Part shown: piece after piece, positions 1 through 64,000 of the stretch
Numbering within the stretch: position 1 is the stretch's first letter
How the letters are laid out: every line of letters starts with the position of its first letter
Source of the DNA: Solirubrobacter ginsenosidimutans
GTDB taxonomy: Bacteria > Actinomycetota > Thermoleophilia > Solirubrobacterales > Solirubrobacteraceae
Assembly: GCF_027587205.1 (NCBI RefSeq)
Contig: NZ_JAPDOD010000013.1
Span: 1 to 64,000 of the forward strand
Length of the DNA: 64,000 nt
Reading direction: 5' to 3'
Translations under genes and position numbers: made by a program
Notes under the pieces: generated by a model
The model's input: the letters and a program-made list of their open reading frames with translations, nothing else
The model's database searches: none
Told to the model about the DNA's origin: nothing

Positions 1-1214
1 GGAGCGGCTCCGGCGGGGGCGGCCCCGGCCGGCGCCGGCGCGGCCCCGCCCGCTGCGGCGGCCGCCGCGGCGCGAGCCGCGTGGAACGTGTGGAAGTGCC
101 CGCGGACCGTCGCGAGCTTCGGGTTGCCCGGGTTGTGCTGGCGGGCGGCGTTGTCGCAGACCTGGTCGTCCGTCGCCGCGGGGTTGGCGGCGAGGAACTG
201 CTCGTTGATGCGGGCGATCCGGGCGCGGCCGAGTTGGAGGCCGCCGTCGGCGGTCGCCGCGGTCTCCAGGCGCGCGCCGACCGTCCCGCCGGGAGGCTGG
301 CGGCCGACCGCGACGCGCATCCACGCGACCTTGTCCTCCGCGTAGTTGGAGCCGCCGCCCACGGGCCGGTAGGCGTTGATCGTCCCCGCCGGGATGCCCA
401 GGGTCGTGGCGGGCGTGCCCGCGGCGACGGCGTCGACCGCCTCGCGGCGCGCGATGATCGGCGCGAGCGCGTTGCGCCGCGCGTCGGTCATCTGCCCCAC
501 CCGCGGCGCGCCCACGCGGCTGCGCTCGCGGGCCGTGGCGAGCGCCCACACGTCCGCCGGCGCCATCGCCGTCAGCGCGGTCGTGCGCGGCGGCACCTCG
601 GTCGTGAGCCGGTTCTCCAGATCCGCCCGCAGGTCGCGGAACAGGAACATGCGGTCGATGTCCGCCCGCAGCAGCCCGGCGGCGCCGATCTGCGTGGCGT
701 GCGCGGTCATGAACGCGGCCGCGTCCGACCCGACCGCGGTCGCCATCGCCGCGTCCCACACCGCGCCCGCCGCCACGGCCCGCGCGTTGGCGTCGCGAAG
801 CTCGGCACGGGTCAGCCCGAAGGCGGCCAGGCGGGTGTCGTCGAGCGCCTGGAGCGCGGAGATCGTCCACCCCGCGGTGGCCTGGACCTGGGACGCGTAG
901 CTGGCGCGCACGCCGGCGCTCGTCCGCATCGCCGACTCGACCGCGGTGCGGCCGGTCTCCTTCTCCGCGATCGCCTGCGTGATGTCCTCGTCGAGGTCGG
1001 CGATCTGCTGTGCGGTCCGCGCCGGCGGCGGTGCCTGCTGGCGCGCCAGCGCCCGTCTCGCCGCCAAGGCGCGGCTGACCGCGACGTTCCCCGCGGTCGC
1101 CTGCAACCGCAGGACCTGGGACACGCCGCCGCCCACTGCCCCCGCCGGAGCGACGCCTGGCGCGACGACCGGGGCGGCCTCCACGGTCTCGACTGCCGGC
1201 GCCTGCTCCTTCAT
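1..1214 (-). CDS. Partial LQxTAGN-motif protein, function unknown (C-terminus off the left edge)
   Basis: An open frame runs from ATG at 1214 down to base 3 without a stop, giving 404 visible residues. The first 35 residues are Pro/Ala/Val-rich and disordered-looking. Residues 37-43 read LQATAGN, followed by VAVSRALA and a basic stretch ending RQ. Residues 70-350 look helical and soluble, with no signal peptide or membrane segment. The last visible part is an Ala/Pro/Gly run reaching the edge. The LQ-x-TAGN-x-AV pattern is common near the N-terminus of DUF4157-type proteins and candidate cargo of contractile injection systems (family knowledge from memory). The catalytic part, if any, is not recognised and may lie outside the window. 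The protein at 17377 carries the same motif. Confidence 0.7.
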   Translation of the reverse strand, partial: MKEQAPAVETVEAAPVVAPGVAPAGAVGGGVSQVLRLQATAGNVAVSRALAARRALARQQAPPPARTAQQIADLDEDITQAIAEKETGRTAVESAMRTSAGVRASYASQVQATAGWTISALQALDDTRLAAFGLTRAELRDANARAVAAGAVWDAAMATAVGSDAAAFMTAHATQIGAAGLLRADIDRMFLFRDLRADLENRLTTEVPPRTTALTAMAPADVWALATARERSRVGAPRVGQMTDARRNALAPIIARREAVDAVAAGTPATTLGIPAGTINAYRPVGGGSNYAEDKVAWMRVAVGRQPPGGTVGARLETAATADGGLQLGRARIARINEQFLAANPAATDDQVCDNAARQHNPGNPKLATVRGHFHTFHAARAAAAAAAGGAAPAPAGAAPAGAA

Positions 1215-1233
1215 GCCCTGACCATACGCCAGC

Positions 1234-2445
1234 TCACCCGAGCTGGTTGACAACAGGGAGTGATCCCGACAGCGGATCGTCGGTCACGGGAACGAACGTG
1301 AAGCCCTTGAACTGGGCGAAGTACATGTCCTGCGGCGAGACGCCCTCGTGATACTGCGCGTTGTAGCTGCGCTGGTCGCCGTTGGCGCCGGTGATCCGCG
1401 CACCGTCGTTGATCGTCTGCAGCATCGGCGCCCCCAGCACGCCGGCCTCCGAGATCGCCTCACGGACGAGCATCAGCGCGTCGTACGGGTACATCGCCCA
1501 GTCGGGCGGCTGGATCACGTCGCGGCCGTCCTGCTTGACGCCGACCTTGTCCACCCCCAGCGCCTTCTCGTAGCGCGCGCGGAACGCGTTGAACGGCTTC
1601 GGCCCCATCTCGGCCGTGATCCGGGAGGAGACGAAGCGCAGTGACGCCAGCCAGTCGGGATGCGCCACCAGCCGCTGGCGGACCAGCGGGTCCTCGCCGG
1701 TCTGGCCGGAGATCACCGGCACGTTCCAGCCCGCGACGTGTATCGCCTGCAGCACCGCGGCGACGTCGGCGGCGCTCGCCCACACGATCAGCTTGTCGGC
1801 GCCCGCGCGGCGGGCGGCGAGGATCTGCGGGGCGAGATCCGTCGCGCGGTGCGGGATCACCTGGTCGGAGACGACTTGCACCTCGTCCACCCCGAACGCG
1901 TCCCGCAACGCGGCGCGTCCCTGCTCGCCGTAGCCCGAGTCGTCGGTCAGCATCGCGACCTTCGGCCGGGCGTTGGCGATGTAGTCGGCGAGCCGGCGGG
2001 TCATGATCGCGTCGGCGGGCGCGAGCCGGAACAGCGACGGGTGCGCCTGCGGGTTGATCAGGTCGGTCCCGCCCTCGAAGAGCACGAACACCGGCAGCTT
2101 CGCCGGGTCGGTGACCGAGGCGACGCTCACCGCTCCGGTCCCATCCGTGAGCAGCGCGGCCGCGTGCTTGTCGACCGCCTCGCGGGCGTTGGCGAGCGCG
2201 GTCGCGGGCGAGGAGCCGTTGTCGAGCACGACGAGCTTGAGCTTCTTCTTGCCCGCCTTGAGCCCGACGCCGCCGTCCGCGTTGATCTCGTCGACGGCCA
2301 ATCGCGCGCCACGCTCGATCGATTTGGCGATCCACGGCTCGGTTGAAACCGGCGCGCTGACGACGACGGGCACCGTGTCACCGTCTCCCCCGCATCCGCT
2401 CAGCCCGATGAGGAGTATGAGGACTACCAATCCCGCTTTGATCAT
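1234..2445 (-). CDS. Branched-chain amino acid-type ABC transporter substrate-binding lipoprotein
   Basis: 403 residues with a lipoprotein signal: a hydrophobic stretch at 5-14, then lipobox LSGC with the lipidated Cys at 18. The rest matches a type I periplasmic-binding fold of the LivJ family (Peripla_BP_6): RGARLAVDEIN near the N-terminus, then LTDDSGYGEQGRAAL, and the C-terminal half with YPYDALMLVREAI. It should be tethered outside the membrane and deliver a ligand, an amino acid or other small organic molecule, to an ABC permease. It is divergent from the lipoprotein-livH-livMG-livF unit that starts 46 bp away, which is its likely partner. The ligand cannot be told from sequence. Confidence 0.9.
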   Translation of the reverse strand: MIKAGLVVLILLIGLSGCGGDGDTVPVVVSAPVSTEPWIAKSIERGARLAVDEINADGGVGLKAGKKKLKLVVLDNGSSPATALANAREAVDKHAAALLTDGTGAVSVASVTDPAKLPVFVLFEGGTDLINPQAHPSLFRLAPADAIMTRRLADYIANARPKVAMLTDDSGYGEQGRAALRDAFGVDEVQVVSDQVIPHRATDLAPQILAARRAGADKLIVWASAADVAAVLQAIHVAGWNVPVISGQTGEDPLVRQRLVAHPDWLASLRFVSSRITAEMGPKPFNAFRARYEKALGVDKVGVKQDGRDVIQPPDWAMYPYDALMLVREAISEAGVLGAPMLQTINDGARITGANGDQRSYNAQYHEGVSPQDMYFAQFKGFTFVPVTDDPLSGSLPVVNQLG

Positions 2446-2490
2446 CGTCCGTCATCATGGCGAGAAACCTTGGGTCCTGGAGGGGTTCTC

Positions 2491-3117
2491 ATGAGTGTTC
2501 GACCGGCCACGCTGGCCGCTTTGCTGTTCTCCGTTCTTGCTCTCGCCGTCGCCGCCTGCGGCGGCGACGACACCGAGACCACCGCGAAATCCACACCGGC
2601 CGCGACCGAAGCGGCGACCGAGGCCGCGACGGAGACGCCAGACGCAGACGCCGACGCCGACGCCGACGCGCAGAGCGAGGAGAGCGAAGGCAAAGATGCG
2701 GACGCCGGCGGCGACGGCGACTCCGAGGCCGAGCGCGAGCGCGAGGAGCAGGAGTCCGAGGGCGCCGCGGACAAGGACTGCGACGAGGTCGGCGACGACC
2801 TCACCGGCAATCCGAAGGAGAAGATGCCGTCCGACATCGGCCCGCTCAGCTACGCCCACCTGTACAAGTCCGAAGGGCCGTTCGGCAAGACCGAGCGCTT
2901 CTACGCCGTGCTCGACGGCACGCCGGAGGAGCTCGCCTCCCGCCGCGACGACGTCCAGAACGAACTGGTCCAGAACTGGGGCTTCGCGTCGCTGAGCACC
3001 GACCAGGAGGAAGGCTCCGAGGCCGAGGCGCACCTGAAGGGCGCCAAGCACACGGTCGACGTCCAGGTCGTCCCGCTGTGCAAGGGCAAGCTGCGGATCC
3101 GGTACACGGTTCAGTGA
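2491..3117 (+). CDS. Lipoprotein of unknown function, first gene of the liv-like operon
   Basis: 208 residues. The start is ATG 2491 because GGAGGGG (2479-2485) lies 5 nt before it. A signal peptide ends in lipobox AVAAC with Cys at 23. Residues 25-95 are an acidic, low-complexity linker rich in Thr, Ala, Glu and repeated Asp-Ala. The C-terminal 115 residues look like a small alpha/beta domain with two cysteines, in DKDCDE and VPLCKGK, that could form a disulfide. No family was recognised. The stop is followed 1 nt later by the TTG start of livH, so it is almost certainly translated with the transporter and may be an accessory surface subunit. Confidence 0.8.
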   Translation: MSVRPATLAALLFSVLALAVAACGGDDTETTAKSTPAATEAATEAATETPDADADADADAQSEESEGKDADAGGDGDSEAEREREEQESEGAADKDCDEVGDDLTGNPKEKMPSDIGPLSYAHLYKSEGPFGKTERFYAVLDGTPEELASRRDDVQNELVQNWGFASLSTDQEEGSEAEAHLKGAKHTVDVQVVPLCKGKLRIRYTVQ

Positions 3118-3118
3118 T

Positions 3119-4015
3119 TTGAGCGGGCCGGTCGCGGTCCAGGCGCTCGTGACCGGACTGGCCACGGGCGCCGCCTACGGCCTGATCGCGCTCGGGTTCA
3201 CGCTGGTTCAGCGCCTGACCGGCGTGCTGGCGTTCGCCCACGGCGACGTGCTCATCGGCGCCGTGTTCGTTGCGGTGCTCGCGGTGATCGGGACGATGCC
3301 GGTCGCCGCGCCGCTCGGATTCGGCTCGGTGATCCTGCTCGCGGTCGTCGCCGTGGTAGCGGGCGCCGCGCTCTCCGCGACGGTGTACGCGGTCGCGATC
3401 CGGCCGTTCCGCGGCGACGTCCTCGGGTGGGTGGCGAGCAGCTTGGCCGCCGGCCTGCTCGTGCGCGAGCTGGTGGGAATGCCGTTCGCGCAGCAGGCCT
3501 ACGCGCTGCCCGACCCGCTCGGCTCGCCCGGCTCGATCGGCCTCGGCGGCGGCGTGACGGTGCCGGTGCGGGCGCTGGAGGTCCTGGCGCTGGGGCTGCT
3601 GGTGGGTGTGGCGGTGGAGCGGGCGCTGGCCACGACCGGCGCCGGTGCCGTGATGCGGGCGGTCGCCGACGACGCCCGCGCCGCCGCGCTGCTGGGCGTT
3701 CCGACCGAGCGGGTCGTGATCATCGCGTTCCTGCTGGCGGGCGCGCTGGCCGGGTTCGCGGGGCTCCTGATCGCGCCGCAGGCGCCGATCGGCCTCCAGG
3801 ACGGCGTCCTGCTCGGCCTGAAGGGGATGACCGCCGCGCTGCTCGGCCGGCTCGGCTCGCTGCGCCTGGCGCTGGCGGGCGGGCTGGTGCTCGGCGTGCT
3901 CGAGGGCTTCATCCTCGCGTCGTCGTCGCTGGGCGCTCGGTGGGCCGACACCATCGTCTTGGCGCTCCTGGCGGTGCTGGCGGCGACGCGGCCGCGAGGG
4001 CTGCTGGCGAGATGA
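3119..4015 (+). CDS. livH: LivH-type branched-chain amino acid ABC permease
   Basis: 298 residues of the BPD_transp_2 family. The N-terminus shows the typical GLATGAAYGLIALGFTLVQRLTGVLAFAHGD signature in pieces, and about eight hydrophobic helices follow. GAVMRAVADDARAAALLG near residue 177 is the cytoplasmic coupling loop (EAA-like) that contacts the ATPases. The start is TTG 3119, 1 nt after the preceding stop, so translation is probably coupled. The 3' end overlaps the next gene by 4 nt (ATGA). It forms the channel with the LivM half of the following fusion protein. Confidence 0.9.
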   Translation: MSGPVAVQALVTGLATGAAYGLIALGFTLVQRLTGVLAFAHGDVLIGAVFVAVLAVIGTMPVAAPLGFGSVILLAVVAVVAGAALSATVYAVAIRPFRGDVLGWVASSLAAGLLVRELVGMPFAQQAYALPDPLGSPGSIGLGGGVTVPVRALEVLALGLLVGVAVERALATTGAGAVMRAVADDARAAALLGVPTERVVIIAFLLAGALAGFAGLLIAPQAPIGLQDGVLLGLKGMTAALLGRLGSLRLALAGGLVLGVLEGFILASSSLGARWADTIVLALLAVLAATRPRGLLAR

Positions 4016-5448
4016 GCGTGAGCGAGGCCGCCCGCGACCTCTACCTGCTCGTCGCGGTCTTCGGGCTCGTCCCCGCCGTGCGGCTGGCGGGCCTGCCGGT
4101 CCTCGCCGCGAGCGCGTTCGCGGCGATCGGCGGCGTCGGCGCGCTGCAGTTGGAGCGCGCGGGGCTGCCGATCGGCGGTGCCGTGCTGGCGGCGATCGTC
4201 GCCGGGGCGGTCGCCGGAGCGGCGACCGGCGCGCTCGTCGCGCGGGCGGCGCCGCCGTTCGTCGCGCTGACGACGTGGGCGCTGGCGTGGCTGGCGTACA
4301 CGGTGCTGCTCGGGTTCCCGTCGCTCTCCGGCGGTGGGCAGGGACTCACGCGCCCCGCGCTGGACACGGTCGAGACGCCGATCGGGGTCACCTTCACGCT
4401 CACGCCCCGGCTCCACCTGGTCTTCGCGGCCGTCCTGTGCGTGCTCGTCTACGCGTTCTCGGTGTGGGTGACGCGGTCGCGAGCAGGGATGGAGGCGACC
4501 GCGGCGCGCGACGATCATGCGCTCGCCGCATCCCTGCGGATCCCCTCCCGGCGGGTGGAGACGCTGGCGCTCGCCGGAGGCGCGGCGGCCGCCGCGGGAG
4601 CCGGAGCCTCGGTGCTGCTCGGGGTCGCGGCGCCCGCTGACGTCTCCCCGCTGCTCGCGCTGCAGCTGTTCGCCGCGGCGCTGGCCGCGACCCGCAGCCC
4701 GCTGCTCGGCGTCGCGGTGATCGTCGCTCTCCCCCACGTCGCGGACTGGCTCACGGCGGTCCTGCTGCTGGCCGCGGTGGCGGTGCGCGGTCGGCCGCGC
4801 GTCGCGGCGGGCGCGGATGAGCTGAAGCCGCCGGGCGAGTTGCCGGCGACGAGCGGCGAGCTGCACGCCCGCGACCTGCACGTGACGCTCGGCGGCCGGG
4901 AGATCCTGCGCGGGCTCGACCTCGACGTGCGCGCGGGTGAGATCCACGCGCTGATCGGCCCCAACGGCAGCGGCAAGACGACCGCGCTCAACGCGCTGCA
5001 CCTGACGCGAACCTTCCAGCGCGACGCGGGCTTTCCCGCGCTCACGCCGCTGCAGCAGCTCGCGCTCGTCTCCGACGACCCCTCCACCTACCTCGCGCTC
5101 GTCGGTCTCCTCGAGCGGGCGAACAGCGCGCCGGCAGCGCTGACCACCGGCGAGCGGCGCCTGCTCGCGGTGGCGCGCGCGGCGGCGACCGAAGCTCCCG
5201 TGCTCGCGTTCGACGAGCCGGCGGCGGGCATGTCGGCCGCGGAGCGCGAGTCCCTGATCGCGGTCCTGCGCGCACTCGCGCAAGCCGGCCGCGCCGTGCT
5301 GGTCGTCGAGCACGATCTGCGGCTGGTGGCGGCGACCGCCGACGTCGTCACGGTGCTGGATGACGGCGTCGCGATCGCGCATGGCGCCCCGGACGCGGTG
5401 ATCGCCGACGAGACGGTGCAGCGCGTCTACCTGGGGGCGGCGGCGTGA
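4012..5448 (+). CDS. LivM-LivG fusion: permease plus compact ABC ATPase
   Basis: 478 residues from ATG 4012, which overlaps the livH stop as ATGA. Residues 1-265 are a multi-helix LivM-type permease with the coupling loop ATAARDDHALAASLRI. Residues 285-478 are an ABC ATPase: Walker A GPNGSGKTT at about 316-324, Q-loop TRTFQR, a divergent signature LTTGERR in place of LSGGQ, Walker B VLAFDEP and H-loop VVEHD. Only about 12 residues separate the Walker A lysine from the Q-loop glutamine. In LivG this gap is about 45-50, so the antiparallel beta subdomain is missing, and the helical domain is also short. LivM and LivG are normally separate genes or fused with a full ATPase. Confidence 0.85.
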   Translation: MSVSEAARDLYLLVAVFGLVPAVRLAGLPVLAASAFAAIGGVGALQLERAGLPIGGAVLAAIVAGAVAGAATGALVARAAPPFVALTTWALAWLAYTVLLGFPSLSGGGQGLTRPALDTVETPIGVTFTLTPRLHLVFAAVLCVLVYAFSVWVTRSRAGMEATAARDDHALAASLRIPSRRVETLALAGGAAAAAGAGASVLLGVAAPADVSPLLALQLFAAALAATRSPLLGVAVIVALPHVADWLTAVLLLAAVAVRGRPRVAAGADELKPPGELPATSGELHARDLHVTLGGREILRGLDLDVRAGEIHALIGPNGSGKTTALNALHLTRTFQRDAGFPALTPLQQLALVSDDPSTYLALVGLLERANSAPAALTTGERRLLAVARAAATEAPVLAFDEPAAGMSAAERESLIAVLRALAQAGRAVLVVEHDLRLVAATADVVTVLDDGVAIAHGAPDAVIADETVQRVYLGAAA

Positions 5449-5491
5449 CGCGCGGTGCGGCCGGACCGACCCGCCCGATCGGGGTGACGGC

Positions 5492-6064
5492 GTGATCGCG
5501 GTGGCTCCCGGCACGATCGTCGCCGTCGTCGGGCACGACGGCGGGCCCGCGCGGGTCGCCGAGCGGGTCGCCTCGGAGTTCGCCGGGCGGCTCGGGCATG
5601 TCGCCGCGGGCCGGCCCGTCTTCGGCTCCCTCACCGTGGCCGAGAACCTCGCGGTCGGCGCGTACCGGGACCGAAGCGACAAGCGCCTCGTGGCGGAACG
5701 TCTCGCGACCGTCCACGCGCGGTTCCCCCGCCTCGCCGAGCGCGCGCAGCAACTCGCGGGCACGCTCTCCGGCGGCGAGCAGCAGCTGCTCGTGATCGCC
5801 CGCGCACTGATGGGCGCGCCCGAGTTGCTGATCCTCGAGGATCCCTCGGCCGGGCTCGCCCCGCCCGCCGTCAACGCGGTCGCCGAGGCCCTGGCGGGGC
5901 TCACGGTGCTGATCGCCGACGAACAGCTCGCCCTCGCCCGCCGCGCCGACCGGATCGTCCTCGTCGAGAACGACGCGATCGTGCTCGACCGACCGAAAGC
6001 CCAGGCGCTCGCGGACGAGCGCCTGGGCGTCGGCTACATCACGGGTTCGTCGTCGAGAGCGTGA
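5492..6064 (+). CDS. LivF-like ABC ATPase with degenerate P-loop
   Basis: 190 residues (LivF is about 235). Start GTG 5492 has GGGGTGA about 5 nt upstream. LivF hallmarks remain: AAGRPVFGSLTVAENLAVGAY, signature LSGGEQQLL, and LILEDPSAGLAP. The Walker A site is replaced by GHDGGPARV with no lysine or Ser/Thr pair. The Walker B end reads ED rather than DE. The region between P-loop and signature is shortened in the same place as in the fused LivG. It probably cannot bind ATP in the usual way and may act only as a dimer partner. Its 3' end overlaps the convergent propeller gene by 26 nt. Confidence 0.8.
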   Translation: MIAVAPGTIVAVVGHDGGPARVAERVASEFAGRLGHVAAGRPVFGSLTVAENLAVGAYRDRSDKRLVAERLATVHARFPRLAERAQQLAGTLSGGEQQLLVIARALMGAPELLILEDPSAGLAPPAVNAVAEALAGLTVLIADEQLALARRADRIVLVENDAIVLDRPKAQALADERLGVGYITGSSSRA

Positions 6065-8846
6065 ACGTCAGCGTCTTGCTGTAGTTGCCCGTCCGCAGCG
6101 GGTCGGTGGCGCCGATGTGCTGCTTGAACGTGACGGTCACCGGGTCGTTGGAGACCGGCGCGTCCCAGGTCGACTTCGACAGGTCCACCGAGAGCGGCGA
6201 CGGCAGCGCGAAGGTGCCGTTCGTCAGGTGGCCGGGATCGGACACGCTGAGCGTCGCGTCGCCCGCCGAGGAGATCACGTTCGCGGTCGTGGAGGCCGTG
6301 TAGTCCTTCTCCACGCCCGGCTGGAACGCGCCGAAGGAGGCCGACCCGCCCACGGTCAGCGCCAGCGTCGCCGGCACGGACCCGCCGGTTCCGCCGCCGT
6401 CGGTGGCATCGACGGACAGCGGCAGCTTCCACACACTGCGTCCGAACGTCGCCGCGAAGACGTACTTCCCGTCCCCGCTCAGCTTGACGTCGAGCACGGG
6501 CACGTTCGGCAGCCCGACGCTGATCTTGTACCAGGCCGAATCGCCGTCCTTGCGGTCGAACACGCCGACGTCGGTGGCCGCGTAGAGCACGTCGTGGGCG
6601 GCGTCGTAGGTGATCATCTCGACCGGCCCGTTGGGCAGGTTCTGCGAGATGTTCGCCCACGTCGCGCCACCATCGTGGCTCTCGTAGACGTTCGCCGCGT
6701 CCGAGCCTTCGCGGTAGCCCGAGAACGCCGCGTAGACGTGATTCTCGTCGGCGGGATCGACGACGATCGCGTTCACCCAGCGCTCCGGCACGCCCGTCAG
6801 CCGCGTCCAGTGCGCGCCCGCATCGGTCGTCTTCCACACGCGGCCGGTGTCCGTGCCCACGTAGAGCGTCTGCGCATACGGCACCGTCGTCGCCGACTTC
6901 GCCGGCGCGATCGAGGTGATCGTCGCGTACTCGTTGGCGTAGAACGGGCCGAGGTCGTTCTCGTCGGCCGGCACCGGGCCGGGCAGCGAGTTCGCGTCAT
7001 CGGCGGGCGAGATCATCGTGAACGCGCCGCCGCGGTTGGCCGAGCGGCCGAGGACCGTCCCGCCGAGGTAGATCACAGCGTCGTTGTTGGGGTCGACGAC
7101 GATCGGCGTGTCGGTCGTCCAGCGCTGGTTGGCCGGCCAGCCGTTGTTGGAGATCGTCAGGTTCGTCGTGCCGGTGGCCGTGTCGTGGAACCCACCGCAG
7201 GAATGACGCGGCGGCGACGGCTGGAAGCACTCGTAGTAGTAGCTCTGGTCGACGGGATCGATGACGTTCCAGTGCCCGTCGCCGCCGCCGTAGGAGTTCC
7301 AGTTCGTCAGCGCCGGGTCGGTCGGCGAGGGCGCCGCCGCGGTCCAGGAGCGAACCGAGCCGTTGTCCTGCAGGCCGGTCGCGAGCCGCTGCGAATCCTG
7401 CTGGGACACGGCGAGGTGGTACGACTGGTTCCACGGCTGGTTGGACGCCTTGATCCACGTGCCGGCGCCCACGCCGTTGGTGTCGGAGCGGTACATGCCG
7501 CCGTCGTTGCCGAGGTAGACGCGGCCGGGCTGATGCGGGTCCCAGTCCATCGCGTGCTGGTCGGAGTGCGGGCCGCTGACCGCGGTCCAGGTCTGGCCGC
7601 CGTTGGTCGACGTGCGGAGGTTCACGTCCGCGTTGAAGAGGTGGTTCTTGTCGAGCGGATCGACCCACAGGCGCCCGAACCACCACTGGTAGCCGCTCGA
7701 GGTCTGGTAGGCGCGCCCGCCGACGTGGAAGCTGTCGCCGCCGTCGTCGGAGTAGTAGAAGCCCTTGTCCGGGCCGTACGGGGAGCCCGTGACCACGTAG
7801 ACGCGGTTCGGGTCGCTCGGCGCGATCGTCACGCCGATCCGGCCCAGGCTCGCGTCCTGCTTGAGCCCGCTCTGCGCGGTGTCATACGCCGGCAGCGGGT
7901 CGACGATGTTCTGCAGGCGCTCCCACGTGTCGCCGCCGTCCTTGCTGCGGAAGAGGCCGGAGCCGACGCCGCCGTAGACGCGCGCGCCGTTGTTGCGCGT
8001 GTGATCCCACAGCGCCGCGTAGACGATCTGCGGGTTCGTGGGATTGATCGCCACGTCGATCGCGCCGGTCGTCGGCGTGGTCGGGGCGAGGACGAGCTGC
8101 CAGCTCTTGCCGCCGTCTTCCGTGCGATAGAGGCCGCGCTGCGCGGCCGAGCGCGAGACGTTGCCCGCGGCCGCCGCGAACACCTTGTCGGGGTTGGAGG
8201 GGTCGATGGCGATCCGCCCGATCGACGCGCTCTCGCGCAGGCCGACGTTGGTCCAGTGCGCGCCCTGGTCGGTGGACTTGTAGACGCCGTCGCCGAAGTA
8301 GGTCAGGCCGCCGCCGGGCGGGTTGGCCTCACCCGTCCCCGCCCACAGCGTGCCGTTCGCGTCCTGGGCCAGCGCGCCCATCGTCTGGGTCTGGTCGTTG
8401 GGCCAGACGGGGTTCCAGTTCACGCCGGCGTCGGCACTGTGCCAGACGCCGCCGCCCGAGACGGCCGCGTAGACGCCGTTGGCCGCCAGCTTGTCGGCCT
8501 GGACGTCGACCACGCGCCCGCCCACGTTGTACGGCCCGAGCTGCTGCCACGCGATCCCGCCGGCCGCGGCCGGGACGTCGGCCGCCTGCGCCTGCGCCTG
8601 CTTGACCTGCCCCTCGGTGACCGGGCTGGCCGAGCTCTGCTTGAGGTCCAGGTACTCGTCCGGATCGGTCTGGCCGGCGGCGATCGACTCGACCTCCGGC
8701 GGGACGACGAGGCCGGCGACGGAGCTCTTCGACGGCAGCGAGCTCGTGGAGCGCGTGAGCGCGAGCATCACCACCGCGTTGAGGAGCACGAGCGCGCCGA
8801 GTATTGCCGCGGTCAGCTTGACCTTGGACCGTTTCTTGGTCCGCAT
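6039..8846 (-). CDS. Secreted Asp-box (BNR/sortilin-type) beta-propeller protein with shared C-terminal module
   Basis: 935 residues. Start ATG 8846 follows GGAGGGA at good spacing. A basic N-terminus and one hydrophobic helix (about 10-31) serve as signal anchor. The body holds at least eight Asp-box motifs of the form S-x-D-x-G-x-x-W/F (for example HSADAGVNW, KSTDQGAHW, RTEDGGKSW, ESHDGGATW), as in VPS10/sortilin-like and sialidase-like propellers. No sialidase catalytic triad could be assigned, so a hydrolase activity is not claimed. Residues 824-935 are the module shared with three other secreted proteins here. Likely extracellular or surface-bound. Confidence 0.88.
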   Translation of the reverse strand: MRTKKRSKVKLTAAILGALVLLNAVVMLALTRSTSSLPSKSSVAGLVVPPEVESIAAGQTDPDEYLDLKQSSASPVTEGQVKQAQAQAADVPAAAGGIAWQQLGPYNVGGRVVDVQADKLAANGVYAAVSGGGVWHSADAGVNWNPVWPNDQTQTMGALAQDANGTLWAGTGEANPPGGGLTYFGDGVYKSTDQGAHWTNVGLRESASIGRIAIDPSNPDKVFAAAAGNVSRSAAQRGLYRTEDGGKSWQLVLAPTTPTTGAIDVAINPTNPQIVYAALWDHTRNNGARVYGGVGSGLFRSKDGGDTWERLQNIVDPLPAYDTAQSGLKQDASLGRIGVTIAPSDPNRVYVVTGSPYGPDKGFYYSDDGGDSFHVGGRAYQTSSGYQWWFGRLWVDPLDKNHLFNADVNLRTSTNGGQTWTAVSGPHSDQHAMDWDPHQPGRVYLGNDGGMYRSDTNGVGAGTWIKASNQPWNQSYHLAVSQQDSQRLATGLQDNGSVRSWTAAAPSPTDPALTNWNSYGGGDGHWNVIDPVDQSYYYECFQPSPPRHSCGGFHDTATGTTNLTISNNGWPANQRWTTDTPIVVDPNNDAVIYLGGTVLGRSANRGGAFTMISPADDANSLPGPVPADENDLGPFYANEYATITSIAPAKSATTVPYAQTLYVGTDTGRVWKTTDAGAHWTRLTGVPERWVNAIVVDPADENHVYAAFSGYREGSDAANVYESHDGGATWANISQNLPNGPVEMITYDAAHDVLYAATDVGVFDRKDGDSAWYKISVGLPNVPVLDVKLSGDGKYVFAATFGRSVWKLPLSVDATDGGGTGGSVPATLALTVGGSASFGAFQPGVEKDYTASTTANVISSAGDATLSVSDPGHLTNGTFALPSPLSVDLSKSTWDAPVSNDPVTVTFKQHIGATDPLRTGNYSKTLTFTLSTTNP
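6042..6377 (-). repeat. Shared C-terminal surface module, copy 1 (in the propeller protein)
   Basis: 112 residues beginning VPATLALTVG and ending TLTFTLSTTNP at the very C-terminus. Conserved points across the four copies: VPATL, FGxFxPGxxKDY, a Thr/Ser-rich strand, VSDPGHLxNG, FALPxPL, APVxNxxV, DPLRTGxYSKTL and a terminal TLSTTxP. Predicted all-beta. No Pfam name was recognised. Confidence 0.85.
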
Positions 8847-8919
8847 TTGCGAGTCCCTCCAGACTGGACCTGTACGTCCGCTTTATGATCGCGAACCCGG
8901 ATGAGAAATCGGGCCGAGG

Positions 8920-8925
8920 TAACGT
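8920..8925 (+). promoter_or_regulatory. Leaderless-type -10 (TAACGT) for the VOC gene
   Basis: TAACGT lies 7 nt before ATG 8933. This supports 8933 rather than the in-frame ATG at 8885, which would place the -10 inside the gene. Confidence 0.5.
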
Positions 8926-8932
8926 CCCGGCG

Positions 8933-9295
8933 ATGCTGCAACACGTCACGCTCGAGGTCAGGCAGGCACAGATCCGTGATTGCGTCGCCTTCTGGGAGCT
9001 GCTCGGCTTCAGCGAGATGGAGCCGCCGCCCATGCTGCGCGATCGCTTCACGTGGGTCGAGCGCGCGGGCACGCAGATCCACCTCGTCCCGGTCGACGCG
9101 CCGGTCGTCGCGCACGAGGGCCACGTCGCCGTGCTGGCGGACGACTACGACGCCACGCTGGCGCGCCTGTCGGACAACGGGTTCGAGCTGCGCCCGGGCT
9201 CAAACGCCTGGAACGCCCCGCGGACGTTCGTCCTGGATCCGGCCGGCCACCGCGTCGAGGTCATGTCGAAACCGCCCCACCCGCCCTGGCCGTAG
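8933..9295 (+). CDS. VOC-superfamily (glyoxalase/dioxygenase-like) protein
   Basis: 120 residues, one VOC repeat pair. It starts LQHVTLEV and has a CVAFWELLGFSE helix, a central GTQIHLVPVDAP strand with the first metal-type His/Gln region, HVAVLADDYDATLARL, and the C-terminal FVLDPAGHRVEVM strand with a Glu metal ligand. The fold family covers glyoxalase I, extradiol dioxygenases and antibiotic-binding proteins; the substrate is unknown. It is a single gene flanked by unrelated genes. Start chosen by the -10 spacing. Confidence 0.8.
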   Translation: MLQHVTLEVRQAQIRDCVAFWELLGFSEMEPPPMLRDRFTWVERAGTQIHLVPVDAPVVAHEGHVAVLADDYDATLARLSDNGFELRPGSNAWNAPRTFVLDPAGHRVEVMSKPPHPPWP

Positions 9296-9483
9296 CTCGA
9301 AAGTGGTGCGCCCGCTGAGCCGGTCGGTCAGGACGAGGGGTCAGCTCGTTCGGGGTCGCCGTTCGCAGTAGGCGGAAACGGGCTTTCGGCTCGCGGGCGC
9401 AGAGCCTCTATCCCTCGGATCGACCGCGTTCAAACGGTCGACGCATTCGGACGCGCCAGAACGTCATCCCGCGGACAGTCCGG

Positions 9484-9489
9484 TACGCT
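9484..9489 (+). promoter_or_regulatory. Candidate -10 (TACGCT) upstream of the cupin gene
   Basis: TACGCT sits 6 nt before an in-frame ATC at 9496. Elsewhere in the window a TANNNT hexamer 6-10 nt before the start marks likely leaderless genes. Confidence 0.4.
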
Positions 9490-9585
9490 CGCGACATCCG
9501 CAGGGCCGCTTTCGATCCCACCGCCTTCCGCTGGGAGGGCGTCGACGCTCGCGCGTACAAGGACGATCCGGGCACCGCTCGCGGC

Positions 9586-9954
9586 ATGGCGTGGCGAGGG
9601 CTGTCGCGGCACACGCTGGTGCGGGCGCCCGAGGCGGGCGTGTCGTTCGAGGTGCGCTACTTCGAGATCGCGCCGGGCGGGTTCTCTTCGCTGGAGAAGC
9701 ACGCGCACGTCCACGTCGTGTTCGCGGCCCGGGGCCGCGGACGCGCCTTGATCGGCGATCAGGTCGTCGACCTGGACCCGCTCGATCTGGTCGAGACGCC
9801 GCCGTTCGCGCCGCACCGGTGGGTCAACGCGGGCGAGGAGCCGTTCGGGTTCCTCTGCACCGTCGAGGGCGAACGCGACCGCCCGCAGCCGCTCGACGAC
9901 GCCGAGTGGGACGCGCTGCTGGCGAACCCGCTCACGGCGCCGTTCGCGTACTGA
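9586..9954 (+). CDS. Cupin-domain protein, start uncertain
   Basis: 122 residues from ATG 9586. Cupin motif 1 is visible as EIAPGGFSSLEKHAHVHVVFAARGRGRALIG, with H40, H42 and H44-type metal ligands preceded by a conserved-looking Glu. Motif 2 is PPFAPHRWVNAGEEPFGFLCTVEGERDRP. It probably binds a divalent metal; the substrate is unknown. The same frame stays open upstream and reads like more of this family (FRWEGVDARAYKDDPG), but it has no ATG, GTG or TTG back to the stop at 9316. The true start may be ATC 9496, or the 5' end may be damaged. The 3' end overlaps the dehydrogenase on the other strand by 23 nt. Confidence 0.75.
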   Translation: MAWRGLSRHTLVRAPEAGVSFEVRYFEIAPGGFSSLEKHAHVHVVFAARGRGRALIGDQVVDLDPLDLVETPPFAPHRWVNAGEEPFGFLCTVEGERDRPQPLDDAEWDALLANPLTAPFAY

Positions 9955-10969
9955 CGGAGTACTTCGCGGGCACGGGATCGTGCAGGCGGCCCGCGAGCGC
10001 GGCGGGCAGCTCGTCGAGGGTGATCTCGGGGCCGAGGAGCTCGTGCCACGGGTGCTCGGCCGCGGCGAGTACCTCCAGCGCGTGCGCGAGGTAGCGGGGC
10101 GCGTGGTGGTAGGTGCCGAGCAGGGTCACCTCCTCGTAGTGCACGCGTGCCGTCGGCACGGTGAAGGTGCTGTCGCGAGCGCACCCGCCGAACAGATTGA
10201 CGGTCCCGCCGGGAGCCGCCATCGCGACCGCGAGCTCCCAGCTTTCGGGTCGCCCGACCGCCTCGACCACGAGCTCCGCGCCGCGGCCGGCGGTCAGCCC
10301 GCGCACCCGTTGCGCGTCCGCGCTGGCGCGGGTCGCGAGGATCGTCTCCGCCGCCCCGAACCTCGTCGCCTGCGCGAGCCGCTCGGGGTGCGGGTCGAGC
10401 ACGATCGGCGCGCCGCCCGCAGAGGCGACGAGGGCGGCGAGCATCAGCCCGAGCGAGCCGCCGCCGAGGATCGCCACCGGGTCGCCGGCGCGGAGGTCGA
10501 CCGCGTCGAGCGCGTGCACGGCACAGGCGAGCGGCTCGGCCAGCGGGGCCAGCGCGAGCGGCACGCCGGCGGGGAGTCGATGGAGGTTCTTCGCGACCAC
10601 CCGCTCCGGGATCAGCAGCTTCTCGGCGAACCCGCCGAGCAGATACAGCAGGTCCTCGCACAGGCTCTCGCGCCCGCGCACGCACTGGTGGCAGACGCCG
10701 CACGGCGCGGAGTTGGCGCAGAAGACGACGTCACCGGCCGCGACCGTGGTCACACCCTCGCCGACCGACTCCACCGTGCCCGCGAACTCGTGCCCGAGCC
10801 GGGCGGGATAGCCGGCGATCGACGGGTGCCCGCGCTTGACGCTCTTGACGTCGGTCGCGCAGGAGGTCGCCGCCCCGATCGCGAGCACGATCTCGCCGGG
10901 CCCGGCGACCGGCTCGGCGACGTCCTCGATCCGCAGATCCCCGGGGCCGTGGAGCACGGCCGCCCTCAC
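9932..10969 (-). CDS. Zinc-dependent alcohol/polyol dehydrogenase (MDR family)
   Basis: 345 residues; GTG 10969 overlaps the preceding gene's stop as GTGA. Medium-chain dehydrogenase architecture. The catalytic-zinc region includes the SCATDVKSVKRG and GHEFAG segments. Structural-zinc cysteines lie in CANSAPCGVCHQCVRGRESLCED. The NAD(P) Rossmann motif is ILGGGSLGLML. This resembles the sorbitol/threonine dehydrogenase branch. Last gene of a three-gene operon with a paralogous dehydrogenase and an MtnA-like isomerase, so it likely oxidises or reduces a sugar or polyol intermediate. Confidence 0.88.
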   Translation of the reverse strand: MRAAVLHGPGDLRIEDVAEPVAGPGEIVLAIGAATSCATDVKSVKRGHPSIAGYPARLGHEFAGTVESVGEGVTTVAAGDVVFCANSAPCGVCHQCVRGRESLCEDLLYLLGGFAEKLLIPERVVAKNLHRLPAGVPLALAPLAEPLACAVHALDAVDLRAGDPVAILGGGSLGLMLAALVASAGGAPIVLDPHPERLAQATRFGAAETILATRASADAQRVRGLTAGRGAELVVEAVGRPESWELAVAMAAPGGTVNLFGGCARDSTFTVPTARVHYEEVTLLGTYHHAPRYLAHALEVLAAAEHPWHELLGPEITLDELPAALAGRLHDPVPAKYSVSTRTAP

Positions 10970-11979
10970 GACGCGGTCACGATCACCTTGATGCCCTCGC
11001 GGCTGCGGGCCATCGCGAGCGCGGCGGCCGTGTCCTCGAGCGCGAAGCGATGCGTGATCAGCGGCTCGGCGCGCACCGCGCCCGAGGCGAGCAGCGCGAG
11101 CGCGGCGCGGGTGTCGCGCGGGCCCGCGGAGTAGCTGGCCTGGAACTCGAGCTCCTTGAAGAAGAGCGCGTTGATATCGAACGCGGCCTGCTGACCGGGC
11201 TTGGCCGGGGCGAAGCACTGGATGACCGCGCCCTTGTCGGCGGCGGAGAGAGCGAGATCCCAGGCCGCGGGCGCGCCGGTGGCGAGGATCACGACGGTGG
11301 GTGGGGCGGCCGCGGCGACGGGCGGCGCAGCCGCGACCTCCTCGGGCGTCACCGCGCGGGCGCCGAGCGAGGCGGCGAGCGCGCGGCGCGCGGGCAGCGG
11401 CTCCGCCACCGTCACCTCTGCGCCCCGCGCGAGCGCCGCCTGCGCGAGCAGCAGGCCCATCTGGCCGCCGCCGATGACCAGCAGGCGGGTCGTCGCGTCG
11501 ACCCGCGCGCGGTCGAGCGCGCGGACGCAGCAGGCGAGCGGCTCGATCACGGTCGCCGCCTCGTCGCTCACCGCGTCGGGCAGCGCCAGCAAGTCCAAAG
11601 CCGCGTTCAACGCGGGCACGAGGATCAGCTCCGAGAAGCCGCCCGGCTCGATCCGCGTCGCCTTGAACTGCGCGCACAGCGTCTCGTGGCCGCGCGCGCA
11701 GTACTCGCACTCGCCGCACGGGACGTGGTGGTGGACGAACACCCGCGTGCCCGGCGCGGGCAGCGGCGCGTCCAGCTCCGCACCCGCCTCGACGACCACG
11801 CCCGCCGGTTCGTGGCCCAGCACGGCCGGGGCCTTCTGCGCGACGTACCACTCCATGAGATCCGAGCCGCAGATCCCGCACGCGCGCATCGCGACGAGCA
11901 CCTCGCCCGGCCCCGGACGCGGCACCGGGCGCTCCTCGATCCGCACCTCGCCGCCGGCGAGGTAGACCGCCGCCCTCAA
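10966..11979 (-). CDS. Zinc-dependent alcohol/polyol dehydrogenase (MDR family), paralogue
   Basis: 337 residues; TTG 11979 overlaps the upstream stop as TTGA. ACGICGSDLMEW and GHEPAGVV hold catalytic zinc ligands. CGECEYCARGHETLC holds the four structural-zinc cysteines. VIGGGQMGLLLAQ is the cofactor-binding glycine motif. It is about as close to sorbitol/erythritol-type dehydrogenases as its neighbour, but the two are clearly distinct, which suggests successive steps or opposite directions on related substrates. Confidence 0.88.
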   Translation of the reverse strand: MRAAVYLAGGEVRIEERPVPRPGPGEVLVAMRACGICGSDLMEWYVAQKAPAVLGHEPAGVVVEAGAELDAPLPAPGTRVFVHHHVPCGECEYCARGHETLCAQFKATRIEPGGFSELILVPALNAALDLLALPDAVSDEAATVIEPLACCVRALDRARVDATTRLLVIGGGQMGLLLAQAALARGAEVTVAEPLPARRALAASLGARAVTPEEVAAAPPVAAAAPPTVVILATGAPAAWDLALSAADKGAVIQCFAPAKPGQQAAFDINALFFKELEFQASYSAGPRDTRAALALLASGAVRAEPLITHRFALEDTAAALAMARSREGIKVIVTAS

Positions 11980-12929
11980 AGCACTCCCGCGATCGCGGGT
12001 CCGAACGGCGCGCGGAGCACGCCCGCGTCGGTGATCAGGCCGGTGATGAGCGCAGCCGGGGTCACGTCGAAGGCAGGGTTCCAGACGGCGGTCGTGACGT
12101 CGAGGCCGGCGATGGCACGGACCTCTCCCCCGTCGCGCTGCTCGATCTCGATCTCCGCTCCGGTCGGCGTCGCGGCGTCGAGCGTGGAACGCGGGCCGGC
12201 GACGTAGAACGGCACGCCGTGGTGGTGGGCGGCGATCGCCAGCGCGTAGGTGCCGATCTTGTTCGCCACGTCACCGTTGGCCGCGACGCGGTCGCAGCCG
12301 ACGATCACGGCGTCGATCGCGCCGCGGGCGAGGAGCGCCGGGGCCGCGCCGTCCGGCAGGACCGTGACCGGGATGCCGGCGTCGGCCAGCTCCCACGCCG
12401 TCAGCCGCGCGCCCTGCAGCAGCGGGCGGGTCTCGCACGCGAAGACCTCGACCCGCTCACCCGCCTCGGCCTTGGCGTAGACGACGGCCAGCGCGGTGCC
12501 GATGCCCGCCGTCGCCAGCCGCCCCGCGTTGCAGACGGTCAGGATCCGCGACGCGCCCGCCAGCTCGGCACGGCCGTGCGCGCCGATCGCCCGGCACGCC
12601 TCGACGTCCTCGGCCAGGATCGCGAGCGCCTCGGCGGTCCAGTCCTCGGACGCCAGCACCCGCTCGACCGCCCAGCGCAGGTTCACGGCGGTCGGGCGGG
12701 CAGCGGCGATCCGCTCGGCCGCCGCACGGTCGCCGCCCGTCAAGAGCACCCCGAGCGCGCCGGCGACGCCGATCGCCGGCGCGCCCCGCACCGCGAGGCG
12801 CTGGATCGCGTCGACGACGTCGTCCACCGTGCGCAGCCGGATCACCCGCTCCTCGGTGGGCAGGAGCGTCTGATCGATGATCTCGATCGCTTCGCCGGTC
12901 CAGGCCACCGCGGGTCGCACGGTGACCAT
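11976..12929 (-). CDS. MtnA-like aldose-phosphate isomerase (methylthioribose-1-phosphate or 5-deoxyribose-1-phosphate isomerase)
   Basis: 317 residues of the MtnA/eIF2B-like family. Catalytic Cys133 lies in ILTVCNAG and catalytic Asp213 in VGCDRVAANGDVANKIGTY. RGAPAIGVAGALG near residue 50 is the phosphate-binding region. Members convert aldose-1-phosphates to ketose-1-phosphates: methionine salvage (MtnA) or 5-deoxyribose disposal (DrdI). No kinase, phosphorylase or aldolase is adjacent; two polyol dehydrogenases follow instead, so the methionine-salvage role is unproven. GCGAGG precedes ATG 12929. Confidence 0.85.
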   Translation of the reverse strand: MVTVRPAVAWTGEAIEIIDQTLLPTEERVIRLRTVDDVVDAIQRLAVRGAPAIGVAGALGVLLTGGDRAAAERIAAARPTAVNLRWAVERVLASEDWTAEALAILAEDVEACRAIGAHGRAELAGASRILTVCNAGRLATAGIGTALAVVYAKAEAGERVEVFACETRPLLQGARLTAWELADAGIPVTVLPDGAAPALLARGAIDAVIVGCDRVAANGDVANKIGTYALAIAAHHHGVPFYVAGPRSTLDAATPTGAEIEIEQRDGGEVRAIAGLDVTTAVWNPAFDVTPAALITGLITDAGVLRAPFGPAIAGVL

Positions 12930-12946
12930 CCTCGCGCACCCGCCGG

Positions 12947-13447
12947 CTACGCGGTCACGGCAAGCCGCCGTTCGACCGGCGTGGCGTTGACGAACAGGTC
13001 GAGCACCGGGCAGTGCGCATCGACGGCATCGGCCAGTTCGCGGTAGCGCTCGGCGCTCTCCGGTCCGATCGGCGTGACGTCGAGCCGGATGCCCGTGAAG
13101 CCCGGCCGGATGGCTGAGTCGAGCCCGAAGAAGCCGTGGAGGTCGAGGTCGCCCTCGGCGGCCACCTCGAGGCCGTCAAGGGCGATGCCGAGCTTCGCGG
13201 CCCAGAAGCGGTACGTGATCGCCTGGCAGGAGGCGAGCGAGGCCAGCGCGTACTCGACCGGGTTGGCGAACTGGTCGGTGCCGCCCAGCACGTCGGGCTC
13301 GTCGACCTCGAGCGCGTGGTCGCGGCTGACGAGCTTCACGTGCGTCGGCCCGGCGAGCGAGCCCTCGGTCTTGAAGACGACGCGGGCGCGGCCGGCGTCG
13401 CCCCCGATGGCCTCTTCGTTGGCCGAGATGGCGGCGGTGATCGACAT
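12947..13447 (-). CDS. OsmC-family peroxiredoxin-like protein
   Basis: 166 residues. Strong ribosome-binding site AGGAGG (complement of 13458-13463), 10 nt before ATG 13447. The OsmC/Ohr fold has two redox cysteines: Cys74 in SLASCQAITYR and Cys146 in DAHCPVLD. Family members reduce organic hydroperoxides using lipoyl or thiol reductants in the cytoplasm. It stands alone, 17 bp from the mtnA-like gene start and reading the same way, but has its own translation signal. Confidence 0.88.
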   Translation of the reverse strand: MSITAAISANEEAIGGDAGRARVVFKTEGSLAGPTHVKLVSRDHALEVDEPDVLGGTDQFANPVEYALASLASCQAITYRFWAAKLGIALDGLEVAAEGDLDLHGFFGLDSAIRPGFTGIRLDVTPIGPESAERYRELADAVDAHCPVLDLFVNATPVERRLAVTA

Positions 13448-13523
13448 GGCGCGTTGACCTCCTGCGAGTGGGCGAAGACCCGAATGACATGAAAGTCAGT
13501 CGGATTTAACGCGTACCGTACAC

Positions 13524-14387
13524 CTACGCAGCGCCCACCGCACTCGGGGCGATCCATGCCGACACCGTCGCCGGGTCGGCCAGGTAGTCGTCGAAGCTGC
13601 GCGGGGCGTGACCGGTGACGCGCTCGACGTCGTCGGTGCTCGCCGCGTTGGTGCTGGCCCGGATGGCGTCGAAGAGCCAGCCGAGGATCTGTCCGTAGTC
13701 GGCCGGGATGCCGCCCGCGATCGCCGACTCGATCCAGTCGGCGACGGGCGGGTCGACGTGGGCGACCGGCTTGCCCGCGGCCACGGAGATCTTCTCGGCG
13801 ACCTGCGCGAAGGTGAGCGCGCCCGGGCCGGTCAGCGCGTACTCGCCGCGGTGGTGGCCGGCGGGGTCCAGCAGGGTCGCGGTGGCGACGTCGGCGATGT
13901 CGTCGGCGTGGACGAACGCCTCCGCCCCATCGCCGGTGGGTGCGATGAGCAGCCCGTCGGCCGCGATCGCCGGCTGGAAGAAGTACTCGTCGAAGTCCTG
14001 CATGAACCAGCCGGGGCGAAGGATGCTGTACGTCAAGTCCGACCGCCCTTCGAGGTCCTTCTCGATCGCACGCAGCATCATCTCCTCGGGCGCGAGCTCG
14101 ACGCCGCGCGCCGAGAGGAATGTGACGTGGCTGACGCCGGCGCCCTGGGCGCGGTCGAGAAACGCCTTGACCGCCGGTGCGGCGTCCAGCCGCAGCGCCG
14201 GCGGCACGAGGTAGAGCGCGTGCACGTCCGCGAGCGCCGGGTCGTGGGTCGAGACGTCGTCCCAGTCGAAGTGGACGTCCGCGCCGCTGCGGGCTGCGGT
14301 CCGGACGGCGGCGCCGGCGGCGCGCAGGCGGGGAGCGATGCGGCGCGCGGTCTTGCCCGTGCCGCCCAGAAGCAGGATCTTGGTCAT
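13524..14387 (-). CDS. NmrA/QOR2-type NAD(P)-binding oxidoreductase
   Basis: 287 residues from ATG 14387. The N-terminal MTKILLLGGTGKTARRIAPRL carries the atypical-SDR nucleotide motif GGTGKTA. There is no YxxxK pair at the usual site, as in NmrA-like proteins; the substrate region has ILRPGWFMQDFDEYFF and TGPGALTFAQVAEKIS. Likely an NAD(P)H-dependent quinone reductase or redox sensor. Divergent from the AraC-type regulator starting about 75 bp away, which probably controls it. Confidence 0.85.
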   Translation of the reverse strand: MTKILLLGGTGKTARRIAPRLRAAGAAVRTAARSGADVHFDWDDVSTHDPALADVHALYLVPPALRLDAAPAVKAFLDRAQGAGVSHVTFLSARGVELAPEEMMLRAIEKDLEGRSDLTYSILRPGWFMQDFDEYFFQPAIAADGLLIAPTGDGAEAFVHADDIADVATATLLDPAGHHRGEYALTGPGALTFAQVAEKISVAAGKPVAHVDPPVADWIESAIAGGIPADYGQILGWLFDAIRASTNAASTDDVERVTGHAPRSFDDYLADPATVSAWIAPSAVGAA

Positions 14388-14463
14388 GGAGAGCAGTTCA
14401 GCGTGCGCAGGTGTGCATTTCCATGCTGGAATCGCGCGTTCACATATGCCATCGTCTTGCGTC

Positions 14464-15432
14464 GTGGACGTACTCACCGACATGCTGGAGCGCTCGCGGG
14501 CGCGTGGCGCCGCGTTCTCGCATTCGCAGATCCGCGGCCCGTGGGGGCTCTTCTTCGACGGTGTACCGGGCCTGGCGGTGCACACGATCGTCGAGGGCGA
14601 GCTGTTCCTGTGGACCGAGGACGAGACGCTGCAACTGCTGCCGGGCGACATCGTGCTGGTGCGCGGCGGGCTCGATCACTCGCTCGCGAGCGAGCCGCAC
14701 CGCCGCTGCATCCCGCTGACGGAGTACATGGCGCAGGCGCGGGTGGCGGGCTCGCCGCGACGGTTCGCGTCGGGCGCGGGCGGCGAGACGTCCGAGTTCT
14801 TCTGCGGCGCCTACGTCTTCGAGGGCGACATCTGCGAGCGGCTGCTCTCGCTGCTGCCGGACACGCTGCGCCTGCGCCCGGGCGCCGGAAGCGCGCTGCG
14901 GGCGACGATGGACCTGCTGGCACGCGAGATGGACCAGGACGATCCCGGGCAGCAGACGCTGCTCGACCGGCTGCTCGACGTCGCGCTCGTGCAGGTGCTG
15001 CGCGAGCACTTCGGCGCGGTGGGCGAGGCCGCGCCGGCGTGGTTTCGCGCCTCCGCCGACCCGCAGATCGGCCCGGCGCTACGGGCCCTGCACGCAGACC
15101 CGTCGCGCCGCTGGACGGTCGAGGACCTGGCGGCCGAGGCGACGCTCTCGCGCGCCGCGTTCGCCCGCCGCTTCAGCGCGCTGCTCGGCGTCGCACCGCT
15201 CGCGTACCTGACCGGCTGGCGGATGGCGCTCGCACGCGAGCGGCTGCGCGACTCCGACGACGGGATCGCCGGAGTCGCCGACGCGCTCGGCTACGCGTCG
15301 GAGTTCTCCTTCGCCGCCGCGTTCAAGCGCCACCACGGCGTGGCGCCGGGACGCTGGCGGGTCAGCGCGCGAAGACCAGCTGACTCACCGAGAACACCGC
15401 TCCTTGCGGATCGGCCAGCACGGCGTTCCTGA
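14464..15432 (+). CDS. AraC-family transcriptional regulator with cupin sensor domain
   Basis: 322 residues from GTG 14464 (MDVLTDMLERSRARG fits the usual start of cupin_6/AraC regulators); ATG 14446 in frame is an alternative. Residues 20-190 form a cupin-like sensor domain (PWGLFFDGVPG, LLPGDIVLVRGG). The C-terminal 100 residues hold two helix-turn-helix motifs: WTVEDLAAEATLSRAAFARRF and GIAGVADALGYASEFSFAAAFKRHHG. It likely regulates the divergent NmrA-type reductase. The last 71 nt overlap the VOC gene on the opposite strand. Confidence 0.88.
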   Translation: MDVLTDMLERSRARGAAFSHSQIRGPWGLFFDGVPGLAVHTIVEGELFLWTEDETLQLLPGDIVLVRGGLDHSLASEPHRRCIPLTEYMAQARVAGSPRRFASGAGGETSEFFCGAYVFEGDICERLLSLLPDTLRLRPGAGSALRATMDLLAREMDQDDPGQQTLLDRLLDVALVQVLREHFGAVGEAAPAWFRASADPQIGPALRALHADPSRRWTVEDLAAEATLSRAAFARRFSALLGVAPLAYLTGWRMALARERLRDSDDGIAGVADALGYASEFSFAAAFKRHHGVAPGRWRVSARRPADSPRTPLLADRPARRS

Positions 15433-16132
15433 AGCCCGGCGTGTCGAACGGGCCTTCGATGACGGCGCCGCCGAGGCTCGCGGTCAGCTCGGCGGTGAGG
15501 TCGGCGTCGGAGATCTGGAAGTTCACGTTCCAGTGCGGTGGGATGTCGGGGGCGGGCGGGGCCATCACGGCGACCACGTCACGCGGGACGGGCTGCTTCG
15601 CGCGGCCGCCGATGTAGCCCTCGAGGCGCAGCAGCGTCATCGAGCCCCGCGGCTCGGACTCCCAGCCGAACAGCGCGCCGTAGAACGCGCTCGCGGCGGC
15701 GGGATCGGGGGTGTGGAGCGAGCTCATCGTCCACGTCCCCGCCTCGTTGACCAGCTCCGCGCCCTCGCGCTCGCGCGCCTCCCAGATCGCGAAGGCCGCC
15801 CCGGTGGGGTCGACGATCACCGCGAGCCGGCCCGCGGGCAGCGCGTCCATCGGCTCGACCAGCACCGTGGCTCCGTCCTCCGCCGCGCGCTCCGCGGCGG
15901 CGTCGACGCTCTCGACACGGATGTAGGTGTTCCACGACGGCAGCGCCTGCGCGACGCCGAGGCCGGCCACATCGCGGCCCATGACGCGGGCGACGCGGTA
16001 GCCGTTGGGTCCGGGGTCGGTGAAGTCCCAGCCGAACAGGTCGCCGTAGAACGTGAGAACGGCGTCGGGATCCGGGACGAGAACGTCGACCCAGCAGGGA
16101 ACGCCGGCGGGGTACTCGTGTCGCTCGCTCAT
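15362..16132 (-). CDS. Two-domain VOC protein (CFP30B-like glyoxalase fold)
   Basis: 256 residues made of two VOC halves. The first has WVDVLVPDPDAVLTFYGDLFGWDF; the second has WTMSSLHTPDPAAASAFYGALFGWES. Both end with the DP-x-GAxFxxxE/S strand. This arrangement resembles the mycobacterial CFP30B-type proteins of unknown substrate. ATG 16132 has TAACGT 8 nt upstream on the same strand, so a leaderless mRNA is likely. Confidence 0.85.
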   Translation of the reverse strand: MSERHEYPAGVPCWVDVLVPDPDAVLTFYGDLFGWDFTDPGPNGYRVARVMGRDVAGLGVAQALPSWNTYIRVESVDAAAERAAEDGATVLVEPMDALPAGRLAVIVDPTGAAFAIWEAREREGAELVNEAGTWTMSSLHTPDPAAASAFYGALFGWESEPRGSMTLLRLEGYIGGRAKQPVPRDVVAVMAPPAPDIPPHWNVNFQISDADLTAELTASLGGAVIEGPFDTPGFRNAVLADPQGAVFSVSQLVFAR

Positions 16133-16140
16133 GGGTCGGC

Positions 16141-16150
16141 ACGTTACGCT
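16141..16150. promoter_or_regulatory. Overlapping divergent -10 elements
   Basis: The ten bases acgttacgct contain TAACGT on the minus strand (8 nt before the VOC start at 16132) and TACGCT on the plus strand (10 nt before ATG 16161). The two promoters share DNA and should compete. Confidence 0.45.
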
Positions 16151-16160
16151 CGGCGGCGAG

Positions 16161-16538
16161 ATGGTGCGGTCGTTCGTGGTCACCGGCGGAACACGCGGGG
16201 TCGGCCGCGCGATCGCGGAGCGCCTGCGGGCGGAGGGCCGGGTGGTGGTCGTCGATCTCGCGGGCGGGGACGTGGTGGGTGACGCGTCCGACGACGCCGT
16301 CCTCGAACGGGCGGTCGCACTGGCGAGCGAGGGCGGCGCGACGCTGAGCGGGTGGGTGAACAACGCGGCGGTGTTCCGCGACGCGGCGCTCCACGAGGTG
16401 CCGTCGGAAGCGCTCGTCGCGCTGGTCGCGGCGCATCTGCTCTCCCCCGCGGCGTCGTTCGTCAACGGCGCGGTGGTCCCGGTCGACGGCGGGCGGGCGG
16501 CACTGGGAATCGATCCGGAGGCGACCAACGTCGTTTGA
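16161..16538 (+). CDS. Internally deleted short-chain dehydrogenase remnant
   Basis: 125 residues (a normal SDR is about 250). The N-terminus has the cofactor motif TGGTRGVG and the NNAA segment. The sequence then jumps to the C-terminal NGAVVPVDGGRAALG strand. The middle third, which carries the catalytic Ser and the YxxxK pair, is absent without a frameshift. It cannot be a normal SDR enzyme; it could be a decaying gene or a small NAD-binding subunit. An intact SDR gene begins 39 nt downstream. Confidence 0.7.
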   Translation: MVRSFVVTGGTRGVGRAIAERLRAEGRVVVVDLAGGDVVGDASDDAVLERAVALASEGGATLSGWVNNAAVFRDAALHEVPSEALVALVAAHLLSPAASFVNGAVVPVDGGRAALGIDPEATNVV

Positions 16539-16577
16539 CGGATGCTCACGGCGTCGCGCTTTGCGAGGCTGCGGGGC

Positions 16578-17351
16578 ATGGACATGGAACTGGCGGGCAA
16601 GCAGGCGGTCGTCACCGGGGCGAGCAAGGGGATCGGGCTGGCGATCGTCGAGGCGCTCGTCGCCGAGGGCGTGAGCGTGATCGCCGGTGCGCGCCACTTC
16701 GGGGCGCTGCCGGAGGGTGTGCACGCGGTGCCGGTCGACCTTTCCACCGCCGAGGGCGCGATCGAGCTGATCGCCGCCGCCGGCGAGGCCTTCGGCGGCG
16801 GGCTGGACGTGCTGGTCAACAACGTCGGCGCGGTCACGCCGCGCACGGGCGGGTTCCGCTCGGTCACCGACGACGAATGGCTCGCGACGCTGACCCTCGA
16901 CTTCCTCTCCGCGGTCCGTGTCACCCGCGCCGCGCTGGACCTGCTGGAGGCGCGTGGCGGTGGCACGATCGTCTCGATCAACTCGGTCAACGCGACGCTG
17001 GCCGACCCGCTGGTGATCGACTACTGCACGGCCAAGGCCGCCGTCGCGAGTTTCAGCAAGTCGCTCGCCAAAGAGGTCGCGCCGCTGGGGATCCGCGTCA
17101 ACACGGTCTCTCCCGGCCCGGTCGCCACGGACCTCTGGCTGGGCGGCGGGGGCGTCGCGGAGTCGGTGGCCAAGGCGGTCGGCGGTGACGCGTCCGACGT
17201 CGCCGCGGGCGCGGCCCGCCAGTCGCCCACGGGGCGCTTCACGCAGCCGGCCGAGGTCGCGGATCTCGTCGTCCTGCTGGCGAGCGGGCGCGCCGGAAAC
17301 GTGACCGGCGCGGACATCGTCATCGACGGCGGACTGATTCCCACGCACTGA
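16578..17351 (+). CDS. Short-chain dehydrogenase/reductase
   Basis: 257 residues from ATG 16578 (ATG 16584 also possible). Classical SDR features: TGASKGIG for NAD(P), NNVG, catalytic Ser in SINSVNA and YCTAK for Tyr and Lys, then the PGPVATDLW loop and a terminal GADIVIDGG. The substrate is unknown. The closest neighbour upstream is the truncated SDR, so the two may be an old tandem duplication. Confidence 0.88.
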   Translation: MDMELAGKQAVVTGASKGIGLAIVEALVAEGVSVIAGARHFGALPEGVHAVPVDLSTAEGAIELIAAAGEAFGGGLDVLVNNVGAVTPRTGGFRSVTDDEWLATLTLDFLSAVRVTRAALDLLEARGGGTIVSINSVNATLADPLVIDYCTAKAAVASFSKSLAKEVAPLGIRVNTVSPGPVATDLWLGGGGVAESVAKAVGGDASDVAAGAARQSPTGRFTQPAEVADLVVLLASGRAGNVTGADIVIDGGLIPTH

Positions 17352-17362
17352 TCCGGCGGCGG

Positions 17363-17368
17363 TATGTT
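17363..17368 (+). promoter_or_regulatory. Leaderless-type -10 (TATGTT)
   Basis: TATGTT ends 8 nt before ATG 17377, which favours that start over the GTG at 17371. Confidence 0.5.
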
Positions 17369-17376
17369 CGGTGCAG

Positions 17377-18420
17377 ATGCGACGCCGAACCGCCGAACGC
17401 GAACGCCAACCCGAACGCGAGGACGAGGCGCCCGCCACGGCCGTGGCGCCTCCGGCCGCCGTGATCACCCGCCTGCAGCAGACCGCGGGCAACCACGCCG
17501 TGGCCGCGTTCCTCACTCGCCAGCCGGCCGAGGCGACCGCCGGACCGGCGCCGGGCGAGCTGGACACCGAGCCCCACGAGGGCGGTGACGCCTCGGGCCT
17601 GCTCGCGCTGCTCGGTCCGCAGGAGGACTCGACCTTCGACGCCGTGCCGGAGCTCGCCGACCAGGCCGATCAGGCCGCGGCGCCGCAGCTCGAGGCCGAC
17701 CCGGTCGCCGACTGGATGGCCAAGGCGCCCACGACCAACGCGGAGTACGCGCAGTGGATCGTCGACGGCGTCACCCACGGCTTCGTGCTGTGGACGGGCA
17801 AGGACTCCAAGGCGCAGATGGAGAAGCTCGCCGCGGGCGAGAAGGTCGGCTCGACCGACCCGTCCAAGGCCGAGATCCTCGGCGCGCTGAAGACCATCCG
17901 CGCGCTCGTCTCGGCCAAGGCCACCAAGTGGACGGGCGACAAGACCAAGGCGAAGGAGACGATCGGCGTCGGCAGCTTCATCCGCGGCGCCTCGCCGCAC
18001 GACGGCCGCGCGATCGACATCAACAAGCTCGACTGGACCGGCACCAATGGGCCGGTGCAGGTCGAGGAGGCGCTGCGCGCGCTGCCCGCCGGGTCCTACG
18101 GGATCGGCCTCCCGTTCCAGGGCCAGTTCTTCCCCAAGGACGAGTGGCTCGACGAGCGCAAGAAGGCCGCGGTGGCGGCGGCGGGCGAAGGCGGGACGCC
18201 GGCGGCGATCACCGAGGCGTCGCTGCAGAAGTGGGTCGGGACGCGCTACACGGCGACGTACGCCGACGGCAAGTGGGTCGACGCGAAGACCAGCGGCCAG
18301 GCGATCGACCGCCTCAAGAGCGCGACGCTGAAGGCCGCGATCACCGAGCTCAACGGCAAGGGCTACAAGATCTACGTCTTCCCGGACAACGACAACCACA
18401 TCCACATCCAGAACCCGTGA
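17377..18420 (+). CDS. LQxTAGN-motif protein with M15-peptidase-like C-terminal domain
   Basis: 347 residues. The first 30 are charged then Pro/Ala-rich. LQQTAGN is at 33-39, followed by AVAAFLTRQ. A linker of about 60 residues follows. Residues 115-347 form a globular domain: Ser206, His208, Gly210, Ala212 and Asp214 sit in SPHDGRAID, and HIH at 341-343 closes the protein. This resembles the metal site of M15 (VanX/D,D-peptidase) enzymes, S-x-H-x-x-G-x-A-x-D plus H-x-H, but is one residue shorter after the first His. There is no signal peptide, so export would need another route. A peptidoglycan target is an inference. Confidence 0.7.
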   Translation: MRRRTAERERQPEREDEAPATAVAPPAAVITRLQQTAGNHAVAAFLTRQPAEATAGPAPGELDTEPHEGGDASGLLALLGPQEDSTFDAVPELADQADQAAAPQLEADPVADWMAKAPTTNAEYAQWIVDGVTHGFVLWTGKDSKAQMEKLAAGEKVGSTDPSKAEILGALKTIRALVSAKATKWTGDKTKAKETIGVGSFIRGASPHDGRAIDINKLDWTGTNGPVQVEEALRALPAGSYGIGLPFQGQFFPKDEWLDERKKAAVAAAGEGGTPAAITEASLQKWVGTRYTATYADGKWVDAKTSGQAIDRLKSATLKAAITELNGKGYKIYVFPDNDNHIHIQNP

Positions 18421-19614
18421 TCAACGGCTGAGAGCACGGCCGAGCGCCGAGCCGACGAGCACCCCGAGGGCGATGGTGACGATGACCGCGATCGCGCCCG
18501 AGGCCGTCGCGAAGCCGTCGCCGGTCTCGGTGGCGAGCTGCGTCGTGCCGATCAGGCCGAGGCTGCCGGGGACGAGCAGCCAGAACGACGGGAGGAAGAC
18601 GACGAGCGTGGGCGGCCCGCCGCGCCAGCGGATGACGGCCGCGCCGAGCGCCGCGGTCAACCCGCCCGCGAAGCCGCCGAACGGCGCACCATAGGCCTCC
18701 TGTCCAGCGGACTGCGCCAGGAACGTGAGCGCGAGCAGCGCGAGGATGTAGGGCAGGACCGCGCTCGGCGCGCTGAGGTTCAGGCACACCCCGACGCCGA
18801 GCAGCACGAGCCCCACCCACGCCGCCCAGTTGCCCAGCTCCTCGACGCGCACATTCGCCAGCTCCCCCGCCGGCACGCCGACGACCCGCGCCGCGGCCAA
18901 CACCCCGGCGGAGAACAGCAACAGCTGCACGGTGCCGAAGACCAGCCGCGACGTGCCCGCCACCATCGCGCCCGCGGCGAGCTCGGACATGCCGGTGACG
19001 ATCAGCGCGCCCGGCAGCAGCACCGCGAGCGGAGCGAGCAGGGTGCGCAGCGGCCCGTCGAGGAGGTCGGCGCGCGCGGCGAGGAAGATCGCGCAGCCGA
19101 CGGTGAACGCCGCGACGACCGGGAGCAGCGTCAGCGCCAGCCGCGAGCGGGTCGCGACCTCGATCAGCACCGCGACGAGCACGCTGCAGAGCACCGCGGC
19201 GAGCAGGTTCTCCGGCGCCGGCTGGAGGATCAGCCCGATCCCCGCCGAGACCGGGATCAAGCCCGCCGCGGCCGCCCAGCGCGGCACCAGCGGCGCCGCG
19301 GCGAGGACGGCATCGAGACGCTCGATCGCGTCGTCGGGGTCGCAGCCGCCCGCGAGCACCGCGTCGACGATCCGTGAGACCCCCGAGGATTGATCGAACC
19401 GCAGCGGCGCCCCGACCGCGTGGAAGCCCGCGGCCTCATCCGGGCCCAGCGAGACGAACAGCCCGGTCGGCGTCGCGGCGCACTGCACGCCGGCCTCGCC
19501 GAGCGCCCGCCCCATGCGTCGCAGCTCGGACTCGACCTCGTCGACCGGCCGCCCGCTCGCGAGCCCGGCGGCGCCGAGCAGGAGCAGACAGCGCCGCACG
19601 TGGGCTTTCGGCAT
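18421..19614 (-). CDS. ThrE-type threonine/serine exporter
   Basis: 397 residues combining the two halves usually called DUF1212 and DUF3815 in one chain. Residues 1-130 are the soluble N-terminal domain (LLLLGAAGLASGRPVDEVESEL). About ten membrane helices follow, with PGSLGLIGTTQ near the C-terminus typical of the family. ThrE exports threonine, serine and some dipeptides across the inner membrane. Its stop directly abuts the stop of the convergent LQxTAGN gene (TGATCA). Confidence 0.88.
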   Translation of the reverse strand: MPKAHVRRCLLLLGAAGLASGRPVDEVESELRRMGRALGEAGVQCAATPTGLFVSLGPDEAAGFHAVGAPLRFDQSSGVSRIVDAVLAGGCDPDDAIERLDAVLAAAPLVPRWAAAAGLIPVSAGIGLILQPAPENLLAAVLCSVLVAVLIEVATRSRLALTLLPVVAAFTVGCAIFLAARADLLDGPLRTLLAPLAVLLPGALIVTGMSELAAGAMVAGTSRLVFGTVQLLLFSAGVLAAARVVGVPAGELANVRVEELGNWAAWVGLVLLGVGVCLNLSAPSAVLPYILALLALTFLAQSAGQEAYGAPFGGFAGGLTAALGAAVIRWRGGPPTLVVFLPSFWLLVPGSLGLIGTTQLATETGDGFATASGAIAVIVTIALGVLVGSALGRALSR

Positions 19615-19671
19615 CGCGGCAGTCTCCCAATCGCGTCAAGTTCAGCGACGGCCGGCCGACCATTCGGGGCG

Positions 19672-19809
19672 ATGATGAACGCGCTCGCACGCACCGTGAA
19701 GATGGTCTTCGCCGGCGTCTTCCTGGCCGCGGGGCTCGCCCTGGGCGGCGAGCTGGCCGCCGTCGGCGGCCTGATGGCCGCCGCCTGCTTCTTCGGCGCC
19801 GTCGTCTAG
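19672..19809 (+). CDS. Small hydrophobic protein, probable two-helix membrane peptide
   Basis: 45 residues from ATG 19672 (44 if the adjacent ATG 19675 is used). A short basic start (MNALARTVK) is followed by two hydrophobic stretches split by a Gly/Glu turn (LGGELAAVGG). No family recognised. It lies between the exporter and the TetR gene on the opposite strand and overlaps the TetR stop by a few bases. Coding status rests on its hydrophobic pattern and codon bias. Confidence 0.45.
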   Translation: MMNALARTVKMVFAGVFLAAGLALGGELAAVGGLMAAACFFGAVV

Positions 19810-20390
19810 CGCGATCGCAGCGAGGCCAGGAAGGTCTCGACCAGCGTCCGCAGCGCCGGCTCCTCCGCACCGCCGCGGCCGAGCGCCTCGGTGCCGCGGT
19901 GCACCGCGAGGATGAGGTCGCCGACGGCGCGCGGATCGGTGGACGGGTCGAGGTCCCCCGCCCGCTGAGCGCCCTCGACCGCGCGCGCGAACACCGCGCT
20001 CAGGCCCTCGTAGGCGCATTTGGCCCGGGCGGCGACCTCCGGGTCCGCGTTGGCCAGCTCGGACGTCCCGCGCGCGAGCAGGCACCCGCGCGGGTTGCCG
20101 GCCGAGCCGCTCGCGTTGGCCAGCAGGTAGGCGCGGATACGCTCGAAGGCGCCCGCGTCGGACCCGTCGAGCTCGGCCTCCGCGCTCTTCACCGCGCCCG
20201 TCGAGTACTCGTCGAAGATCCGCATGAAGAGCGCGTGCTTGTCGCCGAACGCGCCGTAGAGGCTCGTCTTGCCCACGCCCGTGGCCTCGGAGAGGTCGGT
20301 CATCGAGGTGGCGGCATAGCCGGCGTCCCAGAAGCGCTCGCGGGCTGCGCGCACCACCGCTTCCTCGTCGAATTCGCGCGGGCGGGCCAT
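19806..20390 (-). CDS. TetR/AcrR-family transcriptional regulator
   Basis: 194 residues. The N-terminal DNA-binding domain reads FDEEAVVRAARERFWDAGY, then the recognition part ATGVGKTSLYGAFGDKHALF. The C-terminal ligand-binding domain has PRGCLLARGTSEL, typical of the TetR_C_16/AcrR group that responds to small hydrophobic or electrophilic compounds. It is downstream of the SDR gene on the same strand (15 bp gap), so it probably represses that operon and itself. Confidence 0.9.
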   Translation of the reverse strand: MARPREFDEEAVVRAARERFWDAGYAATSMTDLSEATGVGKTSLYGAFGDKHALFMRIFDEYSTGAVKSAEAELDGSDAGAFERIRAYLLANASGSAGNPRGCLLARGTSELANADPEVAARAKCAYEGLSAVFARAVEGAQRAGDLDPSTDPRAVGDLILAVHRGTEALGRGGAEEPALRTLVETFLASLRSR

Positions 20391-20405
20391 GATCGACGGT
20401 TGAGG

Positions 20406-21188
20406 CTAGGCAGTTTCTCCGCCGTCGGCGACGAAGTTCGCGCCGGTGACGAACGAGGCCCGGTCGGAGACGAGGAACGTGACGAGCTCGGCGAGCTCGG
20501 ACGGCAGCCCGATGCGGCCGAGTGGGTTGCCGGCGTTGATCGCCTCGACGGGGATGCCGAAGCGGTCGGCGAGGGCGTCGCGGACCTCGTTGCCACCTTG
20601 CGTGGTGACGTTGCCCGGCGTGACGGTGTTGACGCGGATCCCGGCCGGGCCGAGCTCCTTCGCCAGGCCGGCGCCGTAGGCGATCAGCGCGGCCTTGGCC
20701 GAGCCGTAGTGCAACAGCGGGCCGGGCTTGGCCAGCGCCGCCGTCGAGCTGAGGTTCACGACGGCGCCGCCGGTCCCGCGCTCGATCATCCCCGGCAGCA
20801 GCGCGGCGTTGATCCGCACGGCGGAGAGGAAGTTGAGGTCGAGCGCGTCGATCCACTCCGCATCCGGGATGGTCAGCGAGCCGTCGACGTAGGTGCGGGT
20901 CGCGGCGGCGTTGTTGATGATGATGTCGATGCCGCCCAGCGCCTCGACGGCGCTCGCGGCGATCTCGCGGGCGCCGGCCTCGGTGCTGACGTCGCCGTTG
21001 AAGAACGTCGCCTCGGCGGGTGCGGAATCAGGCGTGGTGCGGGCCGTGCTGACGACCTGCGCGCCGGCGTCGAGCAGGCGCTGGACGATCGCGGCGCCGA
21101 TGCCGCGGCTGCCGCCGGTAACGAGGGCGCGCTTGCCCTCGAGGTCGCGCGGTGCGATGAGGGTCTGCGATGCAGAGGTGGTTGCCAT
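20406..21188 (-). CDS. Short-chain dehydrogenase/reductase under TetR control
   Basis: 260 residues from ATG 21188, supported by the -10 TACGGT 7 nt upstream. TGGSRGIG, NNAA, catalytic Ser in NLSSTAAL, YGSAK and the terminal FVADGG are all present, so the enzyme should be active. It is co-oriented with the TetR gene downstream. The pairing of an SDR with a TetR repressor suggests induction by, and reduction of, a reactive carbonyl or quinone; this is inference. Confidence 0.88.
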   Translation of the reverse strand: MATTSASQTLIAPRDLEGKRALVTGGSRGIGAAIVQRLLDAGAQVVSTARTTPDSAPAEATFFNGDVSTEAGAREIAASAVEALGGIDIIINNAAATRTYVDGSLTIPDAEWIDALDLNFLSAVRINAALLPGMIERGTGGAVVNLSSTAALAKPGPLLHYGSAKAALIAYGAGLAKELGPAGIRVNTVTPGNVTTQGGNEVRDALADRFGIPVEAINAGNPLGRIGLPSELAELVTFLVSDRASFVTGANFVADGGETA

Positions 21189-21195
21189 GCGAACT

Positions 21196-21201
21196 ACCGT
21201 A
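21196..21201 (-). promoter_or_regulatory. Leaderless-type -10 (TACGGT) of the SDR-tetR unit
   Basis: The complement of 21196-21201 reads TACGGT, 7 nt before ATG 21188. Confidence 0.5.
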
Positions 21202-21209
21202 GCACTGTT

Positions 21210-21226
21210 TTGTTCTGGTCGGACAA
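21210..21226. promoter_or_regulatory. Candidate TetR operator
   Basis: Imperfect inverted repeat TTGTTC...GGACAA, 17 bp, placed 9 bp upstream of the SDR -10, where it would block RNA polymerase. It also lies within 20 bp of the divergent SDR promoter at 21244. Confidence 0.4.
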
Positions 21227-21243
21227 GAATAGATATCAACCGG

Positions 21244-21249
21244 TAGCGT
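21244..21249 (+). promoter_or_regulatory. Leaderless-type -10 (TAGCGT)
   Basis: TAGCGT ends 8 nt before GTG 21258. Confidence 0.5.
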
Positions 21250-21257
21250 CCCGCCGC

Positions 21258-21968
21258 GTGAGCATCGCCTTGATCACCGGCGCGTCGCGCGGCATCGGCC
21301 GTGCGACCGCGCTCCGACTCGCCGCCGAAGGCCACACCGTCGCCGCCGGCTACGGCGCGAACCGTGAAGCCGCTGAAGGCCTGGCCGCCTCGCTCCCGGG
21401 GGCGATCGCCGTGGGCGGCGATCTGCGCGACCCGGCCACGCCTGCCCGTCTGGTCGACGCGGTCGAGGCCGGGCTCGGCCCGGTCGAGATCCTGATCGCC
21501 AACGCCGGCATGGGCAGCCCGCCGCGCCGGCTCGAAGAGATCCCGCTGGCCGAGTGGGACGACCTGCACGCGGTCAATCTGCGGGCCTCGTTCCTGCTCG
21601 CGCAGCGGGTGCTGCCGGGGATGATCGAGCGCGGCTTCGGCCGGATCGTCTTCGTGTCGTCGGTCGCCGCGTTCACCGGCGGCATCATCGGCGCCCACTA
21701 CGCCTCCTCGAAGGCCGGATTGCACGCCCTGGCCCACAGCATCTCCCAGCAGGCGGCGGCGCACGGTGTGACCGCGAACGTCGTCGCGCCCGCCCTGATC
21801 GAGAGCGACATGCTGCCCGCCGGAAGCCGTGAGGCGCTGGCCGCAAAGCTGCCCGTCGGCCGGCTCGGGCGGGTCGAGGAGGTCGCGGACCTGATCGCCG
21901 CCGTCGTGGCCAACGGCTACCTCACCAACCAGTCGATCGTCCTGGACGGCGGCTGGCACCCGTCATGA
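21258..21968 (+). CDS. FabG-like short-chain dehydrogenase/reductase
   Basis: 236 residues from GTG 21258. TGASRGIG, ANAGMG, Ser in FVSSVAA, YASSK and the terminal VLDGGWHPS fit the 3-oxoacyl-ACP reductase-like SDR branch. It is divergent from the TetR-linked SDR, shares the candidate operator region with it, and is followed 4 nt after its stop by an alpha/beta hydrolase. The physiological substrate is not visible. Confidence 0.87.
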   Translation: MSIALITGASRGIGRATALRLAAEGHTVAAGYGANREAAEGLAASLPGAIAVGGDLRDPATPARLVDAVEAGLGPVEILIANAGMGSPPRRLEEIPLAEWDDLHAVNLRASFLLAQRVLPGMIERGFGRIVFVSSVAAFTGGIIGAHYASSKAGLHALAHSISQQAAAHGVTANVVAPALIESDMLPAGSREALAAKLPVGRLGRVEEVADLIAAVVANGYLTNQSIVLDGGWHPS

Positions 21969-21972
21969 TGGT

Positions 21973-22854
21973 GTGACGCCTTTCGTAGCCCACGAGCTCT
22001 CGCTGCACGGGCAGTCGGTGACCTACAGGACGGCGGGCAGCGGCCCGGTCCTGTTGCTGCTGCATGGGATCACGAACTCCTCGGAGACCTGGGAGCCTGC
22101 CGTCGGCCCGCTCGCGGACCGCTTCCGGATCATCGCGCCCGACCTGCTCGGGCACGGCCATTCGGCCACGCCGCGCGGCGACTACTCGCTCGGCGCGCAC
22201 GCCAGCGGCGTCCGTGATCTGCTGAGCGCTTTGGACGTCGACCGCGCGACCGTCGTCGGCCACTCGCTGGGCGGCGGGATCGCGATGCAGTTCGCCTACC
22301 AGTTCCCGGAGCGCTGCGAGCGGCTCGTGCTCGTCTCCAGCGGCGGGCTCGGCCGCGAGGTCCACCTGCTCCTGCGCGCCGCCGCTCTCCCGGGCGCGGA
22401 CTGGGTCCTGCCGCTGCTGACCTCGCGCGGCGCGCGCGGGCTGGGCAACGGGATCAAGGCCACGCTCCGCCTCGGGCGCATCGCCCCGAGCGCGGACGTC
22501 GAGGTGCTCACGAGCGGGTTCGGGTCGCTGGACAATGCGGGCTCGCGGTCCGCGTTCCTGCACACGGTGCGCTCCGTGATCGACACCCACGGCCAGCGGG
22601 TGAGCGCCCAGGACCGGCTGCACCTCGCCGCGGTGCTCCCCACGCTGATCGTCTGGGGCGAGCAGGACTCGATCATCCCGGCCGATCACGGCCGCGCCGC
22701 CCACGACGCGATGCCCGGCAGCCGGCTCGAGCTCTTCCCCGGCGCCGGCCACATGCCCCACCACCAGGACCCCGAGCGCTTCGCCGCCGTGCTGGCCGAC
22801 TTCTGCTCGACCACCGAGGCGGCCACCCTCACCGCCGACCACTGGCGGCCGTGA
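21973..22854 (+). CDS. Alpha/beta-hydrolase
   Basis: 293 residues, GTG start. Oxyanion-hole HG in LLLLHGITNSSETW. Nucleophile elbow GHSLGG with the catalytic Ser. Acid Asp in VWGEQDSII. Catalytic His in PGAGHMPHHQDP. Probably an esterase, epoxide- or C-C-bond hydrolase in the cytoplasm (no signal peptide). It is in an operon with the SDR just upstream, so it may work on a related substrate. Confidence 0.88.
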   Translation: MTPFVAHELSLHGQSVTYRTAGSGPVLLLLHGITNSSETWEPAVGPLADRFRIIAPDLLGHGHSATPRGDYSLGAHASGVRDLLSALDVDRATVVGHSLGGGIAMQFAYQFPERCERLVLVSSGGLGREVHLLLRAAALPGADWVLPLLTSRGARGLGNGIKATLRLGRIAPSADVEVLTSGFGSLDNAGSRSAFLHTVRSVIDTHGQRVSAQDRLHLAAVLPTLIVWGEQDSIIPADHGRAAHDAMPGSRLELFPGAGHMPHHQDPERFAAVLADFCSTTEAATLTADHWRP

Positions 22855-22869
22855 GCAGGCATCATTCGA

Positions 22870-23430
22870 ATGACGACGATGGATCCAGGACCGTTCATCC
22901 AGACCCTGTCAGGGCGCCGGATCAACCCGCTCGACGCGGCGCCGGAGGACATCGATCCCGGGGATATCGCGGGCGCGCTGGCGAACCTGTGCCGGTTCGG
23001 CGGGCACAGCCGCGGGTTCTACTCGGTCGCGCAGCACTCGCTGATCGTCTGTGACCTGCTCGACCAACAGGGCGCGACGCCGGACGAGCTGATGGCCGCG
23101 CTGCTGCACGACGCGGCGGAGGCCTATCTGGGCGATCTGCCGCACCCGATCAAGCACCGCAGCGACCTGGGCGCGGTGTTCCGGGTGGCCGAGAAGCAGC
23201 TCGAGGCGGTGATCGAGGCGCGGTTCGCGCTGCCCGACGCCTCGGCCCGGATCAAGCCGCTGGACCGCGCGCTGCTGGCCACCGAGCGGCGGATCTTCAG
23301 CACGGTCAGCTGGGAATGGCCCGAGCTCGACGGCGTCGAGCCGCTCGAGCTGGAGATCGAGCCGTGGCTGCCCGACCGGGCGCGTGAGGCCTTCACGCGC
23401 CGGTTCGAGCAGCTCGAAGCGCTGCGCTGA
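22870..23430 (+). CDS. HD-domain phosphohydrolase (YfbR/5'-deoxynucleotidase-like)
   Basis: 186 residues. The N-terminus FIQTLSGRRINPLDAAPEDID is typical of a small HD group. Metal ligands: His in SVAQHSLIV, HD in ALLHDAAEAYLGD and a later Asp in KPLDRALLATE. Such proteins dephosphorylate deoxynucleoside monophosphates or related nucleotides. It lies 15 bp after the hydrolase gene on the same strand; a functional link is not evident. Confidence 0.85.
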   Translation: MTTMDPGPFIQTLSGRRINPLDAAPEDIDPGDIAGALANLCRFGGHSRGFYSVAQHSLIVCDLLDQQGATPDELMAALLHDAAEAYLGDLPHPIKHRSDLGAVFRVAEKQLEAVIEARFALPDASARIKPLDRALLATERRIFSTVSWEWPELDGVEPLELEIEPWLPDRAREAFTRRFEQLEALR

Positions 23431-23433
23431 GCG

Positions 23434-23607
23434 TCAGTCGCGGCGGATGGCGTCCTTGAGCTTGTCGCTCGCGTCGCCGACCTTGTCCTTCACCGTGCCG
23501 GTGGCGCGGTCGACCTTGCCCTCGCGCTTGAGGTCCTTGTCGCCGGTGAGGTCGCCGGCGGCTTCCTTCGTGCGGCCCTTGAGCTCGTCTGCCGTTCCAT
23601 CGCCCAT
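23434..23607 (-). CDS. CsbD-like stress-response protein
   Basis: 57 residues, very charged. Start ATG 23607 is preceded by AGGGAG at 8-nt spacing. The sequence ADELKGRTKEAAGDLTGD is the CsbD hallmark, followed by GKVDRATGTVKDKVGDASDKL. CsbD-family proteins are small hydrophilic proteins induced in general stress; the biochemical role is unknown. Convergent with the HD gene. Confidence 0.85.
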   Translation of the reverse strand: MGDGTADELKGRTKEAAGDLTGDKDLKREGKVDRATGTVKDKVGDASDKLKDAIRRD

Positions 23608-23638
23608 GTTGATTCTCCCTTTCGAGTGTGTTCCGGGC

Positions 23639-24406
23639 CTACCCGAACAGGGCCGCTTTCAAGGGTTCCCGCCATTGCCGGGTGGTCAGATCGAAGGCAC
23701 CGAAGTCGGTCGCGAAGTCCCAGTAGGCCCAACTGAGGCCGAGCCGTTCGGCCTCGGAACGCACCGTCTTCGTCCAGGCGGCGCGATCGGCCATCGGGGC
23801 CGTCTCGAGCGTCCCGAACTCGCCGAGGAACAGCGGCCGGGGGTGCGCCCAGGCCACCGCGGCTTCGAGTTCCTCGCGGACACGCGCGCGTGCGGGTTCA
23901 CTCCCCCAGCCCGTCCCGACCCATCCATCGGCGCCCGCAATCCAGCTCGCACCCTGGTGGGTGAAGCGAAACGGCGAGTAGTAGTGCACCGTGACGATCA
24001 GGTCCTCGTCGGGCGGGAGCACCAGCGCGGGTAGCGCACCGACCGTGTTCCAGCGTCCTGGCCCGACGATCACCGGCCGACGCGGCACGACTTCGAGCAC
24101 CCGCGGCAGCAGCGCGTTCCACCACTCCGCGTCCACCGGCTCGTTGAGGAGCTCGAAGGTCACGCCCTCGAACCGCAAGCCCAGCTCACGCCAGAGCGCG
24201 ACCAGGGCAGCTCCATCCCCGGCGAAGTGGTGAACGTCGAGCACGACCTCGAACCCGCGGCGCAACGCCGCCTCGACCGTGCGCTCGACCTGCGCGCGGT
24301 CGGCGACCTCCCAGCGCACCGGCAGCCGCACCAGGTCGAACCCCGCTTCGCCGACGATGTCGAGGTGCTCCTCGTGAACAACGCCGGAGAGGTTGATGCC
24401 CTTCAT
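23639..24406 (-). CDS. Glycoside hydrolase family 5-like (cellulase fold), apparently cytoplasmic
   Basis: 255 residues. GH5 features: KGINLSGV near the start, RLPVRWEV, the DVHHFAG strand, acid/base Glu89 in FELLNEP, HYYSPFRFTH, and nucleophile Glu196 in FLGEFG. Both catalytic glutamates are present. No signal peptide is visible, so it is probably intracellular or starts upstream (an ATG five codons earlier is in frame). Substrate could be a beta-glucan or mannan oligosaccharide. Divergent from the arginase-family gene, with the start codons almost touching. Confidence 0.85.
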   Translation of the reverse strand: MKGINLSGVVHEEHLDIVGEAGFDLVRLPVRWEVADRAQVERTVEAALRRGFEVVLDVHHFAGDGAALVALWRELGLRFEGVTFELLNEPVDAEWWNALLPRVLEVVPRRPVIVGPGRWNTVGALPALVLPPDEDLIVTVHYYSPFRFTHQGASWIAGADGWVGTGWGSEPARARVREELEAAVAWAHPRPLFLGEFGTLETAPMADRAAWTKTVRSEAERLGLSWAYWDFATDFGAFDLTTRQWREPLKAALFG

Positions 24407-24412
24407 CCTCTG

Positions 24413-25204
24413 ATGATGCATCTCACGGCCGTCGAGGCGAGGATCTCCGAGGACACGCCGCGCGACCTGCGCGGCGTGCGGGAGCTCAAGCAGCGTCTCG
24501 CGCGCGTGTATGGCGTCGAGCCGGTGACGGTCAGCGGGCGCCAGGGCCCGTTCGAGCGCACGCACTGGCGCGATGACCTCGCCGCGTCGGAGGCCGTCCT
24601 GCGCCAGGCGGGCGAGCTCATGGCAACCGCCGGCGAGCGCGCGATCACGCTCGCCTCGGACTGCGCGCTCGCGCTCGGCACGCTCCCGCGCACGACGGCC
24701 ACGATCCTGTGGCTCGACGCCCACGCCGACTACGACACACCCACCACGCAGACCTACGACTTCCTCGGGTGCATGAGCCTCGCTGGCGCCTGCGGTGCCT
24801 GGCCGAGCCCGCTCGGGAGCATCGATCCCGGCCGCGTCGTCCACGTCGGCGCCCGGTCGCAACCCGGAGACTTCGACCACGCCGGCCAGGAGCAGGGCCG
24901 CAGAGAACTGCGCGCGATGCTGCCCGCGGACACGCCGACCCCCCAGATCCTCGAAGCGGTGGGCGATGGCCCAGTCTACGTGCACTTCGACCCGGACGTC
25001 CTGGACCCGACGGTCAACCCGATCCCCTACGGGCGGCCGGGCGGGATGTCCCTTGAAGGCGCGCTCGCGATCGCGCGCGCCATCGACCCCATCGGGCTAG
25101 AGGTCTGCGCCTTCCACTCCGCCGACGACGCTCCCACCCGCGGGCGCGTGGCCGACCTGCTGGTCGACCTCGTGACGGCCTTCCTTCCGCCCGCGCCGGC
25201 GTAG
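24413..25204 (+). CDS. Arginase/agmatinase-family ureohydrolase-like protein
   Basis: 263 residues from ATG 24413 or 24416. Metal-site motifs: LDAHADYDTP (DAHxD) and HFDPDVLDP (DxDxxDP). The first motif, normally GGDHS, reads ASDCALALG, so the His ligand is Cys, as I recall in some actinobacterial members. Expected chemistry is Mn-dependent hydrolysis of a guanidino compound, but the ligand change leaves this open. Its last 108 nt overlap the 3' end of the gene on the opposite strand. Confidence 0.82.
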   Translation: MMHLTAVEARISEDTPRDLRGVRELKQRLARVYGVEPVTVSGRQGPFERTHWRDDLAASEAVLRQAGELMATAGERAITLASDCALALGTLPRTTATILWLDAHADYDTPTTQTYDFLGCMSLAGACGAWPSPLGSIDPGRVVHVGARSQPGDFDHAGQEQGRRELRAMLPADTPTPQILEAVGDGPVYVHFDPDVLDPTVNPIPYGRPGGMSLEGALAIARAIDPIGLEVCAFHSADDAPTRGRVADLLVDLVTAFLPPAPA

Positions 25205-25822
25205 GAGCAGGAGCCCGCCGCCCGCCAGCACCAGCACCACCACCGCTGCGCCGAGGATCTTCGGCAGCGGCGACGCGAAGCTGGCGCCGTGCAACTCGGC
25301 GAGGCGCTTGACCGCCACGTCGGCGGCCGCGGCGTAGTCCTGCCGCGACTTCTCGACGGTCGGGAGTGATCGCAGCAGCTTCTCGTCGGCGCCGGCCGGC
25401 GCTCCCGCCTCGCACGGGTCGGTGTAGCCGCCCGCGCGCTTCTTGCCCACGCAGTGGTAGATCCCGTAGCCGTTGGGCATCACGATCAGCACCCAGTCGG
25501 CGTTGAACTGCGCGAGCTCCTGGGCGAGGAACTTCGCGTAGATCTGCGGCTTGCGGTTGAGCAGGCCGACGGAGCCCATGTCGAACTCGTCGGCGATCAT
25601 CGCCACGCGGACGGAGTAGCCCTTCCCCTTCGCGGACGCGATCGTCTTCTCCAGCGCCGACGCGGAGGCCTTCGGAACCTTGGCCTGGTACGGGTAGAAG
25701 ACCCGCTCCTTGATCAGGATGTCGCTGGCGGGGTCGCCGTCGGCGCGCGCCAAGGCCGGCGCCCAGAGGACACCGACCACCAACAAGAGGAAGAGCGCGG
25801 CCGCGCGCCGGCCGTAGCTCAC
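25097..25822 (-). CDS. TPM-domain-like membrane-anchored protein
   Basis: 241 residues; GTG 25822 overlaps the stop of the binding-protein gene (GTGA). Signal peptide ending ALARADG near residue 28. A domain of about 100 residues (ILIKERVFYP, KGYSVRVAMIADEF, DWVLIVMPNGYGIYHC) resembles TPM-fold domains. A helical segment, one C-terminal membrane helix and a basic tail follow. TPM proteins assist membrane protein complex assembly or have phosphatase activity. Translational coupling to a LivJ-type lipoprotein is unusual. Confidence 0.75.
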   Translation of the reverse strand: MSYGRRAAALFLLLVVGVLWAPALARADGDPASDILIKERVFYPYQAKVPKASASALEKTIASAKGKGYSVRVAMIADEFDMGSVGLLNRKPQIYAKFLAQELAQFNADWVLIVMPNGYGIYHCVGKKRAGGYTDPCEAGAPAGADEKLLRSLPTVEKSRQDYAAAADVAVKRLAELHGASFASPLPKILGAAVVVLVLAGGGLLLLRRRGRKEGRHEVDQQVGHAPAGGSVVGGVEGADL

Positions 25823-26994
25823 CCCAGCGAGTCTGTGCGCAGCGACCGCTCCCAAGTGAAGGCTCCGTTCTTCACCTTCAGGATGACGCGGTTGTCGTAG
25901 AGCAGCGTGTGATCGTGGGCGAAGCGCACGACGCCCAGCGAGTTGACGAAGTTGGCGTCCAGCGTGGTGATCTGCTTGACGACCTTCGGCCCGGCGGTGG
26001 ACTTGGCCTTCTGGATCGCGTGCGCGAGGACGCGGACGGAGTCGTAGGCCTGCTGGGCGTCGAAGCCCGGCTCGCGCTGGTAACGGGCCTTGAAGCTCGC
26101 GCCCCAGCGCTCGGCCATCGGGGTGTTGGCCGCGGTCGAGGTCGCCAGCACGTAGGCGCCGTCACCGGCCGCCCCGGCGGCGGTGAGGAAGTCCGGGGAC
26201 TCCGACGCCGCGGTTGCGGTGAACGTGCCCTTGAAGCCGGCGGCGCGCAGCGCCTTGACCAGCTCGCCGCCCGGGCGGGCGGCGCCGGTCCAGAGGATGA
26301 AGTTCGCTTTAGAGGCGACCGCCGCGGCGGCGATCGTCTTCATGTCCTGCCCGCCCGGCTCGACGGTCTGCAGCGAGACGAGCTTGGGCGTCCCCTCGAT
26401 GAGCGCGACCGCCTCGCGCGCGAGTGCCTTGGACTCGGCCGAATCGTCCTGGACGACGGCGAGGCGCTGGGCCTCCTTGTAGTTCATCCAGTACGTCGAG
26501 GACAGCCCCTGCTGATAGACGCTGCCGTTCATCGTGAACGTGGACTGCAGGTCCGCGGAGACCAGGCCGTTCTGCGTGGCGGAGGTCACCAGGAACGGGA
26601 TGCCGGTCGAGTCGACGACGCCGATCTCGCGGTCCGCGGCGGCGTCGCACATGCCACCGACCACGCCGGCGGTCTGGTTCGCGCCATCGGAAAGGAACGT
26701 CTTGGCGGCCTCGTAAGCGACCTGCGGGTCGCAGGCGTCGTCGACCGCGTCGAGTTCGACCTTCTTGCCGAGCACCCCGCCCTTGGCGTTGAGCTCGTCG
26801 ACGGCCAGCTGCGCGCCGTCCATGAGGTCCTTCGCGCGCACGCCGAGCTCGCCCTGGTGCTCCGTGGGAGCGAGGACGCCGAAGGAGAGCGTGCCCTTCA
26901 GCTCCGGCTTGTCCGCCTGCTTCTTGCCGCCGCAGCCGCCGACGGCCAGACCCGCCGTCAGCACCAGCGCCGCGATGGCGCCTTTCCGTACCAC
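25819..26994 (-). CDS. LivJ-type ABC substrate-binding lipoprotein, no adjacent permease
   Basis: 391 residues. GTG 26994 is chosen because AGGAGAAGG ends 6 nt before it; a GTG nine codons earlier lacks a site. Lipobox VGGC with Cys21. Peripla_BP_6 features: DLMDGAQLAVDELNAKGG, VGGMCDAAADREIG, FLVTSATQNGL, FDAQQAYDSVRVLAHAI. It binds a small ligand outside the membrane. No liv permease or ATPase is next to it; the only liv genes are 20 kb away. It may feed that system or act as a sensor with the coupled TPM-like protein. Confidence 0.88.
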   Translation of the reverse strand: MVRKGAIAALVLTAGLAVGGCGGKKQADKPELKGTLSFGVLAPTEHQGELGVRAKDLMDGAQLAVDELNAKGGVLGKKVELDAVDDACDPQVAYEAAKTFLSDGANQTAGVVGGMCDAAADREIGVVDSTGIPFLVTSATQNGLVSADLQSTFTMNGSVYQQGLSSTYWMNYKEAQRLAVVQDDSAESKALAREAVALIEGTPKLVSLQTVEPGGQDMKTIAAAAVASKANFILWTGAARPGGELVKALRAAGFKGTFTATAASESPDFLTAAGAAGDGAYVLATSTAANTPMAERWGASFKARYQREPGFDAQQAYDSVRVLAHAIQKAKSTAGPKVVKQITTLDANFVNSLGVVRFAHDHTLLYDNRVILKVKNGAFTWERSLRTDSLG

Positions 26995-27018
26995 GTTGCA
27001 CCTTCTCCTTACTGCCTT

Positions 27019-27059
27019 CACAAAGAAACGCGGGCCGCTCCGTTTCGGAGCGGCCCGCG
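27019..27059 (-). terminator. Rho-independent terminator of the LVIVD gene
   Basis: A perfect 14-bp inverted repeat (27029-27042 with 27046-27059, loop TTT), all G/C except one A-T pair, lies after the LVIVD stop at 27074. On the minus strand it is followed by TTTCTTTG. This is the clearest intrinsic terminator in the window and separates the LVIVD gene from the downstream binding-protein gene. Confidence 0.85.
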
Positions 27060-27073
27060 CGCACGTCAGACGT

Positions 27074-29410
27074 CTACGGCGTCGTGGTCGACAGGGTAAA
27101 CGTCAGGGTCTTGTTGTACGCACCCGTGCGGAGCGCGTCGTTGGCCGAGACGTGCTGGCCGAACGTGATCGTCGCCGCGTCGTTGCTCGTCGGGCCGCTG
27201 TAGGTCAGCAGCTTCGTCGGAGCGGCGGAGCCGCCGACATCCGCGAGCGCGCTTCCGACGCCGGCCGCGCTGGTGGCCTTGGCCTGCAGCAGCGACGGCA
27301 GCGAGAACGTGCCGTTGAGCAGGTGACCGGTCGCCGTCGCCGACGGGTCGGCCACGCTGAGCGCGGCGTCACCGGCGGTCGAGATGACGTTGGCCGTCGT
27401 GTTGGCCGTGTAGTCCTTCGCGATGCCCGGCGTGAACGCGCCGAACGTGGCCGGCGTGCCCATCGTCAGGGCGAGCGTGGCCGGAACGGCGCCACCGGCG
27501 CCACCGGTCTGGACGTCCGCGACCTTCGGCGGCGTCTGCGACTTGTCGCAGGAGTTCCAGCAGACGAGCGGCTGCACGACGCCCTTGATCGGGTCCGTGT
27601 AGCGGAGCACGTCGATGCCGCGGGTGTAGTCGGCGACGTAGATGAAGCCGTTGTGCCAGTAGGCGGCCGACGTGTTGTTGGCCAGCTGCGCCGGGGTGCT
27701 CCCCGAAGCCGCGATGGCCGGCACGCGGAAGTAGCCCGCCTGCTTGATGTCGGTCGGGTCGGACACGTCGAGGACGCGCGTGCCCTGGCCGTAGAAGCCG
27801 ATCGCGACCATGTCGCCGACGACCGAGAACCAGTGTGCCGAGCAGCCCGCGCTCGGGTTCGCGCCCGGCTGGCCCGTCGGCGTGTAGTCGTCGAGCTTCT
27901 CGAGGAAGTAGCGCTTGGTCGGATCCGTGGCGCTCCACTGCGGGTCCCAGGCCTTGCCGCCGTAGCTGCCGGCGAGGCTGGTGGTGACGAAGCGGCCCGC
28001 GCCGCCGCCGCTGGTCGACGTGCAGCTGACCGTGTTCTCCTGCGTGACGTACTGCAGGTCGGTCTTGTTGATCGTGCGCCCGCCGGCCGTCGTGACCGTC
28101 TTCGGGGACGTGTCCGAAGGCGCCTGCGTGCGGTGGTAGGAGTTGTGCTCGAGGCTGAACTGCGCGTACTGCGCGTCGGACTCCAGCGAGACGACGCCGC
28201 CGCCCGCGTACGGGATCGGGTCGGTCGCGGTCGCCCAGCGATCCGTGTTCGACACGACGTCGTGATGGAAGCCGTTGGTGTAGTAGCCGCGCACGCCGCC
28301 GAAGCCGGAGGTCCAGGCGAGGCCGTCCTGATCGACGTCGACGGAGTGGGTGTACGCCGTCGTGTTGTTGTTGCGCTTGGTGTCCACCGGGTTGGCGTAC
28401 ACGTACGGGTGGTTCGGGTCACGGACGTCGGTGACGAACGTCGGGACGCCGGTCCACTCCGGGTGCAGCACGCCCGCGGCGTCCTGCGGCTGGCCGTTGA
28501 CGTGCGAGCCGTTGTTGGCCGGGCCGACGCTCCAGAGGTAGCGGCAGTCGTTGATGCACGTGGCGGTGTGGCCCGCGGGGACCCAGGTGTAGCTGATGAC
28601 CTGCGGGTGCCACGGGTCCTTGACGTCCACGATGTAGAGGCCGGTGCGGCCGTTCGGGTGGCCGCTTGAGCCGAAGGAGCGCGGGTCGCGGGCCAGGAAG
28701 GCCAGCTTGCGGCGAGAGTCGACGGTGGGGTTCTCACCCTCGTAGAAGCGGGCCTGCGTGTCGGCCGGGCCGTGCGAGTCGGCCGGCTGGACCAACGACG
28801 TGGCGGAGACGCCGCCGACGAACAGCGGCTTGTCCGGGCTCTTGAGCGACCAGATCGACAGGCCGCCGGTGCCGTCACCGAGCAGGAAGTCGTAGCCGAG
28901 GTTCTCGAAGTGCATGAACGTCGCGCCGGCGTAGTTGCCGTTCGCGGCGGTCGGGTTGGTCGCCGAGTTGGAGAGACCGCGCGAGTTCGAGACCCACTGC
29001 ATGTTGTCGCTCTTGACCGCGCCCTCGGCGGTCTGATGCGCGTCGGTCGGCAGCGTCGGGTTCACCGGCTCGGTGGCGATGCCGCCGTTGACGCCCGCCA
29101 GCGAAGCGGACTCCTTGTCGGCGTTCGCGGTCGCCGTCGCGCACTTGGCCGCGTCGGCGGCGGCGGTCGCCTGCTTGGCGACGTTGCCCGGATCCGCGGC
29201 CGCGGCGGCGGCGGAGGCCGTCGCGGCGTCGCACGCCAGCTTCTTCAGGTCATTCGCGCGATTGACCGTGGCCTGCGACGTCGCCGCCTGCGTCTCGGGC
29301 GCGTCGCCCGGCCCTTCCGGTGCTGTCTGCGCGAGCGCCGACCCAGCGCCCACGGTTCCCAGCAGGATCGCTGCAGACAGCAGCGATCCCACAACCCTAC
29401 GACCCTCCAT
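27074..29410 (-). CDS. Secreted LVIVD-repeat protein with shared C-terminal module
   Basis: 778 residues from ATG 29410, with GAGGGGG about 6 nt upstream. Signal peptide ending GSALAQ. An Ala-rich helical segment with two cysteines lies at about 45-90. The body is an LVIVD-type propeller (GLYIVDVKDPWHPQVIS, TRVLDVSDPTDIKQAGYF, GIDVLRYTDP) with many aromatic and His residues. The C-terminal 137 residues are the shared module with a 25-residue insertion. LVIVD proteins are surface or exported and of unknown activity. Confidence 0.87.
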   Translation of the reverse strand: MEGRRVVGSLLSAAILLGTVGAGSALAQTAPEGPGDAPETQAATSQATVNRANDLKKLACDAATASAAAAAADPGNVAKQATAAADAAKCATATANADKESASLAGVNGGIATEPVNPTLPTDAHQTAEGAVKSDNMQWVSNSRGLSNSATNPTAANGNYAGATFMHFENLGYDFLLGDGTGGLSIWSLKSPDKPLFVGGVSATSLVQPADSHGPADTQARFYEGENPTVDSRRKLAFLARDPRSFGSSGHPNGRTGLYIVDVKDPWHPQVISYTWVPAGHTATCINDCRYLWSVGPANNGSHVNGQPQDAAGVLHPEWTGVPTFVTDVRDPNHPYVYANPVDTKRNNNTTAYTHSVDVDQDGLAWTSGFGGVRGYYTNGFHHDVVSNTDRWATATDPIPYAGGGVVSLESDAQYAQFSLEHNSYHRTQAPSDTSPKTVTTAGGRTINKTDLQYVTQENTVSCTSTSGGGAGRFVTTSLAGSYGGKAWDPQWSATDPTKRYFLEKLDDYTPTGQPGANPSAGCSAHWFSVVGDMVAIGFYGQGTRVLDVSDPTDIKQAGYFRVPAIAASGSTPAQLANNTSAAYWHNGFIYVADYTRGIDVLRYTDPIKGVVQPLVCWNSCDKSQTPPKVADVQTGGAGGAVPATLALTMGTPATFGAFTPGIAKDYTANTTANVISTAGDAALSVADPSATATGHLLNGTFSLPSLLQAKATSAAGVGSALADVGGSAAPTKLLTYSGPTSNDAATITFGQHVSANDALRTGAYNKTLTFTLSTTTP
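27077..27487 (-). repeat. Shared C-terminal surface module, copy 2 (LVIVD protein)
   Basis: 137 residues from VPATLALTMG to TLTFTLSTTTP. Same landmarks as copy 1. It is longer because SVADP is followed by SATATGHLLNG, and extra residues precede SNDAATITFGQHV, so the loop between strands is variable while both ends are fixed. Confidence 0.85.
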
Positions 29411-29472
29411 GCAATTCCCCCTCGTACGACCCAAGAACTGTCATCTGAGCCTAATGGGAGGCTTAAGCGCGG

Positions 29473-29574
29473 TCAATGAAGCGCCGTGTTGAGGAGGCTC
29501 AACGCGACGATTGCCGCAATCACGCCTACACAAAGGGCGAGCAAAGCAAGCAGGAGTCGCGTCCGGACGCTCAT
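29473..29574 (-). CDS. 33-residue single-span membrane peptide, last gene of the copper-type operon
   Basis: ATG 29574 overlaps the stop of the CopC-CopD gene (ATGA), so it should be translated by coupling. It starts MSVRTR, then has one hydrophobic helix of about 24 residues with a Cys (LLALLALCVGVIAAIVAL). No family recognised. Small membrane subunits of this kind can adjust larger transporters; that role is an inference. Confidence 0.6.
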   Translation of the reverse strand: MSVRTRLLLALLALCVGVIAAIVALSLLNTALH

Positions 29575-31253
29575 CCGTTTGCCATGTCGAGGAGGGTCAC
29601 GGTGAATGGCGCGCCGTCGGGCGGCTCGACGTCGAACGTCAGGCCCCAATGGCCGACCATCACGAGCGCCGGAGCTTCCCGGCCGTAGGTGCCCGGCGCG
29701 GTCTCCTCGAGCTTGTAGGACTGCGTCCCCATCTCCATGTCGAGCATGGCGAACCCGGTCGTGATCGTCGCGCCCTCGACCGGCCGGCCGCCCTTGGTCA
29801 GGCGCACCTGGAAGCGGTTGGGCACGGCGGCGCGGTTGGGCGTGACGTCCAGCGCGAGCTGGTAGCCGGAGCGCGTGACCGTCTCCTTGACGGCGCCGGG
29901 CCCGACCTTCGCCGCGGGCTTGCCGAGGTCGGCGACGGCTTTGGCCGGAGGGGCGAGGCTCGTGAGCACGGCGGCGGCGAACACGGCGCCGGCGACGACG
30001 ATCACCTCTCCCCCGACCAGCCGGCGCAGCAACTGCGCGGCGGGAGCCTGACGGGCGAGCAGCCGCGGGCGGGTGCGCAGGAGGTTGACGGCGGCGAGCA
30101 GCAGCGCCACGCACAGCAGCCCGATCTTGATCAGCAGCGCCTGGCCGTAGCCGGTCTGCCACAGCGAGGAGAGCGTCGGGAGCTGCAGGATCGCGGCGAC
30201 GGTGCCGGTCGCGATCAGCGCGAGGACGGACCCGAACGCGACGTTGGAGAAGCGCGGGACGACGACGCGGAGCCCGTCGAGGCGCCTCGGCATCGCCCAC
30301 CAGAGGACCAGGAGCCCGATCAGGCCGCCGATCCAGACGGCGCCGGCGCTGAGGTGGATGACGTCGAGCGCGACCGCGAGACCGCGCGGCGAGGTCTGGC
30401 TCGGGTGGCCGGACACGCCGGGGATCAGCAGCACGGCGCCCGCCGCGAGCAGCGCCCCGGTCGTGGCGAGGATCTCGGCCACCGAGCGTCTCGCGCGGTC
30501 AGGGCGATCGACCGCGACGGCGATTCCCGCAGCGACGCCGAACAGCGCCAGGCAGAGCTCGAGGCGCAGGTAGCCGCGCCCGAACGCGCTGACGTCCAGC
30601 AGCGGCGCCAGCGCGCTGAAGTCGGTCGCCTTGCGCAGCGAGAACTGGGCCGTCGAGAAGAGCAGGTACACCGGAGCGGCGACGAGCGCGGCGACGACGG
30701 CGACGCCGCACGCGACCGCCACGGCCTTCAGACCTTGCCGGGCCGGGCGGGCGATCAGCATCCGCATGACGAACAGGCCGATCGCGGCCATCGCGGCGAG
30801 GATCGTGATCCAGCGCGCGGCGACCAGGCGCGGTGTGGCCGCCGTTTCGGAGATCGAGGGCACGACGAACTGCGGCGCCGGGCCGGCGTTCGGGCCCACC
30901 GCGAACGTGAACGCGCCGCGGACGGGATGCCCGTCGACCGAGATCACGCGCCAGTAGACGAGGTACCAGCCCTCTTGGAGGTCCTTGAGCGGGATCGTCA
31001 CCGTGGTCGGGTCGCCGGCCTTGCGGCGCGGGTTGCCGTTCGTGACCGGGTTGCCGTCGGCGTCGCTGATCGAGACCGCGGCGAAACGCGGCTCGATCGG
31101 CTCGCTGAAGGTCAGCGCGACCTCCTTGGGCGCGGGCGTGACGATGCCCGCCGCCGACGGGACGGTCCGCACGAGCGCGGCGTGGGCGAACGCGCTCGTC
31201 GCGGGCAGCGCGAGGAGCAGGACCAGCGTGGCGGCGACGACGCGCCGGATCAC
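29571..31253 (-). CDS. CopC-CopD copper-transport fusion with C-terminal YtkA/FixH-like domain
   Basis: 560 residues in three parts. Residues 1-120: signal peptide and CopC domain, with a mature N-terminal AHAALV (copper-binding His) and SVDGHPVRGAF. Residues 140-430: eight or so membrane helices of the CopD family, with DVIHLSAGAVWIGGL. Residues 455-560: an external YtkA/FixH-like beta domain, with AMLDMEMGT supplying Met residues. Such fusions (YcnJ type) import or handle copper at the membrane. It follows a DUF1775 gene with a 4-nt overlap. Confidence 0.88.
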   Translation of the reverse strand: MIRRVVAATLVLLLALPATSAFAHAALVRTVPSAAGIVTPAPKEVALTFSEPIEPRFAAVSISDADGNPVTNGNPRRKAGDPTTVTIPLKDLQEGWYLVYWRVISVDGHPVRGAFTFAVGPNAGPAPQFVVPSISETAATPRLVAARWITILAAMAAIGLFVMRMLIARPARQGLKAVAVACGVAVVAALVAAPVYLLFSTAQFSLRKATDFSALAPLLDVSAFGRGYLRLELCLALFGVAAGIAVAVDRPDRARRSVAEILATTGALLAAGAVLLIPGVSGHPSQTSPRGLAVALDVIHLSAGAVWIGGLIGLLVLWWAMPRRLDGLRVVVPRFSNVAFGSVLALIATGTVAAILQLPTLSSLWQTGYGQALLIKIGLLCVALLLAAVNLLRTRPRLLARQAPAAQLLRRLVGGEVIVVAGAVFAAAVLTSLAPPAKAVADLGKPAAKVGPGAVKETVTRSGYQLALDVTPNRAAVPNRFQVRLTKGGRPVEGATITTGFAMLDMEMGTQSYKLEETAPGTYGREAPALVMVGHWGLTFDVEPPDGAPFTVTLLDMANG

Positions 31254-31846
31254 GCCAGCTCTCTCCCCTCGCCCGCCTTGAGCAGCAGCGCGATCGCGGC
31301 CGCGACCAGCGCCAGCGTGGCGATCACGAAGGCGATCGTCGCCAGCGTCGAGCTCCCGCCCCCGCCCAGCGAGGTCTTGGCCTCGATCTTGGGGGCGGGC
31401 GTGTCGCTGCCGGTCGCGCCGGTCCAGTCGACGACGGTGCCGTCGGAGTAAGTCTGGCGGACCTTGAAGACGTAGTCCTTGGCGGCGCCGACGTCGCCGA
31501 CGAACTGCAGCAGCGCCGCCTCCCCGGTCGGCACCGTCCCGCCGGACCAGGTCACCTTGCGGATCTCGACCTCTTCGCCCTCGCCGCTCTGGTCGGTCTT
31601 GCGCGTCCAGCCGGGCGCGGCCGCGAAGGAGTCGATCCCGAAGCCGGCCGGGGGCGTGAGCTCGATCTGGACCGTCGTCGCGCCCTCCTTCTCGGTCGGC
31701 ACGGCGAGCGTGAAGACCTGGCTCGTGCGGGCGAGGACGGTCGACGGCGAGATGATGGCGTGCGCGGAGGCGCTGTCGGTGAACGCGAGCGCGGCGACGA
31801 CCGGCAGAAGCGCCAGCCAGCGCCCGCGCGCGAGCGGGCGGTTCAA
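31250..31846 (-). CDS. DUF1775 (YcnI-like) copper-associated membrane-anchored protein
   Basis: 198 residues. TTG 31846 with AAAGGA 9 nt upstream. The signal peptide ends DSASA, leaving His as the mature N-terminus (HAIISPSTV), the YcnI copper site. VTWSGGTVP supplies the conserved Trp region. A C-terminal membrane helix (LATIAFVIATLALVAAAIALLL) anchors it. YcnI binds copper at the cell surface and works with YcnJ-type CopC-CopD proteins, exactly the neighbour found here. Confidence 0.88.
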   Translation of the reverse strand: MNRPLARGRWLALLPVVAALAFTDSASAHAIISPSTVLARTSQVFTLAVPTEKEGATTVQIELTPPAGFGIDSFAAAPGWTRKTDQSGEGEEVEIRKVTWSGGTVPTGEAALLQFVGDVGAAKDYVFKVRQTYSDGTVVDWTGATGSDTPAPKIEAKTSLGGGGSSTLATIAFVIATLALVAAAIALLLKAGEGRELA

Positions 31847-31884
31847 GTTCGTTGGTCCTTTCGGGAATACGGGTCGTTCGTGGG

Positions 31885-32478
31885 TTACGCCACGACGACC
31901 GGCGGCCCGCGGGCGCCGTGCGGCCGGCTTGGAGCGCGGCCAGGTGATGCGGTGTACGCGAAGGTCGGCACGGCGCGGCGCTTCGGCGCCGGGCGGCGGT
32001 CGCGGCGCAGGGCGGCGATCGTCCGCCGCATCCAGGCGATCACGTGATCCAGTGCCGCGCCGAGCGCGGTCGCGATGACCGCGAGCGAGGCGAGGATCGG
32101 CAGCGCGTCGCGGTGCACCGGGCCGAGCAGGCAGCTCAGGCCATGGAGGCCGAGACCGGCGCGGGCGTGCAGGTAGGACTCGAGCACCGTGAAGACCAGC
32201 GCGCTCGCGGTGAAGTGCGTCGCGGCCTTGCGCGGAAGCGTGGTGAGGCGCAGGCGCGGCGCCCGCGCTCGCGGCTCGAGCAGGCGGCGCTCATTGACGC
32301 CGAGGGCGGCGAGCCAGAGGACGGCGGCGGCGATCGCGAGGGCGAGCGCGCCGCTGATCAGCGCGATCAGCGGCAGCTCCGGTCCCCCCGTCGCGTGGGC
32401 GAGCGGGTCGTCGACGAGCGCGTACGCCAGCGCGCGGCCCGTCAGCACGATCAGCGCGACGGCGGCCGCGGTTCGCAT
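31885..32478 (-). CDS. Four-helix membrane protein, unknown function
   Basis: 197 residues from ATG 32478, 2 nt after the stop of the lipoprotein gene. About four hydrophobic segments lie at 3-20, 35-65, 95-115 and 133-155. ESYLHARAGLGLHGLSCLLGPVHRD, between helices, has three His and one Cys and may bind metal. The C-terminal 35 residues are basic and proline-rich. No family recognised. Its place between a His-rich lipoprotein and the DUF1775/CopD genes suggests a metal-handling role. Confidence 0.75.
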   Translation of the reverse strand: MRTAAAVALIVLTGRALAYALVDDPLAHATGGPELPLIALISGALALAIAAAVLWLAALGVNERRLLEPRARAPRLRLTTLPRKAATHFTASALVFTVLESYLHARAGLGLHGLSCLLGPVHRDALPILASLAVIATALGAALDHVIAWMRRTIAALRRDRRPAPKRRAVPTFAYTASPGRAPSRPHGARGPPVVVA

Positions 32479-32480
32479 CT

Positions 32481-33350
32481 TCAGGTCACGGTGAGCGTGA
32501 ACGGCGCCGTCAGCACCTTGCCGCCCACCTTGGTCTGGATGAACAGGCGCCACGTGCCCGCGACGGGCAGCAGCACGCCGATCTCGAGGTCGCCGGGCGT
32601 GGCCGAGGTGCCGGTCACCGACGCGCCGCCGAGCTGGCTCGTGCACCCGGTCGCGCCGGGGGCGCAGACATGGGTGTGGAAGTAGTCGAGCGAGTCGGCG
32701 CGGAAGAAGATCGCGTGCGCCAGCGCCCCGTAGTAGGGCGTGAACGTGGCCGGCTTGCCGGCCGGATCGGTCACGGTGACCTTCAGAAGCGTGGCCTGGA
32801 CGGCCTTCAGCTGCGGCGATCCTTCCATCTTGAACGTGTAGCCGCCGACCTTCTGGGTGGCCTGGAACGGGGGCAGCGGCGCTGTCTTGGCGGCGCCGGC
32901 GACGTCCATGAAGCGGAAGAGCTGGAAGTTCTTCAGCGACCCGGTGGCCTTCGGGTAGGCGTCGACGACGACCCGGTAGCGGCCGGGCTCCTTGAAGGTC
33001 ACCTTGTCGTCGATCGTCCCGTCGGGGTTGACGGGCGGATGGCGGTGGATGATCGTCGAGAGGTCGTCGCGGACGAACAGCAGGTGCACGCCGGTGTGCG
33101 GGCCGCTGCCGGTCGCGTAGTCGGTCAGCGCCTTTCCGCTCGGCTGCTTGATCTCGAACGACACGTCCGCCGGAGCGCCCGCCTTCGGCGCCTGACCGGG
33201 CTGGAAATCCGCGAGCGCGAACTGCTTCGCGGGCTCGGCCTGCGGCAGCCGGACGGCGCCGCCGTCGTCGCCGCTTGAACCGCAGCCGCCGACGGCCAGC
33301 ACGACGCCGACGACCGCCACCGCGGCAAGCCGCTTCGACCAAGACCCCAT
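32481..33350 (-). CDS. His-rich lipoprotein of the copper-type operon
   Basis: 289 residues. Lipobox AVGGC at the end of a 22-residue signal. Two beta domains follow. Candidate metal sites are GPHTGVHLLFV, STIIHRHPPV, ALAHAIFFRADSLDYFHTHVC and a Cys pair (HVCAPGATGC). The C-terminal WRLFIQTKVGGKVLTAPFTLTV resembles the strand ending of YtkA-like domains. Probably an outer-surface metal-binding or delivery protein. The promoter TATTGT sits 8 nt before ATG 33350. Confidence 0.8.
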   Translation of the reverse strand: MGSWSKRLAAVAVVGVVLAVGGCGSSGDDGGAVRLPQAEPAKQFALADFQPGQAPKAGAPADVSFEIKQPSGKALTDYATGSGPHTGVHLLFVRDDLSTIIHRHPPVNPDGTIDDKVTFKEPGRYRVVVDAYPKATGSLKNFQLFRFMDVAGAAKTAPLPPFQATQKVGGYTFKMEGSPQLKAVQATLLKVTVTDPAGKPATFTPYYGALAHAIFFRADSLDYFHTHVCAPGATGCTSQLGGASVTGTSATPGDLEIGVLLPVAGTWRLFIQTKVGGKVLTAPFTLTVT

Positions 33351-33358
33351 CGCTAGCA

Positions 33359-33364
33359 ACAATA
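33359..33364 (-). promoter_or_regulatory. Leaderless-type -10 (TATTGT) of the copper-type operon
   Basis: The complement of 33359-33364 reads TATTGT, 8 nt before ATG 33350. The plus-strand lipoprotein gene starts only 6 bp beyond it, so the two promoters overlap. Confidence 0.5.
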
Positions 33365-33369
33365 GCCTC

Positions 33370-33960
33370 GTGTCGCGCGCCCGGACAATCGCCGCTCTCT
33401 TCGCGCTGGCCCTCTGTACAGGGTGCGGCCAGACCCCTGTCGCGCCCGAGCCCGGCCTCGACCCGGCCGTCGCCGCCCGCGAGGGTCTGCTCCCCACGTC
33501 GATCGGCCGCGGGCCGGAGTTCGTGCCGGCGGCGGGTGCGGTCGGACCGTGCTCGGCGGGCGCCGTCCAGGGCCGCTACCGCGCGCACCTCGAGCTCTTC
33601 GGCCGCCGCCACGCGGTTGTGATCCCCGCCGGGATCGGGCTCCGCCCGCCGCTCGCCCGCGAGCAGCACCGGATCGTCGATGCCTCGTGTCGCGGGGTGG
33701 CCCGCACGCTCGAACCCACGGGCGTGATCGACTTCGACCGCACCGGCCTGACCCTCGGCGATCTCTTCGCCGTCTGGGGCGAACCGCTGTCCTCGCGGCG
33801 GATGGCCGGGTTCGCGGGACCGGTCAGCGCGTTCGTCGCGGGCCGGCGGGTGAGCGGGGACCCCGCGTCGATCCCGCTGCGCGACGGGGCCCAGATCGTC
33901 CTGCAAGTGGGCGGGTACATCCCGCCCCACCGGCAGTTCCGCTTCCCACCGCGCGGCTAG
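33370..33960 (+). CDS. Lipoprotein, divergent from the copper-type operon, unknown function
   Basis: 196 residues, GTG start. Lipobox LCTGC. The C-terminal part (RAHLELFGRRHAVVIPAGIG, GVIDFDRTGLTLGDLFAVWG) has the layout of actinobacterial surface proteins that usually read HIHAHLDVF, HTHD and GVIHVES; here the histidines at those places are mostly lost. It shares its promoter region with the divergent copper-type operon. The function is unknown. Its stop overlaps the LysR stop. Confidence 0.75.
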   Translation: MSRARTIAALFALALCTGCGQTPVAPEPGLDPAVAAREGLLPTSIGRGPEFVPAAGAVGPCSAGAVQGRYRAHLELFGRRHAVVIPAGIGLRPPLAREQHRIVDASCRGVARTLEPTGVIDFDRTGLTLGDLFAVWGEPLSSRRMAGFAGPVSAFVAGRRVSGDPASIPLRDGAQIVLQVGGYIPPHRQFRFPPRG

Positions 33961-34859
33961 AGCGCCGCGGCCTCCTCGCGCAGCGCGGTGATCGTCGCGG
34001 CGGCCGACGGGGAACGGTCGGCGCGGGTGACGGCGACGGCGACGCGGCGGATCGGGATCGGCTCGTCGACGGCGACGAGGGCGACGCCGGGGCCGACGGT
34101 GGTCGCGTGCATGCCCGGGACGACGGCGATGCCGAAGCCGTTGGCGACGAGTGCGAGGCGAGCGGGCCAGTCGCGGACGGAGTGGGCGATGCGGGGCGAT
34201 TTCAGGCCCGGCCAGGCCCCGAAGGGCGAGTCGCCCGCGCCGGAGTCGCCCACGATCCAGGGCTCCGTCGCGAGCTCGCCGACGTCGACCGTGCCTCGCT
34301 GGGCGAAGCGGTGGGTCTCGGCGACCGCGAGCAGCAGGCCGCCCTCGTAGACGACATCGGCGCTGAGGTCCTGCACGGTGTCGAGGGCGTCCGGGTCGAG
34401 GGCGACGACCGCCAGCTCGAGGCGGCCGGCGCGGACGCGGCGCAGGTGGGTCGGCGTCGTGCCCTCACGCAGGGTCACGGTGATCGCCGGGTGGGCGGCG
34501 CGCAGGCGGGCGAGGGCGCGCGGGACGAGCACCGCCAGCGCGGTCGGATAGGCGCCGAGCGCGAGCCGGCCCTCCAGGCGGTCGCGGAGGCCGCCGAGCT
34601 CCAGGCGGGCGGTGTCGACGCGCTCGAGCACCGGCCCGGCGTGACGCAGCAGCACGGTCCCGGCGAGCGTCGGCCGCACGCCGCGGGCGTGGCGCTCGAA
34701 CAGCGGCGCGCCCGCCGCGGCCTCCATCGCCGCGACCTGGCGCGAGATCGCCGACTGGGTGTAGCCGAGCACATCGGCGGCCGCGGTGAACGAGCCGCGG
34801 GCGGCGACCTCCTGCACGACGCGCAGGCCGGTGAGCGTCAAGTCATGCGTGTTGCGCAT
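33957..34859 (-). CDS. LysR-family transcriptional regulator
   Basis: 300 residues from ATG 34859. The N-terminal winged helix reads TGLRVVQEVAARGSFTAAADVLGYTQSAISRQVAAME. Residues 90-300 are the periplasmic-binding-like effector domain. Divergent from the SDR gene at 34918 with a 58-bp gap, the classic layout for a LysR regulator and its target. The ligand is unknown. Confidence 0.9.
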   Translation of the reverse strand: MRNTHDLTLTGLRVVQEVAARGSFTAAADVLGYTQSAISRQVAAMEAAAGAPLFERHARGVRPTLAGTVLLRHAGPVLERVDTARLELGGLRDRLEGRLALGAYPTALAVLVPRALARLRAAHPAITVTLREGTTPTHLRRVRAGRLELAVVALDPDALDTVQDLSADVVYEGGLLLAVAETHRFAQRGTVDVGELATEPWIVGDSGAGDSPFGAWPGLKSPRIAHSVRDWPARLALVANGFGIAVVPGMHATTVGPGVALVAVDEPIPIRRVAVAVTRADRSPSAAATITALREEAAAL

Positions 34860-34903
34860 GGTAGACGTGCGAGACCGTCGCTTGTGGAATCGCTCGGCGA
34901 GCC

Positions 34904-34909
34904 TACCGT
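34904..34909 (+). promoter_or_regulatory. Leaderless-type -10 (TACCGT)
   Basis: TACCGT ends 8 nt before ATG 34918 in the LysR-SDR divergent gap. Confidence 0.5.
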
Positions 34910-34917
34910 GACCTGGC

Positions 34918-35784
34918 ATGACGAAGACCTGGTTCATCACCGGCGCCTCCCGCGGCTTCGGCCGCGAGTGGACCGAGGCCGCGCTGGAGCGGGGCGACCG
35001 CGTCGCCGCGACGGCCCGGAACACCGACACGCTCGGCGACCTCGTCGACACCTACGGCGACGCCGTCCTCCCGCTCACCCTGGACGTCACCGACCGCGCC
35101 GCGGCCTTTGCCGCCGTCGAACGCGCCGCGACGTATTTCGGGCGCCTCGACGTCGTGGTCAACAATGCCGGCTACGGCCATTTCGGGATGGTCGAGGAGC
35201 TCACCGAGGACGAGATCCGCGCGTCGCTGGAGACCAACTTCTTCGGTGCCCTCTGGGTCACGCAGGCGGCATTGCCGATCCTGCGCGCCCAGGGCGCCGG
35301 CCACATCGTGCAGGTCTCAAGCGTCGGCGGCGTGACCGCCTACCCGTCGATCGGCGCCTATCACGCGGCCAAGTGGGCGCTGGAGGGCCTCACCCAGTCG
35401 CTGATCGGCGAGGTCGAGCCGCTCGGCATCCACGTCACGATCGTCGAGCCGGGAGGGTTCTCGACCGACTGGGCCGGGCCGTCGGCCTCACGCAGCGCCG
35501 AGCTGGCGGACTACGCGCCCGTCCGTAACGGATTCGCGGATGACTGGGCCGACGCCCCTGGCGACCCGACCGCCACCCGCGGCGCGATCCTGAAGGTCGT
35601 CGACGCGGCGCGCCCGCCCCAGCGCATCTTCTTCGGCCGGTCCGCGCTCGCGACGGTCACCAAGGACTATCTGCAGCGGCTGCTGACCTGGAACGAATGG
35701 CAGCCCGTGTCGGTGGAGGCCTACGGCGCGCCGTTGGAGACCATCACGCCGCGCCGCGCGGGCGGCCGCGACAGCGCGACCTGA
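34918..35784 (+). CDS. Short-chain dehydrogenase/reductase, probable LysR target
   Basis: 288 residues, somewhat longer than classical SDRs. TGASRGFG, NNAGYG, Ser in VSSVGG, YHAAK, then EPGGFSTDW, which is typical of the group of SDRs with a C-terminal extension that act on hydrophobic alcohols or ketones. Cytoplasmic. Its last 64 nt overlap the AI-2E-type permease gene on the other strand. Confidence 0.88.
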   Translation: MTKTWFITGASRGFGREWTEAALERGDRVAATARNTDTLGDLVDTYGDAVLPLTLDVTDRAAAFAAVERAATYFGRLDVVVNNAGYGHFGMVEELTEDEIRASLETNFFGALWVTQAALPILRAQGAGHIVQVSSVGGVTAYPSIGAYHAAKWALEGLTQSLIGEVEPLGIHVTIVEPGGFSTDWAGPSASRSAELADYAPVRNGFADDWADAPGDPTATRGAILKVVDAARPPQRIFFGRSALATVTKDYLQRLLTWNEWQPVSVEAYGAPLETITPRRAGGRDSAT

Positions 35785-36812
35785 TCGCGTCGGTCGCGCC
35801 AGTAGCTGAGCGCGGCTGAGCAGACGGTCGCGACCGGCACGGCCAGGAACGCGCCCGAGATTCCCGCCAAGGTCCCGCCGAGCGCCACGGCGAGCAGCAC
35901 GACGATCGGGTGCAGGCGCAGCCGCGGGCCCACCACCACCGGGTAGAGGACGTTGCCCTCGATCTGCTGGACGAGGACGATCGCGGCCAGCACGATCAGG
36001 GCCGATGTCGGGCCGTTGGCGACGAGCGCGACGAGCACGGCCGCGGCGCCCGCGGTGACCGCGCCGACGATCGGGAAGAACGCCGCCAGCCAGGTCAGCA
36101 CGATCAAGGGCAGCGCCAGCGGGACGCCGACGAGCAGCAGCGCGGCGCCGATCAGCACCGCGTCGACGGTGGCCACGAAGACGACGCCGCGGGTGTAGGC
36201 GGTGAGGACGGTCCAGGCTCGCTCCCCCACCTCATCGACCGAGTCGCGCCGTGACTCCGGCAGCAGGTCGACCACGTACCGCCAGAGGCGGCGGCCGTCC
36301 TTTACGAGGAAGAAGGACAGGAACGCGATCAGGACGAGGCTCGCGAGCGCGCCGGCGGCCGATGTGACGCCGGCCATCGCGGTCCCGCCGAGGCGGTCGC
36401 GGACGCGCGTGACGGCGTTGTCGATCGTCCGGTCGACCTCGCGGTGGCTCATCCCGGCGACGCGGTCGCCGACCTCATAGGCGACCCGGTGCGCTCCCTC
36501 CTGGACGCTCGTCCCGAGCTCGGTGAGCCGGGAGATGAACGGCGGCAGGATGAGCGTGAGCAGCAGCGCGAGCACCACGACGGCGAGCCCGACCGCGGCG
36601 ATCGCCGCCAGCGCCGGCCGGACGCCGCGGCGCTCGAGCGCCGCGGCCGCCGGGCGCAGCAGCGTCGTCAGCAGGATCGCGATCACGAACGGCAGGAAGA
36701 CCGCCATCAGCCGCCCGAGCGCCCACCCGGAGACGAGGACGAGCGCGATGATCCCGAGCAACGCCCAGGCGGTCGTGCCGGCCCGGGTGAGGGTGCCGCT
36801 GGAAGGGGCCAT
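35721..36812 (-). CDS. AI-2E-family (PerM/UPF0118) membrane transporter
   Basis: 363 residues with about seven to eight membrane helices. It starts with a helix pair, followed by LPFVIAILLTTLLRPAAAALERRGVRPALAA, a long soluble loop (ISRLTELGTSVQEGAHRVAYEVGDRV) and the C-terminal bundle with FFPIVGAVTAGAAAVLVAL and IEGNVLYPVVVGPRLRLHP, the family signature. Members export AI-2, Na+/H+ or other small solutes; the substrate is not predictable. Confidence 0.88.
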   Translation of the reverse strand: MAPSSGTLTRAGTTAWALLGIIALVLVSGWALGRLMAVFLPFVIAILLTTLLRPAAAALERRGVRPALAAIAAVGLAVVVLALLLTLILPPFISRLTELGTSVQEGAHRVAYEVGDRVAGMSHREVDRTIDNAVTRVRDRLGGTAMAGVTSAAGALASLVLIAFLSFFLVKDGRRLWRYVVDLLPESRRDSVDEVGERAWTVLTAYTRGVVFVATVDAVLIGAALLLVGVPLALPLIVLTWLAAFFPIVGAVTAGAAAVLVALVANGPTSALIVLAAIVLVQQIEGNVLYPVVVGPRLRLHPIVVLLAVALGGTLAGISGAFLAVPVATVCSAALSYWRDRRDQVALSRPPARRGVMVSNGAP

Positions 36813-36830
36813 GCCGCGGGTCTTCCCCGC

Positions 36831-37376
36831 TCACGGTCGCTTCACGCGTGCGCCGTCACCGTCCCTTGACGAGGGCTCGGCGGTCGCGGCGCGGAACCAC
36901 TCCAGGAACGCGGGGTCCTTGCCCAGCGTGGCCGCGTCGAGCTCGACGAAGCGGATCAGGAGCTCGCGGTCGGGCGCCCACGAGAGCACCTGCTCGAGCA
37001 GCTCGAGATCGCCGCCGCGACGGTGCCAGACCCAGTACGGCGCGTCGTGGAGCGCCAACGTGTCCGCGATCCGCTTCGGACAGCCGTGGCGCTCCGCGAA
37101 GCGCTTGGCGAGCTGCGCGTGGTCCGTGTCGGGGGAGTACGGCAGGCCCTCGCGCGCGTTGACCTTGAACGTGTCGTGCAGGAGGGTCAGCAGGCGCAGG
37201 TCGCGGCGGAGCGGGTCGTCGGGCGCGATCTCGTCGAGCATCTGCGCCACGTGCCGCCCGACGGCGCCTTCGGGATGGCCGTGCCTGGGGCTCCCCCACG
37301 CCCATCCGCGCTGGAGCTCAGGGTCCTCGAGGAGCCGGTGCTCCAGGTCGGATTCAGGCACGAACCATTCGATCAC
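36831..37376 (-). CDS. HD-superfamily hydrolase
   Basis: 181 residues; GTG 37376 overlaps the upstream stop (GTGA). Metal ligands: His in VGRHVAQML, HD in LLTLLHDTFK, further His in DHAQLAKRFAERHG and LALHDAPYWVWHRR. The layout is HD-domain phosphohydrolase; the substrate is unknown. Translational coupling to a secreted barrel protein is odd and may only reflect compact packing. Confidence 0.8.
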   Translation of the reverse strand: MIEWFVPESDLEHRLLEDPELQRGWAWGSPRHGHPEGAVGRHVAQMLDEIAPDDPLRRDLRLLTLLHDTFKVNAREGLPYSPDTDHAQLAKRFAERHGCPKRIADTLALHDAPYWVWHRRGGDLELLEQVLSWAPDRELLIRFVELDAATLGKDPAFLEWFRAATAEPSSRDGDGARVKRP

Positions 37377-37861
37377 CGCACCGATTTTGACGCGCGCAGC
37401 GTGATCTTGGCCACGACGTCGGAGTCGTTGCTGTCGCCGACGGTCTTGTTCGAGACCACGCGGCCGGTCGCGCCGAGGTACTTGCCGGCGCCGCCGATCA
37501 CCACCGCGGGATCGCCGTGGAAGACGAGCAGCGAGCCGCCCAAGGCCACGTGGGACGTGCAGTCGGGCTCCGGCGAGGCGGCGGTGAACAGGCAGACGAC
37601 GTGCTCGGAGGCCGTGGCCTTCTTCGCGTGGCGCTTGTGGTCGCCGGCGAAGTCGGAGGCATAGATGTCGAGCCGGTCGCCGGCGACGGGCGGCGTCGAC
37701 AGGTCCGTGACGACCGTCCCGTCGGCGTGGGTGTGCGTGATCTGGTCGGTCTTGGAGAAGAAGCGCAGCGTCTCGGTCTTGCCCGCGGCGGAGGCGGAAG
37801 CGGCCGGGATGAGTGCGAGGGCGGCAGCGGCGGCGACGGTGCGAAGGGTGTGATTTAGCAT
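37373..37861 (-). CDS. Secreted allene-oxide-cyclase/dirigent-like barrel protein
   Basis: 162 residues from ATG 37861 with the -10 TAGCGT 7 nt upstream. Signal peptide ending ASASAA. The mature part (GDRLDIYASDF, GSLLVFHGDP, VVIGGAGKYLGATGRVV, DVVAKITL) has the strand and GGxGxYxGATG pattern of the allene oxide cyclase-like barrel. Two Cys (VVCLFTAASPEPDC) may form a disulfide. Bacterial members have no established enzyme activity. Confidence 0.75.
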   Translation of the reverse strand: MLNHTLRTVAAAAALALIPAASASAAGKTETLRFFSKTDQITHTHADGTVVTDLSTPPVAGDRLDIYASDFAGDHKRHAKKATASEHVVCLFTAASPEPDCTSHVALGGSLLVFHGDPAVVIGGAGKYLGATGRVVSNKTVGDSNDSDVVAKITLRASKSVR

Positions 37862-37868
37862 GCTGCGG

Positions 37869-37874
37869 ACGCTA
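37869..37874 (-). promoter_or_regulatory. Leaderless-type -10 (TAGCGT)
   Basis: The complement of 37869-37874 reads TAGCGT, 7 nt before ATG 37861. Confidence 0.5.
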
Positions 37875-37936
37875 CGTTTGGCTCTGGCCCGCCGCATCTG
37901 GGCCAGCACCGGTTTTCTGACGGCCGCCTTTGAGGG

Positions 37937-38587
37937 CTAGCCCTTAAGGACGCGCAGGTAGGCGAGGACGGCGAGGACGCGACGGTGATCGTCGTCGTTC
38001 ATCGGCAGGCCGAGCTTCATCAGGATCGTGCGGACGTGGGACTCGACCGTCTTCTCGGTCAGCCACAGGCGTTTGGCGATGCCCGCGTTGGTGCGCCCCT
38101 CGGCCATCAGCCCGAGGACCTCGCGCTCGCGCGGCGAGAGCTCGTTCAAGGCGCTCACCGGCCGCGGCGCGCCGATCAGCGTCGCGACGACCTGCGGGTC
38201 CAGGGCGGAGCCGCCGTCGGCGACGCGGCGCGCGGCGTCGAGGAAGTCGTCGACGTCGAGCACGCGGTCCTTGAGCAGGTAGCCGAAGCCGCCGCCGGCG
38301 GTCACGAGCTCGACGATGTGGCGGGTCTCGACGTGCTGGGAGAGCACGAGCACGGCGGTCTCGGGGTGCGTGGTGCGGATCGTCGCGGCCGCGCGCGTGC
38401 CCTCGTCGTCGTAGCCGGGCGGCATGCGGACGTCGACGACCGCGAGCTCCGGCTCGTGCTCGGCGACGAGCGCGAGCAGCGTCTCGGCGTCGCCCGCCTT
38501 GCCCACGACCTCGTGGCCGGCGTCCTCGAGCAGCCCGGCAAGCCCCTCGCGCAGCAGCACGGTGTCCTCCGCGATCACGATCCGCAC
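37937..38587 (-). CDS. NarL/LuxR-family response regulator
   Basis: 216 residues, GTG 38587. Receiver domain: acidic pair E7/D8, phosphoacceptor Asp52 in AVVDVRMPP, Lys in LLKDRV. C-terminal LuxR helix-turn-helix: [45 protein letters not shown]. It overlaps the sensor kinase gene by 13 nt, so the two form a two-component system. The regulated genes are unknown; none of the neighbours has an obvious link. Confidence 0.92.
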
Positions 38588-40416
38588 GGCAGCTCCACGG
38601 CGATCCGCGTACCCGAGCCGGGCGGGCTCTCGATCGCGAGCGTGCCGCCCTGGGCCGCGACGCGATCGCGCATGCCGGGCAGTGCCACCGCGCCGCCGAC
38701 GCCGTCGTCGGCGATCGTCATCCGCAGCACGTCGTTCTCGCGGGCGGTCTCGACGACCACGCGCGACGGCGACGCGTGCTTGACCGCGTTGGTGAGCGCC
38801 TCGCACGCGACGAAGTACGCCGTCGCTTCGATCTCCGGCGGTGCGCGGTCTTCGGTCGCGGCGACCTCGACCGGGATCGCCGCCCCGCGGGCGAGGTCCG
38901 CGAGCGCGGCGGCGAGGCCCTCGTCGAGCCGTGGCGGGCGGACGCCGGCCGCGATCGTGCGCAGATCGGCGATCGAGGCCGCGACCTCGTCGACGGCGGC
39001 GTCCAGCGCCGGGACGAGCATCTGCGCCTCGCGCGGGAGCGAGCGCTGCAGGCGCCGGAGCACGATGCCGAGCGTCACGAGCCGCTGCTGCGCGCCGTCG
39101 TGCAGGTCGCGCTCCAGCCGCCGCCGCTCCTCGTAGCCGGCCTGGGCGATCCGCGCCCGCGAGGACTCGACCTCGGCCAACTGCAGGCGCAGCTCGACCC
39201 GCAGGCGGGCCAGTTCGACCGGCACCGCCGCGACGTCGAGGACGCTGCGCAGGAGGTCGGGCGCGGCGGGGGCGTGGAGCAGGACGCCGAGGTCGCGCCC
39301 GATGACCGACCGCTCGCGGCCGTCTTCCGGCAGCTCGACGATCCGGCCGTGGCGGTCGGCGTAGGCGGCGGTCTCGGGCAGCCCGAACAGCAGCGTCGCG
39401 CCGGGGTCGCCGAGCGCGAGCGCCAGCACCGCGCCCACGTCCTCCGGCTCCGCGTGCCCGTCGCGCACCTCGTCGAGGAAGTCGCGCACCAGCCGCACGG
39501 CCTCGAAGCGCCGGCGGGCGAAGCGGCGGTCGACCAGCGTCTGCAGCCGGTCGCGCAGCGGCAGGAAGGCCAGCGCCGCCGCGACGGTCGCCAGCGAGGC
39601 GGTCAGCTTCGAGCCGCCGATCAGCAACCCAGCGAGCAGGAGCGCGAGGGCGTACGTGGCGACCAGCAGCGCGGTCAGCGCCACGTAGACGAGCGTGCGG
39701 TTGACGAGCCGGTCGATCGAGTAGAGCCCGTGGCGGGTGATGGCGATCAGGACCGCGATCGCCGGCCACGCCTGCAGGATCGTGAGCGTGACGGCGTCGG
39801 TCGCGTCGCTCGAGAACCCGATCACCCCCAGCAGCGACGTTCCTCCGAGCCAGGTCGGGATCAGCAGCGCGCCGTAGGCGAGCCACAGCACCTGGCGGCG
39901 CAGAAGGTCGTCGCCCGCCTTGTAGCGCGCCCGCATCGCCGCCGCGCCCGCGAACAGGGACAGCAGCAGCCCGGCCCAGAAGACCCAGAAGATCGGGATC
40001 GCCCAGTCGCCGATCCGCAGCGGCAGCGGGCTGGGCAGGTCGCCGCCGTCGACGTAGTGCGTCTCGGCGAAGATCAACAGGAAGACGATGCCCGCGCCGT
40101 CGAACGCCGCCGCCCACGCCACCGGCCGCCACCGCCGCGACGGCAACGCCCCGTCCGGGAACACGAACGCGAGCGCCAGCGGCCAGAGGAAGATCACCGG
40201 CCACGGCGCCGCGACCGTCGCCGCCCACCGCCCCAGCGTCGTGTCCCCCTCGTGCTCGGCGACCGCGCTGGCGATCATCACCACCGCCACCGACAGCGAC
40301 CCAAGCAGCAAGATCCACGCGACCGGGTTCCCGGGCCTGCGCAGCGCGACGAACAGCCCCACCACCGCCGGCGTGAGGATCCCGGCCACCAGGAACGGAA
40401 CGAAGACCCAGGACAC
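38575..40416 (-). CDS. Membrane sensor histidine kinase (HisKA_3 type)
   Basis: 613 residues. GTG 40416 with GGAGAGG about 9 nt upstream. Residues 1-290 form eight to nine membrane helices, a 7TM-like sensor. A linker follows, then the HisKA_3 dimerisation helix with phosphoacceptor His439 in [17 protein letters not shown]. The HATPase_c domain has the N-box [13 protein letters not shown] and G-boxes DDGVGGA and [10 protein letters not shown]. It phosphorylates the NarL-type regulator encoded just downstream. The signal is unknown. Confidence 0.92.
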
Positions 40417-40465
40417 GCCACCGATCCTCTCCGATCCCGCACCCCCTTGCCTACGGTGCTACCAC

Positions 40466-40496
40466 CGAACCTAAAGGGACTGTCCCTTTAGGTTCG
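40466..40496. repeat. 31-bp perfect palindrome (GGGACTGTCCC repeat), copy 1
   Basis: Two 15-bp arms (40466-40480 and 40482-40496) around a central T. The core is AAAGGGACTGTCCCTTT. It lies 50 bp upstream of the kinase start and 70 bp upstream of the glycosyltransferase start. Cores of this kind recur between genes in unrelated bacterial genomes (recollection), so it is probably a REP-like dispersed element. Confidence 0.8.
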
Positions 40497-40535
40497 CGGG
40501 GATGCCGGGCGAGGGCCGGGCGGGGCCGGCGAAGA

Positions 40536-40554
40536 TAAAGGGACTGTCCCTTTA
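40536..40554. repeat. 19-bp perfect palindrome, copy 2 of the same repeat
   Basis: Arms of 9 bp around a central T, with the same core as copy 1. Centres of the two copies are 64 bp apart. Its right end runs into TAGGAT, the likely -10 of the glycosyltransferase operon. Confidence 0.8.
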
Positions 40555-40558
40555 GGAT
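40553..40558 (+). promoter_or_regulatory. Leaderless-type -10 (TAGGAT) formed at the edge of the palindrome
   Basis: TAGGAT ends 7 nt before GTG 40566; its first two bases belong to the palindrome arm. Confidence 0.45.
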
Positions 40559-40565
40559 CGCCCGC

Positions 40566-41738
40566 GTGATTCCGGCTTGTGGGCATCGGGCGTTGTATGC
40601 GGCGTTTGATCGGTTTCCGTCGCGGAAGGGCAGCGCGGTGCACATCGACCGGTTCGCGCGGGCGTTGTTCGAGCAGGCGGGTGGTGGGCTGCTGTATGTG
40701 CTGGGTGGGGACACGCTGCCCGCGTATCAGCGCGAGGGGGACGTCGAGATCGTGCGGTACCTGCGGGAGGCCGAGCACGTGCTCGAGCGGGCGGCCGGGT
40801 ACGGGGCGCGGTTGGCGACGCTGCTCGACCGGCTGCCGGACCTGGAGCTCGTGCACTTCCGCGACCCGTGGGGCGGGGCGCCGATCGTCGAGCGCCCGAA
40901 GCGGCGCTACACCGCCGTGTATGAGGTCAACGGGCTGCCGTCGATCGAGCTGCCGTTCCTGTATCCCTCGATCCCGCCCGTGCTGCTCGAGAGCGTGCAC
41001 GCGCTCGAGCAGCGCTGCCTTGAAGGAGCCGACGTCGTCATCACGCCCTCCGACGTGACCGCCGCCCGGCTCGCCGAAAGGGGCATCGCGGCCCAGGTCA
41101 TCCGCAACGGCGCCGATCTCCCCCAGCCGGCGCCGCCGCCGGACGGCCCGTCGAACTACCTCCTCTACTTCGGCGCGCTGCAGCCGTGGCAGGGCGTCGA
41201 CACCGCACTGCGCGCGTTCGCCCGCCTCCAGGACCTCGACGACCTCGACCTCGTGATCTGCGCCTCGGTCCACCAGCGCCGGGCGAAGGCGTACCGGAAG
41301 TTCGCCGAGAAGCTCCAGATCGCCGACCGCGTGCACTGGCACTTCGCGCTGCCCGAGCACGAGCTCGCGCGCTGGCGCGAGCACGCGCTGCTGAGCCTCG
41401 CCCCCCTGAAGGACTGCAGCCGCAACGTCGTCCAGGGCTGCGCGCCGCTGAAGATCCTCGAGTCGATGGCGTCCGGGACGCCGGTGGTCGCCTCCGACCT
41501 GCCCGCGGTGCGGGAGCTCCTGACCGACGGCGAGCACGGCCGGCTGGTCGCGCCCGACCGGCCCGGCGAGCTGGCGCGCGCGATCCGCGTCCTCCTCGAC
41601 TTCCCCGACCGCCGCGCGAGCATGGGCGAAAGCGCCCGCGCCCACGTCGCGCAGCACCTCAGCTGGGAGCGCAGCGTGGGCCAGCTTCGCGACCTCTACA
41701 CCGCCCACGGGCTGCAAGCTGATTGGATTGCGGCGTGA
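40566..41738 (+). CDS. GT4-family glycosyltransferase
   Basis: 390 residues, GTG start. GT-B fold: N-terminal half with FDRFPSRKGSAVHIDRFARAL (acceptor/sugar loop) and VITPSDVTAARLAERG. The C-terminal nucleotide-sugar half has YLLYFGALQPWQGVDTALRAFARL, APLKILESMASGTPVVASDLPAVRELL (E-x7-E region) and the final DLYTAHGL helix. It transfers a sugar from a nucleotide donor to a cell-envelope or secreted acceptor. First gene of a five-gene operon with another GT4 and a GT28-like protein. Confidence 0.88.
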   Translation: MIPACGHRALYAAFDRFPSRKGSAVHIDRFARALFEQAGGGLLYVLGGDTLPAYQREGDVEIVRYLREAEHVLERAAGYGARLATLLDRLPDLELVHFRDPWGGAPIVERPKRRYTAVYEVNGLPSIELPFLYPSIPPVLLESVHALEQRCLEGADVVITPSDVTAARLAERGIAAQVIRNGADLPQPAPPPDGPSNYLLYFGALQPWQGVDTALRAFARLQDLDDLDLVICASVHQRRAKAYRKFAEKLQIADRVHWHFALPEHELARWREHALLSLAPLKDCSRNVVQGCAPLKILESMASGTPVVASDLPAVRELLTDGEHGRLVAPDRPGELARAIRVLLDFPDRRASMGESARAHVAQHLSWERSVGQLRDLYTAHGLQADWIAA

Positions 41739-42496
41739 GCGACGTCAAGTCCGCCTTCAAGGCGCTCACCGCCGAGCAGCAGGCGATCGTCCGTGAGCGC
41801 CGGGTCGCCGGCGAGCGCAGCCCGGACGACTGGCTGGCGCTGCTGGGCCCGGTGGCCGAGTACGACCGCCAGGCCGACGCCGTCCGGGAGGGCGGCGGCG
41901 GTTTCTGGGCGCGCCGCTATGCGCGCAAGCACGACGTGCCCAACGGCCTGCGCTGGTTCGCGGTGCCGCTGACGTTGATCCTGCGCGAGGACCAGGACCC
42001 CGAGAAGCCGCTCGCGCTCAAGATCGACCTGTCGGGCCCGATGCAGCCGCAGAAGCTCGTGACCACGAGCGACCCGTACAAGAAGGGCGCCTACCACAAG
42101 GTCGTCGACTCCTTCTACGACGACGTCTGGCTCGAAGGCCACGCCCACTTCGCCGACGGCGCGGACGTCCACTTCACGGTCACCGACCACGTGCGCACCT
42201 CGAACAAGACCAAGCGCAGCGCGAGCGGCAAGACCAAACGCAAGACCAAGAGCAAGAAGAAGAGCGAGCTGAGCGTCACGCTCTCGGTCCCCAAGCGCAA
42301 CTACACCGTCGCCGCCGCCACGGGCCGCGACGTGCCGAAGGAGACCGTCAAGGACGGCGAGAGCCGGACCGTCGTCAAGCTCGCCGGCACGATGGTGCAG
42401 CCCAACGCCGACGCCGTCCCGCCGATCCGGATGCTGCTCGAGCTGATCTCGGGCGCCTACGAGCGCATCGAGCCGGCACGCAGGAAGAAGCTGTGA
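41735..42496 (+). CDS. Lys-rich protein of unknown function in the glycosyltransferase operon
   Basis: 253 residues; GTG 41735 overlaps the upstream stop (GTGA). N-terminal helix (SAFKALTAEQQAIVRERRVAG), then a beta-rich region (RWFAVPLTLILRED, ALKIDLSGPM, HAHFADGADVHFTVTDHV). Residues 155-178 are a lysine-rich linker (KTKRSASGKTKRKTKSKKK). A final strand/helix part ends LLELISGAYERIEPARRKKL. No family, signal or membrane helix recognised. It could bind an acidic polymer or nucleic acid. Confidence 0.75.
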   Translation: MSDVKSAFKALTAEQQAIVRERRVAGERSPDDWLALLGPVAEYDRQADAVREGGGGFWARRYARKHDVPNGLRWFAVPLTLILREDQDPEKPLALKIDLSGPMQPQKLVTTSDPYKKGAYHKVVDSFYDDVWLEGHAHFADGADVHFTVTDHVRTSNKTKRSASGKTKRKTKSKKKSELSVTLSVPKRNYTVAAATGRDVPKETVKDGESRTVVKLAGTMVQPNADAVPPIRMLLELISGAYERIEPARRKKL

Positions 42497-42879
42497 GCGC
42501 GCCCCTCGGCGGTCTCGACTGGTGCGCCTGCAAGCGCGGGTTCTTCACGCTGCGCAACTGCACCAACGCCGCGGTGACGAGTTGCACGAGCTGCACCCGG
42601 CGCATCTGCCAGGAGCACACGGCGCCGGAGAACCTCTGCGTCGAATGCGCCGCCAAGCGCGACGAGGAGCGCGACGTCGACTCACCCGACCGCGTCGATC
42701 TCTCCCCCACGCGCAGCGCCGTCCGCTACCGCACCCACTGGTACTCCTCCAGCGGCTACGAGCCCATGTACTGGGGCACCTACGACTCCTACTACAACGA
42801 CACCGACTACCGCTGGTACGACGACCCCAACGCGAGCGACGACAACGACGACGACGGTGGCGGGTTCGACGACTCCTGA
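42493..42879 (+). CDS. Small Cys-rich (zinc-ribbon-like) protein with acidic, aromatic tail
   Basis: 128 residues; GTG 42493 overlaps the upstream stop. The first 55 residues hold eight cysteines in C-x-C, CTSC, C-x4-H-like and CVEC groups, suggesting one or two zinc sites of B-box/treble-clef style. The tail is rich in Tyr, Trp and Asp (YWGTYDSYYND, ending DDNDDDGGGFDDS). The strong negative charge complements the lysine-rich protein encoded just upstream. No family recognised. Confidence 0.75.
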   Translation: MSAPLGGLDWCACKRGFFTLRNCTNAAVTSCTSCTRRICQEHTAPENLCVECAAKRDEERDVDSPDRVDLSPTRSAVRYRTHWYSSSGYEPMYWGTYDSYYNDTDYRWYDDPNASDDNDDDGGGFDDS

Positions 42880-44023
42880 ACCGCTGCGGGCGCTCTGGCT
42901 GACCGAGACCTACCCGCCTTCGCGCGGTGGGATGGCGACGTCGTGCGACCGGATCGTCCGCGGCCTGCGCCGCCGCGGAGTGCTGGTCGACGTCCTGCAC
43001 TTCATGCCGCAGCCGCGCGCCGGGCGGCCGTGGGCGATCGAGACCCAGGCGGGTGGGCGCTACCTGGCGTGCCCGATGGAGGACGATCCCGCGCACGCCC
43101 TCAACCGCGCGTGGAGCACCCTGCAATCCGCCCCGCAGGCCTACACCCACGTCGTCGCCTTCGGCGGCTCGCGGCCGATCATGGCCGGCCCGGTGTTCGC
43201 CGCGTGGCTCGGCGTGCCGCTGATCACGTTGATCCGCGGCAACGACTTCGACGCGGCGGTCTTCTCCACCCGCCGCCGCCCGATCCTCGACCAGGCCTTC
43301 GCGGCGAGCGAGCTGATCTGCGCCGTCTCGCGGGACAAGGTCGACAAGATCGCGGCGCTGCATCCCCGCGCGAACGTGCGCTGGATCCCGAACGGCATCG
43401 ACCGCTCCGACTGGGAGCTCGCGCCGAGCGACGCCGCCCGCGCGGCGCGCTGGCGCGCTGAGACGCTCGGCGATGGCCGGCGCGTCCTCGGCCTCTTCGG
43501 CCAGCTCAAAGCCAAGAAGGGCGGCGTCTTCCTGCTCGACGCGCTGCATCGCTCCGGCGTCGCCGACCGCTTCCACGTGCTGCTGGCCGGGTGGATGGCG
43601 CCGGACATGGAGCGGTGGCTGGCCGAGCACGAGCTCGAGCACACCACGCTCCCGTTCCTGGACCGCTTCGAGCTGCTGCCGTGGTACGCGGCGTGCGACT
43701 GGCTGGCGATCCCCTCCTTCTACGACGGGCTGCCGAACGTGCTCACCGAGGCGGCGGCGCTCGGCGTGCCGATGGTCGCCGCGCGGGCCGGCGGGATGGT
43801 CGACGTGCTCGAGGACGGCCGCACCGCGTTCCTCTTCGACCCCGGTGACGAGGCCCGCTGCGCCTGGGCGCTGCAGGCCGCCGCACGGCTGGACGAGCGC
43901 CGGCGCCTGGAGATGAGCGCCGCCTGCCGCGCGCTCGCCGAGACCGAGCTCGATGCCGCGCTCGAGATCGACCGCTACGTCGAGGCGCTCACGCAGACGA
44001 GCCGCGCGCGCCTCGCGGCGTGA
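42857..44023 (+). CDS. GT4-family glycosyltransferase
   Basis: 388 residues from GTG 42857, overlapping the previous gene by 23 nt. The N-terminus LRALWLTETYPPSRGGMATSCDRIVRGL is the GT4 acceptor loop. VLGLFGQLKAKKGGVFLLDAL starts the donor domain. YDGLPNVLTEAAALGVPMVAARAGGMVDVL holds the conserved donor-binding E-x7-E pattern. A cytoplasmic, GT-B-fold enzyme that likely builds a glycan together with the other two transferases in the operon. Confidence 0.88.
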   Translation: MAGSTTPEPLRALWLTETYPPSRGGMATSCDRIVRGLRRRGVLVDVLHFMPQPRAGRPWAIETQAGGRYLACPMEDDPAHALNRAWSTLQSAPQAYTHVVAFGGSRPIMAGPVFAAWLGVPLITLIRGNDFDAAVFSTRRRPILDQAFAASELICAVSRDKVDKIAALHPRANVRWIPNGIDRSDWELAPSDAARAARWRAETLGDGRRVLGLFGQLKAKKGGVFLLDALHRSGVADRFHVLLAGWMAPDMERWLAEHELEHTTLPFLDRFELLPWYAACDWLAIPSFYDGLPNVLTEAAALGVPMVAARAGGMVDVLEDGRTAFLFDPGDEARCAWALQAAARLDERRRLEMSAACRALAETELDAALEIDRYVEALTQTSRARLAA

Positions 44024-44769
44024 TCCTCTACTACGCGCTGGGCGGCGGCCTCGGCCACCTGACCCGGGCGCGCAAAGTGCTGGAGGCGCTCGACCTCACC
44101 CGTGACGCCGTCCTGCTGACCGCGAGCCCGTTCGGCGCTGACCCGCGCGTGACCGGCGCAATCCCGGTTCTCAAGGTCCCGCGCCGGCTCGGGCATGACC
44201 GCGACGCGTTCCGCGCGTGGCTGGCCCCACTCCTGCGCGAAGCCGACGAGCTGCTGGTCGACAGCTTCCCCGCCGGCATCCTCGGCGAGCTGTCGGGAAT
44301 GACGCTCCCTCCCGCCCGCCACGTCGCCCGCCTGTTGCGCTGGGACGCCTACGCCACCCGCCTCGACGGTCCGCTCCCGAGTTACGACGTCATCTACGCG
44401 CTCGAGCCGCTGACGCACGACCTCGGGCCGACGCAGCCGCTCCAGCTGCCGGAGACCCCGATCGGCGAGCCGCTGGTCGAGGAGCCGCACTGGCTGGTGG
44501 TGCACTCCGGTCCCCAGAGCGAGATCGACGAGCTGCTCACCCACGCCGAGGGCGCGCCGAAGCTGGTCGTCGTGAGCCCGCGCCACACCGACGTCTACCC
44601 CGTCGCGCCCCACCTCGCCCACGCCGAGCGCGTCATCACCGGCGCCGGCTTCAACGCGGTGCATGAGAACGCGCGCTGGAGGGAACGTCACACCCCGGTG
44701 CCGTTCGCGCGTCCCTTCGACGATCAGTTCGCGCGTGCGGAAAAGGTTCTCAGACATAAGGCGCTTTAG
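44020..44769 (+). CDS. GT28/MGT-like glycosyltransferase
   Basis: 249 residues, shorter than typical MurG/MGT enzymes (about 350-400). GTG 44020 overlaps the upstream stop. It begins ILYYALGGGLGHLTRARKVLEAL, the Gly-rich N-terminal loop of GT28-type proteins. The C-terminal HAERVITGAGFNAVHENARW matches the donor-site GxGxN region. Some loops are missing, so it may be a trimmed enzyme or need a partner. Last gene before the sugar ABC operon. Confidence 0.78.
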   Translation: MILYYALGGGLGHLTRARKVLEALDLTRDAVLLTASPFGADPRVTGAIPVLKVPRRLGHDRDAFRAWLAPLLREADELLVDSFPAGILGELSGMTLPPARHVARLLRWDAYATRLDGPLPSYDVIYALEPLTHDLGPTQPLQLPETPIGEPLVEEPHWLVVHSGPQSEIDELLTHAEGAPKLVVVSPRHTDVYPVAPHLAHAERVITGAGFNAVHENARWRERHTPVPFARPFDDQFARAEKVLRHKAL

Positions 44770-44794
44770 CTCGCAGTAGAACTAAGAAACCTTC

Positions 44795-44823
44795 TTGACA
44801 ACGTTTTCTCAGAGGAGTACCTT
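44795..44823 (+). promoter_or_regulatory. Sigma-70-type promoter of the sugar ABC operon
   Basis: TTGACA (44795-44800), a 17-bp spacer and TACCTT (44818-44823). This is the best housekeeping promoter in the window. It leaves a leader of about 85 nt before ATG 44917. Confidence 0.75.
44797..44808. promoter_or_regulatory. Candidate LacI-family operator
   Basis: GACAACGTTTTC is an inverted repeat with 5 of 6 matching positions centred on CG, as in LacI/GalR operators. It overlaps the -35 and spacer, a position fit for repression. Two LacI-type regulators follow the operon at 47848 and 48904. Confidence 0.55.
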
Positions 44824-44916
44824 CACCGCTGTCTACAACGGTCTGTAGATCCAGAGCGAGAGCAACTGGCGGCGCGGTTTGAGGGACCACCCCGACGCGG
44901 CCGAAGGAGGAGAGTC

Positions 44917-45963
44917 ATGAGCACGTCTCGTCTGCGCCTCGGGCGTATGTCGTCGCGCGTCGCCGTCGCCGGTGCCGTGGGTGCTATCGCGGTCGGCATC
45001 GTCGCCTGCGGCAGCGACAGCGGATCCGACAGCAGCAGCGGCAGCAGCGGATCGTCCGGAGGTGGCGGCGGCGACAAAGTCGTCGTCGGCCTGATCACCA
45101 AGACGGAGTCCAACCCCTTCTTCGTGAAGATGAAGGAGGCGGCGCAGAAGGCCGCAGATGCCAACAACGCGGAGCTCGTCACCGCGGCGGGCAAGCAGGA
45201 CACGGACAACCAGAGCCAGGTCACCGCGATCGAGAACATGACGACGCGCGGTGCCAAGGGCATCCTGATCACGCCGGCGGACTCCAAGGCGATCGTGCCG
45301 TCGATCAAGAAGGCCCGCGACGCGGGCGTGACGGTGATCGCGCTCGACACCCCGACTGAGCCGCAGGACGCCGCCGACGCGCTCTTCGCCACCGACAACA
45401 TGAAGGCCGGCGAGCTGATCGGCGCCTGGGCCAAGGCCAAGTTCGCCAAGGACAACAAGCAGCCCAAGATCGTCACGATCGACCTCGCCCCCGGCATCTC
45501 CGTCGGCGTGCTGCGCCACAACGGCTTCCTCAAGGGCTTCGGGGCCACCGACAAGGACGTGCTCGGCCACGCCGACGCGATCGGCGACCAGACCAAGGCG
45601 CAGGCGGCGATGGAGAACCTGCTGCAGAAGGTGCCGGACGTGAACCTCGTCTACACGATCAATGAGCCGTCGGCGTTCGGCGCCTACACCGCGCTGAAGG
45701 CGGCGGGCAAGGAGAAGCAGGCGACGATCGTGTCCGTCGACGGCGGCTGCGAGGCGATCGCCAAGGGCATCAAGCCGGGCGTGATCGCCGCGACGTCTCA
45801 GCAGTACCCGCAGAACATGGCCAAGCTCGGCGTCGAGGCCATCGCCAAGGGCGAGAAGGTCTCCGGCTACAAGGACACCGGCGTGACGCTGATCACCGAC
45901 GATCCGCAGGACGGTGTCGACTCCAAGGACTCGACGTTCGGCGCTGCGAACTGCTGGGGCTAG
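44917..45963 (+). CDS. Monosaccharide ABC transporter substrate-binding lipoprotein (RbsB type)
   Basis: 348 residues; ribosome-binding site AAGGAGGAGA just upstream of ATG. Lipobox GIVAC near residue 31, then a Ser/Gly linker. Peripla_BP_4 fold: VVGLITKTESNPFFVKMKEAAQKAA, GILITPADSKAIVPSI, VIALDTPTEP, VYTINEPSAFGAYTAL, TIVSVDGGCEAI. It binds a sugar, probably of the ribose/fructose/galactose class. It is followed 3 nt later by the permease gene. Confidence 0.92.
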   Translation: MSTSRLRLGRMSSRVAVAGAVGAIAVGIVACGSDSGSDSSSGSSGSSGGGGGDKVVVGLITKTESNPFFVKMKEAAQKAADANNAELVTAAGKQDTDNQSQVTAIENMTTRGAKGILITPADSKAIVPSIKKARDAGVTVIALDTPTEPQDAADALFATDNMKAGELIGAWAKAKFAKDNKQPKIVTIDLAPGISVGVLRHNGFLKGFGATDKDVLGHADAIGDQTKAQAAMENLLQKVPDVNLVYTINEPSAFGAYTALKAAGKEKQATIVSVDGGCEAIAKGIKPGVIAATSQQYPQNMAKLGVEAIAKGEKVSGYKDTGVTLITDDPQDGVDSKDSTFGAANCWG

Positions 45964-45966
45964 ACG

Positions 45967-46983
45967 ATGGCCACGCAGATCGAGTCGGCGGCGCAGATGG
46001 CGCCGCCGACTCCCGGCGAAGACAAGAAAGGCGGACTGTTCAGCGGTGAGCGGTTCGCCACGCTCGGGCCGCTGCTGGCGCTGCTGCTCGTCTGCGCGTT
46101 CTTCACGACGCAGAGCGATCGCTTTCTCTCGGGACAGAACTTCTCGCTGATCTTCCAGCAGGTGATGGTGATCGGCACGCTGGCGATCGGCCAGACGCTG
46201 ATCATCCTGACGGCCGGTATCGACCTGGCGTGCGGGGCGATCATGGCCTTCGGCGGGATCGTCATGACCAAGCTCGCGGTCACGGGCGGCGTGCCGCCGT
46301 TCCTGGCCCTCCTGATCGGCATCGCGGCCTGCGGCGCGTTCGGCCTGCTGCACGGCGTGCTGGTCACGCGGGTGAACCTGCCGCCGTTCATCGTGACCTT
46401 GGGCACGTTGAACATCGCGTTCGCGCTGACGCACATCTACTCCAAGGACGAGACGATCTCCGATCTCCCGTCCCTTTTCACGGCGCTCGGAAACTCGTTC
46501 AAGATCGGCTCGACCTCTATCACCTACGGCTCGCTGCTGTGCCTGGGGTTGTTCATCCTCGCCTGGTTCGTGCTGTCGCAGACGACCTGGGGCCGGCGCA
46601 TCTTCGCCATCGGCGACAACCCCGAGGCGACGCGCCTGATGGGCATCAACGTCAAGCGCCACCTGGTCATGATCTACCTCGTCGCCACCGTGATCTACGG
46701 CATCGCGGCGCTGCTGCTGATCTCGCGCACGGGCGTCGGCGACCCCAACGCCGGCCAGACGGAGAACCTCGAGGCGATCACCGCGGTCGTGCTCGGCGGC
46801 ACTTCGCTGTTCGGCGGGCGCGGCACCGTGATCGGGACGCTGATCGGCGCGCTGATCGTCGGCGTGCTGCGCAACGGCCTCGTCCTGATGGGCGTGGCCT
46901 CGATCTACCAGGTGCTGATCACCGGCATCCTGGTCATCCTCGCGGTGACCGTCGACCAAATCGCGCGAGGGAGGGCCAAGTGA
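45967..46983 (+). CDS. Monosaccharide ABC transporter permease (RbsC/FrcC type)
   Basis: 338 residues with eight to ten membrane helices of the BPD_transp_2 family. AIGQTLIILTAGIDLACGAIMAFGG and LPPFIVTLGTLNIAFALTHIYS are family hallmarks. GRRIFAIGDNPEATRLMGINVKR is the coupling loop. LGGTSLFGGRGTVIGTLIGALIVGVLRNGLVLMG closes the core. It forms the channel for the sugar delivered by the preceding lipoprotein. Confidence 0.93.
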   Translation: MATQIESAAQMAPPTPGEDKKGGLFSGERFATLGPLLALLLVCAFFTTQSDRFLSGQNFSLIFQQVMVIGTLAIGQTLIILTAGIDLACGAIMAFGGIVMTKLAVTGGVPPFLALLIGIAACGAFGLLHGVLVTRVNLPPFIVTLGTLNIAFALTHIYSKDETISDLPSLFTALGNSFKIGSTSITYGSLLCLGLFILAWFVLSQTTWGRRIFAIGDNPEATRLMGINVKRHLVMIYLVATVIYGIAALLLISRTGVGDPNAGQTENLEAITAVVLGGTSLFGGRGTVIGTLIGALIVGVLRNGLVLMGVASIYQVLITGILVILAVTVDQIARGRAK

Positions 46984-47804
46984 CCGCCGCTACGGAAACG
47001 CGTCAGCCGATCCTGCAGGCCAAGGGACTGGTCAAGCGCTACGGTCACGTGACCGCCATCGACGGCGCGGACTTCGAGCTCTACCCGGGCGAGATCCTCG
47101 CGGTCATCGGCGACAACGGCGCCGGCAAGTCGAGCCTGATCAAGGCGCTCTCCGGGGCCACGATCCCGGACTCCGGCGAGATCTTCCTCGACGGCAAGCC
47201 GGCGAAGTTCCGCTCGCCCTTGGATGCCCGCGCGGCGGGGATCGAGACGGTGTACCAGGACCTCGCGGTCGCCCCCGCGCTGGACATCGCCACCAACCTG
47301 TTCCTCGGGCGCGAGCAGCGCCGCAAGGGCCCGCTCGGCTCGGTGTTCCGGATGGTCGACAAGCCCGACATGAAGAAGCAGGCGGCCGAGCACATGCAGC
47401 GGCTGCAGATCGGCATCCGCTCGATGAGCCAGGCGGTGGAGACGCTCTCGGGCGGCCAGCGGCAGGGCGTCGCGGTGGCGCGCGCGGCCGCGTGGGCGAA
47501 GAAGCTCGTGATCATGGACGAGCCGACGGCCGCGCTCGGCGTGCGCGAGTCCGCGCAGGTGCTGGAGCTGATCCGGCGCGTGCGCGACGCCGGGCTGCCG
47601 GTGATCCTGATCAGCCACAACATGCCGCACGTGTTCGAGATCGCCGACCGGATCCACATCCACCGGCTCGGGCGACGCGCCGCGGTGGTGGATCCCAAGA
47701 CGCACACGATGCACGAGGTCGTGGGGATCATGACCGGCGCCGTAGTGCACGACCTCGAGCACCCCGACGCGCCCAACGGCGGCAAGGCCAAGACCTCCGC
47801 CTGA
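46980..47804 (+). CDS. Sugar ABC transporter ATPase, single-cassette (FrcA-like)
   Basis: 274 residues; GTG 46980 overlaps the permease stop (GTGA). One ABC cassette: Walker A GDNGAGKSS, Q-loop in TVYQDLAVAPALD, signature LSGGQRQG, Walker B LVIMDEPTAALG, H-loop ISHNMPHVF. Most RbsA-type ATPases have two cassettes in about 500 residues; the single-cassette form is known for fructose-type (FrcA) systems, so the functional unit would be a homodimer. Confidence 0.92.
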   Translation: MTAATETRQPILQAKGLVKRYGHVTAIDGADFELYPGEILAVIGDNGAGKSSLIKALSGATIPDSGEIFLDGKPAKFRSPLDARAAGIETVYQDLAVAPALDIATNLFLGREQRRKGPLGSVFRMVDKPDMKKQAAEHMQRLQIGIRSMSQAVETLSGGQRQGVAVARAAAWAKKLVIMDEPTAALGVRESAQVLELIRRVRDAGLPVILISHNMPHVFEIADRIHIHRLGRRAAVVDPKTHTMHEVVGIMTGAVVHDLEHPDAPNGGKAKTSA

Positions 47805-47811
47805 GACCGAC

Positions 47812-47837
47812 CGGCGGGCGGCACGCGCCGCCCGCCG
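47812..47837 (+). terminator. GC-rich hairpin after the sugar ABC operon
   Basis: A perfect 11-bp inverted repeat with loop ACGC lies between the ATPase stop and the lacI start. No U-run follows, so it may only attenuate or stabilise the upstream mRNA. Confidence 0.5.
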
Positions 47838-47847
47838 ACCAGCTCCC

Positions 47848-48855
47848 ATGAGTACTCGCCGGCCCACGATGAAGGACGTCGCGGCGGTGGCCGGGGTCAG
47901 CCTCGCCACCGTGTCGCGGGTCGTCAACGACGTCCCGGTCGACCCGGTCCTCGCCGGCCGTGTGCAGGATGCGGTCACCCGGCTCGGCTACCGCCGCGAC
48001 GCCGCGGCGGCCGGGCTGCGCCGGGCGAACCGCAGCTCGGCCAGTATCGGGATCGTCCTCGACGACGTGGCGAACCCGTTCTTCTCGGCCGTGCACCGCG
48101 GGCTCGAGGAGGTCGCGCGGGCGCGCGGCGTGCTGATCTTCTCCGGCAGCTCCGACGACGACCCCGCGCTCGAGCGCGACCTCGCGCTGTCGTTCAGCGC
48201 CCACGGCGTCGACGGGCTCGTGATCGTCCCGGCGGGGACGGATCACCGCTACCTCGAGCGTGAGCGCGCCGCCGGGATCGCGCTGGTCTTCGTTGACCGC
48301 CCGCCGCAGCGGATCCTCGCCGACGCGGTGCTCACCGACAACGCCGGCGGGGTCCGCGACGCCGTCGCGCACCTGCTCGCGGCCGGCCACCGGCGGATCG
48401 GCTACCTCGGCGACCGCAGCCACATCTTCACCGCCGCCGAGCGCCTCGGCGGCTACCTGGCGAGGGGCGAGGAGTCGCTGGTGCGGATGGACCTCGTCGG
48501 CAGCGAGGCCGCCGAGCGCGGTGCGCTCGAGCTGTTGCAGGGCCCCGACCCGCCGACCGCGCTCATCTGCGGGCAGAACCATCTGACGATCGGCGCGCTC
48601 TACGCCCTGCGCGCGCTCGGCCTCGAGGCCGAGGTCGCCCTCGTCGGGTTCGACGACATTCCGCTCGGCGGGCTCGTGCGGCCGGGCGTGACCGTCGTCG
48701 CGCAGGACCCGGTGGCCCTGGGCCGCCACGCCGCCGAGTTGCTGTTCGCCCGTCTGGAGGGCGACGACTCGCCGCCGCGGCGGATCGTGGTCCCGACGCG
48801 GCTGATCGCCCGCGGGTCGGGGGAGATCCGTCCGAGCGACCGGATGAGATCCTGA
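47848..48855 (+). CDS. LacI-family transcriptional regulator
   Basis: 335 residues. N-terminal helix-turn-helix and hinge: TMKDVAAVAGVSLATVSRVVND. The rest is a periplasmic-binding-like sensor (SIGIVLDDVANPFFSAVHRGLEEVA, VDGLVIVPAG, VALVGFDDIPLGG, DPVALGRHAAELLFARL). It very likely represses the adjacent sugar ABC operon until the sugar or a phosphate ester binds. The region around residues 200-220 is shorter than in the paralogue downstream. Confidence 0.92.
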   Translation: MSTRRPTMKDVAAVAGVSLATVSRVVNDVPVDPVLAGRVQDAVTRLGYRRDAAAAGLRRANRSSASIGIVLDDVANPFFSAVHRGLEEVARARGVLIFSGSSDDDPALERDLALSFSAHGVDGLVIVPAGTDHRYLERERAAGIALVFVDRPPQRILADAVLTDNAGGVRDAVAHLLAAGHRRIGYLGDRSHIFTAAERLGGYLARGEESLVRMDLVGSEAAERGALELLQGPDPPTALICGQNHLTIGALYALRALGLEAEVALVGFDDIPLGGLVRPGVTVVAQDPVALGRHAAELLFARLEGDDSPPRRIVVPTRLIARGSGEIRPSDRMRS

Positions 48856-48890
48856 GCCAAGAGTGAGGTCCGCAGGCGGCTCGCCTCCGC

Positions 48891-48896
48891 TACGGT
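48891..48896 (+). promoter_or_regulatory. Leaderless-type -10 (TACGGT)
   Basis: TACGGT ends 7 nt before GTG 48904, giving the second lacI gene its own promoter. Confidence 0.5.
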
Positions 48897-48903
48897 CGCG
48901 CAA

Positions 48904-49926
48904 GTGAACCTGGTCCCTCCAAACGGCCGCAGGCCGACGATGAAGGACGTCGCGGCGATGGCGGGCGTTAGCCTCAGCACGGTCTCGCGCGTCGTCAACG
49001 GCAGCCCGCCGGTCGCACCCGAGCTCGCCGTCAAGGTCGAGCGGGCGGTCGAGATGCTCGGCTACCGGCACAATCACACCGCGGGCACGCTGCGCCGCGC
49101 GAACGGCCTGTCGGGCTCGCTCGGCCTGATCATCGAGGACGTCTCGAATCCGTTCTTCTCCGCCGTGCACCGCGGGATCGAGGAAGTGGCCCGCACGCGT
49201 TCGGTGGTCACGTTCGCCGGCAGCTCCGACGAGGACGCCGAGCGCGAGCACGCGCTGATCGAGGCCGTGCTCGCGCGCCGGGTCGACGGGCTGATCGTCG
49301 TCCCGACCGCCGCCGATCACACCTACCTGCTGCGCGACGTCGCCAACGGCCTCGGCCTCGTGTTCGTCGACCGCCCGGCGCAGTCGATCGACGCCGACAG
49401 CGTGCTCAGCGATAACCGCGGCGGCGCGCAGCGGGCGGTCGAGCACCTGCTCGCCCACGGGCATCGCCGGATCGCCTTCGTCGGTCCGCCGCCGACGCTC
49501 TACACCGCCCGCGAGCGGCTGGCCGGGTACCGCGCGGCGCTCGCTCCGGCAGGGCTCAGCGAGCTCGTGCGCCACGCGGTGGAACCGGCCGACGCCTACG
49601 GCGCCGTGCTCGGGCTGCTCGACTCAGACCACGCGCCGACGGCGCTCTTCACGAGCCAGAACCTGATCACGATCGAGGCGCTGCGCGCGCTGCACGGGCG
49701 CGGCCGCCAGCATGAGATCGCGCACGTGGGCTTCGACGACATCGTGCTCGCCTCCGCCATCGATCCCGCCGTGACCGTCATCGCGCAGGACCCGGTCGGC
49801 CTCGGCCGCGCCGCCGCGGAGCTGCTGTTCTCGCGGCTGGACGGCTTCGTCGGCCCGTCGCGGCGGGTCGAGCTCCCCACTCCGCTGGTCGTGCGCGGGA
49901 GCGGGGAGCTCCGACCGCCGGGCTAA
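48904..49926 (+). CDS. LacI-family transcriptional regulator, paralogue
   Basis: 340 residues, GTG start. Helix-turn-helix TMKDVAAMAGVSLSTVSRVVNG and sensor VSNPFFSAVHRGIEEVARTRS, VDGLIVVPTAADH, IAHVGFDDIVLASAIDPAVTVIAQDP. It is so similar to its upstream neighbour, segment by segment, that a tandem duplication is the simplest origin. The recognition helices differ by one or two residues, so the operators may be shared. The stop overlaps the convergent esterase stop. Confidence 0.92.
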   Translation: MNLVPPNGRRPTMKDVAAMAGVSLSTVSRVVNGSPPVAPELAVKVERAVEMLGYRHNHTAGTLRRANGLSGSLGLIIEDVSNPFFSAVHRGIEEVARTRSVVTFAGSSDEDAEREHALIEAVLARRVDGLIVVPTAADHTYLLRDVANGLGLVFVDRPAQSIDADSVLSDNRGGAQRAVEHLLAHGHRRIAFVGPPPTLYTARERLAGYRAALAPAGLSELVRHAVEPADAYGAVLGLLDSDHAPTALFTSQNLITIEALRALHGRGRQHEIAHVGFDDIVLASAIDPAVTVIAQDPVGLGRAAAELLFSRLDGFVGPSRRVELPTPLVVRGSGELRPPG

Positions 49927-51554
49927 GGGCTCGTCGTCGACAAGGTGAACGTCAGCGTCTTCGAGTACACGCCCGTGCGGAGCGGGTCGGCGGCGTCGAC
50001 GTGCTGCGCGAAGCCGATCGCGACGGCCTCGTTGGCCACCGGTGCGGACCACGCGGTCTTGGCGAGCTTCACGATCAGCGGTGACGGCAGCGCGAACGCG
50101 CCGTTGACCAAGTGGCCGGGATCGGAGACCGTGAGCGCGGCGTCGGCCGCGGTCGAAGTCACCGTGGCCGTCGTCGAGGCGCTGTAGTCCTTGGTCACGC
50201 CCGGCACGAGCGTGCCGAAGGACGGTGCCGGGCCGAGGGTCAGCGCCAGCGTCGCGGGCACCGCGGCCCCGACGGTCGTCGCGGGCGCGCTGATCGGGAG
50301 CGAGGGATCGTCGAGCCAGGTGACCGCGTCGGCGAGGGCCTTCATCCCTGTGTCGTTGGGGTGTAGGTGGTCGCCGCTGTCGTAGGCGGGCAGCAGCCGC
50401 AGCGGATTCGCCGGATCGGCGAGCGCCGCTTCGAAGTCGACGATCCCGTCCCAGTAGGGAGCGGTACGGATGAACTGGTTGATCGCCATCCGCTTGGCGT
50501 CCTTCTCGACGCTGTAGTAGCCCGCGAGGGTGGCGTTCTGAAACGGCGTGAGCGTGGCCATGATCACCTTCAGGCCCGCGCGGTGCAGCCGGTCGGCGAG
50601 CTGGCGCATGCCGTCCGTGATGTCGTCGACGACGACGGTCTCGTTCGAGTAGTTGCCGATGTCGTTGATGCCGAGGGCGACGATCACGGTGCTGACGCCG
50701 TCGTGGGAGATCACGTCCCGGTCCAGGCGCGAGAGGCCGCTCGGATTGCCGCCGCAGCAGTTGTAGTCCTTGAGCACCGAATTGCCGCTGATGCCCTCGT
50801 TGACGACGCCGCGCACGCCGACGCGGTTGCCGACCGCATTCAGCCGGGCGGCGAGATAGTCGGGCCAGCGGTGATTGGTGTTCGAGGTCGAGTTGGCGCC
50901 CTCGGTGATCGAGTCCCCCAACGCGACGACCGCGCCGATCGAATCGCCGGTCTCGACGCTCACCGCGTCCAGGAACCACCAGCTGTTGGTGATGCTCGTG
51001 AACCCGGTCGCGTCCATCTGCGCCGCGCGGTCGCCACCGCCGGCCGGCGTCATGTAGGAGCGCTGACGCGCGCCGCTGTGGTAGCTGGCATTGGGCGTCG
51101 TGCCCGGGACGAAGATCGAGATCGCGAGGTTGTCTCCGTCGCCCACCGGCAGTGCGACCGGGTCCGACACGACGTCGCTGTCCGGTGAGATCTTGACCGT
51201 CGGGCGCCCGCCGAACGTGACCTGCGTCTGCGTCCCGGGCACCACCGCGGCGGTGGTCCCGGACTGGCGCCCGACGTAGACGCTGCCGATCTGCAACGCC
51301 GTCGCGTCCAGGAAGGCGTCGCCGGCCGCGGCCGGGTAGGCGCCGAACGCGTTCGAGATGCGCAGGCGCACCTTGCTCCCGCCCACGCTGATGTGGACGA
51401 TCTGACGGATCGTGAGGTTGGTGAGCGTGCGCCGGGAGTCCGGCTGCGTGCTCGCGCCCCACGTCGTGACCCAGTGCGTGCCGGCGGCATGTGCCGGCGC
51501 CGCGGCGAGCAGCGTGGTGGCGGCCGCCAGCGCGGCCGCGAGCTTGACCTTCAT
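49923..51554 (-). CDS. Secreted SGNH/GDSL hydrolase with shared C-terminal module
   Basis: 543 residues; GGGGGAG 7 nt before ATG 51554. Signal peptide ending AHAAG. Residues 25-200: a beta-rich accessory region. Residues 205-415: SGNH esterase with Ser215 in GDSITEG, Gly in GISGN, Asn in GINDIGN, Asp395 and His398 in DHLHPND. Residues 432-543: shared module. A likely role is deacylation of an extracellular polysaccharide, in line with the deacetylase gene just upstream (16-nt gap, same operon). Confidence 0.9.
   Translation of the reverse strand: MKVKLAAALAAATTLLAAAPAHAAGTHWVTTWGASTQPDSRRTLTNLTIRQIVHISVGGSKVRLRISNAFGAYPAAAGDAFLDATALQIGSVYVGRQSGTTAAVVPGTQTQVTFGGRPTVKISPDSDVVSDPVALPVGDGDNLAISIFVPGTTPNASYHSGARQRSYMTPAGGGDRAAQMDATGFTSITNSWWFLDAVSVETGDSIGAVVALGDSITEGANSTSNTNHRWPDYLAARLNAVGNRVGVRGVVNEGISGNSVLKDYNCCGGNPSGLSRLDRDVISHDGVSTVIVALGINDIGNYSNETVVVDDITDGMRQLADRLHRAGLKVIMATLTPFQNATLAGYYSVEKDAKRMAINQFIRTAPYWDGIVDFEAALADPANPLRLLPAYDSGDHLHPNDTGMKALADAVTWLDDPSLPISAPATTVGAAVPATLALTLGPAPSFGTLVPGVTKDYSASTTATVTSTAADAALTVSDPGHLVNGAFALPSPLIVKLAKTAWSAPVANEAVAIGFAQHVDAADPLRTGVYSKTLTFTLSTTSP
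49926..50261 (-). repeat. Shared C-terminal surface module, copy 3 (SGNH esterase)
   Basis: 112 residues from VPATLALTLG to TLTFTLSTTSP, no gap relative to copies 1 and 4. Confidence 0.85.
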
Positions 51555-51570
51555 CGACGTTCTCCCCCGG

Positions 51571-53715
51571 TTACGGCGTCGTGGTGGACAGCGTGAAGCC
51601 GAGCGTCCGGCTGTAGGCGCCCGTGCGCAGCGCGTCGGTGGCCTCGACTCGCTGCCTGAACGTGATCGCCACCGCCTCGTTGGCGACGGGTCCGTCCCAA
51701 CTGGCCTTGGCGAGCTCGACGCGCAACGGCTGCGGCAGCGCGAAGACCCCGTTGGTCAGGTGGCCGGGGTCGCTCACGGTCAGCGCCGCGTCCCCCGCGC
51801 TCGACGTGACCGTGGCAGTGGTGGACGCCACGTAGTCCTTCGCCACCCCTGGCGCGAAGGCCCCGAAGGTGGGCGGCGCGCCGAGTGTGAGCGAGAGCGT
51901 CGCCGGCACCGACCCGCCGACGTCGCCCGGCACGGGTGCCGCCGTGCTGATGCGATCGGCGGCCGTGTCGACCCACACGTTGCCGCTGCGGCCGGTCACC
52001 TTCGGCGCGGTCGTCAGTACCGGACCGGCCGTGCTCGCGACGCGGACGCCGATGGCGATCGGCGGGAACGTCGCGCCCGGCGCGAGGACGTCGTTGCGGG
52101 TGCACGTGATCGTCGCGGTGCCCGTGCACGTCCACCCCGTCCCGTTCGCGCCGGTCGCGGTGAGCCCGGCGGGGATCGCCTGCGTGACCGTCGTCGTGCT
52201 GCCGTCGGTCGGCCCGTCGGTCGGGTTGGACACCGCCAGCGTGAGCGTCCCGGTCTCGCCGCGCACGAACACCGCGGGGCTGTGGGTCGCGGCGAGCTTG
52301 AGCGGCTGCGGGACCGTGACGGCCGGCGCCGGAGCGCTGCCGGGATAGGCGAGCGGCAGATACGGGACCGGGTTGGTGACGGTGGGGATCGGCGCGCCGG
52401 AGGACACGTAGCGGTTCGCGACGACCTGGCCGGCGCGGTCGACGGTGCCGAAGCAGTACCCGCGGGCGCGCGCGGCGTCGATGATCAGCGGCACCGCGTC
52501 GACGGTCGCCTGCCCGGCAGGCGAGTCGACCGGACCGTCATGGAGCAGGATCGCGACCCCCGGGCGCAGCGCGTTGACGATCCCGTCGCGGATCTGCGCC
52601 GCCGAGCGCGCGGGGTCCCAGTCGGTGGCGGAGATGGGATTCGGCGTGACGGTGAAGCCCATGGCCGCCAGCGCGGCCGTCGTGGCCGCGTTGACCGAGA
52701 GGAACGGCGGCCGTAGGACGTTGAACGAGTACGGCGCGCCGTTCGCCGCGAAGCGCGCGGCGGTGTCGGTGACCTCGAAGGCCAGGACGTTCGCGGGGAT
52801 CGAGCCCAGGTTGGGGTGATCCCAGCTGTGGCCGAGCAGCGTGTGGCCCTCGGCGAGCTCGAAGCGGCTGAGCTGCGGATTGGCCTCCAGCCGCATGCCG
52901 ACGTCGAAGAACGTGACCGGGACGCCCTTCGCCCGCAGGTGCGCCAGGGTCTGGGCCCGGTAGACGGACGGTCCATCGTCGAAGGTCAGGGCGATCCGCG
53001 TGTTGCACGAGTTGTCCGGTCCCGCGGTCGGGGCCTTGATCGCGGCGACGATCGCCGCCGCCGAGCTGCCCGGGAACTGCGCGGCGATTTCGTCGACCCT
53101 CGCGACGAATGCGGCGTCGTCGGCGAACGGCTCTCCCTCCCACACGAGGTCGAGCAGCGTGCAACCGTCCGGGCGCTCCGGGTTCAGCGGTCCGCTCGCC
53201 CACCCGTTCGGGCACGCGTCGGCTGCGACGGGGATGTCGTCGGTGGCGCTCGCCCCCGCCGCGTCTCCGCCGCCGGTGAGCGTCGGCGCGGTGCGCACGG
53301 TCGTCCCGGCGGAGCTCGCCACCGAGACCGTGATGGTGATCGGCGGGTAGCCGCCTCCCGGTGCGAGCACGTCGCTGCGAGTACAGCGGCTCGTGGTCGT
53401 GCCGGTGCATGTCCAGCCCGGCCCTGACGCGGCGGTGGGCCCCGCTCCGGCGCCCGGGTTGTTCGTCAGCGCGCCCAGTCCGGCCGGCAGCGTCTCGGTG
53501 ACGGTGACCACGCTTCCGTCGGTCGCATCGGCTCCGCCATTGGTGACGCGGAGGGTCAGGGTGCCGGCGTACAGCGTCGTGTTCGGTGCCTGTGCCCGTA
53601 GGAACGTCGGGCTCGCGTGCGACGCCGAGAGCGTCAGGTCAGGCGCCGCCGCAGCCGGCGCCGCGGGCAGCATCAACAGCGCTGCCGTGACCCACAGCGC
53701 GCGATGAGCGTTCAT
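51571..53715 (-). CDS. Secreted polysaccharide deacetylase with two DUF11-like domains and shared C-terminal module
   Basis: 714 residues; GGAGGAGAGG upstream of ATG 53715. Signal peptide ending PAAAAP. Residues 25-150: DUF11-like beta domain (VTETLPAGLGAL, GWTCTGTTTSRCTR). Residues 215-425: NodB domain with TFDDGPS, metal motif HSWDHPN and RPPFLSVN. Residues 455-590: a second DUF11-like domain (VTQAIPAGLTATG). Residues 603-714: shared module. It should remove acetyl groups from an N-acetylated surface polysaccharide or peptidoglycan. Co-transcribed with the SGNH esterase. Confidence 0.9.
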   Translation of the reverse strand: MNAHRALWVTAALLMLPAAPAAAAPDLTLSASHASPTFLRAQAPNTTLYAGTLTLRVTNGGADATDGSVVTVTETLPAGLGALTNNPGAGAGPTAASGPGWTCTGTTTSRCTRSDVLAPGGGYPPITITVSVASSAGTTVRTAPTLTGGGDAAGASATDDIPVAADACPNGWASGPLNPERPDGCTLLDLVWEGEPFADDAAFVARVDEIAAQFPGSSAAAIVAAIKAPTAGPDNSCNTRIALTFDDGPSVYRAQTLAHLRAKGVPVTFFDVGMRLEANPQLSRFELAEGHTLLGHSWDHPNLGSIPANVLAFEVTDTAARFAANGAPYSFNVLRPPFLSVNAATTAALAAMGFTVTPNPISATDWDPARSAAQIRDGIVNALRPGVAILLHDGPVDSPAGQATVDAVPLIIDAARARGYCFGTVDRAGQVVANRYVSSGAPIPTVTNPVPYLPLAYPGSAPAPAVTVPQPLKLAATHSPAVFVRGETGTLTLAVSNPTDGPTDGSTTTVTQAIPAGLTATGANGTGWTCTGTATITCTRNDVLAPGATFPPIAIGVRVASTAGPVLTTAPKVTGRSGNVWVDTAADRISTAAPVPGDVGGSVPATLSLTLGAPPTFGAFAPGVAKDYVASTTATVTSSAGDAALTVSDPGHLTNGVFALPQPLRVELAKASWDGPVANEAVAITFRQRVEATDALRTGAYSRTLGFTLSTTTP
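51574..51909 (-). repeat. Shared C-terminal surface module, copy 4 (deacetylase)
   Basis: 112 residues from VPATLSLTLG to TLGFTLSTTTP. It shares VANEAVAI with copy 3, so copies 3 and 4 are the closest pair. Confidence 0.85.
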
Positions 53716-53747
53716 TGAAGCGTCCTCTCCTCCGCTTGACGCGAGTG

Positions 53748-53776
53748 AGGCTAAGCACGCGATTTATCGGTGTCAA
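53748..53776 (-). promoter_or_regulatory. Sigma-70-type promoter of the deacetylase-esterase operon
   Basis: On the minus strand TTGACA (complement of 53771-53776), a 17-bp spacer, then TAGCCT (complement of 53748-53753). A 14-bp palindrome TCGATGCCCATCGA at 53784-53797 lies just upstream of the -35 and may be a regulator site. Confidence 0.7.
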
Positions 53777-53802
53777 CAACAAATCGATGCCCATCGAATG
53801 TT

Positions 53803-54759
53803 TCAGGGGTCGATCGTCCCGCTGGAGAGCAGCCAGCCAAGCGCTTCGTGGAGCGCGTCGAGCGAGCTGTAGCGCGGGGCGTAGCCGAGTATCGACCGCG
53901 CGCGGTCGATACTCGCCGCGATGCCACGTGCGACGTGGTCGTGGGTGACGCGGGCGTGCTCCTCCCCCACCCGGCGCTCGTACTCCAGCCAGTCGACGAA
54001 CTCGAGGTTCGCCTCGCGGCCGAACCAGCGAGCCACGCCTTGAGCAAGCCCGCGCAGGGTCATCGCCTGCGCGGAGACGACGTGGAAGCTGGCGCCGATC
54101 GCGGCCGGGCGGGTGAGCGCCTGCTCGAACGCCTGGGCGACGTCGTCGGCGTGGACGTGGTGCAGGACGCCGAGGCCGAGATCGGGGAGCGGCAGCGGCT
54201 CGCCGTGCGCGAGCTTGTGCCACGTCGAGGGATCGAGGTTGCCGGCGGGGGTGATCACCGGCCAGCCCGGTCCGGTGATGTGGCCGGGGTGCAGGATCAC
54301 GCTCGGCACGCCGCCGGCGAGCGTCTCGCGCTGCAGCAGCGCTTCGATCTCCGCCTTGCCGACGCCGTAGTCGCCGTAGGCGGTGCGTGGCTCGTCCTCG
54401 GTGACCGGCACCCGCAGCGCCGGCCCGTGGACCCAGATCGTCCCGCAGTGCACGAGCAAGGGCCGGGTCGGGCGCAGCGCATCGACGAGCTGCCGCGCCG
54501 AGGCCGCGCCGAAGCAGATCATGTCGATCACCGCGTCGGCGTCCAGCGCGGCGATCCGCTCGCCGAACGTGCCGGCGGCGTCCTCGGCCTCGCGGTCGAT
54601 CGCGATCCGCTGGACCGCCCGCCATTCGGCCGCGGGCGAATACGGCTCGCGCTCGCCGCGGCTGAGGGCGATCACTTCATGGCCCGCGCGGACGAGCCGC
54701 GGGACGAGGTAGGTGCCCACGTGACCCGTGGCACCGATGACGACGATGCGACGGCGCAT
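53803..54759 (-). CDS. NAD-dependent epimerase/dehydratase (extended SDR)
   Basis: 318 residues from ATG 54759. Rossmann motif VIGATGHVGTYL. The Tyr-Lys pair appears as YGVGK, with HCGTIWVHG supplying the Ser/Thr strand. HADDVAQAFEQAL and SIDRARSILGYAPRYS are typical of extended SDRs that act on nucleotide sugars. The nearby secreted polysaccharide enzymes fit a sugar-modification role, but it has its own promoter. Confidence 0.85.
   Translation of the reverse strand: MRRRIVVIGATGHVGTYLVPRLVRAGHEVIALSRGEREPYSPAAEWRAVQRIAIDREAEDAAGTFGERIAALDADAVIDMICFGAASARQLVDALRPTRPLLVHCGTIWVHGPALRVPVTEDEPRTAYGDYGVGKAEIEALLQRETLAGGVPSVILHPGHITGPGWPVITPAGNLDPSTWHKLAHGEPLPLPDLGLGVLHHVHADDVAQAFEQALTRPAAIGASFHVVSAQAMTLRGLAQGVARWFGREANLEFVDWLEYERRVGEEHARVTHDHVARGIAASIDRARSILGYAPRYSSLDALHEALGWLLSSGTIDP
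53886..53915. repeat. 30-bp perfect palindrome inside the epimerase gene
   Basis: Arms of 15 bp (53886-53900 and 53901-53915) with no spacer, beginning CGAGTATCGACCGCG. It encodes the SIDRARSIL region near the C-terminus of the epimerase. Confidence 0.8.
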
Positions 54760-54766
54760 CGCCGGA

Positions 54767-54772
54767 ACGCTA
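54767..54772 (-). promoter_or_regulatory. Leaderless-type -10 (TAGCGT)
   Basis: The complement of 54767-54772 reads TAGCGT, 7 nt before ATG 54759. It lies just inside the gap to, and within the last codons' vicinity of, the DUF2188 gene. Confidence 0.5.
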
Positions 54773-54783
54773 CTGCGCGGGGC

Positions 54784-54999
54784 TCAGCGGGTCCTGAACC
54801 GCGTGCCGGCGATCGGCAGCGCGTCGTGCGTGCGGCCGTAGCGATCGTGGATCAGCACCGAGGCGGCGCCGTGTCGCCACGCCGCGCGCTCGGCGTCGGT
54901 CGCGGTGGTGTGTTCGGAAAGGGGCCGGCTCTCCGCTTCGTCGTCCAGGACGCGCCAGTGTCCCTGCGCGTCGGCCACTACGTGCAAAGTCGCGGTCAT
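54784..54999 (-). CDS. Small DUF2188-like protein
   Basis: 71 residues from ATG 54999. The pattern LHVVADAQGHWRVLDDEAE followed by TDAERAAWRHGAASVLIHDRYGRTHD is the DUF2188 layout (a short strand with W, then an ER-A helix and VIHDRDGRI-like strand). Role unknown; often associated with stress. The longer upstream frame is not preferred because the conserved part starts here. Confidence 0.75.
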   Translation of the reverse strand: MTATLHVVADAQGHWRVLDDEAESRPLSEHTTATDAERAAWRHGAASVLIHDRYGRTHDALPIAGTRFRTR

Positions 55000-55088
55000 C
55001 GACACTTCTTTGTACACCTCTGGCAATGAGATCTCAGCGGGTGTGGTCCCCACAATGACCACTGATGGTCGCACCGTTCGGGGCGGGG

Positions 55089-55129
55089 GTTCTTTCCATC
55101 TCGTTACCAAGCCGCGACGGTGAAAGAAC
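55089..55129. promoter_or_regulatory. Long-range inverted repeat upstream of the chemoreceptor gene
   Basis: GTTCTTTC (55089-55096) and GAAAGAAC (55122-55129), perfect 8-bp arms 25 bp apart. It ends about 33 bp before the putative -10 at 55163, a plausible activator or repressor position. The rest of 55000-55177 holds two smaller palindromes (TGAGATCTCA at 55027, GACCA/TGGTC at 55057-55070) and no gene. Confidence 0.35.
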
Positions 55130-55162
55130 GCTGACCGTCGGCTCAAGCGTGAGCGGGCACGC

Positions 55163-55170
55163 GCCGAGAA
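55163..55170 (+). promoter_or_regulatory. Sigma-28-like -10 (GCCGAGAA) before the chemoreceptor gene
   Basis: GCCGAGAA differs by one base from the flagellar sigma -10 GCCGATAA. It ends 7 nt before GTG 55178. TCAA lies 16 bp upstream of it, near where the -35 TAAA would be. Confidence 0.4.
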
Positions 55171-55177
55171 ATCCCGC

Positions 55178-56368
55178 GTGTCCCTCCTCCGCCGCGCTTC
55201 TGCACCCGTCGCCTCCGCACCTGATCCAGTCGCCGCCGAGCTGCGCTCGCGCCTGCAGAGCCTGAACGATCACTGCCTCACCAACCTGGTCGCGGGCCTG
55301 GACGCGATGAACCGCGGGGACCTGACCGTGCACGTCGCCCCCGCGACGCAGCCGATCACGACGAAGTCCGAGAACCCGGAGACACAGGAACTGGTCGCGC
55401 TCTTCAACTCGATGCTGGCGAAGGCCCAGACGGCGCTGGAGGGCTACAACGGCGTGCGCGAGACGATGCGCTCCGCGCTCGGCGACCGCTCGTGCCTCGA
55501 CGACCTGCAGGATCGCCTCAACAGCATGAGCGACCATTGCTTGACCGGCCTCGGCGAGGGGCTCGTCGCGATGGCCGACGGCGACCTGACCGTGATCGTC
55601 CACCCCGCCACCACGCCGCTGCCCACCGCGCGCGGTGCGCAGCTCGGCAGCCTCGGCGAGACCTTCAACGTGATGCTCGGCAAGGCCCAGGGCGGCCTGG
55701 AGGCCTACAACGCGACGCGCACCAGCGTCGCCACGATGATCGAGCGCATCAGCGAGACCGCCGGCCAGGTCGCCGGCGCCTCGGAGGAGATGTCGGCCAC
55801 CACCCAGGAGACCGGCGCGGCGATCGAGAACATCGCGCGGCTCTCGTCCGGCGTCGCCGAGGGCGCCAGCCGTCAGGTCCAGAGCATCGAGTCCGCGCAG
55901 CAGATCAACCGCGAGGCGGAGGCGCTCGCCCAGCAGGCCGGCCGCCTCGCCGAGTCCGGCGTCGCGCTCACCAGCCAGATCTCCGCGATCTCCGACCAGA
56001 CCAACCTGCTCGCGCTCAACGCGGCGATCGAAGCCGCCCGCGCCGGGGAATCCGGCCGCGGCTTCGCGGTCGTCGCCGACGAGGTCCGCAAGCTCGCCGA
56101 GTCCTCCAGCGTGACCGTGCGCGAGACCGAAGCGGCCTTCCACGGCCTCGCCGAGAGCATCACCAACGTGTCGGTGTGCATCGAGCGGATGTCCGCCGCG
56201 ACCGGCGACGTCGTCGGCATCGCCCGCGAGGCGGGCGACGCCACCGCCGACGTCTCGGCCGCCACCGAGCAGTCCTCCGCCTCCACGCAGCAGATCGCGG
56301 CCTCCAGCGACGACCTCGCCCAGATGGCGTCGACGCTGCAGGGCCTCGTCGCCACGTTCCGCCTGTAG
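55178..56368 (+). CDS. Soluble methyl-accepting chemotaxis protein
   Basis: 396 residues, GTG start, no membrane helix. Two similar 65-residue units at about 24-91 and 112-180 ([23 protein letters not shown] and [23 protein letters not shown]) look like tandem HAMP-like repeats. The C-terminal signalling domain carries the hairpin tip in [21 protein letters not shown] and [16 protein letters not shown]. It should sit in cytoplasmic arrays and control CheA. No che genes are in the window. Confidence 0.9.
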
Positions 56369-56373
56369 TACAT

Positions 56374-56394
56374 CCGCCGAGCCGTGCTCGGCGG
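56374..56394 (+). terminator. Hairpin after the chemoreceptor gene
   Basis: A 9-bp perfect stem (CCGCCGAGC with GCTCGGCGG) and a CGT loop, 6 nt after the stop. No U-run. Confidence 0.45.
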
Positions 56395-56417
56395 GGCGAT
56401 GCCTCCGTGCGCGGGCG

Positions 56418-56425
56418 GCCGAGAA
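56418..56425 (+). promoter_or_regulatory. Second GCCGAGAA element, before the FliL unit
   Basis: The same octamer as at 55163, here ending 6 nt before ATG 56432. No clear -35 match. Confidence 0.4.
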
Positions 56426-56431
56426 GGGGAT

Positions 56432-56641
56432 ATGCGCTCGATCAGCATCGCGACGTGGCTCTCGCTCGCCACCGGCTGGCTGGCCGCGGCCGCGGCGATC
56501 GCAGTGATCGCCGCCGCGCCTGACAACACGCCCGACCTGCTGTTCCTCCCGGCGCAGCCGCCGTCGCAAGCGCCGCTGGAGCCGACGCTCGTCGGCCCTG
56601 ACCACGCGCTCGTCACGCTCTCGACCGGGTCCGTGCGGTGA
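56432..56641 (+). CDS. Small single-span membrane protein next to FliL-like gene
   Basis: 69 residues from ATG 56432. One hydrophobic helix (TWLSLATGWLAAAAAIAVIAAA) and a Pro-rich external tail. No family recognised. Its stop overlaps the GTG of the FliL-like gene (GTGA), so the two are co-translated and probably work together at the flagellar base. Confidence 0.65.
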   Translation: MRSISIATWLSLATGWLAAAAAIAVIAAAPDNTPDLLFLPAQPPSQAPLEPTLVGPDHALVTLSTGSVR

Positions 56642-57018
56642 TCAAGAAGCTGGTGCTGGCGGCCGCCGTCGCCGCGCTGCTCACCGGCGCCTACAAGCTC
56701 ACGCTCGGCAAGCCGTCACCCGCCGTCGCGCACGAGCGCGTCGCCGTGATGAAGCACCAGGTGATCGTGGACCTGGCGGGTGGGCGCTACGCGGCGGTGA
56801 CGCTCGGGCTCGAGGTGCCGGAGAGCGCCGATGAGGAGATCGTCGAGTCAGAGGCCGTGCAGGACGTCGTCACGCGCGACCTGACCAGCCTCGATCCCGC
56901 CGACCTACTCGTCCGCGAGCGTCGCGAGCGGCTCAAGGTCCGGCTGGCGCGCGACATCCGCGCGCAGACCGACGTGCCGGTCGCCCGCGTGCTCCTGACG
57001 GACTTCACGATTCACTGA
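56638..57018 (+). CDS. FliL-like protein
   Basis: 126 residues. One N-terminal membrane helix, then the pattern of the FliL C-terminal domain: YAAVTLGLEVPE, a run of acidic residues, VVTRDLTSL, ERLKVRLARDI and the closing VARVLLTDFTIH, which parallels VYFTDFVIQ of FliL. FliL sits at the flagellar basal body and assists the stator. The N-terminal linker is short. The 3' end overlaps the MFS gene by 14 nt. Confidence 0.65.
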   Translation: MIKKLVLAAAVAALLTGAYKLTLGKPSPAVAHERVAVMKHQVIVDLAGGRYAAVTLGLEVPESADEEIVESEAVQDVVTRDLTSLDPADLLVRERRERLKVRLARDIRAQTDVPVARVLLTDFTIH

Positions 57019-58189
57019 GCGCCGGGCGCCGGTGCGGCTCCGGCTTCGGCTGCAGCACGCCGGAGATCAGCACGCCGAGCGTCACCATCGCCGCGGCGGC
57101 GGTGAGCGCGCGCAGCGTCCCGACCTGGTGCCCGAGGAAGCCGACGAAGGGCGGCCCGGCGAGGAACGCGAGGTAGCCGATCGAGGAGACCACGCTCACG
57201 CGCCCGGCCGCGTGGCGGGCGTCGTCGGCGGCGGCGCTCATCCCCACCGGGAAGCCGAGCGCGACGCCCAGGCCCCACAGCGCCGCGCCCGCCATCGCGA
57301 CGAGCAGTGACCCGCCCCACACGACGAGCATCAGGCCGGCGACCGCGCACAGCCCGGTCACGCGGATCAGCGGGACGCGGCCGTAGCGATCCAGCGCGCC
57401 GGGGCCGAACCAGCGGCCCAAGGTCATCGCGGCGAGGAAGATCGCGAAGGTGAGCGAGCCGAGCGCGGCCGCGGCGTCGTAGCCGTCGATGACGGACACG
57501 CCGAGCCAGTCGACGCCGGTTCCCTCGGTGAACGCCATACAGAACACGAACAGCCCGATCAGCAGCGTGCGCGGCTCCGTCCAGGCCTTCAGCGGGCTGC
57601 GCCGCGGGCCGGAGGCCTCCTCGTCGTGCGGCTCGATCGGCAGGAAGCCGCGGACCGCGGGTGTGGCCACGAGCGCGACGAGCAGCGCCACGGCGGCGAG
57701 GTGCACCGTGACCGAGACACCGAGCGCGATCATCGCCGAGCCGAGCAGCGCGCCCGCCACCGTGCCGACGCTGAAGCCCGCGTGGAAGCGCGACATGATC
57801 GAGCGCTGCATCCGCCGTTCGACCTCCGCGCCCTCGACGTTCATCGCCACGTCCCAGGTGCCGCTGCCGAGGCCGAGCAGGAACAGGCCCGGGATGACCG
57901 GCGCGACGCCGTGGCGGAAGCCGACGGCGGCGATCGCGAGGCCGCTCGCGCCGATCAGCGACATCACGGTGATCGTCCGCGCGGCGCCGAGGCGGGAGAT
58001 GACGACCCCCGCCAGGGGCATCGAGACCAGCGACCCGATCGCGATCGCGAGCAGCACGAGGCCGAGCTTCTGCGGGTTCAGGTCCAGCCCGTCGCGCACC
58101 TGCGGGATCCGCGAGGCCCAACTGGCGAACATGAAGCCGTTGAGGATGAAGACGGCGTAGACCGCGTACATCGCCTTGCGGGCGGTCAT
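57005..58189 (-). CDS. MFS transporter (FucP/YbjJ-like sugar or drug permease)
   Basis: 394 residues, twelve helices. ATG 58189 overlaps the DeoR stop (ATGA). ASRIPQVRDGLDLNPQKLGLVLLAIAIGS and DRYGRVPLIRVTG carry the MFS loop motifs. VEGAEVERRMQRSIMSRFHAGFSVGT is characteristic of the YbjJ-type subgroup. The DeoR pairing suggests a sugar or sugar-phosphate-responsive permease. Confidence 0.88.
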   Translation of the reverse strand: MTARKAMYAVYAVFILNGFMFASWASRIPQVRDGLDLNPQKLGLVLLAIAIGSLVSMPLAGVVISRLGAARTITVMSLIGASGLAIAAVGFRHGVAPVIPGLFLLGLGSGTWDVAMNVEGAEVERRMQRSIMSRFHAGFSVGTVAGALLGSAMIALGVSVTVHLAAVALLVALVATPAVRGFLPIEPHDEEASGPRRSPLKAWTEPRTLLIGLFVFCMAFTEGTGVDWLGVSVIDGYDAAAALGSLTFAIFLAAMTLGRWFGPGALDRYGRVPLIRVTGLCAVAGLMLVVWGGSLLVAMAGAALWGLGVALGFPVGMSAAADDARHAAGRVSVVSSIGYLAFLAGPPFVGFLGHQVGTLRALTAAAAMVTLGVLISGVLQPKPEPHRRPALSES

Positions 58190-58938
58190 GGCGTGAGCAC
58201 CTCGATGCCGAGCCTGCCGTATTCCGCGGCGAGCTCCGGTGGGGCGTCGGTGACGAGGACGTCGACGCGGTCGACGAGGGCGACGACGTACGGGCCGGCC
58301 GCGTGGAGCTTGTCCTCGGTGGCGATCGCGACGACCCGGCGCGAGCGCTCGATCATGGCGCGCACGACGTCCGCCTCCGCGCGCTCGCGCAGCGTCACAC
58401 CGTGCTCGAGATCCAGCCAGCAAGGGCTGACGACGCAGACGTCGGGTCGCACGGTGCGCAGTTGCTCAACCGTGGCGGCACCGGTGAGGGTCTGCGACGC
58501 GCGGTCCAGCCGGCCGCCGAGCACGTCGACCGTCACGTCCGGGTGGGTGCGCAGGGCGAGCGCGACGTCGGGGCTGGACGTGAGGACGGTCGCGCGCAGG
58601 TCGCGCCGCAGCGCACGGGCCCATTCGAGCGCAGTCGTCCCGCCCCCGATCGCCACGAGCTGATCGTCGGCGATCAGCGCGCCGGCGCGCTGGGCGATCG
58701 CGGTCTTGCCCGGCGCATCGTCCTGGATGCGGTCGAGGAACTCCGGCTTGCCCGGCAGCGGGCGGACGGCGCCCCCGTGGACCCGCCGCAGCGCGCCGAG
58801 GGCTTCGAGCTCGTGCAGGTCGCGGCGGACCGAATCGACCGAGACCCCGAGCTCGTCGGCAAGCGTCGCGGAGACGACGCGCCCGTCACGCTCAAGCCGC
58901 GCAAGGATCGTCGTCTGGCGTTCCGGGATCGACTGCAT
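58186..58938 (-). CDS. DeoR-family transcriptional regulator
   Basis: 250 residues from ATG 58938. Helix-turn-helix QTTILARLERDGRVVSATLADELGVSVDSVRRDLHELEALGALRRVHGGA, the DeoR signature. The C-terminal sensor is the DeoRC fold (QLVAIGGGTTALEWARAL, VCVVSPCWLDLEHGVT), which binds sugar phosphates. First gene of the operon with the MFS permease. Direct repeats at 58962-58992 probably serve as its own operator. Confidence 0.9.
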   Translation of the reverse strand: MQSIPERQTTILARLERDGRVVSATLADELGVSVDSVRRDLHELEALGALRRVHGGAVRPLPGKPEFLDRIQDDAPGKTAIAQRAGALIADDQLVAIGGGTTALEWARALRRDLRATVLTSSPDVALALRTHPDVTVDVLGGRLDRASQTLTGAATVEQLRTVRPDVCVVSPCWLDLEHGVTLRERAEADVVRAMIERSRRVVAIATEDKLHAAGPYVVALVDRVDVLVTDAPPELAAEYGRLGIEVLTP

Positions 58939-58946
58939 CGCCTCCG

Positions 58947-58952
58947 ATGGTA
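58947..58952 (-). promoter_or_regulatory. Leaderless-type -10 (TACCAT)
   Basis: The complement of 58947-58952 reads TACCAT, 8 nt before ATG 58938. GGAGG also lies in the gap but only 3 nt from the ATG, too close for a normal site. Confidence 0.45.
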
Positions 58953-58961
58953 GCGAAGGCT

Positions 58962-58992
58962 GCAGAAAACGGCAAAAAGCCGCAGAAAACGG
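58962..58992. promoter_or_regulatory. Direct repeats, candidate DeoR operator
   Basis: GCAGAAAACGG occurs twice (58962-58972 and 58982-58992), 20 bp apart, two helical turns, with GGCAAAAAGCC between. The pair covers the -35 region of the deoR promoter. DeoR-family operators are often direct repeats. Confidence 0.6.
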
Positions 58993-58997
58993 TAACG

Positions 58998-59588
58998 TCA
59001 GCCGCGCTTGAAGTGCAGAATCCCGACCTCCGTCGGGAACACGTCGTCCGAGCCGCGCGCAGCGCTCTCGGATGCGATCGCCAGCGCCTGCTCCTGCGTG
59101 CGGGCGAGCAGCTTGTTGAGCTTCTTCCAGCCCTTCTCGTCGAGCTCGAGCGGCGTCCGGCTCAGGACGAGCGCCGGGTCCTCGAGCTTGCCGGCGTCCG
59201 CCGCCTCGGCGAGATCGCCGACGAGCCCCTGGATCGTCTCGCCGATCAGCTCGCCGCGCAGAGTCGTCGGCAGCGTGCGCCACTGCCCCTCGTCGAGGTT
59301 CGGGCGTGCGGTGGCCTTGTAGAAGTGCTGCAGCGCGCCGCGGACCGGCTCGGTGCGAACGAGCTCCACGCAGTCGTAATCGCGGAGCATCCGGACGTGG
59401 TAGGAGACCACGCCGAGCGGAGCGTTCAGCTCTACCGCCAGCTCGCCGGGGCTGGCCACCCGCTCGCCGAGCCGTTGCAGGATCCGCGCGCGGAGCGGGT
59501 GCGCCAGCGCCTTCGCGATCCGGGCCTCGGAGGTCTCGCCCTCGGGCCGGTGTCCATTAGTGGATGAGGTCGATGCAGTGATGGGCAT
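58998..59588 (-). CDS. ArsR-type winged-helix regulator
   Basis: 196 residues from ATG 59588 (TTG 59594 is an alternative with TAACGT 6 nt upstream). Winged helix: ARIAKALAHPLRARILQRLGERVASPGELAVELNAPLGVVSYHVRMLRDYDCVELV. The C-terminal 90 residues are a helical domain without obvious metal-binding Cys, so it probably senses something other than metals. Divergent from the HD-GYP gene. Confidence 0.88.
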   Translation of the reverse strand: MPITASTSSTNGHRPEGETSEARIAKALAHPLRARILQRLGERVASPGELAVELNAPLGVVSYHVRMLRDYDCVELVRTEPVRGALQHFYKATARPNLDEGQWRTLPTTLRGELIGETIQGLVGDLAEAADAGKLEDPALVLSRTPLELDEKGWKKLNKLLARTQEQALAIASESAARGSDDVFPTEVGILHFKRG

Positions 59589-59649
59589 GGTCAATCCAAA
59601 ACGTTAGATGAGAAAGATGGGAGAGAGATGTGAGGCTACGGGTTCGTCT

Positions 59650-59667
59650 CATGTTGGTTGCAACATG
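59650..59667. promoter_or_regulatory. 18-bp inverted repeat in the ArsR/HD-GYP divergent region
   Basis: CATGTTG and CAACATG arms (7 bp) around GTTG. It lies 62 bp from the ArsR start and about 70 bp from the HD-GYP start; a candidate site for ArsR or for the HTH of the HD-GYP protein. Confidence 0.4.
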
Positions 59668-59738
59668 CTGGAACCAGATGAAGCACCTTCGCGACGGAGG
59701 CGTCCGGCGGGTAGCGTCCACCCGAGAGGATCTACGAC

Positions 59739-60890
59739 ATGGAGACAGGCTCCCACCTGCAGCGGATGAGTGGCCACTGCGCCCTGATCGCGGAGCGACT
59801 GCAGTTGGACCCTGACTCCGTGCGCGCGGCGAGCCGCCTGCACGACGTGGGCATGTCGAGCTTCGGTCCCGCGGTGCACCAGCGCCGCCCGCTCAGCGGC
59901 CGCGAGCGCGACGAGCTCACCCAGCACCCGTCGATCGGGCACGTGATGCTCTCCGGCTCCGGGATCGCGCTCCTGGACGTGGCCGCGGACATCGCGCTGA
60001 CACATCACGAGCGCTACGACGGCCGCGGCTACCCACGCGGTCTGCGCGCGGACGCGATCCCGCTCGCGGGACGGATCGCCGCCGTCGCCGACACGTTCGA
60101 CGCGCTCACCACCGCTCGGCCGTACCGGCCGGCGACCAGCATCGACCGCGCCGCCGACACCCTGCGCGCAGAGCGCGGACGCCAGTTCGACCCCCAGGTC
60201 GTCGATGCCTTCCTGGAGGAGCTCGACGCGGCCGCCGCGGTGTTGTGCCGACACCCGGAGGAAGCGGCCGACGACACCGCGCTCCTGCAGGCGCCGCTGC
60301 TGCCGCTCCATGTCGCCGCCGCGATCCTGGCGATCTCCCCCAGCCGACTGCGTCGCTGGGCCGACGACGGCCGGATCGAAAGCGTGCGCACCGCGGGCGG
60401 GCATCGCCGCTTTCCGTCGGACGCGGTCAGGGAACTCGCGCAGGCTCGCGGTGTCCACGCCACCGTGCACCCGCTCACGCCGCCCAACACGCCGCTCCCG
60501 CTGCTGGCGCGGTGCTTGCGGACGCACGGGATGCGGATCACGATCGCCGCCGCGGCGGCCGTCTATCGCGACGACGCCCCCGGCTGGTTCGCCTCGCCGA
60601 GCGCGACCCCGGCGCTCGCCGACTTCACCGAGACCCTGGCCGAGGCGTGCGCACGCGGGGAGTATGCCCCCGCGCTGGCCGCGCACCACGACCTGATGGG
60701 CATCGCCGCCGCGGGCGGTGCGGTGCTGCTGGAGCGCCACACGTTCCTGCAGCGCTTCGGCCACTTCGCGATGCGCACGCTCGTCAAGGCCGGCGGCAAG
60801 CCGGAGGAGGTCGCCGGGATGCGCCGGTTGCTGACCGCGTTGCAGGAGACCGGGCTCCGCGACGCCGACCAGCGCGCGCAAGCCCGCTAG
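59739..60890 (+). CDS. HD-GYP domain protein fused to a MerR/BldC-type DNA-binding domain
   Basis: 383 residues; AGAGGA 8 nt before ATG. Residues 10-165: HD-GYP domain with H35-D36 (RLHDVG), His in TQHPSIG, HHERYDGRGYPRG, GRIAAVADTFDALTTARPY, all ligands present, so cyclic-di-GMP hydrolysis is plausible. Residues 193-240: a helix-turn-helix of the MerR/BldC kind (ILAISPSRLRRWADDGRIESV, GGHRRFP). Residues 260-383: a helical domain, unassigned. The combination of a phosphodiesterase with a DNA-binding domain is unusual. Confidence 0.85.
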   Translation: METGSHLQRMSGHCALIAERLQLDPDSVRAASRLHDVGMSSFGPAVHQRRPLSGRERDELTQHPSIGHVMLSGSGIALLDVAADIALTHHERYDGRGYPRGLRADAIPLAGRIAAVADTFDALTTARPYRPATSIDRAADTLRAERGRQFDPQVVDAFLEELDAAAAVLCRHPEEAADDTALLQAPLLPLHVAAAILAISPSRLRRWADDGRIESVRTAGGHRRFPSDAVRELAQARGVHATVHPLTPPNTPLPLLARCLRTHGMRITIAAAAAVYRDDAPGWFASPSATPALADFTETLAEACARGEYAPALAAHHDLMGIAAAGGAVLLERHTFLQRFGHFAMRTLVKAGGKPEEVAGMRRLLTALQETGLRDADQRAQAR

Positions 60891-60951
60891 TGGCTTGAGT
60901 CGTGAGTTCGCACGTGCATAGCGGCCCGCATCGTCGTGGCTGGCGTGCGGC

Positions 60952-60990
60952 GGCGAGCTGGCTCGTACCGGGCGTACTTGCGAGCTCGCC
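60952..60990. terminator. Inverted repeat between convergent genes
   Basis: GGCGAGCT and AGCTCGCC arms (8 bp) with a 23-base loop, in the 161-bp gap after HD-GYP and before the GNAT stop. It could end transcription from both sides; no T-run. Nothing else is seen in this gap. Confidence 0.3.
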
Positions 60991-61051
60991 GTCGCCCGCG
61001 AGGCGCGGCGATGCGTCCGGTAGGCGCCTGCGAACTCCCGACTCAGGACAC

Positions 61052-61549
61052 TCAGTGCGAGAGGCGCCGCTCCCACACGACTTCGTCGCCCGCGCGGCGT
61101 GCGGTGCGCTCGAACCCCGCCGCCACCGCGACGCGGACCGAGGGTGCGTTGGCGTCGTCGATCTCCGCCGTCAGCGTCTTGACGCCGAGCCGGTCGTGCA
61201 GCCAGCGGGTGAGCGCGCGCAAGGCATCGCTCGCCACTCCCGCCCCACGCTCGGCCGGGAGCAGCGCGTAGGCGACGCTCGCGCTCTCGCCGAAGACCGT
61301 CGCCTGGACCCAGCCGAGCGCCCGCCCTTCGCGGCTCTCGCGCACGACCCAGTTCAGCCACGTCTCGGCGCCGTCGGGCGAGCGGCGCGACTCCCACCTC
61401 GCGAAGCGCGCGCGCAGCGCGTCGAGATCCTCGACGCTCAGCCACTCGCGGAGCTGTTGCTCCTCGAGCAACCCCGCGAGGTCGTCGGCGTCCTCCGCGC
61501 GGAGCGGGATCAGCACCGCGCGCTCTGACGGGATGTCCTCGAGGTTCAC
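61052..61549 (-). CDS. GNAT-family N-acetyltransferase
   Basis: 165 residues; GTG 61549 overlaps the antiporter stop (GTGA). Acetyl-CoA site: VAYALLPAERGAGVASDALRALTRWL (the R/Q-x-x-G-x-G/A loop), then the C-terminal LTAEIDDANAPSVRVAVAAGFERT strand/helix that is typical of RimJ/RimL-like acetyltransferases. The substrate (protein N-terminus or small amine) is unknown. Last gene of the ogt operon. Confidence 0.87.
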   Translation of the reverse strand: MNLEDIPSERAVLIPLRAEDADDLAGLLEEQQLREWLSVEDLDALRARFARWESRRSPDGAETWLNWVVRESREGRALGWVQATVFGESASVAYALLPAERGAGVASDALRALTRWLHDRLGVKTLTAEIDDANAPSVRVAVAAGFERTARRAGDEVVWERRLSH

Positions 61550-62739
61550 GCACCGGAAGCTACTCCGACGCTCGCGGAGACCTGCGCGCGGCTGAGGATC
61601 GCGGCGCCGGCCGAACACGCGCCGATCGAGACCAGCGCGGCGCAGAAGATCGCCGACGCCTGGCCCTGCGTCAGGGTTCCCGCGGCGAGGCCGAGCGCGA
61701 TCGCGGCCGCCGGGACGCCGATCTGCGCACTCGCCAGCAGCCCCGCCGCAGCGGGTAGCCGCAGCGCGACGGCGGTCAAGCAATGGACGGCTATGGCGGC
61801 GGCCGAGAGCAGGAACGCGAGCAGCACGTCGTCGCCGCCGCTCAGCTCGCGCAGATTCAGCTGGGCGCCGAGCAGGACGAAGAACAGCGGCACGAGGAAC
61901 CCCTGACCGAGGCCGAGGACTTCACGCGACAGCCGCTTGGGACCACCGATCGCCGCCACCACCAGGCCGGTACCGAACCCCGCGATGAGGACGCTCGCGC
62001 CGACCTGTTGGGCGACGAAGGACAGCGTCACCAGCACGGTCAGCGCCAAGCGCAGGTCGATCGCCCACTCGCGCCGCTTGCCCTCTTTGCGGATGTGCTT
62101 GACCAGGGGCTTGCGATGCAAGTGCCGGGCCACGACGAAGACCAGCGCGACGAGCGCCGCGACGAGCAGCGCGCCCAGCGCCGCGTGGCCCGCCCGTGCC
62201 GGGTTGATCGTCAGCGGCAGCGCCACGGTCGCGACGACGTCGGCGATCGTGATCCAGGCGATCGACGTCAGGATCGTCTGCCCGTGCAGCCGGTTCTCCG
62301 CCATCACCGGCAGCGCCACCGCCGCCGAGGAGGACACGACGACCACGGCGTAGATCAGCGTCGGGCCGCCGCCGGCGAGGTGTGCTCCGGCGGCGGCGGC
62401 GAGCGCCAGCGGCGCCGCCACGCCGAGCGCGAGCATCCCGCGCCGCAGCGACGAGCGCACGCGGGGGTCGTGCAGCGGGATGTGCATGCCGACGGTGAAC
62501 ATCAGCGTCGCGAACCCGAGCGTGTACAGCAGCTGCAGCCCGGCGTCGTCCGTGTCCAGCACGCCGAACCCGGTCTGGCCCAGCACCACACCCGCCAGCA
62601 GCTGACCGACCACCGCGGGCACCAAGCCGCGGGTCGCCAGCGACAGCGCGGGCCCGAGCAGCCCGGCGGCGCAGATCAGTGCGATGACGCCGAGATCGGT
62701 CAGCCGAACAGGGATTCCTGGGTGAAGCCGGGCGCGCAC
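61546..62739 (-). CDS. Cation:proton antiporter (CPA2/KefB-like)
   Basis: Given here from GTG 62739 (397 residues), the nearest conventional start, which overlaps ogt by 40 nt. A CTG at 62703 would overlap the ogt stop by exactly 4 nt (CTGA) and give a clean 385-residue protein starting TDLGVIALICAAG. About twelve helices; GQLLAGVVLGQTGFGVLD and SSSAAVALPVMAEN are CPA2 hallmarks, and FLVPLFFVLLGAQLNL ends the transport core. No TrkA-type regulatory domain. Likely K+ or Na+/H+ exchange. Confidence 0.85.
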   Translation of the reverse strand: MRARLHPGIPVRLTDLGVIALICAAGLLGPALSLATRGLVPAVVGQLLAGVVLGQTGFGVLDTDDAGLQLLYTLGFATLMFTVGMHIPLHDPRVRSSLRRGMLALGVAAPLALAAAAGAHLAGGGPTLIYAVVVVSSSAAVALPVMAENRLHGQTILTSIAWITIADVVATVALPLTINPARAGHAALGALLVAALVALVFVVARHLHRKPLVKHIRKEGKRREWAIDLRLALTVLVTLSFVAQQVGASVLIAGFGTGLVVAAIGGPKRLSREVLGLGQGFLVPLFFVLLGAQLNLRELSGGDDVLLAFLLSAAAIAVHCLTAVALRLPAAAGLLASAQIGVPAAAIALGLAAGTLTQGQASAIFCAALVSIGACSAGAAILSRAQVSASVGVASGA

Positions 62740-63206
62740 TCGATCTCGAGCATTCGCCGCTTGGTCGTGATGCCGCCAGGCGCGGAGAACCCGTGCAGCG
62801 CCCCATCGGCGGCGAGCACGCGATGGCAAGGCACGATGATCGGAAACGGGTTGCTGCCCAGCGCGGCGCCGACGCCGCGGGCGGCGGTCGGCGCACCGAT
62901 CGCGCGGGCGATCTCGCCGTAGGTCGCGGTCGCGCCGGGGCCGACGGCGCGCGTCGCGGCGTAGACACTGCGCCGGAACTCGTCCAGGCCCGTCTCGTCG
63001 AGGGCGATGTCGCACAGGTCGCAGCGCTCGCCGGCCAGCAGGGCGACGATCCCGGCGACACCCGCTCGCACGGCCTCCGGCAACGCTGCCGGATCGCCCA
63101 AACTCGCCGTGGCCAGCCCACGGCTCCCGGGCATCACCACCTCGGTGATCCCCGCCTCGCTCCACCGGACGCCGCAGCGCCCGAGCGCCGTCTCGAACAC
63201 GAACAT
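62700..63206 (-). CDS. ogt: Methylated-DNA--protein-cysteine methyltransferase
   Basis: 168 residues from ATG 63206. The active-site motif is PCHRV with acceptor Cys127, preceded by the DNA-binding helix TYGEIARAIGAPTAARGVGAALGSNPFPII. It takes the alkyl group from O6-methylguanine onto its own cysteine. TAGCGT lies 11 nt before the start. First gene of an operon with the antiporter and a GNAT enzyme, which is not a known functional set. Confidence 0.92.
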   Translation of the reverse strand: MFVFETALGRCGVRWSEAGITEVVMPGSRGLATASLGDPAALPEAVRAGVAGIVALLAGERCDLCDIALDETGLDEFRRSVYAATRAVGPGATATYGEIARAIGAPTAARGVGAALGSNPFPIIVPCHRVLAADGALHGFSAPGGITTKRRMLEIECAPGFTQESLFG

Positions 63207-63263
63207 CGGACTTGTAAACGCTACTCCGCGGTGCGGACGGCTCGTCTGGGAGCATTCGGCGCG

Positions 63264-64000
63264 ATGACCGAAGACGCACGGCGCCAGGCACGCGAACAAC
63301 TCCGTGACGGGGCCGAGCGCGTCGGCGCCCGCAGCCACTACCGCGCGATGGGGATCGATCCCGAGCGGCTCGGCAACCCGATCGTCGGGATCGCCTCGGC
63401 CTGGACGCAGACGATGCCGTGCAACCTCAACCACCGCGACCTCGCCGCGGCGGTCGGGCGCGGCGTCGCCGAGGCGGGCGGCGTCCCGATGGAGTTCAAC
63501 ACGATCGCGGTCTCCGACAACCAGACGCAGGCGACGCCCGGCATGCGCGCCTCGCTCGTCTCGCGCGAGTTGATCGCCGACTCGATCGAGCTGATGGACA
63601 TCGCGCACGACTTCGACGCGCTCGTGTGCATCGTCGGCTGCGACAAGACCGTTCCGGCGGCGCTGATGGCGCTCGCGCGGATCGACAAGCCCTCGGTCGT
63701 GCTCTACAGCGGTCCGATGCGCGCCGGGCACTGGCGCGGGAAGACCGCGACGATCCAGGACGTCTGGGAGCAGCTCGGGGCCTATCGCTCGGGCACGATC
63801 ACCCGCGAGGAGCTCGACGAGCTGGAGCGCTCCGCCTGCCCCGGGCCGGGCACCTGCGCCGGCCAGTTCACGGCCAACACGATGGGGCTGGCGGTCGAGT
63901 TCCTGGGCCTGACCGCGCTCGGCAGCACGATGGTGCCGGCCGATGCGATGGAGGACCGCGAGCGCGACGCGGCCGCGATCGGCGCGCTGGCCGTGAGCGT
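63264..64000 (+). CDS. ilvD: Dihydroxy-acid dehydratase (IlvD/Edd family), cut by the right edge
   Basis: 245 residues visible of about 560. The start MTEDARRQAREQLRDGAERV and RSHYRAMGIDPERLGNPIVGIASAWTQTMPCNLN fit IlvD. Iron-sulfur cysteines: MPCN, GCDKT and GPGTCAGQFTANTM. It dehydrates dihydroxy acids in valine and isoleucine synthesis. Compared with the common form, the loop after IAVSD reads NQTQATPGM instead of the usual G-rich GHxGM, so a sugar-acid dehydratase role cannot be excluded. Divergent from ogt. Confidence 0.9.
   Translation, partial: MTEDARRQAREQLRDGAERVGARSHYRAMGIDPERLGNPIVGIASAWTQTMPCNLNHRDLAAAVGRGVAEAGGVPMEFNTIAVSDNQTQATPGMRASLVSRELIADSIELMDIAHDFDALVCIVGCDKTVPAALMALARIDKPSVVLYSGPMRAGHWRGKTATIQDVWEQLGAYRSGTITREELDELERSACPGPGTCAGQFTANTMGLAVEFLGLTALGSTMVPADAMEDRERDAAAIGALAVS

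Follow-up and report, generated by a model that had tools for sequence, protein, structure and literature searches.

Closest described systems

One C-terminal signal can serve many unrelated cargoes, as exemplified by the LPXTG, PEP-CTERM and type IX C-terminal sorting domains. The WxL domain (PF13731), whose partner is WxLIP (PF06030), is likewise the C-terminal domain of exported proteins. In the AlphaFold2 complexes reported in PMC10599100, a hairpin strand of WxLIP lies parallel to a WxL strand and completes the WxL sandwich; the WxL comparisons made here draw on this source and on PMC9772566. A further point of reference is provided by the chaperone-usher pilins, namely the archaic CsuA/B type and the pilin domain of tip adhesins.

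Here we describe a C-terminal module found in four proteins encoded within a 64,000-nt stretch of Solirubrobacter ginsenosidimutans DNA (the window) and in many proteins of its relatives. It shares with LPXTG, PEP-CTERM and type IX signals the association with many unrelated cargoes, but it is a folded domain of about 113 aa. Unlike LPXTG and PEP-CTERM proteins, those carrying the module reach the stop codon with STTxP or close variants, and the sorting motif followed by a hydrophobic helix and a basic tail was not found in them. With moderate confidence, we propose that the module is a pilin-like beta-sandwich that keeps exported Solirubrobacter proteins on the cell surface, in a WxL-like role and as a separate, genus-expanded type. 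C-terminal surface-sorting domains are a known kind, but this type of module appears to be new, as do its scale and the pilin-like fold predicted for it; among the papers listed by literature searches on WxL, WxLIP and Solirubrobacter C-terminal domains, extracellular proteins or sorting signals, none describes it as judged by titles.

Four proteins of the window share one C-terminal module

All four genes are located on the minus strand, which the original prediction did not mention:

6039..8846, minus strand: VPS10/BNR-type beta-propeller protein by profile matches, 935 aa, with an N-terminal hydrophobic segment and the C-terminal module
6042..6380, minus strand: module of the propeller, 113 aa, up to the stop codon; the copy used for modelling
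27074..29434, minus strand: LVIVD / choice-of-anchor-B-like exported protein with the C-terminal module, 786 aa from TTG
27077..27490, minus strand: module of the LVIVD protein, long form of 138 aa with loop insertions, up to the stop codon
49923..51554, minus strand: SGNH/GDSL esterase, 543 aa, with signal peptide and C-terminal module
49926..50264, minus strand: module of the SGNH esterase, 113 aa, up to the stop codon
51571..53715, minus strand: polysaccharide deacetylase, 714 aa, with two DUF11 stretches, signal peptide and C-terminal module
51574..51912, minus strand: module of the deacetylase, 113 aa, up to the stop codon

The module spans about 113 aa (112 from VPATL), or about 138 aa (137 from VPATL) in the LVIVD copy with its loop insertions. 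When the four copies are aligned, the other three are 67, 68 and 69% identical to the propeller copy taken as reference, and 57 columns are invariant, so that the proposal of one common domain at the end of all four proteins is well borne out. Against a profile that contains them, the four copies score E values of 1e-49 to 1e-54, far beyond chance. TLSTTxP precedes the stop codon directly in 4/4 copies, with a tail of zero residues, just as predicted. The internal motifs quoted at the same time are mostly kept without being strictly universal: the SGNH copy has FGTLVPG in place of FGxFxPG, the LVIVD copy has VADPSATATGHLLNG and YNKTL, and the deacetylase copy has YSRTL. The neighbouring esterase and deacetylase modules share 72% DNA identity over 300 nt and are, therefore, not recent duplicates.

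The partner domains are unrelated, as had been claimed: Pfam and NCBIfam identify a VPS10/BNR propeller, a GDSL lipase and a polysaccharide deacetylase with DUF11, together with a weak match of the LVIVD protein to choice_anch_B (E 0.0043). As to the claim that all four are exported, all of them (4/4) pass a crude signal-peptide script, and three N-termini look signal-peptide-like by eye; the propeller starts with a hydrophobic segment that lacks a clear cleavage site. The LVIVD protein was scanned from TTG 29434, and its signal-peptide call may rest on a wrong start, as the gene begins there or, more likely, at ATG 29410.

The deacetylase gene lies 16 bp upstream of the esterase gene on the same strand; the two genes, both for polysaccharide-modifying enzymes with a C-terminal module, likely constitute one operon. 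Two adjacent plus-strand genes (47848-48855 and 48904-49926) converge on it; by motif, their products read like LacI-type regulators. The two DUF11-type stretches (51988-52155 and 53269-53436) flank the deacetylase domain and are 70% identical in DNA.

No Pfam or NCBIfam family was found to account for the module. A Pfam/NCBIfam scan of the four window proteins placed no best-scoring stretch at E<=1 inside it. When 48 diverse modules were scanned, seven families scored at E<=1, each in at most three members, and the best was a single match at E 0.0065. A sequence search of PDB chains for relatives of the module returned chance-level matches only.

The module ends the protein

The loci analysed contain 140 unique ORFs with 141 domain matches, 138 of which have no residue after the module. 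The exceptions are a copy in L042 (8524-10342, plus strand), in which the six final residues diverge, and one degenerate short copy in the overlapping loci L004 and L087, which in L004 (11390-11903, plus strand) is a 171-aa ORF whose module lacks its middle. In genomes with few copies outside Solirubrobacter, G049 among them, 10/10 copies end exactly at the module and all of them in Pro, with the reservation that the one in L149 is a poor match and perhaps no real gene. Similarly, the best 120 global matches have a tail of 0 residues in 119 cases and of 1 in the other. Interior stretches resembling the module amount to 8/128 in one listing and 28/208 in another; only those of L042, L004 and L087 are significant, and the rest are due to chance. 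Hence, no mid-protein copy was found apart from these flawed ones, and the prediction that the module is always C-terminal, for which a mid-protein position had been named as the refuting observation, stands.

Length varies from 108 to 141 aa over 142 full-length modules as a result of insertions in the middle loop. The last residue is Pro in 141/142, a count that excludes modules stopping short of the end of the profile, and Cys is present in only 3/142. On reading, the linker before the module is of V-G-G type, with no donor-type extension.

Partner proteins and gene neighbours

A signal-peptide-like start was detected by the crude script in 86/102 complete module ORFs vs 167/437 module-free coding-like ORFs of the same loci; 38 of the 140 ORFs are cut by locus edges and were excluded. 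Over-extended ORFs or N-terminal membrane anchors seem to account for some of the misses. The expectation that the module always comes with a signal peptide is, then, mostly but not invariably borne out. Among 58 of the 86 signal-peptide proteins, 50 Pfam families were found, accessory domains included, the commonest partners being zinc carboxypeptidase and X-Pro dipeptidyl-peptidase with 6 proteins each.

Since several partners are glycosidases or esterases, the module might be a carbohydrate-binding module that steers hydrolases to their substrate and not to the cell's own wall. We regard this as very unlikely: the peptidases, amidases, propellers and LVIVD protein share no common substrate, and a fixed last residue is atypical of carbohydrate-binding modules.

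In the 76 loci and the window, 326 genes lie within two places of a module. They belong to 244 families, and even the largest family, an ABC ATPase, has only 11 members. The idea that a dedicated processing or anchoring gene would always accompany the module is not supported, in view of this diversity and of a strain with 107 modules in which no WxLIP was found. Neighbours in so many families indicate that the module is used in trans, like a sorting domain. Its strict terminal position and its many unrelated cargoes would also suit a secretion or maturation signal, read and possibly removed by a dedicated exporter or protease as in type IX systems. This is nevertheless improbable, as most partners already have signal-peptide-like starts, no dedicated gene lies beside the modules, and the presumed monoderm host has no second membrane to cross; Solirubrobacter is regarded as monoderm. 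In sum, the original reading as a sorting, anchoring or secretion domain fits the terminal position and the export-like partners as far as sorting or anchoring is concerned, whereas the dedicated companion gene is not borne out.

Single copies of distant module relatives are fused to an HtaA domain in two genomes of the family sample, G013 (L135 8810-10042, minus strand; E 4e-5) and G023 (L138 7070-8329, plus strand; a weak E 0.005). In G034, the stop of a short module-like exported protein (L136 14483-15364, minus strand) overlaps the start of a gene (13722-14483, minus strand) whose exported product resembles two Ig domains on reading and has a weak E-set match to TcfC (E 0.037). A suspected relationship of this two-Ig-like gene to WxLIP found no support, with an hhalign probability of 1%.

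Distribution and copy number

Of the 7994 candidates scored in a protein search, 4341 passed at E<=0.001, and most of the 120 matches listed come from metagenome sources. In named genomes, 196 stretches with 162 relatives were detected; the 80 best, retained as 76 loci, all belong to Solirubrobacter. Copy numbers per genome are high: at least 150 modules in S. soli (150 of 226 candidates scored), at least 148 in S. taibaiensis and at least 146 in S. phytolaccae (150 of 188 candidates scored in each), 107 in S. deserti CPCC 204708 (144 candidates scored) and 69 in Ca. S. pratensis (107 candidates scored). For S. ginsenosidimutans, the four copies are those within the 64,000-nt window.

Among 61 genomes sampled from the family, 9 carry the module, with at least 76 copies each in G001, G004, G005 and G017 and 1-3 in the other five. 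At the level of the class, 7 of 299 genomes have a copy at E<=1e-10. The profile search proposed together with the prediction thus gave an expansion within the genus (76 kept loci of Solirubrobacter, 7/299 class genomes) and not to a phylum-wide domain.

On the module tree, species labels require 50 changes vs a mean of 83 and a lowest value of 75 in 100 shuffles. Modules therefore cluster by species, and the test says nothing beyond that; most forks of the tree are poorly supported. G017 represents a species distinct from CPCC 204708, because its DNA identity to G005 is 77%.

Relationship to the WxL domain

Both the module and WxL are C-terminal domains of exported proteins, and both have a last strand with G-x-Y-x-x-T-L-T; in one operon, the module also lies with a WxLIP-like gene. 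Unlike WxL, the module has 69 to at least 150 scattered copies per genome, has no detectable profile homology to it beyond the last strand, and shows no W-x-L in any of 142 modules; the last strand reads L-T-F-T-L. PF13731 matched 0/48 modules at E<=1. Its one match in 6 genomes, at E 9.3e-4 and below cut-off, is a small separate protein and not a module.

In profile comparisons, the module aligned with a Streptomyces WxL-like domain at an hhalign probability of 1% and through its last strand only, and nothing but that strand aligned when a small WxL-like S. phytolaccae protein was compared. The test is weak because two WxL-like sequences compared with each other reach only 7.7%, hardly better. 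No solved WxL chain was found by sequence search, and none is among the 50 matches listed for the module, which proves nothing. As the likeness is limited to the last strand, homology is not established. The original prediction called the WxL analogy only distant; a slot exchange and a WxLIP-like gene, both described below, make it stronger than that, while membership in the WxL family is not supported (0/48 in Pfam, 1% in hhalign).

In S. phytolaccae, at L141 (7064-8083, minus strand) and L117 (1483-2214, minus strand), a second WxLIP-like protein is found beside a small secreted protein with a weak PF13731 match, and this small WxL-like pair within Solirubrobacter adjoins a module-bearing enzyme that reads like GH10.

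A phosphoesterase operon exchanges the module for a WxL-like domain

A phosphoesterase ending in the module and a WxLIP-like gene downstream form one operon in six genomes (G001, G002, G003, G004, G017 and G049, the last taken to be Conexibacter woesei). G221 has the same gene order, a WxLIP-like gene following here too, but the C-terminal domain of its phosphoesterase is a different one. This domain carries a WxL-like motif and shares 99% identity with its counterpart in a Streptomyces fructofermentans protein. Between the G221 and G049 enzymes, the catalytic parts show 61% identity over 493 columns, and the alignment goes no further than the edge of the last domain. In an alignment of 13 of the 120 Streptomyces-type proteins listed, 10/13 C-terminal domains match PF13731 at E<=1, with no other family matched by any of them; the best E is 7.7e-5, and the scores seen are below the curated cut-off. 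A WxL-like domain thus fills in the equivalent Streptomyces phosphoesterase the very slot of the module. That one slot and one type of downstream partner go with different C-terminal domains is the strongest indication that the module takes the role of WxL.

Within Solirubrobacter, the phosphoesterases of L114 (S. soli) and L115 (G017) are 86% identical in their catalytic parts and 60% in their modules, which, at the sequence level, suggests that the tail of the enzyme has been replaced by recombination. L115 and L116 differ from L114 and L113 in having another module type on the same phosphoesterase, across species.

The downstream gene product has two Ig-like domains and a C-terminal membrane helix, with a predicted WxLIP fold. 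The PF06030 profile matches 49/62 WxLIP-like homologs at E<=0.01 (best 5.1e-11), in an alignment of 62 of the 120 homologs listed; most members from Solirubrobacter and Conexibacter fall short of the cut-off, with only that of G002 above it. Unlike WxLIP (DUF916-DUF3324), it lies beside the phosphoesterase and a HupE-like gene, outside any WxL cluster, and DUF3324 (HBD) is absent from the 17 families matched by the 62 homologs at E<=0.01.

In apparently the same draw of 299 class genomes, with 8 candidates scored per genome, the WxLIP-like gene reaches E<=1e-40 in 3 (G001, G017 and G049), all of them among the 7 module genomes; these genomes are related, so that the events are not independent. 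The other four module genomes, including the many-module G005, lack it. G001, G003, G004, G017 and G049 have one match each beside many modules, no WxLIP was found in two assemblies of CPCC 204708, and the WxLIP-like gene is no recurrent neighbour of other module copies.

These numbers bear on a donor-strand system, in which the module would be an incomplete Ig fold that receives its missing strand from a two-Ig protein anchored in the membrane, either WxLIP or an analogue, its free C-terminus being clamped between the Ig domains as pilus chaperones hold pilins. Arg138 and Tyr165 are invariant in the WxLIP-like set and would be candidates for such a clamp. We consider this system rather unlikely, given the single WxLIP match in each of the five genomes above vs their many modules and the 107 modules of CPCC 204708 with no WxLIP found. 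Few WxLIP matches for so many modules, and none found in CPCC 204708, suggest that the general receptor would be the wall itself or another protein, and surface retention is accordingly ranked above the specific donor-strand reading.

Possible mode of action

According to our surface-retention proposal, the module would be a non-catalytic C-terminal beta-sandwich, with a predicted pilin-like fold, by which exported enzymes and propellers may stay attached to the cell surface after export. A recognition edge, clamped by a wall polymer or a surface partner, would be made up of the last strand (RTGxYSKTLTFTLSTTxP) together with the terminal Pro and its free carboxyl group. In the one conserved operon, this partner would be the membrane-anchored two-Ig protein of WxLIP type. 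If the module is held as WxL is in the AlphaFold2 complexes, a fixed C-terminus is to be expected. The strict end at Pro makes the mechanism testable.

The module differs from chaperone-usher pilins in several respects: no donor-type extension was seen, the host is presumed monoderm, no sequence similarity to PDB chains was found, and the invariant cysteines of archaic pilin domains have no counterpart in modules that so rarely contain any Cys. The pilin-like model, and the presence of one tag on many hydrolases, could also be accommodated by an assembly tag, by which modules would bind each other or a scaffold into a dockerin-like multi-enzyme complex. The absence of mid-protein copies and the V-G-G-type linker, read as free of a donor-type extension, argue against such a tag, which we hold to be quite unlikely.

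Implications

More speculatively, and as a tentative suggestion, a monoderm may show its secretome by donor-strand complementation, with more than 100 enzymes bearing a tip-adhesin-like pilin domain and held, via a donated strand and a carboxylate clamp, by membrane-anchored two-Ig proteins related to WxLIP and pilus chaperones. If true, WxL, the module and chaperone-usher pilins would represent variations on a single ancient mechanism for retaining proteins at a surface, the C-terminal domain being exchangeable within one slot. The exchange of the module for a WxL-like domain in the phosphoesterase represents a natural experiment on sortase-free enzyme retention in Gram-positive bacteria. In five Solirubrobacter genomes, one domain marks 69 to at least 150 exported-type proteins per genome, and would thereby define a cell-surface or secretome compartment.
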